The notes under the pieces: generated by a model | What the model saw: only the letters and a program-made list of their open reading frames with translations | What the model was told of the DNA's origin: nothing | The model's database searches: none | Origin: Leuctra nigra | Taxonomy: Eukaryota; Arthropoda; Insecta; Plecoptera; Leuctridae | Length of the DNA: 64,000 bases | NCBI GenBank assembly: GCA_934045905.1 | Contig: OW203768.1 | Location: forward strand, 8,584,316-8,648,315 | Reading direction: 5' to 3' | Shown here: positions 1-64,000 of the stretch, in pieces | How the letters are laid out: each line of letters begins with the position of its first letter | Numbering within the stretch: position 1 is the first letter of the stretch | Made by a program: the position numbers and the translations under genes

Positions 1-96
1 AAATCGGCATAGGCGTATTTTTTTAAAGAAATAAGTTCTTGCACGGACACAAGCTGTGCTACAAGCTGTATGAATAAACTAACAAAAGAAGTGATA

Positions 97-1376
97 TCCC
101 AGAAAAAAACACTCCGTGTAAAAAAGGCAGCCAAGTCTCTTTACTTTAAAAAAATTCAACACCGAAAAGGAGTGATATCAAAAAAGGAGCCAAGTCAATG
201 ACATTTCCAAATATTTAATCGTATCTTTGAAATAAAAGTATAAACACCGAGAAATACTTTACAAAAGGACTTGGCGCATCGTTTTTTTAAAGACATTTTT
301 CTATTCATAAGCATGTGCCATTTATATACAACCGTCATTTTGAATGTTTAGAATAATAGGGAAACATCTTTCAATTAGGTACATATTATACATACCTTCT
401 GTAAAATATTTTCTATATGATTATATACGCTATGAAACTTGTTGTCTATGCTTTCTATAAATATACACAATAGTTATCTTCGTAATATTGTTTCGTGGTG
501 AATATAATTAAGTCTCATGCGTTATACCTTCTCATCATGTAACAATTTCTATTAATACACATTTTATAAAAATACATTTCACAAAGAAGACAGTCATATT
601 GAATTTCTATTAAAAAATTTAACTTTATACACTTGACACTTCAAAAATATATAATTGTGTTCCATTAGTTAGTAATTATTTGACAACGTTTCATGATTTC
701 CTTCAGTCAAGATCAAATTATGAAAAGATACCAGTCTAATATCGCCATATTAACAGTACTGCAAGAATATGTATGAGCCCACTTCCAATTGATATGAAGG
801 GATGTGTGTTGTGAAAAATATCCGACCGAACCGGGGCACGAACTTGGGACCTCTCACTTGCCGGGCGAGAGCTCTACCAACTGAGCTACCCGATCGGACG
901 GGCGGACATTAGACACAACACACTGATGAGGATCCTGACTCCTGACTCCATGGAAGTTTTCCAAAGAAACCTACATTCTCACCACTTCCAATTGTTATGT
1001 AATTCTTTCACCCTTATATTACTTATATATTATAGCATAAAATCATGCTTCTATCGCCATTGACAAAACTATAAAATAGTCATTACTAAAAGTAGCTTGA
1101 TTCATAGATTCTGGCTCTAATAGAAAGAGGAAAATGTACCTACTTGTAAATTTCTTTCCACTTTTAGGATAGAATGATGTCTTTAAAAAAACGATGCGCC
1201 AAGTCCTTTTGTAAAGTATTTCTCGGTGTTTATACTTTTATTTCAAAGATACGATTAAATATTTGGAAATGTCATTGACTTGGCTCCTTTTTTGATATCA
1301 CTCCTTTTCGGTGTTGAATTTTTTTAAAGTAAAGAGACTTGGCTGCCTTTTTTACACGGAGTGTTTTTTTCTGGGA
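97..1376. mobile_element. Long terminal inverted-repeat element
   Basis: The ends are about 203-bp inverted repeats (97-299 and 1174-1376) that look identical. They begin TCCCAGAAAAAAACACTCC and are flanked by TA on both sides (95-96 and 1377-1378), as expected of Tc1/mariner-type insertion. No transposase frame is visible, and the interior is AT-rich with a tRNA-like SINE head at 824-895. Related hairpins at 16597-16945 and 20105-20983 each sit at the right end of a family-X repeat, as this one does when seen at 47262-50205. It may therefore be the tail of X rather than a separate insertion. Confidence 0.75.
824..895 (-). mobile_element. tRNA-derived SINE head
   Basis: On the minus strand 72 nt fold as a cloverleaf: 7-bp acceptor with wobble pairs, D arm GCTCAGTTGGTAGAGC, and anticodon stem CTCGC/GTGAG around loop CCGGCAA. 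The anticodon would be GGC (Ala), but base 33 is C instead of U, and the T stem is damaged (CCAAG/CCCCG). A relative at 45125-45196 shares the flank GGGATGTGYGTTGTGAAAAA, so this is a dispersed SINE and not a working tRNA gene. Confidence 0.7.
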
Positions 1377-1926
1377 TAAAGGTTTACTAGTATAACTTGA
1401 AAAAATGCTTGTTTTATGCAGGGTTGTTGAATGTATTGATCTCAGAATAAATTTGGGGAGCAATAAATGTAGATATTTATTTTAACTACCGCCGCAAGGA
1501 AAGGGTTTGCGGGCAAAGCCCCCGAGAAAATTGTGTACTGATACTGAATAGGTACACTCGGCCAAACAAAAATTGATCGTTGATCAAATTTGATTGACTG
1601 ATAAATGTTAGATTGCACCATCCGAAGTCAGTCCAAGGGATCTCCTTGTCTCACTCTAGTAGGTGACCCCACATTTCAAAGATTATAACAAGCTTTGATT
1701 GGTATGGGACATGACCAGCAGTCATTCAAATTTGATCAACGATCAATTTTTGTTTGGCCGAGTGTACATTTGTTTTGGTACAATTTTGGGAGGAAAAAAT
1801 GGGAAAAATACGAGTACCTACTAAGCAACTCTTTACTGCCGAAGGAGCGACCCTGTATTTATATTAAAACTACCGATATTCAAATTCAGACAATGCTGGT
1901 GGGTTGCCTTCAAGTACGTACTTTGC

Positions 1927-2984
1927 CCTGGAGGGCTATTCTAAATTCCCTTGTCGTCTCGTTTCATGTGATACGGGCTCAATGCACACTGGAGTGCTAT
2001 CTATTTAACATGGTAGTGACGGCGTATCAATTGATTGAGCGAGCGTCACCACGGTACTCTTACGGCACTTTCTCTGTGCTTTTTTTTTTTTTTTTTTGTG
2101 TTCACTGCCCAGGTCAAACCGCATAACCAATCGATCTGAAATTTTGCACACGTACTAACGTAATCTATGCGGTCTCTGGGATCGTTTTTGAAAGGGATCC
2201 TGTGATTGTTTTAAATTTTAAAGAAATTATCTTTCGATTGGTTGGCCCATTAAATTTGAAATTTTGATAAGTCATTACGACCAACATTTTGCCCAATCAA
2301 ACAAAATTTCATTCAAAACCTCCCATTGGTTAAAATTTAAAAAAATATTTCATGTGTTTTTTTAAATTTAAACTAGAACCGTATGACCGATCAACTTAAA
2401 ACTTTGCATGGCCATTGGGACCAACATTATCTGTATTTGTGACTACTTTCAGACTATTCTGTGTTTAAATCCAAACGTAATTGACATTTTCCGGACATTT
2501 TGCGTGTTGGCTGTCAAATTTCTCGAAAATGTTGATCACGGCTACTTTGACTCTTCAGTTCTAATCCAAGGTAGTTGAGCAAAAACTTTTTAACGCATAT
2601 GAAACTAATAATTACCGTTCAACAGATCATAACAGATCGATCTGATATTGTGTACACACACTAATATCGTATGAGTGGTCCCAGGTATATTTTTTGAAAG
2701 AGATTATGTGATTTTTGAATATTTACTGGGAACGTAGTTCAATAAAGGTTCAATCGATCAACTCAAAACTTTACATTGTGATTGGGACTAATATTTGAGT
2801 GATATTTGGAGATTTTTAAACAAGTCTGTGAAAAATTCAAGAATTATTGGCTTTTAATGATATTTTTGATAGACGCAGAATTTCGGTTCGAGGTGTTGCG
2901 CGTATCCGTGCTCGCTCATCAACGCGTTTCACAGAGCGTTTTCCTAGTACGAGACGACAAGGGAATTTAGAATAGCCCCCCAGG
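1927..2984. mobile_element. TIR element carrying a Helitron-like insert
   Basis: About 36 bp at 1927-1962 recur inverted at 2949-2984 with one difference (core GGGCTATTCTAAATTCCC). This marks the ends of a DNA transposon without a recognisable transposase. I could not define a target-site duplication, so the superfamily is open. Most of its interior is the Helitron-like repeat 2035-2947. Confidence 0.6.
2035..2947 (+). mobile_element. Non-autonomous Helitron-like repeat
   Basis: Dispersed family starting TTGAGCGAGCG and ending in a short hairpin (AACGC...GCGTT in better copies) followed by CTAG and then T, the typical Helitron 3' arrangement. Other copies are at 28198-29522 (minus), 33574-34591 (plus) and a fragment at 43009-43273. 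The body carries degenerate repeats of the type 'GATCGATCTGAAATTTTGC'. No Rep/helicase frame is present. The 5' end does not show a clean TC, so the class is tentative. Confidence 0.5.
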
Positions 2985-3219
2985 CCTGCTATAGAATAGA
3001 AAAAGCAAGAAGAGCATCAAGTACTATATTGAAACTTAAGGTTGCAGGAGGGGATGAGATTTTAAGACCCAAAAGTGTCTGCAATTTGGACTTTCACAAT
3101 TATTTGTTGTTGAACCTGAAGACTCACAGCAATATAAAATAGCAGGCACTCACCGGGAATTATCTGACTATTTTATGATATTTAAATGAGTTCTACCAAT
3201 TTGCCCTAATTAGAATGCA

Positions 3220-3799
3220 TGAAAATGATAATGTATAAAATGTATTTCCTGCCAATTCTAACATACGGGGCAGTGACGTGGTCAGCGGGAGGAAAGGAAA
3301 TGGATCAGCTTCAGGCAGCGGAGATGAAGTTCTTGAGGAGTGTGAAGGGAGTCACAAGAATGGACAAGATTAGAAGTAAGAAGATAAGAAGTGAGCTGGG
3401 GGTAGAGAGATTGGGGTTTAAACTGGGCAGAGAGAGGCTTCGGTGGTTTGGCCACATGAAGAGGATGGGAACAGGGCGAGTGCCACGGCGGGTGTTTGAG
3501 TCGGCTACTTCGGGACCACGAAGAGTAGGAAGACCAAGAGAGAGGTGGATTGGAGTTATTAAAGAGGATGTGTTGGAGAGAGGAGGAAGGTGGAGTGTGT
3601 TGGAGGCTGAGAGACAGTGGGAGGACAGAACAAGGTGGAGGCAATTTGTGGAACAATTGGAAGTGGAGGAAGAAGAAGAAGACGAGGAGACGCCAGGCGT
3701 GGCCAGCCGGTCTCCAGTAGTCCTGCGGCCCTAGTGTTGGTGGGAACACCCACCCCCTGACCCATTTTATGGATGGAACCAGTGGAAAGATTATTATTA
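3220..3799 (+). mobile_element. 5'-truncated RTE-like non-LTR retrotransposon
   Basis: Encodes the last ~171 residues of a reverse transcriptase-endonuclease polyprotein (3219-3734): thumb motif ILTYGAVTWSAGGKEM, then RLRWFGHMKRM and RRVGRPRERW, the hallmark C-terminal tail of these elements. The 3' end is a short UTR followed by an ATT microsatellite, as in RTE-clade elements. The insertion is framed by an exact 10-bp duplication TTAGAATGCA (3210-3219 and 3800-3809). It lacks the endonuclease and the RT palm, so it is a dead copy. Confidence 0.85.
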
Positions 3800-3933
3800 T
3801 TAGAATGCAGGTTGTACGAGTGAGTACACTTTTATGAAAACTTCATTCGGGCCACCTGCATCAGGAAACGGCTTACTATAAAAATTTGGTATTTTTTGTG
3901 CACATCCGGAATTATTACAGTTAATGTCATTAA

Positions 3934-4957
3934 TAGAGATCCGATTATATGGTGATCGCGAAATTTTCGAAGTGTTGTAAATGACTCATATTTCTATATA
4001 TAAATGCGTTTCCATATGTTTCTGACCCAAAAACACTGGAATCTAATCGCGACAAAACGCGAAATTCACACTTTTCAGCGAAAAACACCGCCAACCAGTG
4101 TAAATCGCGAAATATTCCACGAAATATGGCATAATCATCTGATTTTACCGATTTTACTTGCCGCGTAGCTGTTTTTTCCCGATTCCGTGATATTGGGGAG
4201 CGGCCCGCCCCGCCATCAACGTGTTTGCTTTTCACTTGAATCCAATCCAAGCTAAGAATCCTGGCGGGCCGCTCCCTGAACCACCCCCCTACCCCTCTAG
4301 GCGAAGTCAGCCGATTCCGGTCGAACTTGTACGAGCTCGTGGTCTAGCTAGGCTCACTGGCTCACTCGACATTCCCATGATCTGCAGTGCACCTGCTGGG
4401 TCTGACCACTGATGAGAGTTTCGTGAGAGGTCACGTGGTGTGGTCCGCTTCGTGCCTGGTTCGTGAGTGTTTGTGTAGGTACAAAGACTGTTTATTATTC
4501 TCGAAAATGAAGAAGACGGCAGCAACTAGGGCGCTCGAATTCAAGTCTCACGGATTTTACGTCAGTGACGAGAAAATGCAGAAATCTTAACAATGGTGGC
4601 ATTTGAGTAGGCCTTGTCGTTTTTTATATTTGATTTATTTTTGCATTGTTCAAATTCTATAATACCTAGATGATATAATATTCTAATAGAGGATGTTCTA
4701 ATATTGTTCTATGTTCTATCTTATATTGCTCTTGTTCTAGAGTATAATATTGTTTTAACATCCTCCAATAAAAAGCAATATCAACCAAAATCCTGCTATC
4801 ACTTGGTCCATTTTCTTTCATTTGTCTATTAGTTTAGCCTCTTAAAAAAATCGCGAAAAATCGCGAAATGTGCATTTTTAAAAAACACTAAATTGAGAAA
4901 TTTTCCATTTTAAAAACGATTTTTTAGAAAAAAAAACACCATAAAATCTGATCTCTA
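3934..4957. mobile_element. Non-autonomous hAT element (TSD GTCATTAA)
   Basis: Imperfect terminal inverted repeats begin TAGAGATC and continue ATATGGTG/TTATGGTG. They are flanked by an exact 8-bp duplication GTCATTAA (3926-3933 and 4958-4965), diagnostic of the hAT superfamily. Both ends are rich in the palindromic word TCGCGA. On the plus strand around 4507-4590 a short frame (MKKTAATRALEFKSHGFYV) is reminiscent of the start of hAT-derived DNA-binding proteins, which suggests an internally deleted autonomous element. It inserted at the tail of the RTE copy 4966-5939. Confidence 0.85.
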
Positions 4958-4965
4958 GTCATTAA

Positions 4966-5939
4966 TAATAATAATCCATCCCTGGTTCCAATTCAATGGG
5001 TCAGGGGGTGGGTGTTCCCACCAACACTAGGGCCGCAGGACTCCTGGAAACTGGCTGGCCACGCCTGGCGTTTCCTCCTCTTCTTCCTCCTCTTCTTCTT
5101 CCACTTCTAACTGTTCCACAAATTCCTTCCACCGTGTTCTGTCCTCCCACTGTCTCTCAGCCTCCAACTCACTCCACCTTCCTCCTCTCTCCAGCACATC
5201 CTCCTTGATCAGTCCAATCCACCTGTCTCTTGGTCGTCCCACTCTCCGAGTTCCCACTGTAGCCGCTTCAAACACCCGCCTTGGCACTCTATCGGTTCCC
5301 ATCCTCTTCATGTGGCCGAACCACCTAAGCCTCTCTCTTCCCAGCTTGAACACCAATCTTTCAACCCCAAGCTCTTTTCTTATCTTCCTACTTCGGATCC
5401 TATCTATTCTTGTCACCCCCTTCACACTCCTCAAAAACTTCATCTCAGCTGCCTGTAGCTGATTCATTTCCTTTCCACCTGCTGACCACGTCACTGCCCC
5501 GTATGTTAGAATTGGCAGTAAATACATCTTGTACATAATGATCTTGCAGACTTGTGGAAACTTCTCATTCCACAGCAACTTCCTCACTACTTGATAAAAT
5601 GCCTCTGCTTTCTTTCTTCTTTCTTGTACTTCTCTGTCTACTTTAGCCTTGTTGGTGAGCAGGCTACCCAGATACTTAAACTCTTCCACCTCCTTCAACC
5701 ATCCCTCTCCAAGCTTGATCCTAGCATGACCTTGTTTAAACTTCTTTCTTTCCATGGACATTACTTCGCTCTTCAGCTTCTCTTCGCTTATTTTCAAACC
5801 CATCTTCTCCGTCTCTTCACTCCACTTATTAATCTTTAACTGAACTTCCTCCCTAGTTTCTCCCCACACCACCACATCATCCACATAAATCAACGTATGA
5901 GTATCGAACCCCTCATTTGGCTCTACTTTCTTCAACATA
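4966..5939 (-). mobile_element. 5'-truncated RTE-like retrotransposon with YVDD motif
   Basis: Minus-strand frame of ~303 residues (5938-5027) from the RT catalytic motif YVDD near its start through the thumb (ILTYGAVTWSAGGKEM) to the tail motifs RLRWFGHMKRM and RRVGRPRDRW. It belongs to the same family as 3220-3799 but is longer. The 3' end abuts an ATT microsatellite at 4966. A 12-bp duplication TTAATGTCATTA is seen at 3921-3932 and 5940-5951; the left copy is now separated by the later hAT insertion. The endonuclease and the N-terminal RT are missing, so it is not autonomous. Confidence 0.85.
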
Positions 5940-6216
5940 TTAATGTCATTATTAATGTCATTAATGACATTAATAATTAATTACGAAAAAAATAAACACT
6001 GAAATTAAATTAATTGTAATTATGTTAGTGAGGCCTCAAGATATTTCAGTACTCCCCCCTAACTCTAGAGTTTCATTGTTTACAGCACGTTCCACAGTCA
6101 TAAATTTCCCAGACCCTCATAAAATAAAACCTTTTTCATACAACCTTTTTGGTAATTTAATAGAAATTGACCCTCGCAATATTGAACAATTTAAGTGCCA
6201 AGACAACAATGTCAGG

Positions 6217-6296
6217 TAGAATGGCGGAAGGATTCGAACCCCCTTAATGTACAGCTACATTCAACCTGTACATTCTATTCATTTTGCTACATTCTA
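6217..6296 (-). other. tRNA-like hairpin of unknown origin
   Basis: On the minus strand 80 nt begin TAGAATG and end CATTCTA, a perfect 7-bp acceptor-like stem. They contain the T-loop-like GGTTCGAATCC and a strong inner stem GTACAG/CTGTAC. The central loop is too long and the D arm is poor, so this is not a normal nuclear tRNA. It could be a mitochondrial-type or degenerate tRNA, or the plus-strand TGGCGGAAGGATTCGAAC could be a retroelement primer-binding site. The frame just upstream (6022-6219, 65 codons) is not recognised. Confidence 0.3.
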
Positions 6297-6419
6297 TACT
6301 GGTTTCCCATATACCAACATGGGGATTTGGCTGGCTTCTTTTGACACTGACCCTATAACTTTATCACTTCTTACTGTCAAAACTTAGCTCCTACCTTGTG
6401 GTCAGCATTAACTCGTATT

Positions 6420-6708
6420 ATTTTTTTTTTTGTCTGGGGCTTAACGTCGCACTGTTCTGCAGCGAGGCTAATGGCGACGGATGGATGATTATGATGATGA
6501 TTGGGAGATGATGGTGAAGATTAGGTAAGGACGGAATGTGGGAAGGAGGCGGTCGTGGCCTATTAGTAGGGTACCTTCCCAGCATTTGCCTGAAGACTGA
6601 GGGAAAACCACGAAAAAACCCCAGTCAGGAAGGACGGCCGCGGGAATCGAACCCGGGCCTCCGGAATACAAGCTGAGAGCGTTAACCACTCACCCAACCT
6701 GCTCACTA
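6420..6708 (-). mobile_element. tRNA-derived SINE
   Basis: Minus-strand element with a Pol III box A (GTGAGTGGTTAACGC) and box B (GGGTTCGATTCCC) near its 5' end at about 6700-6640. A body containing CCTCAGTCTTCAGGCAAATG follows, and it ends in poly(A) (poly-T at 6420-6432 on the plus strand). A truncated relative lies at 27110-27275. It sits in the XPO1 intron downstream of exon C. Confidence 0.75.
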
Positions 6709-6827
6709 GATGCTCTTTGCTGACAAATTGAACAATTAAAAAATCTGAGCTCTGCGCTGATCCACCATTTCCGTAAACATCCACAGTGTCTATTACAAGA
6801 CAGTATTAGATTGAAACTCCGACTCAC

Positions 6828-7062
6828 CATGCATGAACTCGAAAAGCTTGTTGACGACGGTCTTGAGGAACTTCCAGTGGGCGCGGAGGAAGCGCGGGTA
6901 CTGCCCGACGACGTACATGATGTTGGAGGCGATGATGGCCTTGTTGTCCTTGCCCTTCTTCTGTTCGCACAGACAGAGCAGGTCCTTGATGACGATCACG
7001 AGGAACTTCTTCTCGTCCTCAACTTCCAGCGCCCCCGAGATGCTCCCCACCGCCCAGCACAG
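6828..7062 (-). CDS. XPO1: Exportin-1 exon C, copy 1
   Basis: 235-bp exon with acceptor GCCGCAG before CTGTGCTGG and donor G|GTGAGT, ending in phase 1. It encodes HEAT repeats of the cargo-binding region. The stretch [17 protein letters not shown] includes the conserved cysteine that corresponds to human Cys528, the residue modified by leptomycin B in the nuclear-export-signal groove. It ends NKLFEFMH. This copy keeps the alanine of FLRAHWKF, which is conserved from yeast to human. The next exon (D) is not left of it within the window. If the 48.8-kb period continues, exon D should lie about 2.1-2.3 kb left of base 1. Confidence 0.95.
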
Positions 7063-7163
7063 CTGCGGCAAGACAATCACGTCAATACACTGTCTTTTAC
7101 GCTTCGGTCGGTTACAGGTCGGCGTGAGGTGTGGTTTAATATAGATTGGCCAGTGGTCGAGGT

Positions 7164-7965
7164 TAGTGATGGGAAAATTCCCAGAATTTATTTTTTGGGG
7201 AATATTCCCAGGGAAAATTCCCGGGAATATTCCCGAAGGCAGGGAATATTGGGAATTTATTAATTCTACAAAATGTATGCTTAAACTGAATAAATAGGAA
7301 AATAGTTCAACAAAAGTAATTATTGATAGGTAGTTGATTTGTTATTCATGATTCATAGTTCAAACGCAGTTGCAGAAAAATAAAAAATAAAGCAGATATC
7401 GAATTTTGGAAGCGTTATGACAATTTTAAGCAAGTAGGTTAAATTTTAGTTCACCAGTTCACACTGGTGCACTGAAATGACTGCACGTAAATATTTTAAA
7501 AGTACAAACCGCGCATTATAGGTCAAAATGAGCTCACATTTCTTTTGATTTTGACAAAATTATAAAGTTTAAATATTTAATTAAAAATGGCAGCCATGAC
7601 AAAAAAAATATTAAAAATTAAATCGTCAGACTTCTCGGTAAGAAATTTCTACAATACAGCAAACGGGTAGATTAGGTACCAAAATATTTCTAACCTACAG
7701 AATTTCACAAGCACCTGTAATCAAAACGGAGAAAAAGTAATGGGACAGCGAATCTCTTACAGATTCTATCACTATCCTGTGGAACTGAAGTGTTATTGTG
7801 CCACATTTGAATCTATACATAAGAATCCAAGTCATGGTACCTGATGTTCATTTAAATAAAAAATTCCCAACTTTTGGGAATTTATATTTACCTTGGGAAA
7901 GTTCCTGGGAATATTCCCATGTGCGGGAATATTCCCACGGGAAAATTCCCGGCTACCCATCACTA
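7164..7965. mobile_element. hAT MITE (TSD GTCGAGGT)
   Basis: Terminal TAGTGATGGG inverted repeats with an exact 8-bp duplication GTCGAGGT (7156-7163 and 7966-7973). Both ends carry several copies of the palindrome GGGAATATTCCC and the related GGGAAAATTCCC. The 802-bp interior is AT-rich without coding capacity. It lies in the XPO1 intron between exons B and C. Confidence 0.9.
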
Positions 7966-8039
7966 GTCGAGGTAACTGCCCCAATCTCAGCCGTAGTGTA
8001 AAACGAAACTATTACACTGAACGTTAGCACACAAATCAA

Positions 8040-8837
8040 TAGGGTTGGGACTTGACATTGATTTTTCGATTTGACATCGATGTCAAATGAAATATTGAGT
8101 TTCGATTCGACATCGATTTGAATTGTTTAATCAAATAATCGTTTTACATCGTTTCAAAAAAATCCGAGAATTTACGCGCAGTATTGTAGAGCTGGCAACA
8201 GTGCCGCGTGACTCTCTCTAGATCAGCTGAGTGGCCTGCTTCCGCCCTTCCTGCATACCGCGTGTGCAGTTGAGGGTGGGTTGGTCAGTTGTCTCGTGCC
8301 ATTCAGCTCGTGTTGTTTTTATTCTCTCTTGAAAGAATGTTTCCATGCAAAAAAATATAATCCCGCCGTAGAGACGAAGTGAATTGTGGAAAGTGTTCGA
8401 GTTTGAAGTGAACATTACGGGCAACATTGCTAAAGGATGTTGAATGCAGACAGTGTTATGCTTCACGGGATATATTCCAGCAACAAGTCTAATAAAACCA
8501 TGAATTTCCAACTGGATTTGCGACAATTTTTTTTCATTAATTGTTCCCTTTTACTATAATAAATGCTTGTAGTTTATTTTAAATGAAAAATTTTCTTTAC
8601 TTCAATCATTTCCTCGTAATTTGTTGCCGCGAGGGGGGTGTGAGAGGGACATCTCTCGCGCTAGGAACATGGTCTTGGGCAGACGCAAATTCAGTGTTGC
8701 CAAATTTCGCCGCGATTATTTCGACGTGGACAATTGTTACGATGTCAAAATTATTTCGATGTCGAAATTATTTCGATTTGATGTCGAAATTTTCAGTTTG
8801 ACATCGATTTAGCAATTCAAATCGAATCCCAACCCTA
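8040..8837. mobile_element. hAT MITE (TSD CAAATCAA)
   Basis: Terminal TAGGGTTGGG inverted repeats flanked by an exact duplication CAAATCAA (8032-8039 and 8838-8845). The ends are filled with the palindrome GACATCGATGTC and derivatives (TTTGACATCGAT). The 798-bp element has no convincing transposase frame and sits in the same XPO1 intron, 67 bp from the previous MITE's target duplication. Confidence 0.9.
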
Positions 8838-8924
8838 CAAATCAACAATAATTCTGGAACCTCAAACACTTTAAACACAATCCCTTCATTGGTTGAAAAT
8901 TGGCAATAGCATACCTATTTACTA

Positions 8925-9568
8925 TATAGGTCAGTTAGGGTACCCGGGTATAAACCAGGTACCCGGGTACGCCATTACCCAAGTACCTGAAATGGCGGGT
9001 AGGTACTCGGGTATATATATATTTATTTTTTTAGGGATTAGAATTTGCATTTTTGGATCAGCTGCCACTATCACCAGATGTTGTTTATAGTTATGTAGGC
9101 AAACTGAATTTAACACTTATTTATATTTCCCAAAACTCAGCAATCCCAACCAATAATTGGTTTGTAAATTCATTGTTTGTAATTTCATCAGAATTATGTG
9201 AGTTGGGATGAATTATTGATGGGGAGGTGGGTGGAGGATTGATTGAGGAGATGCAGGCAAGATATACCTTAATAAATACCAACTGCAATATGAAAAGATT
9301 TTCCTCGAGTGGGACTCGAGTCCATTGTATTCAATAGACACAACGTACAACATAACGTCATAACATAACATAACGTAAAATAACATAACGTCCACAACGT
9401 CCATACAACGTCCATTGTATGGACTCCCCAAAGACACAGATAAGGCGGCAGGCTCAGTGCAAAAAAATTCAAAGCAATTTACAAAAAAATATAAAAAGTT
9501 AGGTATTTATTACTTGGGTAATTAAAGCGGGTACCCGGGTCCAAAACATTACCCGAATTTGACCTCTA
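8925..9568. mobile_element. Probable older hAT MITE
   Basis: The ends TATAGGTCA (8925) and TGACCTCTA (9568) are near-inverted repeats. They enclose repeated GTACCCGGGTAC palindromes at the left and GGGTACCCGGGT at the right. I see no convincing 8-bp duplication (ATTTACTA against ATACTTGT), so the boundaries are less certain. A CATAACGT-rich stretch lies at 9340-9410. Confidence 0.55.
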
Positions 9569-10015
9569 ATACTTGTACTAGGTATACTTGTCTGCAAAAT
9601 GTAATTTAAGTGGGGATGGGATGATTTCGATTTCCAACTTCACACTACAGCTTGAGAAAAAGTAAAATTGAGACCAATTAGCCAGTTCAATATAAAATAC
9701 GTTTTATTCTCTTTTTAATATAGAGAAAAATAGAAAAAATACTGACAGAAGTACACTAGGTAATGTGAAAATTACTCAAAAATTGTTCTAGGTTAATATA
9801 AAATACAGAACAGTTAGATAATTTTCTCTCACCAAAAATAGTAAAGAATCGGAATTGTTAAAAAATCAGAATTGAAAGAATCGGTATTGGACTCCAGAAA
9901 TAGTGGATTCTTTCTACTCTGATTTAATATTTATACATGCTGAACACATTTTAATAATTTCATAGCCAACCAGCCATCATATGATTCAATGCAAGTAGGT
10001 AACCTCCGCACTCAC

Positions 10016-10258
10016 CGTGTTGATGTTCTTCCACGACCAGTCGATGCCGTTGACCTGCCGCTCGAGCCGGTTGGTCATCACCTTCTCCGTGTCGACGTAG
10101 TCGAGGTGGGTGAGGTAGACGAGCGTCTCGCGCATGTTCTTGTACAGGCTGATGGCGTCCGTGTCCTTCATGAACTCGCGCACCACCTCGCCGTTCTCGT
10201 TCTCCACCACCAGCACCTCCTCCGGCTTCGCCATGCGGCTGATCATGATGCAGCGCAC
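10016..10258 (-). CDS. XPO1: Exportin-1 exon B, copy 1
   Basis: 243 bp (81 codons, phase 0 at both ends). The acceptor TGACCAG precedes GTGCGCTGC and the donor is ACG|GTGAGT. It encodes [18 protein letters not shown] through [12 protein letters not shown], colinear with the mid-HEAT segment of CRM1 across metazoa. It joins exon A (ending DILTK) and exon C (starting LCWAVGS) without a frame change. Confidence 0.96.
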
Positions 10259-11245
10259 CTGGTCACAGGGTCGGAAACACACGGGCGTAAATGATTTGCC
10301 CAGTGGGTGTTGAGAAGAACTGTTGTTGAGTGTAGGGGTTTGAATTACAATTAGCAGTCATTTTCATTATACACGATGATGACGTACAAAATAAATTTAA
10401 AATTTAATTGCGAGAGAAAATCATAATTTGCTAATGCCTTCTACCTACAATGTAAATCAAGAGGTTATTAAGTCTTCGTTGTGAGATTGTTTGGAAAGGA
10501 AGAAATTTTGGATTTTACTTGAAACAGATTACTAGGTACATTTACAGGTACTTTTGACCATAAATTGACCTAAATTTGACACCTACATAGGTGGTATTAT
10601 TACAATGTTTCAAAGAAAATACAAGCGTTTTCTTGTACACTATTACTACTATTTGGAGAAACACATTTTTCTTCAAAGCCCCAAATTGTTTATTTCCAGC
10701 CCCAGGGATAACCCTGCCTGTTGACACGCAAACGCAACGCTTAGTAGGTACCTACTCACATGCTACATCAGATACAATCTATACTACCTACCTAGGTACC
10801 TATTTCTCTAGTGGTGTTTGTTTATTAATAGTAACCCACTGTTCTGCAACTTAATTGTGACAGCTAAAGGATTAAAACGATTGAGAAAGAAAAGAAGAAA
10901 GATGTTGGGAACGTCATGGCCTATTAATAAAGAACCTCTAGCGTTTTCTTCTTAACAGGGAGAACATGAAAAATACTCCGTCAGGATCTTCTTTTTTACA
11001 ACTTTAGCTAGGTACAACTTTACTACCTACCTAACAGGCAACAGTATCTTTGGTTTAAAAATAAAAAATAGAATAGGTAGGTACTACCTACTGTTAAAAA
11101 GTTAAAACCAGAGCCCAGTTATACCTAGTAGGAATAGTTCCTATGTTAATTATGAATCCAAGAAAGCTGTAGGTGGGTAGAGTAAGAAAGTTATAAATCT
11201 GAATGTCCAATATGAATCAACAACACTTAGCAAAACACAACTAAC

Positions 11246-12463
11246 CTTTGTGAGAATATCTGCATAATGAAGCTTCCTCTCCAATGCAGGATTGTACGTC
11301 GTAATCGCGAAAATATTGTCCTTTCCTTCCGCTTGGTAAAGATCCGCACAGAAGACGGCCCAAAACTCGATACAAATCTTAAAGATCTCCATCTCCTCAA
11401 CTTCCGATATCAGGACTAGATAACAGAGCCCAGTGTAAAATTGATTCTTATCAACTTGTTCGATGACGGTAGCGTGCTCTTTAAGCAGAGTGCAGAGGAA
11501 CAGAGCGAGGTTCTGGATGAAGTTCTGCTCTTTGTCAGCGCCGGCTGCGTAGGCGTCTCTAATGTTGGTCGACAGCGGAATCATGACCTGAAGCTGCGCC
11601 ATGGTTTGCGTGTACAGACTCACGAATACCTCGTTCTTCTTCAAGTCCGGATGGCTGATGCCCGCGATCTCCGTCAAACACTTCAGCGTGACGTTGCGAA
11701 ACATCGGGACGTTGAGGAACTTGGTGATCAGCAGAGTGATGAGCGACGTCTCGAAGATGTAGCCCAGCGGGATCCAGTTGAGGAAGCGAAGCAGCGTCTC
11801 TAGAGTCGCCTCCACGAGAGGAGCATTCTGAGACGTCTCCAACACGAGCTGACAGAGTTCGAAGATTTGCGCAAACTCGCTGCACATCGTGTCCTTCATG
11901 TACTTGGTTTTGGCCTGCGTCATCTGACCCCGAGAGAAGTCGTACACATCCTCGCTTAACAGTTTGAATATCGCCATGTTATTCTGACAGATGCTTTCGT
12001 TCGTTTTACTCGCACCGACAATGTCCGGGATGAAAGACTTCCAATTCTTCGGCCATTCCCGCTTCAGAACTTGAACGAGAATTATGTTTAGCTTGTTTAA
12101 GAAAGTCCTTTCCTTTTCCATCGTCGCAGGATCTGAAGAAGCTTTGATGATCAAACCGACTATGAACTTCTTGATTCCTTCGCACTGAGCCCTCGGCAAA
12201 ATGTTCCACCGCGTCTTGATCACTTGCTCCAAAATCTGAAGAGCGTAATATTTGGTATGCGGATTGCTCGAGTTCTCCAGCATTTCGCTGACTTTTGTGT
12301 AGGACTCAGGTTTTTCTTTCAACCTTGTGAGGGTCTCCTGGGCAATACGCTGCTGATCGCCGTAACCGGAGTACAAACATCCGATCATGGTGTCGAGTAG
12401 ATTGACGTCCAGCGGCTGATTGAAGTCCAGAAGCTTAGTTGCAGCTTCGGTGATGGAGCTCAT
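11246..12463 (-). CDS. XPO1: Exportin-1 exon A with start codon, copy 1
   Basis: 406 codons, from the ATG at 12463 (context ACCACCATGAGC) to donor AAAG|GTTAGT. Exportin-1 is the Ran-GTP-dependent receptor that carries leucine-rich NES cargo out of the nucleus. Visible landmarks are the importin-beta N-terminal region (QQRIAQETLTRLKEKPESY, HTKYYALQILEQVIKTRW), CEGIKKFIVGLIIKASSDP, then ETLLRFLNWIPLGYIFET and LNVPMFRNVTLKCLTEIAG, all highly conserved CRM1 blocks. The frame is open 20 codons further upstream, but a splice acceptor TGTGCCCAG just before CCCAACGC suggests that stretch is partly intron and partly 5' UTR. A non-coding first exon therefore lies further right, perhaps near 24.4 kb. 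Confidence 0.97.
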
Positions 12464-12624
12464 GGTGGTAAAGGCGTAACTAGCGTTGGGCTGGGCACAA
12501 AAATTGATACCTAGAACAACCAATAATTCGATTAGATTAGATTAGTTTAACCCCGTCAACGACGAGTGTATATTGCGCACATTAGTTTTAACTTTTAACT
12601 TTGTTGATTATATGGAGGACATAG

Positions 12625-12890
12625 GGAGGAGTCGAACTAACTGGCCCGATCCGGGGGAGTCCAGTACTGGTGAGAAGGCCAGGCCGGAATGGGGACGGAC
12701 CGGGGGGGCGTGAGGGTTCGGGCTAGCGGGACCCGATTTCAGTGGGATCACCATCTCGAGGGGGAAGGCCGGCCCGAGGGGACCACAATTTCAAGGGAGC
12801 ACATGGGTAGGTCGACCCTGGCTGCTCTTTGTCTGGGCCTCACCTCTGACCTATCCAGCATGGGTAGCCCTTAAAGGAGGGCAACGGGCA
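12625..12890. other. GC-rich unrecognised block upstream of XPO1
   Basis: About 265 bp, much richer in G+C than its surroundings, with runs such as CCGGGGGAGTCCAG and GGACCGGGGGGGCG. It lies between the XPO1 start exon and the palindromic element at 12912. One 61-codon plus-strand frame (12689-12874) has no features I recognise. It might be a fragment of a GC-rich retroelement or part of a regulatory region. Confidence 0.3.
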
Positions 12891-13180
12891 AAAACTAAAA
12901 ATTTACCATAAGGGTCATTCCAGAGGATTTCACTCAAATAAAATACATTTTGACCTCGACCGACCCAGATTTTGATGAAACTTGGTACACTTGTTTAGAT
13001 TAGTTATGTAATTAATCTAATTTTTTTTTGTTTTTTTTACTCAAAAAGTTCAAAAGTTATAGAGGGTTGAAATTTGGGGCTTTTTCACCCCCGCGCGGCT
13101 GGTCGCTATCATTTTAAGGTAGCACAACTGATATCTCATATCTTCCAAATAAGCCTATTTTTGGCAGAGGTATCAATAAT

Positions 13181-13709
13181 CTAGTGGAGCGGTCGCTCCA
13201 CGCTAGCCAAGTCGTACGGCGCGCACACTCTCATATAAAGGCTGGAGCAAACCCACTTTTACTGTAAGCATCGAAGTGGCATTTTCGGCCTACTGGATCT
13301 CAAAATTGGGAAATCTCACATTGTTGCGAAATATCTTAATTTCGAGCTATGGCCCACCCCACCACATATACCAAATTTGGGAGCAATAGGTTACGCCCTT
13401 TGCGAGCTAGAGGGCCGTGAAAACCGTGAAATTGTACGGCTTTCAGATAATAATAATAATGATGATGATTCATCTTCCAATAAATTCCGCGGTCTCCGCC
13501 ACAGCCTAAACGGCTGGGCCGATTGATCTGAAATTTTCACCACGTATCCAGTTTGTCTGCCTGAAGATACCTTGCCCTTATGAATTTTTTGTGCCGCCAT
13601 TTTGAAACCGGAAGTGACGTCATATCTCAAAAACGGCTTGACCGATCAGAACGAGATTTGCGCCAATCGATTCAGACTGTCCTCTATATGAAATATCAAT
13701 AGTCAAAAT
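13181..13709 (+). repeat. Family X repeat, partial copy
   Basis: Starts CTAGTGGAGCGG, containing the 18-bp palindrome GTGGAGCGGTCGCTCCAC. A promoter-like CTCATATAAAGG follows, then a block with CCGCCATTTTGAAACC and CCGGAAGTGACGTCAT. It ends where a second, longer copy begins at 13710. Every copy in the window is preceded by AT. Confidence 0.8.
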
Positions 13710-13898
13710 CTAGTGGAGCGGTCGCTCCACGCCAGCCAAGTCGTACGGCGCGCACACTCTCATATAAAGGCTGGAGCAAACCCACTTTTACTGTAAGCAT
13801 CAAAGTGGCATTTTCGGCCTACTGGATCTTAAAATTGGGAAATCTCACATTGTTGCGATATATCTTAATTTCGAGCTATGGCCCACCCTACAACATAT

Positions 13899-15362
13899 GG
13901 GTCATTCTCCCAATCTTTTAATAATCAGGGTTTGAGAATTTAAAAAATTAAAGTTGATAAATGACCAAGTTTTATTGTGATACATGATCATTGTACAATT
14001 ACAGTCTTATGTTTGAACATTTGCACTCAACATTTTTAAGTGCTTAAAAAATAATCGGGGTATTAGTGTATCGAAATGCGAAATAATGTAATTACCGTCC
14101 CGGTAACATGATAGAGAATTACAAATTACTGAAGCAATATATTATTGAAGTGGCAACTAGAAAGTGACACTGAGTACTAATACTAACATTAAAAAAATAC
14201 AATTACCACATAAATTGCAAAGTTACAAACATTATCGTGATTTGAAGCATGTTTTCGTCCGGAAACTTAAATCGTAGGTGTTAAATTCACTCTCACACAC
14301 ATTAGACAACTAGCATTCAATTCAAAACAATTTTTACTGATAGTTCTTTAGAGACATAATAATAAAAAAATATATAATAACTAGCAAATTGAGCTTAGTT
14401 TTAGTGATATAAGCATAATAAGGAGTAGGACGGTAATTACGGTAATTACACCGAAGAGTAAGGAAAGATTATAACACATTCCTTAGCAAACAATCTAGTT
14501 GAAGATGGTTTGTGACTTCAAAATGTCTCAATGAAATAGGTTTTGGTGGTTCCAACAGTTACCGTCCACAAAATGTAATTACCGTCCTATTTCAATTAAT
14601 AGTTATCCGGACGGTAATTACAAGGACGGTAATGACAAATTAGCAAGTTTTTTTTTTCTTTTTAAGTTTGGTTAAAGCTGACGAGCTGGCAAACTACATA
14701 AACAATATATGGTTTTGATAGGACATATCTTAAAAAATATTTCAGCTCTATAACAGTAATAGCAATTGCTTAAACCTACTGGACGGTAATTACATTCTTA
14801 AGTATTTCCAACATTTTTCAGCACATCTTTTTATGTATTTTTCGAAATATGTCACTCAGCTTTAAGAATCTGGCTTCTCTGAGATCAGTGCAGTGTGGCC
14901 AACCACTTAAAAATAAATTCCCTTTCAAATGTCACTGCTGAATAAGGAACAGCTCATGAAATATATTGTGGACGGTAATTTCACTCAATTGGACGGACAG
15001 CTATGTACATGAATTTATTGTAATTATTCTATACATCCTAAATGATTCATGTTATTAGTTTTGGAAAGCCTGTAAAAAATACTACAGAAATAGATTTTAC
15101 TGAAATTTATTTGAGTGGAAATACAAATCGCAATTTGCATTCAAACGTAGAGATTTCCGAACCGGACAGCGGACGGTAATGACATTTTGACTTTCAACGG
15201 CCTAGCAGAAAACCTTCCGATCACCAATTGTACAAACATGCCATTGTCTATTGTAGGAAAAAACTTGAAGAATTTTATAAAAAATATTTGGGGCAATTTG
15301 AGCAAAAAATTTAGAAGATACAGCTTCCGGACACAGATATTAAAAGATTGGGAGAATGACCC
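13899..15362. mobile_element. TIR element with ACGGTAATTAC motif cluster
   Basis: Inverted ends GGGTCATTCTCCCAATC(TTTTAATA) of about 24 bp are flanked by ATAT (13895-13898 and 15363-15366). Comparison with unbroken X copies confirms the insertion. The TIR start and the 4-bp duplication match the larger element 12912-21503, so both probably used related transposases. The interior holds about ten copies of RGGACGGTAATKAC in both orientations (14091, 14430, 14441, 14577, 14611, 14625, 14781, 14971, 15171). No transposase frame is seen. Confidence 0.8.
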
Positions 15363-16596
15363 ATATACCAAATTTGGGAACAATAGGTTACGCCCTTTGC
15401 ACGCTAGAGGGCCGTGAAAACAGTGTTTTAGGGCGGTTTTAATCAGTAATAATCATAGTAGTAGTAGTATAGTAGTAGTCTCCTGGAATTCAAATCCGGT
15501 CAACAGGCCACAGCCTAAACGGCTGAACCGATTGATCTCACATTTTTACCACGTGTGCACTTTTGGCATCTGATTTAACCTTCACCCCATGAATTTTTTG
15601 TGCCGCCATTTTGAAACCGGAAGTGACGTCATATCTCAACAACGGCTGGACCGATTGGAACGAAAATAGCGCCAAACGATTCGGACGGTCATCTATATGG
15701 ATTATCAATAGCAACAGACTAAAATTTATGTTAACGAAACCGGAAATGACGTCATGAAATTTAATTCATCGATTGGCATTTCGGCAACAAATTTGATTCA
15801 ATTATTTTGATATTTATGTAACGTATGTTCTTTTGTGATTTTATTTGACTTGATATAAAACCAACCGGAAGCCGCCATTTTGAAACCAGAAATGACATCA
15901 TATCTTAATAACGTCTTAATAGATTTAAACGAAACCAACGCTAAACAATTTAGACGGTCAAATTTATGTATTATCATCAATAATATTTGCAGTTTCCCAT
16001 ACTGAAACCGGAAATGACGTCACACACTTTAAAAATCTCACAAATTTACATTTTGATGCAATAAATATACTATTTGAGACTGCTTATAATAAAATGTAAT
16101 CATGTTTAAATTATAATTCAAGAGGTCAGTGATTTCAGCAGCCATTTTGAAATCGGAAGAAACGTAATATCTCGAAAACTGGTTGACAGATCGGTATGAA
16201 ACTAGTGCCAAACGATTCGGAAGGCCATCTCTATGGAATAGGAACAGTCAAACTAGAATATTCCTATTTATGAGGCCGGAAATGACGTCATTCAAATTTA
16301 TAAATCATTATAATCCCCTCCTAGATACAATAAATACATATTCAGAAAGCTAAAAATGATACACATCATTTATAGTTATAAATTCTATGTGGCAGTGCAG
16401 AAAGTTCAGCGGCCATTTTGAAAACCGACGTGTTGCCATATCTCGGAACTGGGTTGACTGATTGGAATGAAACCTTTGTTTTTTTCATGAGAATAACCAA
16501 ATTGTAAAGGGTAATTTTTTTTAAAGGATTTAGTAATTGTTCATGTGATATGTGTCACACGTAAGTTGTAAGAATAAACTAAAAAAAGTAGTGATA

Positions 16597-16945
16597 TCCC
16601 CATAAAAAACACTCCGTGTAATTCTGCACTGAAAAGTAGTGATATCAAAAAATCAGCCAAGTCAAAACTTTATTTGAAAATCAAAAAATACTTGGCGCAT
16701 CGTTTTTTTTAGGGCATTATAGGTATACTATGTATGTATATTTCTGTATAATTTATAATTGGCTTATACTTCCAAGCTATTTATGTACACGATGCGCCAA
16801 ATATTTTTTGATTTTCAAATAAAGTTTTGACTTGGCTAATTTTTTGATATCACTACTTTTCAGTGCAGAATTTTTAGATTTCATTATTTTTTTTAAGTTG
16901 AAGAGACTTGGCTGGTATTTTTACAAGGAGTGTTTTCTTATGGAG
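16597..16945. repeat. Terminal hairpin of family X
   Basis: Inverted halves carry ACACTCCGTGTAA, AAAAGTAGTGATATCAAAAA and CTTGGCGCATCG, and meet around a short unique centre near 16760. It is homologous to the TIRs of 97-1376 and 20105-20983 but shorter. The left end follows TA; the right end has diverged. Confidence 0.65.
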
Positions 16946-17419
16946 TCACTATTTACACGATACTGTGAAATATGAACAACTTCTCGTGTCTAGATTTTGA
17001 GATATTGCAGTTATAAATTCCTATTTTTAACATTAGTCTTATGGGGGCCATTAAAATCATGACGATTACCATGCTATTTTTGAGTTTTGAATTTTACTGA
17101 GGTTCAACATTTTTTCAAAAAACTGATTTCTAGATAGATAGTTGGACATTCTATTAGGGAAAAAATTAAAAACAATGCCAACGTGTGCTATTTTAAAAGT
17201 TATAAGCCAAAAACTAAATGATTTCCCTATACCTCCTGTGTTACAGTTTTGTTCATTCTCGAAAGGCAATAAATTGAAACCTCGCTATACGACAGGGGTT
17301 GCAAGTTAAATGAAATTTTATGATTCATTTATACTTAAATATAGTTGAAATGTAGGAAAACGTTTTCTGAACTTGTAATTTCAGGATTTTTTTTTTTTGT
17401 ATATGTATAATGAAGGTAC
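16946..17419. other. Unassigned AT-rich sequence in the transposon nest
   Basis: No gene seen. Part of this stretch (about 17160-17215, with TAGCACACGTTGG in inverted sense) resembles 26780-26830, so it includes another low-copy repeat. Confidence 0.4.
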
Positions 17420-17643
17420 TACCTTAATTAATTTTGAGGGTTGTATGAGAGCTACAGAGCTCAAAAAAAATGCATTTGAAAGGTAAGAACATGATCTGCA
17501 TGAATATGTATTTTAACTTGACACTATGTTGACTGGTATTTAATTATGATTTTTCCCATCTACATTTTCAAAAACGACCCTAGGGGAAAAACATATTTTT
17601 GGGGGGGGGTTGATTTTTTTTTTAAATTACAAAACATATGTGC

Positions 17644-17837
17644 ATGACTATGTGTGCCAAATTTCAGGACTGGCCCTCCAGAACTTTTTATTATATATGT
17701 ATATTTAGTGAGAATCATCAGTTTCGAAGCATCGTTCACCATGACTATGTGTGCCAAATTTCAGGACTGGCCCTCCAGAACTTTTTATTATATATGTATA
17801 TTTAGTGAGAATCATCAGTTTCGAAGCATCGTTCACC
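17644..17837 (+). repeat. 97-bp tandem duplication
   Basis: Two adjacent copies of a 97-bp unit starting ATGACTATGTGTGCCAAAT (17644 and 17741), nearly identical. The matching sequence in the right arm of the palindrome (about 21025-21120, inverted) has only one unit. The duplication therefore arose in the left arm after the palindrome formed. Confidence 0.85.
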
Positions 17838-17915
17838 TGCAATATGACAAACTTATAGGTTACTTTCTTCCTGTAAAATTAATCAAAATGGTTAGGTGAC
17901 TTCTAGTTCTTTACC

Positions 17916-18319
17916 TTACTGCAGCAAATGATTTCTAAGCCCTGTAGTTGCATTGCTTGTGTCTGCAGCTGACAATACATAGGTATGTCGGCCGGTTGCA
18001 GTAGTTGCGTCAGCCAACGATAAAACTTTATCGAGATGCACTTGTAGCTGGTCTGGTTGAGTGGGGTAGAAGTAAGAAGGTGCTGGTCCATGGGGGTGGA
18101 GGAAACTAACTTTCAGTTCACTTGTGCTAGATAGTTTTTGCAAAACACATGCAAGCCACCAGTCTCCATCACAAAACTACGTACATCGTCAAAGGCAAAT
18201 GTGTGGGTTTGAATGTCAATCACGCAATCTTCATCACTATCCTCACTGGCATTTACTTGATCTTCTTCCTCAGCAACATATACAGTGATTGATTCATCAG
18301 ACAGAGAAAATGGTTTCAC
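17916..18319 (-). pseudogene. Left-arm copy of an unrecognised acidic protein fragment
   Basis: Minus-strand frame 18319-18113 encodes KPFSLSDESITVYVAEEEDQ, an acidic run, then HTFAFDDVRSFVMETGGLHV and a stop after YLAQVN. A second frame (18143-17916) continues with SFLHPHGPAPSYFYPTQPDQ and LSLADATTATGR. The two frames overlap by a shift, so the gene is broken or spliced. The same two frames recur inverted at 18712-19115. It is probably the remains of a transposase or captured exon; I cannot name it. Confidence 0.45.
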
Positions 18320-18711
18320 ATTCGAAGATGCCAGTGACTACGGAAGAAATGCTAGTTATTTTAAGGAGTTAAACCGTTCTTTCAGTACAGCAGCATTTTC
18401 TTGTATTTCTTCATCCGATACAAATGCAAATGTAACGGTCCACATATTTTATGCTGCCCACTGGTATAAGTCAATCGGAGTCATTATCTGATCATCACAT
18501 GGCTTCTGTAAGCTTGCGCTTGCCAAATTACATTTTATTGTTCCGTCACAAGGCCACTTTCCATGCGACGTAGCAAAGAAATGCCATTCTGCTGAAGAGT
18601 TGAAAGACTTTTTGATGATGACATAAGTTGACAAAGATTTTCTTGTGCTGTAGGTACTGAAAGAATGGTTTAACTCCTTGAGGTTTCCATGCATTTCTTC
18701 CACTGGCATCT

Positions 18712-19115
18712 TTGAATGTGAAACCATTTTCTCTGTCTGATGAATCAAACACTGTATATGTTGCTGAGGAAGAAGATCAAGTAAATGCCAACGAGGATAG
18801 TGATGATAGTGATAGTGATGATTGCGTGATTGACATTCAAACCCACACATTTGCCTTTGACGATGTACGTAGTTTTGTGACGGAGACTGGTGGCTTGCAT
18901 GTGTTTTGCAAAAACTATCTAGAACAAGTGAACTGAAAGTTAGTTTCCTCCACCCCCATGAACCAGCACCTTCTTACTTCTACCCCACTAAACCAGACCA
19001 GCTACAAGTGCATCTCGATGAAGTTTTATCATTGGCTGACCCAACTACTGCAACCGGCCGAACATACCTACGTATTGTCAGCTGCAGATATAAGCAATGC
19101 AACTACAGGGCTTAG
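18712..19115 (+). pseudogene. Right-arm copy of the same acidic protein fragment
   Basis: Plus-strand frames 18712-18936 (KPFSLSDESNTVYVAEEEDQ ... HTFAFDDVRSFVTETGGLHV) and 18906-19115 (SFLHPHEPAPSYFYPTKPDQ, LSLADPTTATGR) mirror the left arm at high identity. The right copy has an extra DSDS in the acidic run and scattered substitutions. The head-to-head arrangement is part of the larger palindrome. Confidence 0.45.
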
Positions 19116-19168
19116 AATTCATTTGCTGCAGTAGTAAAGAACTAGAAGTCACCTAGAATCATTTTAAT

Positions 19169-20983
19169 CTAGTGGAGCGGTCGCTCCACCCAGCCAAGTC
19201 GTACTGTACACTCACACTCACTCAACATACCGTAAATGCCTATATAAACTGAGGAGCAGACCAACTCCTTTTACTGTAAGCAACAACATGGCATTTTCGG
19301 CCTACTGGATCTCAAAATTGAAAAATCTCACATTGTTGCGAAATAACTTAATTTCGAGCTATGGCCCACCTGACAACATATACTAAATTTGGGAACAATA
19401 GGTAGGTAATGCCATTTGTGGGCTAGAGGGCCGTGAAAACAGTGAAATTACACCCCTTTTAAAACCTATCTGATGATGATAATGATAATGATATCAGGAA
19501 ACACCGCTATCACCGCCACAGCCTAAACGGCTTAGCCGATCGATCTGAAATTTTTACCACATGTGCACTTTTGGCGTCTGAGGTGCCTTTTTATAAAACC
19601 AACCGGAAGGCGCCATTTTGAAACCGGAAGTGACGTCATATCTCGAAAACGACTACACTGATCGGAATAAAACTATCGCCAAATGATTCAGACGGTCATC
19701 TTTATGGAATATCAATAGTCAAAATATACATTTACTATTACCGAAACCGGAAATGACGTCATAAAAATGAAGAATCAGACTTGAATCACCTCTTACTACA
19801 ATAACTACAAATTCAGAAGGCTTATAATGATACATAACATTTATAGAAATAAATTCTAGGTGGCTGTAATTTCAGCCGCCATTATGAAAACCGGAAGTGA
19901 AGCCATATCTCGAAAACGGCTGGACCTTTTGGAACAATGCTTTCGCAATTCTTCATGGAATATCAAAATAAGCTTATATTTAGCACCAAACACTTTTTTT
20001 CGTAGTAACCAATTCGAAAATGGCCTATTTTTTTAAAGGAATTAGTCATTGTTGCTCCGATATGTGTTAAAAGTTGTGTAAATAAACTAAAAAAACTAGT
20101 GATATCCCCATAAAAACACTCCGTGTAAAAATACCAGCCAAGTCTCTTCAACTACAAAAAAATAGAAGAAATCTAAAAATTCAGCACTGAAAAGTAGTGA
20201 TATCAAAAAATGGGCCAAGTCAAAACTTCATTTTAAAAATAAAAATATACTTGGCGCATCGTTTTTAAGGGCATTATAGGTAGTGTTGTGAGTGGAGAAA
20301 TTTCTCGAGAAGGAGAATTTTCTCCGAGAAATTCTCCGAACAAAATTCTCCGGAGATTTTTTTTTCAAACTTACATTTATGCAAAGGATATGAAATAAAT
20401 TATCAAAGAAGTAACCTGAATGATATTAACCAGATGTAACTTATAAGTTACCTACCTATGTTATATAGATGATTGTACCTATACTGTTCATGATTGATTG
20501 AAACATACTTTTCAAATATTTGCCGCCTTCCATTACAACAGCCAATGGAAAGAGAACTTCACTTAGTATAGACAAATTCTCCATCAGAGAAATGTCTCTT
20601 GATATTTCATTAAAAAAAGCTCCAGAAAATTCTCTATCAAAGAAATTTGTCTTGATATTTGGTAGAAAAAAAATTCTCCGAAAATTCTCAATAGGAGAAA
20701 TTTCTCAAGAAATTTCCCGAGAAATTTCTCCAAAAAAAAATTCTCGAGAAATTTACAACACTAATTATAGGTATACTATATAATTAGGTGCATTTGATTT
20801 TCGGCATACTGTTTATATACCTACTCGATGCGCCAAGTATATTTTTATTTTTAAAATGAAGTTTTGACTTGGCCCATTTTTTGATATCACTACTTTTCAG
20901 TGCTGAATTTTTAGATTTCTTCTATTTTTTTGTAGTTGAAGAGACTTGGCTGGTATTTTTACACGGAGTGTTTTTTATGGGGA
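19169..20983 (+). repeat. Family X repeat inserted in the right palindrome arm
   Basis: Complete-looking copy: palindromic head at 19169, GACGTCA blocks near 19630, 19755 and 19895, AATAAACTAAAAAAACTAG, and a terminal hairpin 20105-20983. The left arm shows the uninterrupted site (CATTTTGATTAATTTTAC, read inverted), which fixes the insertion between AT and TTAATTTTAC. A hAT MITE is nested in the hairpin. Confidence 0.8.
20281..20763. mobile_element. hAT MITE (TSD ATTATAGG)
   Basis: TAGTGTTG/CAACACTA ends with an exact 8-bp duplication ATTATAGG (20273-20280 and 20764-20771). Both ends are packed with palindromes GAGAAATTTCTC and TTCTCGAGAA. The 483-bp element inserted into the terminal hairpin of the X copy 19169-20983. 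Confidence 0.92.
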
Positions 20984-23039
20984 TTAATTTTACAGGAAGA
21001 AAGTAACCTATAAGTTTGTCATATTGCAGGTGAACGATGCTTCGAAACTGATGATTCTCACTAAATATACATAAAAAAAAGTTCTCGAGGGCCAGTACTG
21101 AAATTTGGCACACATAGTCATGCATATGTTTTGTAATTTTTAAAAAAAAATCAACCCCCCAAAAAAATAAGTTTTTCCCCTAGGGTCGTTTTTGAAAATG
21201 TATGGGAAAAATCATAATTAATACCAGTCAACAAAGTGTCAAGTTAAAATACATATTCATGCAGATCATGTTCTTACCTTTCAAATGCATTTTTTTGGAG
21301 CTCTGTAGCTCTCATACAACCCTCAAAATTAATTAAAATTATAGCCCCAAATTTCAACCCTCTATAACTTTTGAACGCTTTGAGTAAAAATTAAAAAAAA
21401 AAAATGGGTTACTTATATCACTATTTTAAGCAAGTGTACCAAGTTTCATCAAAATCTGGGTTGGTCGAGGTCAAGAGGTGAGTGAGATCCCCTGGAATGA
21501 CCCATAATTCCTATTATATTATATATATCTTTAAGACATACGCGAAGGTATTAATTCTATTAATGGTAGTGAAAGCAGGAGACCGAAAGACGTAATTTTA
21601 ATCGCAGTTCTATGCAAAGGATTTTAGTCCCATAAGGAATAAGCTGGGCACAAAATGTCCGTTGGGAACATAGGAGAACCAAAATAGAAAGAAAAAAACG
21701 AAGCCCTGATATATATTAAGCGGAATGTTTTCTTTATTTTACCTCTCCTCAAAATTTTTGTAGCTCTGACCATTGAGCTGTAATTAAATAATTACTAGGT
21801 TGATTAACCGAGAATGCTGCACTTTTTATGGTACAGATTCAGCGCTGAGTAATCTCCCCGCCTCCTCGATACACGATGCCTTGTTTTGACTGCGCACTCA
21901 GCGATAAGACGTCGTTGGGTCGTGGACACTTGAAACTTTAAATGTCCTAATATAAATATTTCAATGGTTGTGTTGAATGTGTCATTCGTCAGTCATTCAT
22001 AACTCGACTACTGAGGAATGTGAGAGAGAGAGATGCATCTGCAAAATCCGCCTACTTGCTTGCACGCCTACTCGCTCGCTGTACAGCACCGCTCAAGAAA
22101 AGTTCATCGTATAGCGAAAATTCTCAGCGCTTTAGATGCAGTCTACTCAACAATTATTATTGTTTATTGAAATACCTTCTGCACATTTACACTTATGTAT
22201 TATTACCTATTAACATGGTGTTATGGAAATGTAATCTTTTTTAAGATTCTGACCGTTGCCGCCCTTTAAGATGAGCATGCTCGCCGGCGTAGCTGCAGTG
22301 GATCATTGGCCAGCACAAACCTCACCACCGCGCTAAGGTGGCAGCCGTCAGGGGGCAATAATTCGAGATTTAAACAAAATCTATTACCTTACGTACAAAA
22401 CTATTGCCTCCGAGATCGATTCTTCTACTTTATACCAACATGGTGGGCTAGCAAGCACATTAGGTAGGTACCTACTGCATTTAACAAGATAAAAAGCGGA
22501 GAGTTTTATGTTAGGTAGGTACCTAAGACTTTAGAACTGCCTCATCTGAATGGAACAGAGCTCTTTCTATGTGTGGAGGAATGCTATGGTTCTATGGCTA
22601 TGGGGATGACATGGTTATTGGCTCGTCCACACACAAAATAGTCACAATCAACAAGTGGTAAATTTACGGTGATCACATTAAACCTAACAATTGAAGTGTT
22701 GCACCTCTGAACGTTGCTCAATTTTGACCTTGGTTTATGATCTTGTAGGTCCGAACGCAGACAATAGCCATGACTCGAAAGAGGTGGCACACCTTGATGG
22801 TAGTACTAGACTTAAAAGAGTATGCACAGTAAGCATCCGTTGCTTGCAACGGAAATGACCGAAAAGGATAGCACATGGAATACAAATGGGATAGCATTGT
22901 AGGGATATGAATTGCAGCAAGTGTTTTGTCTTACTCAATTGGTTTGAGGGTGAAATCCATGAAATGCTGATACCTACTTTAAAACATCATTTTTCAAATG
23001 TGCAAAATTATTAGGCTTGATTAATTCAACCCTATAAGG

Positions 23040-23472
23040 CAGGGGTCGGCAACCTTTTTTGGTCAAGGAGCCAATTTTTAAAGAATAATAAAATAGATAA
23101 TAATGGGAGCCGCAGTAGAGACAACCATATACAAGTTAGGTAGGTACCTACCTAATATTTATAAAACACTGAAAATAATAAATTGCACAACTAGTTTATT
23201 TTGCTATTTTGACGAAAACCCTCAGTTGATGCCCCGCAGGGCGTTTCTTAGAATTTCAACAATTTAAAAGTGATTCATGGGCTCTAAAATGAACAAACCT
23301 GATCAAACAAGCTTCTAATTGTTGCCCCGTGCGCATTTTTTTTTCAAAGTTTGGAATGTTTGTTTGTCCTGTTCTTATACCTGATTTCTTTTATTAAGGT
23401 AAGTTAGAAAGAGCCATTCAAGAACCACTAAAGAGACGCATACGCTCCGTTGCCATAGGTTGCCGGCCCCTG
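23040..23472. mobile_element. hAT MITE (CAGGGGTCGGCAACC ends)
   Basis: The left end CAGGGGTCGGCAACC and right end GGTTGCCGGCCCCTG are the classical hAT terminal sequence, flanked by CTATAAGG (23032-23039) and CTATAGGG (23473-23480), 7 of 8 bases equal. It is a short non-autonomous copy in the intergenic region and is distinct from the palindrome-tipped MITEs elsewhere in the window. Confidence 0.85.
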
Positions 23473-24436
23473 CTATAGGGTAAGGAAGGGTTATGTGAAT
23501 TAGGGTTGATGTTTCTACACGGATGAATTTGTCAAGCCCAATGCATGACCTTGGATGTGAAACCTTGGAGCTTTGAGCTGATTGGTCATTTGCTTCGGCA
23601 AGTAACGTCCATATTCTCATTTCTATCTGCGATAATGACTCGACTGTTAAATGCCCTTGAAAAATCTTGGTCTTATCCGAGTTCCATTCCCTGGTTCGTT
23701 AGCAATCTTTACATGATTCCTCCATTTATACTGGCACATGAGTCACTGTTATTGTGTTCTGATCAATCTGTTTCCCAAATTTTACATAATATGAGACAGT
23801 CGGCTATGAGCAAAAAAGCCATGAATGGCCAAACAATGTACAACATGATGCAACCACCCAATTCGTAAGCAGTTGGTAAAATATTGAATGTTGTACCTAT
23901 TACAACGTGTAGCCTACTACCTACTACATACTACAAGAGAAGAAACAGGATAGCTTTCTTCCCAGATCAAAGATATATGTACAAAGAAGGAACCCTAACC
24001 TAAGAGTTTTTAAAACACATTTCGAACAAGGAGGATCTAGGTAAGCCACGATTTTGCCAAATGATATGACATCGTTTGATGACATGTGAGTGGGGAGTAA
24101 TTATATCCAAACATGTCTATGTAAAGAGCGTGATAGCTACATAAATTAAGTTTTAACAGCTCAATGTTTGGAGGCAGCTAGCCTTGGGCGTAACATAAAC
24201 ATCGCATGTGTTGCGCTTACCTCGGCAGCTCCAAGCAGTAAAACCCGATGGTATAAATCCGATTTACGAATAATTTACATCAAGAATTGTAAACACTATA
24301 ATAAATGACAAAATTCAATAAGTTTACGAAATAAACTAACAAGGATTTCAGCAACAATCCTTCGTTTACGCCACAAACGAAAACATACAAATTTCGTAAG
24401 ACGAACGAAGAACGAAGAGAACACCACTCAACTCAC

Positions 24437-24600
24437 TTCAAATCAAAGCAAGGTTTGTAAAGTTGTCACCGATGGCGCTGGTTCAGTGCTCGCAGCAAAA
24501 TGGCGCGTTTTTGATCAACCAATGAAAAATAAACATCGAAATTATTCGTCCAATGGTTTTTCTTCTTTCAAACTTTATGGTAGCGGGTAATTTGAAAATA
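24437..24600 (-). promoter_or_regulatory. XPO1: Candidate XPO1 promoter and non-coding first exon
   Basis: On the minus strand two CCAAT-type boxes occur (CCATTGG near 24555, CATTGGTTG near 24525), followed by a relatively GC-rich stretch with GCGCCATTTTGCTGCG and a good donor AA|GTGAGT at 24437/24436. The XPO1 start exon has an acceptor just 5' of its ATG, so a non-coding exon must lie to the right. This is the best-looking site I see before LRP2, but it is inference only. Confidence 0.25.
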
Positions 24601-26179
24601 TTTTCGAGACTTTCAATTTCAATTTGAATTTAAAAATTGTCTTCTGTATGCATTTGCTTTGTAGATATGTTCAAACCAGATTTATTAAAATAAGGTTACA
24701 ATATTAAAAACATAATATTCTTATAATACAATAATTAATATATAATATAATAACATTAAATAATAATAATAATGCAATTTAGAATTCTCGCAAAAGGGTT
24801 CTATTATTTCGAGTTCTGTCCATTTAGCGGAAAAAGATCATCTATGCATGGAGGTATAATTTTGTGTAACTTTATTTTTAAAGTGGCCTTATAGAAATAT
24901 TTTAAAATCACTCGGGACTGTGGATGAGGACACAAATGAAATAAAAGTCGAAATTAATAATAAACATTGTTTTAATATCTTGTTCTTCATTATAATAATC
25001 TCATTTAGCACGCAGGTTAGGAGAAAGGAAACACGCAAGTAACCTGGCTACACTTAATTGCCGTTTTTCCTATCTCACTAGTATAATTCACCCACTTGCC
25101 AATAATGTGCCAAGTGTAACATTTCTCTTTCCTACAGATTTATTATAGTCTCACATTGTTTTGGAATGCTGTTCAGTGATGGACGGTTTTGATGATATTT
25201 CCACAGTAGAGTAATTTCTATTACCGTCATTTCTTAAATACTGCAACAATTGATGAATTTTGTGCAGTTACATAAATAAAGGACAGCTGTGTTTCCAGAC
25301 TTGAGAAAATTGTGGCCCAAGCAATTCTACTTAGGTGTGGTAAATGCAGGACAGAGATTTTCACTTAGTGATATTTTGTTCTTCTCCAGTCTGGAATCCT
25401 AGCTAATAATATCTACTTTTGTACAAGAGGAAACAATGAATAAATTCACATCTTTTCACAACAAAGGTTCGTCAAATTCACAAGGAGGTACAAATTCATG
25501 ATTTCCTTATCTAAATAAAATAATACAATAATAACCTTATATTAGTTAATTTACATCTCATGTCTTTAAAAAAAATATATTTACATCAATGGAAGATATT
25601 CATAGATTCTGCATCCCTGTGGCCAATAGAAAAATATTTTCATATTTGCATTGCACTTACTTTTAGCTACCTAACATCCATTGGGGTTGTATAAAAAGTA
25701 GGGAAAGGCTTTTTTGAGTAAAGATTAGTCTTTTTTAGTCCTTTTTTTAAGAAAACCACTTTGCAACAAACTAAGCTACATTCCTATTACGCAACATTGT
25801 TAGACCAGATAAAAGTTCTTGGAAACAAACAATGTGATTTCAAATATTGCAGTTGTATCTGACATGTGATATCTAGTTACACATTAAGAAATTAACTCAG
25901 TGGACTTTGCAATAAAATTTACAGTGATAAATTAATACATGAACAACACAAACCATTCAAATTGCTTGAAAAATCTACATTGTACAGAAGAACACGACAA
26001 ATATTGCTGCAATATGTAAAACACATCACATACCTCATTTAAAATCAATAAACTCAACAAATCTTGCGCTCATTATTGCCATACCTACTCAAGAATGAAG
26101 TAGCAGTAAAATCTGTCTGCATCCATGAATAGTATCGAGCTATCAACACTCGTCTATATAGTGATCACGCCTCATCGTG

Positions 26180-26485
26180 TTAACAGTCCGACTTGTCCTC
26201 CTCGACAAGTTTCTGCGTGTCTTTGCCCGTGTCGTTCTGCGTCGGATCGAGCTCCCGATGCTTGACGTGCGGCGACGTCCTCTGCACGATGCTCGACGGT
26301 GCGAGGACGGCCGACGCCGGCTCGATCTCGCCGTTCAGCTTGGACTTCACGACGTCCACCGGCACCTCGTAGATGCCCGACGAGTCGCCGGTCGCGGGCG
26401 ATGCGACTGCGTCGTACATCGGGTTGGAGAAGTCGCGGTTCTTGCCGGTCACGTCGCTCAGGTTGTAAGCGACGTCCATCGGCTC
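26180..26485 (-). CDS. LRP2-like last exon: NPxY cytoplasmic tail and stop
   Basis: 306 bp, 101 codons plus TAA. Starts after CTCAACAG with [18 protein letters not shown] and contains FSNPMYDAV, an FxNPxY clathrin-adaptor sorting motif as in LDL-receptor-family tails. It ends [14 protein letters not shown]; that ending resembles the C terminus of vertebrate megalin more than LRP1. GC-rich coding sequence in AT-rich surroundings. Confidence 0.9.
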
Positions 26486-27109
26486 CTGTTGAGAGGTGAA
26501 CGTTTAGATTGCAATTCAACAGTTTTGTTTATTTCAGTAGTGTTTATAACAATCGACAATTCTTTAACGTGGCGCGATCACTCGATATAGGACAATTTTA
26601 TTTATTTTTGAAATTACCATTTCAAAATTCATTTTACAACAGTTCAATTATATTTAAGTATTAAAGACTCATTTATAGTCCAGTAGGTAGTTGGCAACTC
26701 CCGCCAAATAATGAGTTTTCAATTTTATTTTATGTATTTTGAGAATGTACAAAACTTTAACATGGGAGGTAGAGGAAAATCATTTCGAATTTGGTTTATA
26801 ACTTATAAAATAGCACACGTTGGTATCGTTTTATTTTTTTTCCTGGTAGTATGTCCGTAGGTCTACCAGAAAAAAAGTTTTTTGTTAAAATCTAACGGTA
26901 CAAAAAATTAGAACTTCATTTTAGCTTAAAAATGACACGATTTTACTTGGCTGCCATAAGATAACATGGGGAAGAAAACTCAAATTATCTCAGAAACTAC
27001 TAACTAGACAAGAGAAGTGTTTATTTTTTCAAGGATTATGTATGGCATGATTATCAATAGGTACACAAACATTTATGAAGATCTGAAACTATGCCTCGAG
27101 TGATCGCGC

Positions 27110-27275
27110 CACCTTAACTGCTAATGATTATAATGATGAAGAATAGGTGAGGCAGGATGGTGGGAAGGAGGTGGCTATGATCTATTGGGAACCGTCCCAT
27201 CATTTGCCTCTCGACTGAGGAAAACTCTGAAATAACCACAGTCAGGAAGGACGGCCATAGAAATTGAACTTACAC
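27110..27275 (-). mobile_element. Degenerate SINE fragment
   Basis: Shares GGAAGGAGGTGGC, CATTTGCCTCTCGACTGAGG and CAGTCAGGAAGGACGGCC with the SINE at 6420-6708 but lacks the intact box A region. It sits in the last LRP2 intron, next to an RTE fragment. Confidence 0.6.
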
Positions 27276-27276
27276 A

Positions 27277-27782
27277 CAAATTATAATAATCTTCCTCCCG
27301 GTTCCAAAAGTTGGGTCGGGGGGTGGCGAGGCCACCATTTACTAGGGCCCAGACTCCTAAGCTAGCTGGCCAGGCTTGGCTCTTCCTCTTCGTTCTTCTT
27401 CTCTACCAGTTTTTTCCACTTCTTCCTGTCTTCCCACCACCTTCCTTCCTCCACTTCTTCCCACTTCTCCAGTCTCTCTTGTACATCTTCTGCTACCAGC
27501 TCTTTCCACTTTTCCCTCGGTCTTCCCACTCTCCTTTTATCACTACTCGCAGCTTCGAACTCCCGACGCGGTATTCTCTCCCTCTGCATTCTCTTCATGT
27601 GGCCAAACCACCGTAGCCGCTCTCTCCCCATTTTAAATGCCAACCTCTCTACCTTCAAGTCTCCTCTAATCTTTTCACTCCTGATCTTGTCCATCTTAGT
27701 TACTCCTTGTATTGCTTTGTAAAAACTTCATTTCTGCTGCCGGCAACTGGCTCTCCTCCTTTCCTCCAATCGCCCACAAATT
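27277..27782 (-). mobile_element. Degraded RTE-like retrotransposon 3' end
   Basis: Minus-strand frame 27694-27362 (MDKIRSEKIRGDLKVERLAF, RLRWFGHMKRM, RRVGRPREKW) is a diverged relative of the RTE copies at 3220 and 4966. A frameshift near 27722 separates it from the upstream QLPAAEMKF segment. The 3' end is a TAATAATTATAA-type tail at 27277. It lies in the last LRP2 intron. Confidence 0.75.
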
Positions 27783-28014
27783 ATTAGGATAAATTTAGAA
27801 ATTGTAGTATTGTAATAGTATGCAAGTGGGAAAAGTCAGCTGTTTGTTTGAATATAGAAGTAGCAAAGCCAACAGAGTACTAGGGCCCATGAATACAAAA
27901 CCGGCAGACCAGGGCCGACATTTCATCCTCATCATCTACTCTGTCCACCTGTCCCATCTCAGCAGTCTCTTACTACAATACTACGCGTTGATAAATGAAT
28001 AGTTTCAAACTCAC

Positions 28015-28126
28015 CCCGCCTGGAGCGTTGTTGGCAAATGTTGGCGAACCGAACTCAACATTTGTGCCTTGCCGGAAGGAGACACTCTGCGATGTTGTCA
28101 ATCCTCCCAGACCTGTGCCTTTGCCA
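28015..28126 (-). CDS. LRP2-like exon: membrane-proximal cytoplasmic segment
   Basis: 112 bp; acceptor TTTCAG, donor GGG|GTGAGT. It encodes [20 protein letters not shown] then [17 protein letters not shown]. The phase (1 nt completing the previous codon, ending phase 0) fits both neighbours. It is part of the cytoplasmic tail just after the membrane helix. Confidence 0.9.
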
Positions 28127-28197
28127 CTGAAATAATACAAGAGAAACACACTCAGTTTATTGCAAGTGACTCTTTGAATGTGAATACAAATTTAAAA

Positions 28198-29522
28198 CTA
28201 GGAAAACGCTCAGTGTAACGCGTTGATAAGCGAGCACGGGTACGTGCAAATTCTCGAACCGGAAATGCGTACACAACGCACAGAAAACATATACATCCAT
28301 ATGGAATTGATTATGATATCAACTTAAAAGTGTATGCTTTTCATCGAAACTTTAAAATAGCATCTAAGCACCTGGTTCATAAAGCAAATCAGAATCAATT
28401 TTCAATTGGCACTGGAAAACATTCATTTCGATACTTCATTACTGACAGATATTAAAAATGTAAATAACTTCATACGTTCTTAACTGATTGGGATGAAATT
28501 TTGTAAAATAAGAGACAATATTGGTCTTAATGATCATGCAAAATATGAGTTTGATCAGAATTATCGAAGACCGTTTTCATTTTTCAGCCTATCAGGAGAT
28601 ATTTATTTAAATTTTAACCAATGAATCTGAGTAACGCGTTGATGAGCGAGCACGGATACGCGCAACACCTCGAACCGAAATTCTGTCTATCGAAAATGTC
28701 ATTAAAAGCCAATAATTCTAAAATTTCGCCACAGATTTGTATAGAAATCTCAAAACATTCCTAAAATATTGGTCCAAATAACCATGCAAAGCTTTAAGTT
28801 GATCAATTGAACCTTTATGATTGAACTGTTCCGTGTTAATTTTCAAAAATCACAGGATCTCCTTCAAAAAATATACCTGAGACCACTCATATGATATAAG
28901 TGTGTCTACACAATATCAGATCGACTGTTGAACGGTCATTATCAGTTTCATTTGCGTTTGAAAGTTTCTGCTCTAACTACCTTGCCTTGAACTGAAGAGT
29001 CGAAGTCGCCGTGAATTTGACAGCCAACACGCTAATAGTCCGTAAAATGTCAATAACGTTTGGATTTAAACACAGATTAGTATGAAAATTGTCAAAAATG
29101 CAGATAATGTTGGACCCAACCATCATGCGAAGTTATAAGTTGATCGTTCAATCGGTTATAGTTTAAATTTCTAAAAACACAGGAAAGATGGTTTTAAATT
29201 TTAACCAATGGGAGGATTTGGCTGAAACTTTGTTTGATTGGGTACAATGTTGGGGGTAATGACTTGTCAAAATTTCAATTTGATCAAAACAACCAATCGA
29301 AAGTTAATTTTTTTTAAATTTGAACCAATCAATGGATTTCAAAAAAATTAGGGTCTGCAACAATCAGAAATGTTACGTACATGTGTGCAAAATTTCAGCT
29401 CGATCGAAGAAAAACTCTGACCTGTATATCGTCAGTAACAGAAAAAAAAAAAAACAAACAAAAAAAAAAACAGAGGTCCGTGCCAAAAGAGCCAAATGGA
29501 GACGCTCGCTTCGCTCGCTCAA
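28198..29522 (-). mobile_element. Helitron-like repeat, minus copy
   Basis: The minus-strand 3' end (hairpin, then CTAG|T) is at 28198-28230, and the 5' end GAGCGAGCGAAGCGAGCG is at about 29505-29522. A second internal 3'-like segment (GTAACGCGTTGATGAGCGAGCA) near 28632 indicates two joined copies. It occupies most of the LRP2 intron between the membrane-helix exon and the tail exon. Confidence 0.5.
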
Positions 29523-30088
29523 AAACAGAGTTATTTGTGCAAATTTACCCAAAATCTGGAACTGGGAGGACATTTATACAATGTCTTGAAAAATCGAAAA
29601 ATCCATTCTTGCAAAAGGTCTGATGGGGTGGATATTGTAGTTGTATAAATCAACAAAGTCATCATAAATAAATAAATATCGCGACCCTGCTTCTAACTAT
29701 TGTCGGGTCCGGGGTCAACAAAGTCAAAATCAAAATAATTTTTCATTTCAGTTATCAGACAAAACGTAAGTAATAAGTTATAATAGATTTAAGATTATGT
29801 TTTATTTGTAAAAATGTTGTGAACCTCAGCACCCAAACCTAATATTGTTTTTCACCAAGACTGGGCTACTGCAGGGCTTTGGTAAGGCTAGTTGCTATGG
29901 TGACTATGTTAATTCTTATAGCTAAATCATTTTAAAACAAAATACAGATTTTATTTGGTTCGATTTCGAACCGGTTCAGAGCGCTGTTAAAGTGAAAATT
30001 CACAAATCACAATATTAGGCAAGGGTCCAGAACTCCAGAATGAACTAAGTTCCCTCAGCAAAGGCGCAGACATCAAGGTTGAACTCAC

Positions 30089-30293
30089 AATGGCCGCTTG
30101 CGCAGTACGAAGAACACCCCGCCGGCCGCGAGCGCGATGAGCAGGATCACGACGATGGGGATCACGATGGCTGCCGTGCTGGAGCCGCCGGGCGCAGTCG
30201 TGCGGCGCACCGACGTGTCGCAGTAGCGGCCCAGGAAGTCGGGCGGACATTCGCACGCGAGCTCGCCGCCGTCGGTCTCCTTGCACAGGCCAC
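30089..30293 (-). CDS. LRP2-like exon: EGF repeat and membrane helix
   Basis: 205 bp. Encodes an EGF repeat ([26 protein letters not shown]), a short Ser/Thr/Pro juxtamembrane stretch, then a hydrophobic helix [19 protein letters not shown] followed by FFVLRKRP as stop-transfer. This sets the receptor as type I: everything 5' is extracellular, everything 3' is cytoplasmic. Acceptor GCCGCAG; donor TT|GTGAGT. Confidence 0.93.
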
Positions 30294-30986
30294 CTGCGGC
30301 AGGACATCGGGATGTCATGAACACTGGGACAAGTTGAGCGGAGGACATTCTCAATATCTACAGTTCACAATAATATTTTTAGCCATTGTCTACAATTATG
30401 TCCAACAGTCATTGGATATTTCCTAATTTCCATAATTTTTATTTTCTCCTTGAAAGTTATTCTGTCAAGGGTGCCTTTACTCGAGTTTGTTGAAAATATT
30501 CGCCATGAGGAAAAATTAGCCACTGCACAATGAATTCAGCTACTTTATCATTGATAAAACAAAAGATTTCACTTGATTTCGCATACTTAGTCAAACATTT
30601 TCGCATGCAGTTTCGATTCAAGAACAGGCACCCAGGAAGAGAATCATGATATATCAAACTTTGCTCAATCTCTTGTTAGGTACCTATCTATTTGTCGATT
30701 TTTAGTTTACAGTTGACAGGGATATTTTCCAGAGGTGTGAAGTGAAAAATGAGAAAAGAGTTCGGAAAAAGTTATCAACAGCAGAAACTTTTACAAACTA
30801 TTGCTAATTTCTGTCTTATTACCACTATAGTCACTTATCATCAATTTTACATAATAATTGTATAATTGTATTCTCAATTTTTTTTACTTTGGTTCCCGAT
30901 GAGATAAATGTTAGCAACAATAGAATAGAGTAAATCCTGTTGGTTTCTGTTAACACCATAAATAAAGATCTGTGAGATGATCTCAC
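30294..30986. other. LRP2 intron without recognised features
   Basis: AT-rich intron sequence; no repeat family or gene recognised. Confidence 0.6.
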
Positions 30987-31190
30987 CATTCTGACAGAGA
31001 CAGATTCTGGGCGCCGGGCGAGGCCTCTCGTTGGCGGCGTCACAGACCACCTCGGTGCTGGCCCGATTGCCTGAGGTGGAGTCGGGACAGAGGCAGCGGT
31101 GGCCGCCCGGCACGAGCAGGCACAGGTGCGAGCAGCGCGACGCGTGGCACGGGTCCACCAGCGAGGTGTTGTAGCGCGCGTTGTGGTACA
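30987..31190 (-). CDS. LRP2-like exon: propeller end and EGF repeat
   Basis: 204 bp, acceptor GCTCAG, donor AATG|GTGAGA. Starts VYHNARYN, the usual exit of the YWTD propeller, then [20 protein letters not shown] and CLCPDS, the EGF-like module that closes each propeller unit. It ends ICLCQN, opening the next EGF repeat, which is completed by the following exon. Confidence 0.93.
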
Positions 31191-31791
31191 CTGAGCAACA
31201 AGCACACACGTCAGGCATCCACATTTATTGGGAGAATAAATGAAAGAACTGGGGAGAGTTTTCAGTAATAAAACGTTTTTAACATCTCCTTTGCAATAAG
31301 AGAAAAGAATGCATAAAACACAAAAAGTTGTTTTTGTTATCAAAAGTCAACTTGAATGTTAAAAAGATCAACCAGGTGGGTTTGCCTGACTTTGACATTA
31401 TTTTGACAACTTGCAAGTTGAAAAAATTTATAAGTACATATGTACTTTTTGCATTTCTTGGAGTGAATGAAGATTCGATTCACTTGAATATTTATGTTTG
31501 TAAATCAGAGAACATGTTCCCAGTATTATTTGTATTAATAATTCAAGTGTGATCATTTGTTCCCTTTCTTGGTTTATTAATTTTACAATGGTTTAATTAT
31601 TAATATAAAACAGGTTCCAGCTACAATATTTTATGGCAAAAAGTACACAAGGGGGTTTTACATAAAAAAAAATGCTTAATTTAGGGAAAAGTAAGAGTAT
31701 TTAAAACTCTTTTGAACCTCATTTGAATGTTCAAAAGTCAAAAGTCCACATTTATGAATTTGACGAGTGTGCAACTTCAATGAAGACTCAC
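31191..31791. other. LRP2 intron without recognised features
   Basis: AT-rich; no repeat or gene recognised. Confidence 0.6.
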
Positions 31792-31944
31792 CCTTGACGC
31801 CCGAGGGGTTGACGAGGTCCTTGGCGAGGACGACGGGGACGCCGCGGCCGAACTTGTCCTGCTTGATGAGCTCGCCCGTGTCGCGCGTCACCCAGTACAG
31901 GTTGTTCTCGAACACGTCCAGAGAGATCGGGTGGTGCAGCATCT
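31792..31944 (-). CDS. LRP2-like exon: YWTD propeller blade
   Basis: 153 bp, acceptor TGCGTAG, donor AAGG|GTGAGT. Encodes [28 protein letters not shown], a propeller blade with the degenerate YWTD form LYWVT. It ends VNPSGVKV across the splice. Confidence 0.92.
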
Positions 31945-32605
31945 CTACGCAACACAAACCACTCGGCATGAAGAACTTCTTTGCGAGACATGGCATTTTG
32001 ATGAGTTATGAGTGATGGATGACAATGTAATATCTTTGAAGATCATAAAAAGTGATGGAAAATATAACTTATCTATCTGTATAGTAATTTTAGGGTAACA
32101 TAGGTAGTAAGAATTTTTAAAAACTTATAGTAAAAGTTCAAAGTCAAAAGTCTATTTAAAAGTTGGTAAATTAGCCTGGAACTTTGACAAAGCCGTAAGT
32201 AAAGAAATCACGAATTTCCCAAATTGAACCATACCTATTTAGTGGATCAATATTACATAGTATTTCTCTTGTGGAATGGATGTTTTGTTCAGAACTTTGT
32301 ACCCATCAATATAAACATTGTACCTTTAGTGTTTTTGAACAGATTCTTAAAATGAGATCAAATATACATTTATTGCACCTACATTGCAATCAAATGAACA
32401 TCAAAAAGTGTATCAATTATTAGCCAGGCAGGTAACATCATAACGTTTCTAAAATTTTAGTGCTAAAAAAAACATTTTTTTTTTATTTTTTTTTTAAACT
32501 TTAGTGCAATTTATTTTTTAAATTTTAGTTTTATAGTTTTTTTTTTATTGTTTTGGCTGCAGCATGTCAAAGCCGAGTTATAAATCATGCGAAATCGCCA
32601 CGTAC
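31945..32605. other. LRP2 intron without recognised features
   Basis: AT-rich with T runs at 32460-32560; no gene or dated element recognised. Confidence 0.6.
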
Positions 32606-32827
32606 CTCCCATGAGAATGGTCTGCCTATGCGAGCCGTCGTGCTTCATGACTTGTATGGTGTTGAGCTTGGTGTCGACCCAGTAGAGCGAGTGGTCCATG
32701 GCGTAGTCGATGGCCAGCCCGGTGGGGTGTCGGATGCCCTCCATGAGCAGCGTGCGTCGCTTCGAGCCGTCCATCCAGCCCACCTCGATCTTGGGGGCGG
32801 AGCCGGCGTCGGACCAGTACATGCGGC
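32606..32827 (-). CDS. LRP2-like exon: YWTD propeller blades
   Basis: 222 bp, acceptor TGTCCAG, donor GGAG|GTACGT. Encodes [27 protein letters not shown] and then [20 protein letters not shown], two blades with YWSD and LYWVD motifs. Confidence 0.94.
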
Positions 32828-33573
32828 CTGGACATGGGTACAAGCTCGTTATTACACACTCCAAAACTCTTGTCTGGGTGTAGTAGTGTAGGTGTAGTAA
32901 TGTCACATGACTGTAAGTGTATCATGTCTGGGGCCCTATTCTATAACTTAAAAATTCCGGTTTCGGCCCGAATCCGATCCACGGCCGTTAAAAGGTAAAA
33001 GGTCTACTTTGAAGTCCAGAAACTATAAATTGTTACGCCCTGATCCTGCAAAGTTGACTTAAAGTAGTACACTCATTAGTCGGTGTTAAATAAAAATGCT
33101 TCAAACTTTCCTCAAATATGCCTCAAGCAATACCATTTGCAAATACGAAAAGAAAAACATGTGTCACGGGAATAATTTAAGAGATATCTTAAAAGGAATT
33201 CTTGAAATTTCCCATAAGATAACATGGCGATGCTTGAAAATTACACTTATATCTTCTGTAGAAATCGTAATATAAACTACAAAGTAAAATTATTGATTTC
33301 ATATTAAAGGCCGATTTTTTTTCAATATTTTAGCCGCTTAAAAATGTGTGGGTACGGGATTTAATCAAGAAATAATCAAAAATTATACCCTAATTTAGCC
33401 AGTTTCTACTAGAAACTGCTTAAAATCAAACCAAGTACTTAATTCGTACTGCATGAAATTAATTAAAATAATTGTACATTCTTTATAAAATATCGTATTT
33501 CTACAAAGTAATATTATGATATTCATCAACAATGCAAAATATAGTTGTAAAATATTTATTTCATTGATTTGTA
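32828..33573. other. LRP2 intron, unassigned part
   Basis: Contains GGGGCCCTATTCTATAAC at about 32931, similar to ends of some TIR elements, but I found no partner end. Otherwise AT-rich sequence. Confidence 0.4.
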
Positions 33574-34591
33574 ATTGAGCGAGCGTAGCGAGCGTCACCA
33601 CGGTACTCTTATGGCACTTTCTCTGTGTGTTTGTTTGTTTGTTTGTTTGTTTTTTTGTTTTTTTTTTGTGGTCACAGCCCAGGTCAAACCGCTCAAGCAA
33701 TCGATCTGAAATTTTGTACACATACTAACGTACTCTATGCGGTCCCTGGGATCGTTTTTGAATGGGCTCCCGTGATTGGTTCAAATTTAAAAAAAATTAT
33801 CTTTCGATTGGTTGCTTCGATCTATTTGAAATTTAGCAAAAACATTGCAACCAACATTGTACCCAATCATAAAAAGTTTCAGCCAAATCCTCCTATTGGT
33901 TCAAATTTAAAACCATTTTTCATGTGATTTTTGACATTTAAACTAGAACAGATTGACCGATCAACTTAAAACTTCGCGTGGTCATTGGTACCAACATTTT
34001 AGGTATTTTTGCCAATTTTCAGTCTAATCTGTCGTTATTTTCAAAAGTTTTTGTCATTTTAAGGTCATTTTATTCCATAATCTTGAAAAATTTATACTAA
34101 ATTGTCATCCCTGCCTTCTTTAAGCTTCTGTTCCAAGGCAAGGCCTGTAGAGCAGCCAAGCTATTCACAATAAATGAAAGCATTTTTGAGCTAGCGCATA
34201 AAATCGGATGCAGTACGAAGGCCAAATCCTCTAATTGGTTTAAGTTTAAATAATGTCTTCTGATTGGTCGACAATAAAAATGTTCACATTAAGTTCAAAT
34301 TTTGCATGGTGATCAAGACCAACTTAATATAAAATTTTACATATTGTTAGCCGAATCAGTCAAGTATTAATTGTAATTTTACGAGTTTAGTATAGGATGT
34401 CACAAGAGATTTCTGGAGAAGGTATGTAGGTAAGACTTCACGACACAATGGATCTGTTATTCATCCAGAGTATTATGGAGATTGAAAAATTGCAGAGAAA
34501 ATTGTCTTGTGCCGTGTCGTGCATCGTTACTATGGGGATGTTGCATGTTCTGTGCTCGCTCATCAACGCGTTACACTGAGCGTTTTCCTAG
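33574..34591 (+). mobile_element. Helitron-like repeat, plus copy
   Basis: The cleanest copy: starts TTGAGCGAGCGTAGCGAGCG, ends AACGCGTTACACTGAGCGTT (5-bp stem, 10-nt loop), then TTC and CTAG|T. It carries a GTTT microsatellite near 33630. In the LRP2 intron between the two propeller exons. Confidence 0.55.
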
Positions 34592-34810
34592 TTTAATTTG
34601 TGAGTCACTGACTTGAATTACGTGGACTAATGAGGGTACTACTTTAATTAATAAAACTAATATTTTATGAAGGTAGCTACATTTACTATTTTTACCTCAA
34701 CATATTAAATTTCTTTGGTGAGCAAAAATTGTCGATTGACGATTATGTCACCTTCAACAGCCCAATAATTTTTTTTCCTAATTGAAATGCGGGTCAATTT
34801 AAATAAATTG

Positions 34811-34900
34811 TAGGGGTGTGCGAGTACTCGAAATTTCGAGTTCGAGTCGAGTTTGGGGGGTGAATCGAGTCAAAAAGGGTTAAACTCGACTTTTTCGAGT

Positions 34901-34936
<36 letters not shown>

Positions 34937-35660
34937 ATTGACAATATTTATACTGCTTACATTCTTAACAGTCCCCTACCTACCTCTTCCTATCAATAAT
35001 CCACTCCTCAACTCACAAGAACACATGCATTTCTGTTAAAATGACACAATGAAATAATAACAAAGTATTGTTGGACGAAATTGTTGAGATTTGGGAAATA
35101 TGATATTCCTGCTGATAAAGTATGGTGACATAACTCAACTGCAGGTCTAAGTGCTTCTGACAATACTTCTAGGAATGCAATAACCCAGAATTCTTGGCCT
35201 AAGGAAGTTCTAGGGTCTTTGGCCTTTACATTCTATGTAGTACCTACCTAGTAGTATTTCTAGTAGCAGATTGAATGATTTTTTTTCCCCCAAGATACAG
35301 CAGCTGTTAAAGCTTAGATCCTAGGAAGTTAGATCTTTACTTGTCATTCCAAGCTACAATTTTCTAGTAGCACACTTCAAACCCCTGTAGTATGAGAATC
35401 AAAATGATTTACCTAATACACATCTTATCTTATAATAAGAAATGACATGAATTAGCAGCCCTACAATGTATAGATGATGTATGATACATGTAAATATTTC
35501 AATTCATTTTGTGATGGTCGAATAATAATTTTATGACCTAATAGTACATAGGTGAACATTTGCTGAACGTGACTCGAACTCGACTCGAAAAACTCGATTC
35601 ATCTCACTGACTCGACTCGAACTCGACTCGACCTTAAAATATCAAACTCGCACAGCCCTA
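34811..35660. mobile_element. hAT MITE (TSD ATAAATTG)
   Basis: TAGGGGTGTGCGAGT and ACTCGCACAGCCCTA ends with an exact 8-bp duplication ATAAATTG (34803-34810 and 35661-35668). The ends are built from CGAGTACTCG, CTCGAAATTTCGAG and ACTCGACTCGA words. A poly-T tract occupies 34909-34935. No coding capacity seen. Confidence 0.92.
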
Positions 35661-35855
35661 ATAAATTGTAAATGATACCCAAGATAAACAAACAAATAAG
35701 CTTCTGATACAATTTAAAAACAACTTTTGATTTGAGCATTTGATTATTTTGACTATGTGGAGCAAGTAGGTAATTCAAAAAGTTGGAAAGACAATAAATA
35801 TACTTCTGAATCACCAACTATTGTAGAACAAAGTGAACCAGTTGCCTGAACTCAC

Positions 35856-36075
35856 CGAGCTGTGGATCCACGACGATGGCGGTGGGGCTCTCGAGGTTGG
35901 AGGCGATGATGGCTCGGCGGTATCGTCCGTCAGACTTGGCGACCATGACGCGGCCGCGCGGCTTCTGTCCCGACCGGTCTGTCTCCGTCCAGTAGAGGTT
36001 CCCGCCAACCCAGTCGATGGCCAGACCCGTCGGCTTCCAGTTGCCCTTCATGTTCAGATCCTGGGCGAAGCCGGC
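35856..36075 (-). CDS. LRP2-like exon: YWTD propeller blades
   Basis: 220 bp, acceptor GTCGCAG, donor CTCG|GTGAGT. Encodes [26 protein letters not shown] and [21 protein letters not shown], standard LDL-receptor class B repeats with a canonical LYWTE. Confidence 0.94.
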
Positions 36076-36785
36076 CTGCGACAGAATACAAACAATTTCA
36101 CACCAACTCTGCACAACACTAGCCGTAAAAAATGTTCTTCATTCAGGAATGATGGAAACGCTAGTGACTCCTACTTTAAGAAGGTATTCATTTTGTTTTG
36201 TCTATTTCGTATAAATCTAGCAGATAAATGATTATTTATTGCATTTAGAAACAACGAGAAAAAAAATGTTAAAAAATAAATCTCCATTAATAAAAGAAAT
36301 AGGTAGATAAATAAGTAAATAAACCAGGTTTTCAAGTTTATGAAACCTTAAATTTCAATTTTCATTGAACTGAACATAATACTATCATACTAGAGAAGGG
36401 GAATAAAATCCACACAAAAAGGCTCCATTACCTGGTACATTTTAATTTATGCATTTCTACATATTTTAAGTTGACACATGTCCACTTTCAATGGGTTGAC
36501 CTTTTCGCCTCCAAGTGAACTTTAAACAGCTTAAAAGTTGATTAATCACCTATATTTCCCAAGAATAAAGCTAATGTGTGGATTCGTGAATTCTATTCCA
36601 ATTTCCCCATGGATCACATATGGCACGTTGACGGATCAGATTTACAACTTTATTGAGGTAAATCGATGTATTTTTGTAATGCGAGTGATTACTTTAGAGT
36701 ACTTGTCATTTTTAATGAACAGTATTATGAAATGTATTTTTCTAAATTAAACCCATAGTTATATTTGTGACAAAGGATTACTGAC
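36076..36785. other. LRP2 intron without recognised features
   Basis: AT-rich; nothing recognised. Confidence 0.6.
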
Positions 36786-37126
36786 CTTGACATCCCCGCC
36801 CTGCGCGTTGACCATGTACGACCGCTTGATCGTCTTCTCGTACGAGTCCGCCCAGAAGACGATCTCCGTCTTGACGTCGTAGTCGACCGCCTCGATCCTC
36901 TTCTCGTCTCGTATCACGTCGCCCTGCTGCTGCTTGAGCAGGTTGTAGGAGCGTATCTCGGGGCCGTTGGCGTAGATGAGCGTCACGTCGGGGTTGTCGG
37001 CGCGACACACGCCGCTCACCGCGTCGTTCAGCGTGAAGCCGGCGCGGCACGAGCAGCCGTAGGTGCCGTTCAGGTTCGAGCAGATCTGCGAGCAGCGGTG
37101 CGTGCCGGTCTCGCACTCGTCAACAT
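36786..37126 (-). CDS. LRP2-like exon: calcium-binding EGF and propeller start
   Basis: 341 bp, acceptor ACCCGCAG, donor AAG|GTCAGT. Begins [27 protein letters not shown], a calcium-binding EGF signature (DxDEC...N...Y/F). It then enters the propeller with [17 protein letters not shown] and [17 protein letters not shown], where FWAD is the YWTD-type motif. Confidence 0.95.
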
Positions 37127-37595
37127 CTGCGGGTGACAAGCGGGGTTAGAGGGGCGGACGAATATGAAGAATGCTTTCTAAAGTACTTCCCGTTCAAGCT
37201 TCACTCTTTCAGAAAATATGGATCAATAAATAAGTGGATATGTAGAAATATGTGTAGTGTAGAATGAAAATACACCTAGATATTTAGAATTTACATGAAA
37301 AGGAGGCTCTTGTTTGGCATTGAATGAACAAACTTCATTCAAAATACCTATTAAAAAACTAAAAAAAAAAAAAAAAAAAAAAAATGTCACTTGTCAGTCT
37401 ACTTTTTTTTAAACATTTTTGGGATACGAAGTGACCTTAGTGTCATGGCTCATGAGGTTTAAGACATAGGTAGTTTTAAAGCAATTATCATACAAAATAT
37501 TTGGTATAAAATTCTAGATGTTTCACTATTCCAATCTAAAAAAAAAACATAGCCTAGTTATGAATTTTTAAGGGAGACATATCTGTTGAGCTCAC
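37127..37595. other. LRP2 intron without recognised features
   Basis: AT-rich with a poly(A) run at about 37361-37384; nothing else recognised. Confidence 0.6.
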
Positions 37596-37730
37596 CTAAA
37601 CATTTCTTCCTGTTCTCTGGTGATATGATGAATCCGTCATAACAGGCGCAGATGTAGCCTCCATCCGTCAAGTTGGTACAGTGATGCTCACAACCGCCCT
37701 TGTTGTCATCGGTGCAAGACTTCGAGTGAT
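37596..37730 (-). CDS. LRP2-like exon: EGF repeat
   Basis: 135 bp (45 codons, phase 1 to phase 1, so skippable in frame). Encodes [34 protein letters not shown], a six-cysteine EGF module. It lies between the LDLa pair and the calcium-binding EGF, the normal order in LRP proteins. Confidence 0.94.
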
Positions 37731-37837
37731 CTAAACACAGCACAGCATTACGTTAGATAGCAATTAGCAGGACAAATACTGACGTCAACATTATAATTTG
37801 GTTTTAGTATTAACCAGACGAGAAACCATAAACTTAC

Positions 37838-38092
37838 GGCATCCAAGTTCGTCGGAAAGATCCCCGCAGTCATCTGCAAAGTCGCATATCTTCGCGCGAT
37901 CGATGCACTTCTTGTTCGAGCACTGGTACTCGGCGTAGAGGTTGCACGGCTTGAGGCGCGACGCGCACAAGGTCATGTTGTTCTCGTCGGAGCCGTCGCC
38001 GCAGTTGTCCACGCCGTCGCACAGCTGGTAGCGCGGCACGCAGCGGTGGTTGTCGCATTGGTAGCGCCGCAGAGTGTCACAGTTGAAGTTGC
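37838..38092 (-). CDS. LRP2-like exon: two LDLa repeats (most 5' exon present)
   Basis: 255 bp, acceptor CATTGCAG, donor TGCC|GTAAGT. Two LDL-receptor class A ligand-binding repeats: [27 protein letters not shown] and [27 protein letters not shown], both with the calcium-binding DxSDE. The exon needs one base from an upstream exon, so the receptor's large N-terminal part is missing from the window; the next gene sequence to the right is XPO1 exon D. Megalin-type receptors are endocytic; this 3' part alone lacks a start and signal peptide. Confidence 0.94.
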
Positions 38093-38691
38093 CTGCAATG
38101 TTTAATAAGGGTTACAGGACTGAATTTATTTACTGCTTTTTAAGAAGAAGAAGAAGAAGAAATTAAGTATTGGTATAATTTCATATTGGTATGGGTATAT
38201 GATATTGGTAGCATTGGTAAAATTTGTGAGTCTCTCAAAACTATTGAAAATTAACAAAGAGTTATCTTGATTTTTAAGGAGAGGTGTGCAAATATTCAAT
38301 TTCATATTTGAAAATGTAAATAGAAATTTTGAAATATTCAAAACGGTTGAATGAAGTAATGTCTCAAAAATATCATGCCACATCAAAAACAATGTGTTTC
38401 CTATAGTACTTCGACCATCCTTCATTTCTGGAAAATTCTATAGTTTGGTGAATGTTTTGTTTATTCGAAATTATGTACACTGAATTTATTTAGGGCCGGT
38501 TTTTGTACCTCTTGCTAAAGTTCTTGGTATTTAGCTAACGGATATTAGCAAGCACCTAATTTTACATTGATTTCATCGTTTAGCTAACATCATCAAGAAG
38601 TTGGAAGACATTTGCTAACTCTATCAAGTACTTTATCCGGTAGCTTACTTTAGCAACTTTAGCACTTTTTGCAATTTTTTTCAAATCAAAA
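38093..38691. other. Unassigned sequence next to the Jockey-like element
   Basis: AT-rich; an AGA run at 38141-38160. Words TTAGCTAAC, TTGCTAAAG and TTTAGCAAC recur at 38505-38665, and TTTAGTTGCTAC recurs just right of the retrotransposon (41487-41522). A flanking repeat may have been split by that insertion. Confidence 0.35.
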
Positions 38692-41490
38692 TTACTTCAA
38701 CGTTATACTGTTATTTATACTGTTATTTAACCCACTGTAGTTACAATGCGTAAGAAAAGCATCATCTGCATGACGAGTCATGTGTTCATGCAGAGATTTG
38801 TCAATGATAAAATACTTTGGCATATACCCTTTATAAATTTTAAAAACAAATATATACACAGCTATGTCTATCATTTCTCTGATAGTACACCATTTAAGTT
38901 TTTCTCTCATGCCACTCGTTGGGGTCATCCTCCTTTCTCTAAGAATACATCGCATTACTTTGTTCTGCATGATCTGCAACCTATTAATATCTTCTTGTGT
39001 GTTATTATAAAACAAAGTATTGCAGTATGTAAAATGCGGTTTTATAATACAGTTATATATCATAACTTTAGTCCATGTTGATAGATTACCTCCAACTCTA
39101 TACATATATCCGATTTTCTTTCCTAATTTACTTATAACATCTTGAATATGTTTCTTAAAACATAGTCTATTATCAATTAAAACTCCCAAATATTTATAAA
39201 ATTCCACACACTCAATATTAATTCCACTTATAGTTACATTATCATGCGGCTGAGTGTTTTTCATTACATTTTTTCTACCAATTACCATCATTTTTGATTT
39301 ACTTTCGTTGAGTTTAAGTTTATTTACATGAAGCCAATTTACTACGTTTATAAGTTCATGGTTTATTGTACATATGGCTTCATTTACATTTTCAGAAGCT
39401 ACAGAAATCACCATGTCATCCGCATACAAATTTAAAAAACATTTTTCAACAACACTCGGAATATCATTAATATACATAATAAAAAGTAATGGTCCCAATG
39501 TAGAGCCTTGTGGAACACCATGAATACACAATTTCTTCTCGGACAAACACTTCCCATATTTGACCTTTTGGTACCTTCCAACTAAATAGCTTTGTAGCCA
39601 CTTGAGAACAGTTCCTTCTATACCATATTTATACCTGATTTTGTAGAGTAATCTATCCAAATTAACGGTCTCAAACGCTCTTTTAAGATCCAGAAAAACT
39701 GCTACCGTAACTTTATTATCATCTACATCTTTCATCCATTTAGCTAGGAGACCCTGAACTGCTGTCTCACATGAGTGTTTCTCTCGGAATCCAGATTGAT
39801 TAATGTACAAAAGTTTATTTACATCCAGGTACTCGCTTAATTGACTGTGTACCACACTCTCAAGTATTTTATCCATGATTGCCAACATGTTTATAGGTCT
39901 AAATTCACACATTTGAATCGTATTTTTCACCTTAGGAATAGGAATGATGGTAGATTCCTTTAAATCAGTAGGAAAACAGCCCTGCGATAATGACATATTT
40001 ATAAAATCAAGAACAAAGTATTTGGACACTTTATGGGAATCCATGAAAAGTTTATACGGTATACCATCTACATCACCTTTTATGCTTTTCAAACTTTTCA
40101 TTTCATGTTCTAGAGTCACAAGAGATATACTTTTAAAAGATTCAAAAGTATTTACATTTTCTTCCTCTACTGTATAATGATCCAAATTTGGAATACTTTC
40201 AACTATCTTAGTGATACTGTCAAGAAAATAATTGTTAAAAGCATTAGCAATATCCTTTTCCTCCGTCAACAAGATATCTTCATTATTTACAATTTCATTC
40301 TGAATATCACATTTCATTTCTGTATTACAAATTCCTTTAAGTGTACGCCATAACTTATTACTATCCCCTTTAACATCATCAATTTTTCTTTCATAGTAAT
40401 TTCTTTGAGCAGACTTGAGACTTCTGGTAACCACATTTCTACTCTTTTTATACTGTATCCAGTCATCATGATTACCCGACACTTTAGCCCTCTTATACAA
40501 TAAGTTTCTGCTAGATATATTTTCTTTAATTTCCCTACCTAGCCACGGAATATTCTTTCTATTTTTTCTTGTTACTTCAACTTTTTGTAAACACTCATTC
40601 CTAGACTCTAATATGTTTGTCTTCCACACCTTGTACTTGGAATCCAAATCCAAATCATTATAACTCCAATCTCTCGTATAAAGGTCATTCCTAAAAGCAT
40701 CACTATTGTAATTATTCCAGTCATCGACCCATCTTGTCACATCCTTGGCTTCTTTTTTATTTATCTGAGCGTTTCTAATAGTGACACCAATCACCTCGTG
40801 ATCAGATATACTAACATTAGGCATGATATCTGCAGTTACCAGTGCACCATAATTTGTAATTACAATATCGATGAGAGTTTTTGTGTCTTTCGTCACTCTA
40901 GTAGGGACCTTTATAATCTGTTTGTGACCATATTCAGCAAGTAGCTCTTTCAGTCTCTTAACATACCCAACATTTACCAACCAATTAAAGTTTAGATCCC
41001 CTATCATAATAAATATACCTTTAACTTTCTTAACATCTTCAAAAATCTTCTCAATAAAATTAACTGCTTCTTTTTTCTTAGCATTAGGAGATATGTACCC
41101 TGTGTATATAACACATGTGGATCCTCTAATACAGACCTGCACCCCAATAAACCAGTATCCTAATTTCTTTTCACTTATGTTAACAATGACATTTGCACTG
41201 ATGTTATTTTTAACATACATAATAACTCCCCCCGTAAATCTCGAATGAGAATTACATCTGATCATTCTATAACCAGGTATGTCAATTTCTTTGTCATATA
41301 TCTTATCATTTACATGAGTTTCCCCAATGCCTATTAAAATCGGATTTATTTTCTTAATGTAAGTTAGAATATCATAATAGTTCTTTGTTAAACTTTGAGC
41401 ATTTAAATGTATGATATCTGTATCTGCATGCTCTGCATTATCTATTAATGTAATAGCTTCTATACTACTGCTCGGCAAGCCATCCTTTAG
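38692..41490 (-). mobile_element. Jockey/CR1-like non-LTR retrotransposon, intact ORF2
   Basis: One uninterrupted minus-strand frame of ~930 codons. An AP-endonuclease domain comes first, with HLNAQSL, GETH, GDLNFNW, TLIDIVITN and SISDHEV within residues ~20-235. The reverse transcriptase follows: FRPINM (~528), VFLDLKRAFETV, VPQGSTLGPLLF (~659) and catalytic YADD (~687). There is no RNase H. The frame has no ATG: it opens after a stop at about 41491 and abuts the fold-back element, so the 5' end with ORF1 is missing. I could not define a 3' tail or target duplication. The lack of stops suggests recent insertion. Confidence 0.88.
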
Positions 41491-42655
41491 TTGCTACATT
41501 TTTTAGTTTTTTTAGTTGCTACAAATTTAGGCGAGTTTTTTTTACCAAATCAAAAGCTTAGACCAGTTTTAAAACACAGAAATACGCTTTTAGACCAGTT
41601 TGTATCGCAAAATAGAAAATTTAGGCGAGTTTTTTTCACCCAAACAAAAGTTTAGACCCGTTTTTAATCACAAAAATCAGCTTTTAGACCAGTTTATATC
41701 GCAAAAAAAAATTTAGGCGAGTTTATTTTACCAAATCAAAAGTTTAGACCAGTTTTAAAACACAGAAATACACTTTTAGACCAGATTATATCGCAAAATA
41801 GAAAATTTAGGCGAGTTCTTTTTTACCAAATCAAAATTTTAGACCAGTTTTAAAACACAGAAATACACTTTTAGACCAGTTTATATCGCAAAATAGAAAA
41901 TTTAGGCGAGTTTTTTTCACCCAAACAAAAGTTTAGACCAGTTTTAATCACAAAAATCAGCTTTTAGACCAGTTTATATCGCAAAATAGAGTTCTTTTCA
42001 CCCAAACAAAAGTTTAGGCCAGTTTTTAATCACAAAAATCAGCTTTTAGACCAGTTTTTATCTCAAAATAGAAAATTTAGGCGAGTTTTTTTTTACCAAA
42101 TCAAAAGTTTAGACCAGTTTTAAAACACAGAAATCAACTTTTGGATCAGTTTATATCGCAAAATAGAAAATTTATGCGATTTTTTTTTCACCTAAAGAAA
42201 AGTTTAGACCAGTTTTAAAACACAGAAATCAACTTTTAGACCATTTTATATTACAGAATAGAAACTTAGGTGAGTTTTTTGCACCAAAATTAAAGTTAAG
42301 ACCAGTTTTTAATCACAAAAATAAACTTTTAGACCAGTTTATATCACAGAATAGAACTTAAGGCAAGTTTTTCACCCCAAAATAAAAGTTTAGACCAGTT
42401 TTTAATCACAAAAATCAACTTTTAGACCAGTTTAAATCATAGAATATAACTTTTTTCGAGTTTTTATACCAAATCATAAGTTAAGACCAGTTTTAAAACA
42501 CAGAAATCAACTTTTAGACCAGTTTATATCACAGAATAGAAACTTTAGGCTAGTTTTTTTCACAAAATTAAAAGTTTAGACCAGTTTTTAAACACAATCA
42601 TCAACTTTTGGACCAGCTTATATCATAGAATAGAAGTTTTAGGCGAGTTTTATTT

Positions 42656-42656
<1 letters not shown>

Positions 42657-42702
<46 letters not shown>
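42657..42702. repeat. (AT)n microsatellite
   Basis: About 23 AT dinucleotides interrupting a unit of the left satellite arm; the right arm has no counterpart. Confidence 0.95.
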
Positions 42703-42706
<4 letters not shown>

Positions 42707-43008
42707 TTTATATCACATAGAAATTTTAGGCGAGTTTTATTCACCAAAATAAAAGTCTTAACCAGTTTTTAAACACAAAAAACAACTTTTAGGCCATTAG
42801 CATGATTTTTTTAGATGTATGAAAAGTCATGGTTCCAACCTCACAACCCTAGCTGGGGGCGGGGGCGAAAGCTAAATCGACGGCTTAAAAAAAATTCTGA
42901 AAAAATTGGCACACAAAAATTGGATCATGGAATTTGAAAATAAGAAAACAAAAATACCGAAAACCGCCATCTTGGAAGAAAAAAAGGATACGATTAGAAT
43001 TTTTGAGC

Positions 43009-43273
43009 GAGCGAAGCGAGCGTCTCCTTTTGGCTCTTTTGGCACGGACCTCTGTTTTGTTTTTGTATTTGTTTTTGTTTTTTCTGCTAATAGCCGATAC
43101 ACAGGTCGCACCGTTTCACCTATCGATCTAAAATTTTGCACACATGTAAAACCAACCTTCTCTTTTTGCAGACCCTAATTTTTTTGAAATCCATTTATTG
43201 GTAAAATTTTAAATAAATATCTCCTGATAGGCTGAAAAATGTAAACGGTCTTCGATTATTCTGATCAAACTCA
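43009..43273 (+). mobile_element. Truncated Helitron-like fragment in the fold-back centre
   Basis: Begins TTGAGCGAGCGAAGCGAGCG, continues with GGCTCTTTTGGCACGGACC and ATCGATCTAAAATTTTGCAC, and stops abruptly at TCTGATCAAACTCA where the right satellite arm begins. It corresponds to the 5' part of 28198-29522. Confidence 0.6.
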
Positions 43274-44756
43274 CTCATGTATTTTAAAACTGGTCTAAAC
43301 TTTTGATTTGGTAAAAAAAAACTCGCCTAAATGTTCTATTTTGCGATATAAACTGGTCTAAAAGCTAATTTTTGTGATTAAAAACTGGTCTAAACTTTTG
43401 TTAGGGTGAAAAAAACTCGCCTAAATTTTCTATTTTGCGATATAATCTGGTCTAAAAGTGTATTTCTGTGTTTTAAAACTGGTCTAAACTTTTGATTTGG
43501 TAAAATAAACTCGCCTAAATTTTCTATTTTGCGATATAAACTGGTCTAAAAGCTGATTTTTGTTATTAAAAACTGGTCTAAACTTTAGTTTGGGTGAAAA
43601 AAACTCGCCTAAATTTTCTATTTTGCGCTATAAACTGGTCTAAAAGTTGATTTCTGTGTTTTAAAACTGGTCTAAAATTTTGATTTGGTAAAAAAAAACT
43701 CGCCTAAATTTTCTATTTTGCGATATAAACTGGTCTAAAAGCTGATTTTTGTGATAAAAAACTGGTCTAAACTTTTGTTAGGGTGAAAAAAACTCGCCTA
43801 AATTTTCTATTTTGCGATATAATCTGGTCTAAAAGTGTATTTCTGTGTTTTAAAACTGGTCTAAACTTTTGATTTGGTAAAATAAACTCGCCTAAATTTT
43901 CTATTTTGCGATATAAACTGGTCTAAAAGCTGATTTTTGTGATTAAAAACTGGTCTAAACTTTTGTTTGGGTGAAAAAAACTCGCCTAAATTTTCTATTT
44001 TGCGATATAAACTGGTCTAAAAGTTGATTTCTGTGTTTTAAAACTGGTCTAAAATTTTGATTTGGTAAAAAAAAACCCGCCTAAATTTTCTATTTTGCGA
44101 TATAATCTGGTCTAAAAGTGTATTTCTGTGTTTTAAAACTGGTCTAAACTTTTGATTTGGTAAAATAAACTCGCCTAAATTTTCTATTTTGCGATATAAA
44201 CTGGTCTAAAAGCTGATTTTTGAGATTAAAAACGGATCTAAACTTTTGTTTGGGTGAAAAAAACTCGCCTAAATTTTCTATTTTGCGATACAAACTGGTC
44301 TAAAAGCGTATTTTTGTGTTTTAAAACTGGTCTAAGCTTTTGATTTGGTAAAAAAAACTCGCCTAAATTTGCTATTTTGATATAGAAACTGGTCTAAAAG
44401 TGAATTTTGTGATTAAAAACTGGTCTAAACTTTTGTTTGGGTGAAAAAAACTCGCCTAAATTTTCTATTTTGCGATATAAACTGGTCTAATAGTTGATTT
44501 CTGTGTTTTAAAACTGGTCTAAACTTTTGATTTGGTAAAAAAAAACTCGCCTAAATTTTCTATTTTGCGATATAAACTGGTCTTAAAGCTGATTTTTGTG
44601 ATTAAAAACTGGTCTAAACTTTTGATTGGGTGACATAACCTGGCCTAGATCTTCTATTCCGTGATAAAATTTCGCCTAAAAACTCGCCTAAAGAGTGACT
44701 GGTCTAAGCTCCTCCTTGTACAGCCATGTTCAAAATCATATCTGCATGACTTGTTT

Positions 44757-44855
44757 TTTAGACTAGTCTAATTTTAGACTAGTCTAAATTGAACTGAAAA
44801 CTGGACTAATTTTAGACTAGTCTAAATTTAGACTAGTCTAAATTTAGTCCAATTA
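44757..44855. repeat. Cluster of TTAGACTAGTCTAA palindromes
   Basis: Four close copies of the 14-bp palindrome within about 100 bp, beside GAAAACTGGACTAA and TTAGTCCAATTAA. It directly follows the fold-back element and has no counterpart on its other side. Confidence 0.85.
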
Positions 44856-45102
44856 ACGTCTTCCCATAAATAATATTGAAATGATGAGATATTCATGCTT
44901 TCCTAATAGGTAAGCGCTTAACTTCTGTGGATGGTGATTGCTCTTTTTTTTTAACGAAAATTTCAGTTTTAAGTTCCCTGAAAAAAACACCAGTACAAAC
45001 AGTTTGGGATTTTTTAACTGAGCAGAGCACTCAGTAATGAGTGACTGACATAATTTGAAATATAATAGCATTATTTTTTCAACAAAGAAAAAAACCGAAG
45101 GG

Positions 45103-45196
45103 ATGTGCGTTGTGAAAAATGTCCGACCGAACCGGGGCTCGAACCCGGGACCTCTCACTTGCCGGGTGAGAGCTCTACCAACTGAGCTACCCAATT
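45103..45196 (-). mobile_element. tRNA-derived SINE, well-preserved head
   Basis: Minus-strand cloverleaf at 45196-45125: D arm GCTCAGTTGGTAGAGC, anticodon stem CTCAC/GTGAG with loop CCGGCAA, T arm CCGGG-TTCGAGC-CCCGG. It shares the tail TTTTTCACAACGCACATCCC with the copy at 785-895. The anticodon GGC with C33 argues against a working tRNA. Confidence 0.7.
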
Positions 45197-45652
45197 GAAA
45201 GTAATTGTGGGTTGCTAATTGTATTAAAGGGCAATCTTGGAGCTAACTTTTTAACATCATTTGGCCAAATATGTATAGGGGGAGTCTGCAATATTGGCAT
45301 AATTTTAAAAATTGATTTTTTTCCCTGCCACAAGCGGCCCCGCTGCGATGTGGAACAACCAATGACCAATTAAGACATAGACAAATTCAGTTGCGCGGGA
45401 AGTGAAGCCGCGCGTAAGTCACTTGTTGACTGGGCTACTGCAAAGCGAATAGCCCAGCAAAAGCAGAATTAAAATTGGCATTTGTCTTATCGGTCTTATA
45501 ATAAGCTGAAAATTGACACACATATTCTAAGCACACCAAAGGTTTTTCAACAAAAAACTTTTTCCGGAAGTTGGTAAAAAAAATAAAAAGAATGACAATT
45601 TATCAAAACAATAAAATTTACGATAAACAATTGATTTACTCTAAAAGTAATT

Positions 45653-46071
45653 TAGGGCTGTGCAAGTCTTGAAAGTTCTCGAATCTCGATCTCGATCGTT
45701 TGTTCAAATTACCATCTCGAATTTTCAAGTCTCGAGCCTATCAACTAAGAGCCATCATGATTTCCAATTTTTTGTTATTTTTACAGGACTACGCACGCTA
45801 ACTTTCTTTGTATCGTCCATAAATTTGATTTGTATTGTTTTATATATAAAGCAGACAGTTCTGCATACTTATCAAATGTTATTCTTGTGTGGCTGGACAA
45901 TTTACATTAGTGTTTCTCTTCCACCAAAAAAATATTTTTAAAAAAGTATAGGTAATCTTGCTCGAATATTCTCGATCTCGAAGGTAAAATATCTCGCTCG
46001 ATCTCGCTCGACTTTTATGAAATAATCTCGATCTCGCTCGACATGAAAAATTTCAATCTCGCACAGCCCTA
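45653..46071. mobile_element. hAT-like MITE with ATCTCGATCTCG ends
   Basis: Ends TAGGGCTGTGCAAG and CTCGCACAGCCCTA are inverted and clearly related to those of 34811-35660. The flanks AAAAGTAA and AAAAGTAT match 7 of 8 bases if two extra T are allowed at the left. Both ends are filled with ATCTCGATCTCGCTCG-type repeats. Confidence 0.75.
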
Positions 46072-46558
46072 AAAAGTATGCATCATAAAATTATAAAATA
46101 AAACATGTTAAAGGTTGTAGATGAATAAAAAGGTATAACTATAGAAAAGTGAAGTCTCAAAACCTTTCAATTTTAATTTTGTGGTCACATAAAGTAATTT
46201 ATTAACAGAATATAAGTCCAAAAACGTTTCGGAGACCCTTCCAAAAATTTTAAAGCGACAAAACCCCAAATTTGTACTCACTATCAAGAATACAGTACCA
46301 GGATGTTTTACATATTTTTTTCAAGTTTATTGAAGCAAACTAAAGGTGTCAAACTGAATTGCAAAGCTATATATTACAAAGCGCGCGTCTTCTGTTAACC
46401 GCTCATCACGGGGTACAGCGCATATCTTTGTCTCTGTCTGACTCACGGCATCCGTCTCACTCACTCGCCAGCCAGCTGGCTTCACTACCTCCCGTGTATT
46501 GGTATTATATTGCGCCGTCTACTGAAAGTAATAATATGTCATTGGGAACAACACACAC
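46072..46558. other. XPO1 intron after exon D, unassigned
   Basis: No further XPO1 exon found. Contains a modestly GC-richer stretch at 46380-46490 with CACTCACTCGCCAGCCAGC; function unknown. Confidence 0.4.
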
Positions 46559-59088: not shown

Positions 59089-60075
59089 CTGGTCACAGGG
59101 TCGGAAACACACGGGCGTAAATGATTTGCCCAGTGGGTGTTGAGAAGAACTGTTGTTGAGTGTAGGGGTTTGAATTACAATTAGCAGTCATTTTCATTAT
59201 ACACGATGATGACGTACAAAATAAATTTAAAATTTAATTGCGAGAGAAAATCATAATTTGCTAATGCCTTCTACCTACAATGTAAATCAAGAGGTTATTA
59301 AGTCTTCGTTGTGAGATTGTTTGGAAAGGAAGAAATTTTGGATTTTACTTGAAACAGATTACTAGGTACATTTACAGGTACTTTTGACCATAAATTGACC
59401 TAAATTTGACACCTACATAGGTGGTATTATTACAATGTTTCAAAGAAAATACAAGCGTTTTCTTGTACACTATTACTACTATTTGGAGAAACACATTTTT
59501 CTTCAAAGCCCCAAATTGTTTATTTCCAGCCCCAGGGATAACCCTGCCTGTTGACACGCAAACGCAACGCTTAGTAGGTACCTACTCACATGCTACATCA
59601 GATACAATCTATACTACCTACCTAGGTACCTATTTCTCTAGTGGTGTTTGTTTATTAATAGTAACCCACTGTTCTGCAACTTAATTGTGACAGCTAAAGG
59701 ATTAAAACGATTGAGAAAGAAAAGAAGAAAGATGTTGGGAACGTCATGGCCTATTAATAAAGAACCTCTAGCGTTTTCTTCTTAACAGGGAGAACATGAA
59801 AAATACTCCGTCAGGATCTTCTTTTTTACAACTTTAGCTAGGTACAACTTTACTACCTACCTAACAGGCAACAGTATCTTTGGTTTAAAAATAAAAAATA
59901 GAATAGGTAGGTACTACCTACTGTTAAAAAGTTAAAACCAGAGCCCAGTTATACCTAGTAGGAATAGTTCCTATGTTAATTATGAATCCAAGAAAGCTGT
60001 AGGTGGGTAGAGTAAGAAAGTTATAAATCTGAATGTCCAATATGAATCAACAACACTTAGCAAAACACAACTAAC

Positions 60076-61293
60076 CTTTGTGAGAATATCTGCATAATGA
60101 AGCTTCCTCTCCAATGCAGGATTGTACGTCGTAATCGCGAAAATATTGTCCTTTCCTTCCGCTTGGTAAAGATCCGCACAGAAGACGGCCCAAAACTCGA
60201 TACAAATCTTAAAGATCTCCATCTCCTCAACTTCCGATATCAGGACTAGATAACAGAGCCCAGTGTAAAATTGATTCTTATCAACTTGTTCGATGACGGT
60301 AGCGTGCTCTTTAAGCAGAGTGCAGAGGAACAGAGCGAGGTTCTGGATGAAGTTCTGCTCTTTGTCAGCGCCGGCTGCGTAGGCGTCTCTAATGTTGGTC
60401 GACAGCGGAATCATGACCTGAAGCTGCGCCATGGTTTGCGTGTACAGACTCACGAATACCTCGTTCTTCTTCAAGTCCGGATGGCTGATGCCCGCGATCT
60501 CCGTCAAACACTTCAGCGTGACGTTGCGAAACATCGGGACGTTGAGGAACTTGGTGATCAGCAGAGTGATGAGCGACGTCTCGAAGATGTAGCCCAGCGG
60601 GATCCAGTTGAGGAAGCGAAGCAGCGTCTCTAGAGTCGCCTCCACGAGAGGAGCATTCTGAGACGTCTCCAACACGAGCTGACAGAGTTCGAAGATTTGC
60701 GCAAACTCGCTGCACATCGTGTCCTTCATGTACTTGGTTTTGGCCTGCGTCATCTGACCCCGAGAGAAGTCGTACACATCCTCGCTTAACAGTTTGAATA
60801 TCGCCATGTTATTCTGACAGATGCTTTCGTTCGTTTTACTCGCACCGACAATGTCCGGGATGAAAGACTTCCAATTCTTCGGCCATTCCCGCTTCAGAAC
60901 TTGAACGAGAATTATGTTTAGCTTGTTTAAGAAAGTCCTTTCCTTTTCCATCGTCGCAGGATCTGAAGAAGCTTTGATGATCAAACCGACTATGAACTTC
61001 TTGATTCCTTCGCACTGAGCCCTCGGCAAAATGTTCCACCGCGTCTTGATCACTTGCTCCAAAATCTGAAGAGCGTAATATTTGGTATGCGGATTGCTCG
61101 AGTTCTCCAGCATTTCGCTGACTTTTGTGTAGGACTCAGGTTTTTCTTTCAACCTTGTGAGGGTCTCCTGGGCAATACGCTGCTGATCGCCGTAACCGGA
61201 GTACAAACATCCGATCATGGTGTCGAGTAGATTGACGTCCAGCGGCTGATTGAAGTCCAGAAGCTTAGTTGCAGCTTCGGTGATGGAGCTCAT
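60076..61293 (-). CDS. XPO1: Exportin-1 exon A with start codon, copy 2
   Basis: Same 406 codons as 11246-12463, with the ATG at 61293 and donor AAAG|GTTAGT; no difference seen. With exons B, C and D it gives ~635 codons in one frame, then the gene stops being recognisable. If transcribed, the product would lack the C-terminal HEAT repeats and the C-terminal helix that regulates cargo release. It would be expected to be non-functional or a substrate for nonsense-mediated decay. Confidence 0.96.
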
Positions 61294-61454
61294 GGTGGTA
61301 AAGGCGTAACTAGCGTTGGGCTGGGCACAAAAATTGATACCTAGAACAACCAATAATTCGATTAGATTAGATTAGTTTAACCCCGTCAACGACGAGTGTA
61401 TATTGCGCACATTAGTTTTAACTTTTAACTTTGTTGATTATATGGAGGACATAG

Positions 61455-61720
61455 GGAGGAGTCGAACTAACTGGCCCGATCCGGGGGAGTCCAGTACTGG
61501 TGAGAAGGCCAGGCCGGAATGGGGACGGACCGGGGGGGCGTGAGGGTTCGGGCTAGCGGGACCCGATTTCAGTGGGATCACCATCTCGAGGGGGAAGGCC
61601 GGCCCGAGGGGACCACAATTTCAAGGGAGCACATGGGTAGGTCGACCCTGGCTGCTCTTTGTCTGGGCCTCACCTCTGACCTATCCAGCATGGGTAGCCC
61701 TTAAAGGAGGGCAACGGGCA
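61455..61720. other. GC-rich unrecognised block, copy 2
   Basis: Second copy of 12625-12890. Confidence 0.3.
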
Positions 61721-62010
61721 AAAACTAAAAATTTACCATAAGGGTCATTCCAGAGGATTTCACTCAAATAAAATACATTTTGACCTCGACCGACCCAGAT
61801 TTTGATGAAACTTGGTACACTTGTTTAGATTAGTTATGTAATTAATCTAATTTTTTTTTGTTTTTTTTACTCAAAAAGTTCAAAAGTTATAGAGGGTTGA
61901 AATTTGGGGCTTTTTCACCCCCGCGCGGCTGGTCGCTATCATTTTAAGGTAGCACAACTGATATCTCATATCTTCCAAATAAGCCTATTTTTGGCAGAGG
62001 TATCAATAAT

Positions 62011-62539
62011 CTAGTGGAGCGGTCGCTCCACGCTAGCCAAGTCGTACGGCGCGCACACTCTCATATAAAGGCTGGAGCAAACCCACTTTTACTGTAAGCA
62101 TCGAAGTGGCATTTTCGGCCTACTGGATCTCAAAATTGGGAAATCTCACATTGTTGCGAAATATCTTAATTTCGAGCTATGGCCCACCCCACCACATATA
62201 CCAAATTTGGGAGCAATAGGTTACGCCCTTTGCGAGCTAGAGGGCCGTGAAAACCGTGAAATTGTACGGCTTTCAGATAATAATAATAATGATGATGATT
62301 CATCTTCCAATAAATTCCGCGGTCTCCGCCACAGCCTAAACGGCTGGGCCGATTGATCTGAAATTTTCACCACGTATCCAGTTTGTCTGCCTGAAGATAC
62401 CTTGCCCTTATGAATTTTTTGTGCCGCCATTTTGAAACCGGAAGTGACGTCATATCTCAAAAACGGCTTGACCGATCAGAACGAGATTTGCGCCAATCGA
62501 TTCAGACTGTCCTCTATATGAAATATCAATAGTCAAAAT
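62011..62539 (+). repeat. Family X repeat, partial, copy 2
   Basis: Second copy of 13181-13709; the next X copy starts at 62540. Confidence 0.8.
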
Positions 62540-62728
62540 CTAGTGGAGCGGTCGCTCCACGCCAGCCAAGTCGTACGGCGCGCACACTCTCATATAAAGG
62601 CTGGAGCAAACCCACTTTTACTGTAAGCATCAAAGTGGCATTTTCGGCCTACTGGATCTTAAAATTGGGAAATCTCACATTGTTGCGATATATCTTAATT
62701 TCGAGCTATGGCCCACCCTACAACATAT

Positions 62729-64000
62729 GGGTCATTCTCCCAATCTTTTAATAATCAGGGTTTGAGAATTTAAAAAATTAAAGTTGATAAATGACCAAGT
62801 TTTATTGTGATACATGATCATTGTACAATTACAGTCTTATGTTTGAACATTTGCACTCAACATTTTTAAGTGCTTAAAAAATAATCGGGGTATTAGTGTA
62901 TCGAAATGCGAAATAATGTAATTACCGTCCCGGTAACATGATAGAGAATTACAAATTACTGAAGCAATATATTATTGAAGTGGCAACTAGAAAGTGACAC
63001 TGAGTACTAATACTAACATTAAAAAAATACAATTACCACATAAATTGCAAAGTTACAAACATTATCGTGATTTGAAGCATGTTTTCGTCCGGAAACTTAA
63101 ATCGTAGGTGTTAAATTCACTCTCACACACATTAGACAACTAGCATTCAATTCAAAACAATTTTTACTGATAGTTCTTTAGAGACATAATAATAAAAAAA
63201 TATATAATAACTAGCAAATTGAGCTTAGTTTTAGTGATATAAGCATAATAAGGAGTAGGACGGTAATTACGGTAATTACACCGAAGAGTAAGGAAAGATT
63301 ATAACACATTCCTTAGCAAACAATCTAGTTGAAGATGGTTTGTGACTTCAAAATGTCTCAATGAAATAGGTTTTGGTGGTTCCAACAGTTACCGTCCACA
63401 AAATGTAATTACCGTCCTATTTCAATTAATAGTTATCCGGACGGTAATTACAAGGACGGTAATGACAAATTAGCAAGTTTTTTTTTTCTTTTTAAGTTTG
63501 GTTAAAGCTGACGAGCTGGCAAACTACATAAACAATATATGGTTTTGATAGGACATATCTTAAAAAATATTTCAGCTCTATAACAGTAATAGCAATTGCT
63601 TAAACCTACTGGACGGTAATTACATTCTTAAGTATTTCCAACATTTTTCAGCACATCTTTTTATGTATTTTTCGAAATATGTCACTCAGCTTTAAGAATC
63701 TGGCTTCTCTGAGATCAGTGCAGTGTGGCCAACCACTTAAAAATAAATTCCCTTTCAAATGTCACTGCTGAATAAGGAACAGCTCATGAAATATATTGTG
63801 GACGGTAATTTCACTCAATTGGACGGACAGCTATGTACATGAATTTATTGTAATTATTCTATACATCCTAAATGATTCATGTTATTAGTTTTGGAAAGCC
63901 TGTAAAAAATACTACAGAAATAGATTTTACTGAAATTTATTTGAGTGGAAATACAAATCGCAATTTGCATTCAAACGTAGAGATTTCCGAACCGGACAGC
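62729..64000. mobile_element. TIR element with ACGGTAATTAC cluster, copy 2, cut by window
   Basis: Second copy of 13899-15362; its right end lies outside the window. Confidence 0.8.

Follow-up and report, generated by a model that had tools for sequence, protein, structure and literature searches.

A near-identical direct repeat and two truncated genes at a Leuctra nigra locus suggest a young tandem segmental duplication

Results

Gene and repeat content of the locus

The stretch of Leuctra nigra DNA analysed here, 64,000 nucleotides long and hereafter called the window, contains parts of two genes on the minus strand, an exportin-1 (XPO1) gene and an LRP2/megalin-like gene, as well as a long direct repeat and an interval between the two genes that carries a LINE and a palindromic minisatellite (Table 1). 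Sixteen open reading frames of at least 150 aa were found. Pfam searches with seven open reading frames returned exportin or reverse-transcriptase families only, or no match, and none of ten others between 21951 and 45242 was matched (0/10).

Table 1. Features of the window, in order of position
Feature	Position	Strand	Remarks
Direct repeat, part in copy 1	1..15170	+	BLASTN; match cut by window start
XPO1 exon 3, copy 1	6828..7062	-	Conserved Ala kept; borders from copy 2 by offset 48830
XPO1 exon 2, copy 1	10016..10258	-	Borders from copy 2 by offset 48830
XPO1 exon 1, copy 1	11246..12463	-	Borders from copy 2 by offset 48830
Putative LRP2-like cytoplasmic tail exon	26180..26485	-	NPMY motif
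LRP2-like exons	31944-31792, 31190-30987, 30293-30089	-	Rest of the six exons of 30089..37126
LRP2-like exons	37126-36786, 36075-35856, 32827-32606	-	EGF_CA and YWTD propeller among the six exons of 30089..37126
LRP2-like exon, most 5' one found	37838..38092	-	Two LDL-receptor class A modules
Expected head-to-tail junction interval	38093..46558		LRP2-like C-terminal exons on its left, XPO1 N-terminal exons on its right
LINE reverse-transcriptase ORF	38695..41493	-	933 aa; in junction interval
Palindromic minisatellite, left arm	41523..42796	+	Units of ~94 bp
Palindromic minisatellite, right inverted arm	43278..44658	-	85.6% to left arm over 1271 aligned columns
XPO1 exon 4, copy 2	46559..46767	-	Last found; ends after residue 635, phase 0
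Direct repeat, part in copy 2	48830..64000	+	BLASTN; match cut by window end
XPO1 exon 3, copy 2	55658..55892	-	Carries Ala-to-Val difference at 55711
XPO1 exon 2, copy 2	58846..59088	-	
XPO1 exon 1, copy 2	60076..61293	-	Residues 1-406

The XPO1 gene is cut after residue 635

The minus-strand open reading frame at 11150-12541 encodes the exportin-1 N-terminus, as judged from its PDB relatives (best E 1.1e-163) and from Pfam matches to Xpo1, IBN_N and CRM1_repeat. In copy 2 the gene could be followed through four exons with GT/AG borders, from 61293 to 46559 on the minus strand, which together encode 635 residues; the original prediction had likewise called XPO1 here. In copy 1, exons 1 to 3 are present before base 1 is reached, and subtraction of 48830 from the position of exon 4 in copy 2 places its predicted counterpart at -2271 to -2063, to the left of base 1, in arithmetical agreement with the original prediction of an exon D about 2.1-2.3 kb from that base.

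We searched the window for the 3' part of the gene with seven full-length relatives taken from 228 proteins. None gave a match in the window beyond residue 649 (666 in one relative with a longer N-terminus) at E values up to 10, and the existence of hidden XPO1 3' exons at 15.2-46.5 kb was therefore rejected. The closest relative of the protein is 73% identical among 120 listed of 2951, and the named top matches are mostly insects among the matches listed. In a tree, XPO1 grouped with hemipterans on a long branch, a placement that the tree tool graded as unsure. Among the papers listed in literature searches, none dealt with a duplicated or fast-evolving XPO1 in insects, as judged from titles and abstract openings.

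An LRP2-like gene lies on the same strand

Eight GC-rich islands between 26.2 and 38.1 kb, with peaks of at least 67%, correspond to LRP2/megalin-like exons on the same strand as XPO1. Pfam matches above the cut-offs were obtained for the pair of LDL-A modules, EGF_CA and the YWTD propeller, with the C-terminal EGF and transmembrane matches falling below the curated cut-offs. The best placing of the protein was on residues 4003-4450 of a 4655-residue LRP2 chain (325 bits versus 180 for the next), and the LDL-A modules match LRP2 residues 3882-3998, which precede that segment. By this sequence comparison, the exons from 38092 to 26180 represent only the C-terminal end of the gene. If the usual length of LRP2 is shared here, the first four fifths of the gene would lie outside the window. 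The frame of the putative NPMY tail exon does not join that of the preceding exon, so that a further small exon is needed; a search for a small exon linking the two did not find one.

The repeat copies differ at six positions

A BLASTN comparison of the window with itself gave one alignment between 1-15170 and 48830-64000, with 15171 columns, 99.960% identity, five mismatches and one gap. This result agrees with the original prediction that the two segments are equal except for five substitutions and one 1-bp indel, a divergence of about 0.04%. A k-mer count likewise gave a single dominant diagonal at 48830/48829. Both copies are on the same strand, with an offset of 48829 to the left of the indel and 48830 to the right of it; thus, the same sequence occurs twice in the same orientation at a constant offset, as in a tandem duplication. 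With a period of 48.83 kb, the window shows 1.31 units, and no N is present anywhere in its 64000 bases. When matches of at least 100 bp were considered and pairs inside the arrays at 41.4-44.9 and 48.15-48.8 kb were left out, the runner-up among direct matches between separate places of the window had just 673 columns at 86.6%, indicating that the 15.17-kb match is far above chance.

The five substitutions (copy 1/copy 2) are 1033 T/49862 C, 1875 G/50704 T, 3158 A/51987 C, 5052 T/53881 C and 6881 G/55711 A, and copy 2 has one additional C at 54000. None of the six sites lies in a homopolymer of more than three bases. All of the differences fall within the left 6881 bp of the repeat, leaving the right 8289 bp identical. 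A largest-gap test of this uneven spread gave P ~0.06, such that the clustering is just suggestive and does not strongly indicate conversion or mixing.

Polarity could be assigned to three of these differences but not to the other three. The difference at 6881/55711 lies in XPO1 exon 3, where copy 1 encodes Ala and copy 2 encodes Val. We scanned 263 sequences, which included 35 LINE proteins and XPO1 fragments, for the surrounding motif; 115 had no match, and among the 148 proteins containing the motif, Ala is present in 146, Gly in two and Val in none. The missense change at this highly conserved alanine is thus in copy 2, the copy that is cut by the junction. Coding sequence makes up about 11% of the repeat (three exons, 1696 of 15170 bp), and a single coding change among the six differences is close to the chance expectation. 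Two further differences could be polarised with a paralogous element at 3222-3802. The insertion at 54000 is missing from this element and disrupts the reverse-transcriptase frame of copy 2; from this comparison it looks derived in copy 2. Conversely, the element agrees with copy 2 at the position of the 5052 difference, which looks derived in copy 1. As the element is only ~87% alike, the polarity drawn from it is weak.

The expected junction interval contains a LINE and a palindromic minisatellite

XPO1 and the LRP2-like gene are both cut, and their missing parts were not found between them; the joint of a head-to-tail arrangement should therefore lie in 38093-46558. The original prediction had placed the junction at 38.1-46.6 kb, and the two cut genes now bound it on either side. 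Given the period of 48.83 kb, this interval puts the left end of the unit 2.3 to 10.7 kb to the left of base 1. Additional LRP2-like exons at 38.1-46.5 kb were sought by tblastn with the window's own model and were rejected, the sole match being one of 22 residues (42097, E 4.8). GC-rich spots of at least 52% over 120 bp occur in this region only at 45.09-45.24 kb, which is a tRNA-like stretch, at 45.32-45.44 kb and at 46.36-46.52 kb, which reaches up to XPO1 exon 4.

The best protein match to the LINE is 35% identical. A 10-bp direct match, CAAATCAAAA, flanks its open reading frame at 38682 and 41546. This pair could be the target-site duplication of the LINE, or else a motif of the adjacent array, in which it recurs; if it is the target-site duplication, the joint would not be inside the LINE. 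In the minisatellite, the repeats of the left arm degrade towards the centre, and those of the right arm are of high quality at its inner border. On this basis the edges of the array near 41.52 and 43.28 kb can be regarded as candidate break sites only. The outer flanks (38093-41522 and 44659-46558) have in common only matches of 15-16 bp (E 0.18-0.63), and neither the arms nor the flanks of the palindrome allow exact placement of the joint.

The arrangement at the joint is that of a chimeric gene, with XPO1 exons 1-4 as the 5' part and the LRP2-like C-terminal exons as the 3' part, both on the minus strand. The end of XPO1 exon 4 is in phase 0, and the open frame of the LRP2-like exon at 38092 is phase 1. 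Direct splicing between them would thus be out of frame and give 39 residues before a stop codon, on which basis an in-frame fusion protein was rejected for the direct splice. Barring exon skipping, a useful fusion protein is unlikely. The identification of the LRP2-like C-terminus as a second gene, the out-of-frame direct hybrid splice, the polarity of three of the six differences and the foldback-like palindromic array in the junction interval all go beyond the original prediction.

Discussion

We consider a young tandem segmental duplication, arranged head to tail, to be the probable explanation of this sequence, with moderate confidence. Its 48.83-kb unit would end in introns of two collinear genes, on one side in the intron that follows XPO1 exon 4 and on the other in an intron of the LRP2-like gene. 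In the leftmost unit, XPO1 would still be joined to its own 3' exons to the left of the window; in the rightmost unit, LRP2 would still be joined to its own 5' exons to the right of the window. With whole copies of both genes expected outside the window, neither parent gene would have been lost. At the joint, the promoter of the right-hand XPO1, followed by its exons 1-4, would read towards the LRP2 3' exons. The hybrid message, if spliced directly, would be destroyed or would yield a C-terminally cut exportin, and the cut copy would be expected to decay.

Recombination or breakage at the repeats of the junction interval, the LINE and the foldback-like palindromic minisatellite, would be our guess for the cause of such a duplication. 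The palindrome is linked to the joint by its position and shape, and the repeats are a possible but unproven cause. A combined scenario, in which the foldback-like palindrome caused a very recent duplication and the promoter and N-terminus of a fast-evolving XPO1, placed before the LRP2 exons, gave a stable, expressed, C-terminally cut exportin with its own function, is very unlikely. The insect substitution rate is near 3e-9 per site and generation. At this rate, five substitutions in 15170 bp would put the age of the duplication, if it is real and if conversion played no part, at the order of 50,000 generations.

The original prediction had offered three interpretations, of which a tandem duplication stands as the best reading. 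Its second interpretation was a misjoined pair of haplotypes, and false duplication during assembly is the main competitor, less probable in our view but a serious possibility. In that case the assembly would have placed two haplotypes of one locus (heterotype), or its under-collapsed reads (homotype), end to end, and the joint would not exist in the animal. A misjoin would be expected to cut both genes at a single unseen joint as well, and this counts against a real duplication. Palindromic arrays are places where assemblies tend to break, and the presence of one in the junction interval, together with the doubly cut genes, leans towards assembly error. The kind of differences leans the other way, towards a real event. 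Usual long-read consensus errors are unlike five substitutions and one insertion outside homopolymers of more than three bases, and substitutions instead of indels would be odd for a homotype duplication. Two haplotypes of a wild insect would normally diverge by more than 0.04%, which argues against a heterotype duplication. The Ala-to-Val change in the cut copy, at a highly conserved position, weakly favours a real event, although one coding difference among six is no more than chance would give. Hallmarks of a false duplication are read depth reduced to half or below, gaps between the copies, discordant read pairs and k-mers present in single copy. The copies here have no N between them, and such a gap is usual but not required: the part of PMC9516828 drawn on here describes near-identical copies lying side by side and genes that lack exons as products of these errors, some of them joined without an assembly gap via stretches lacking read support.

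The third interpretation was a circular molecule. An extrachromosomal circle (eccDNA) of 48.8 kb assembled through more than one turn would be expected to produce a periodic sequence in which both genes are cut. Wrap-around of one molecule was rejected because of the six differences between turns, which the original prediction had also counted against it; a circle would need two or more distinct molecules. In addition, the seven open reading frames scanned with Pfam include no replicon-like gene, and a passive circle would need none. We regard an eccDNA origin as highly improbable. A higher-order array of more than two tandem units is just as improbable: the match runs to both window ends, such that the unit number is not bounded by the window, but nothing supports more units positively and two suffice.

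If the tandem duplication is real, it has been caught early, at 0.04% divergence, with both parent genes predicted to be intact and an interval of 8.5 kb to hold the joint, and one could follow what becomes of a newborn out-of-frame hybrid and how palindromic repeats contribute to duplication. If it is false, the locus would be a clear example of an assembly inventing a second, truncated version of the conserved XPO1 gene.

Several known systems resemble parts of this locus. The array at 41523-44658 has long inverted arms of tandem repeats, as foldback transposons do; like Tetris and Galileo, in the parts of PMC4079207 and PMC3573991 drawn on here, its inverted tandem-repeat arms surround other middle sequence. 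It differs from foldback transposons in that repeat quality is not mirror-image in the two arms, and its outer flanks share no more than the short matches noted above. The false heterotype and homotype duplications of PMC9516828, as far as that part of the study goes, share with this locus adjacent near-identical copies and genes missing exons, whereas the copies in our window have no N between them. In Drosophila yakuba and D. simulans, segregating tandem duplications make chimeric genes, according to the portions of PMC5460883 and PMC4503668 used here. As a difference, the putative hybrid described here would be out of frame upon direct splicing. The breakpoints proposed here would fall inside gene sequences, as they do in Drosophila, and since the Drosophila duplications join parts of two genes, as described in those portions, an event of this kind has precedent.

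Repeats and exon composition around XPO1

Members of the repeat family found around XPO1, the exportin-1 gene, were at most 97.9% alike over 193 bp in the window self-match, and this family could undergo recombination of its own. The right end of the 118-bp tandem repeat lies 78 bp to the left of the position in copy 2 that is equivalent to base 1, the window start. The stretch with inverted ends contains a tRNA-Ala(GGC)-like sequence.

Features in the window
Feature	Position	Strand	Remark
Stretch with inverted ends	95-1378		ends 210 bp, 99.0% alike (window self-match)
Repeat family	13173-20282 and 47260-48984		XPO1 upstream side and third intron
Second tRNA-Ala(GGC)-like sequence	45123-45197
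118-bp-unit tandem repeat	48193-48752		4.7 copies, 93% matches
XPO1	46559-61293 and 6828-12463	-	unusually diverged from insect relatives

Third-position GC was 0.85-1.00 in all ten measured exons of XPO1 and the LRP2/megalin-like gene (30089-38092 and 46559-61293), XPO1 exon 1 aside; the latter, a single exon of 1218 bp, had a value of 0.67. GC of the whole window is 38%.

Divergence of XPO1

Sequence comparison with seven insect relatives gave 65-71% identity for XPO1 exons 1 and 4. When Periplaneta XPO1 served as the reference, the other six relatives were 80-97% identical in exon 1 and 86-100% identical in exon 4. In a 50-row tree, the end branch of the window XPO1 was 1.38 versus a median of 0.12, and the gene was placed, with uncertainty, among the hemipterans. 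The window XPO1 is possibly a second, fast-evolving XPO1.
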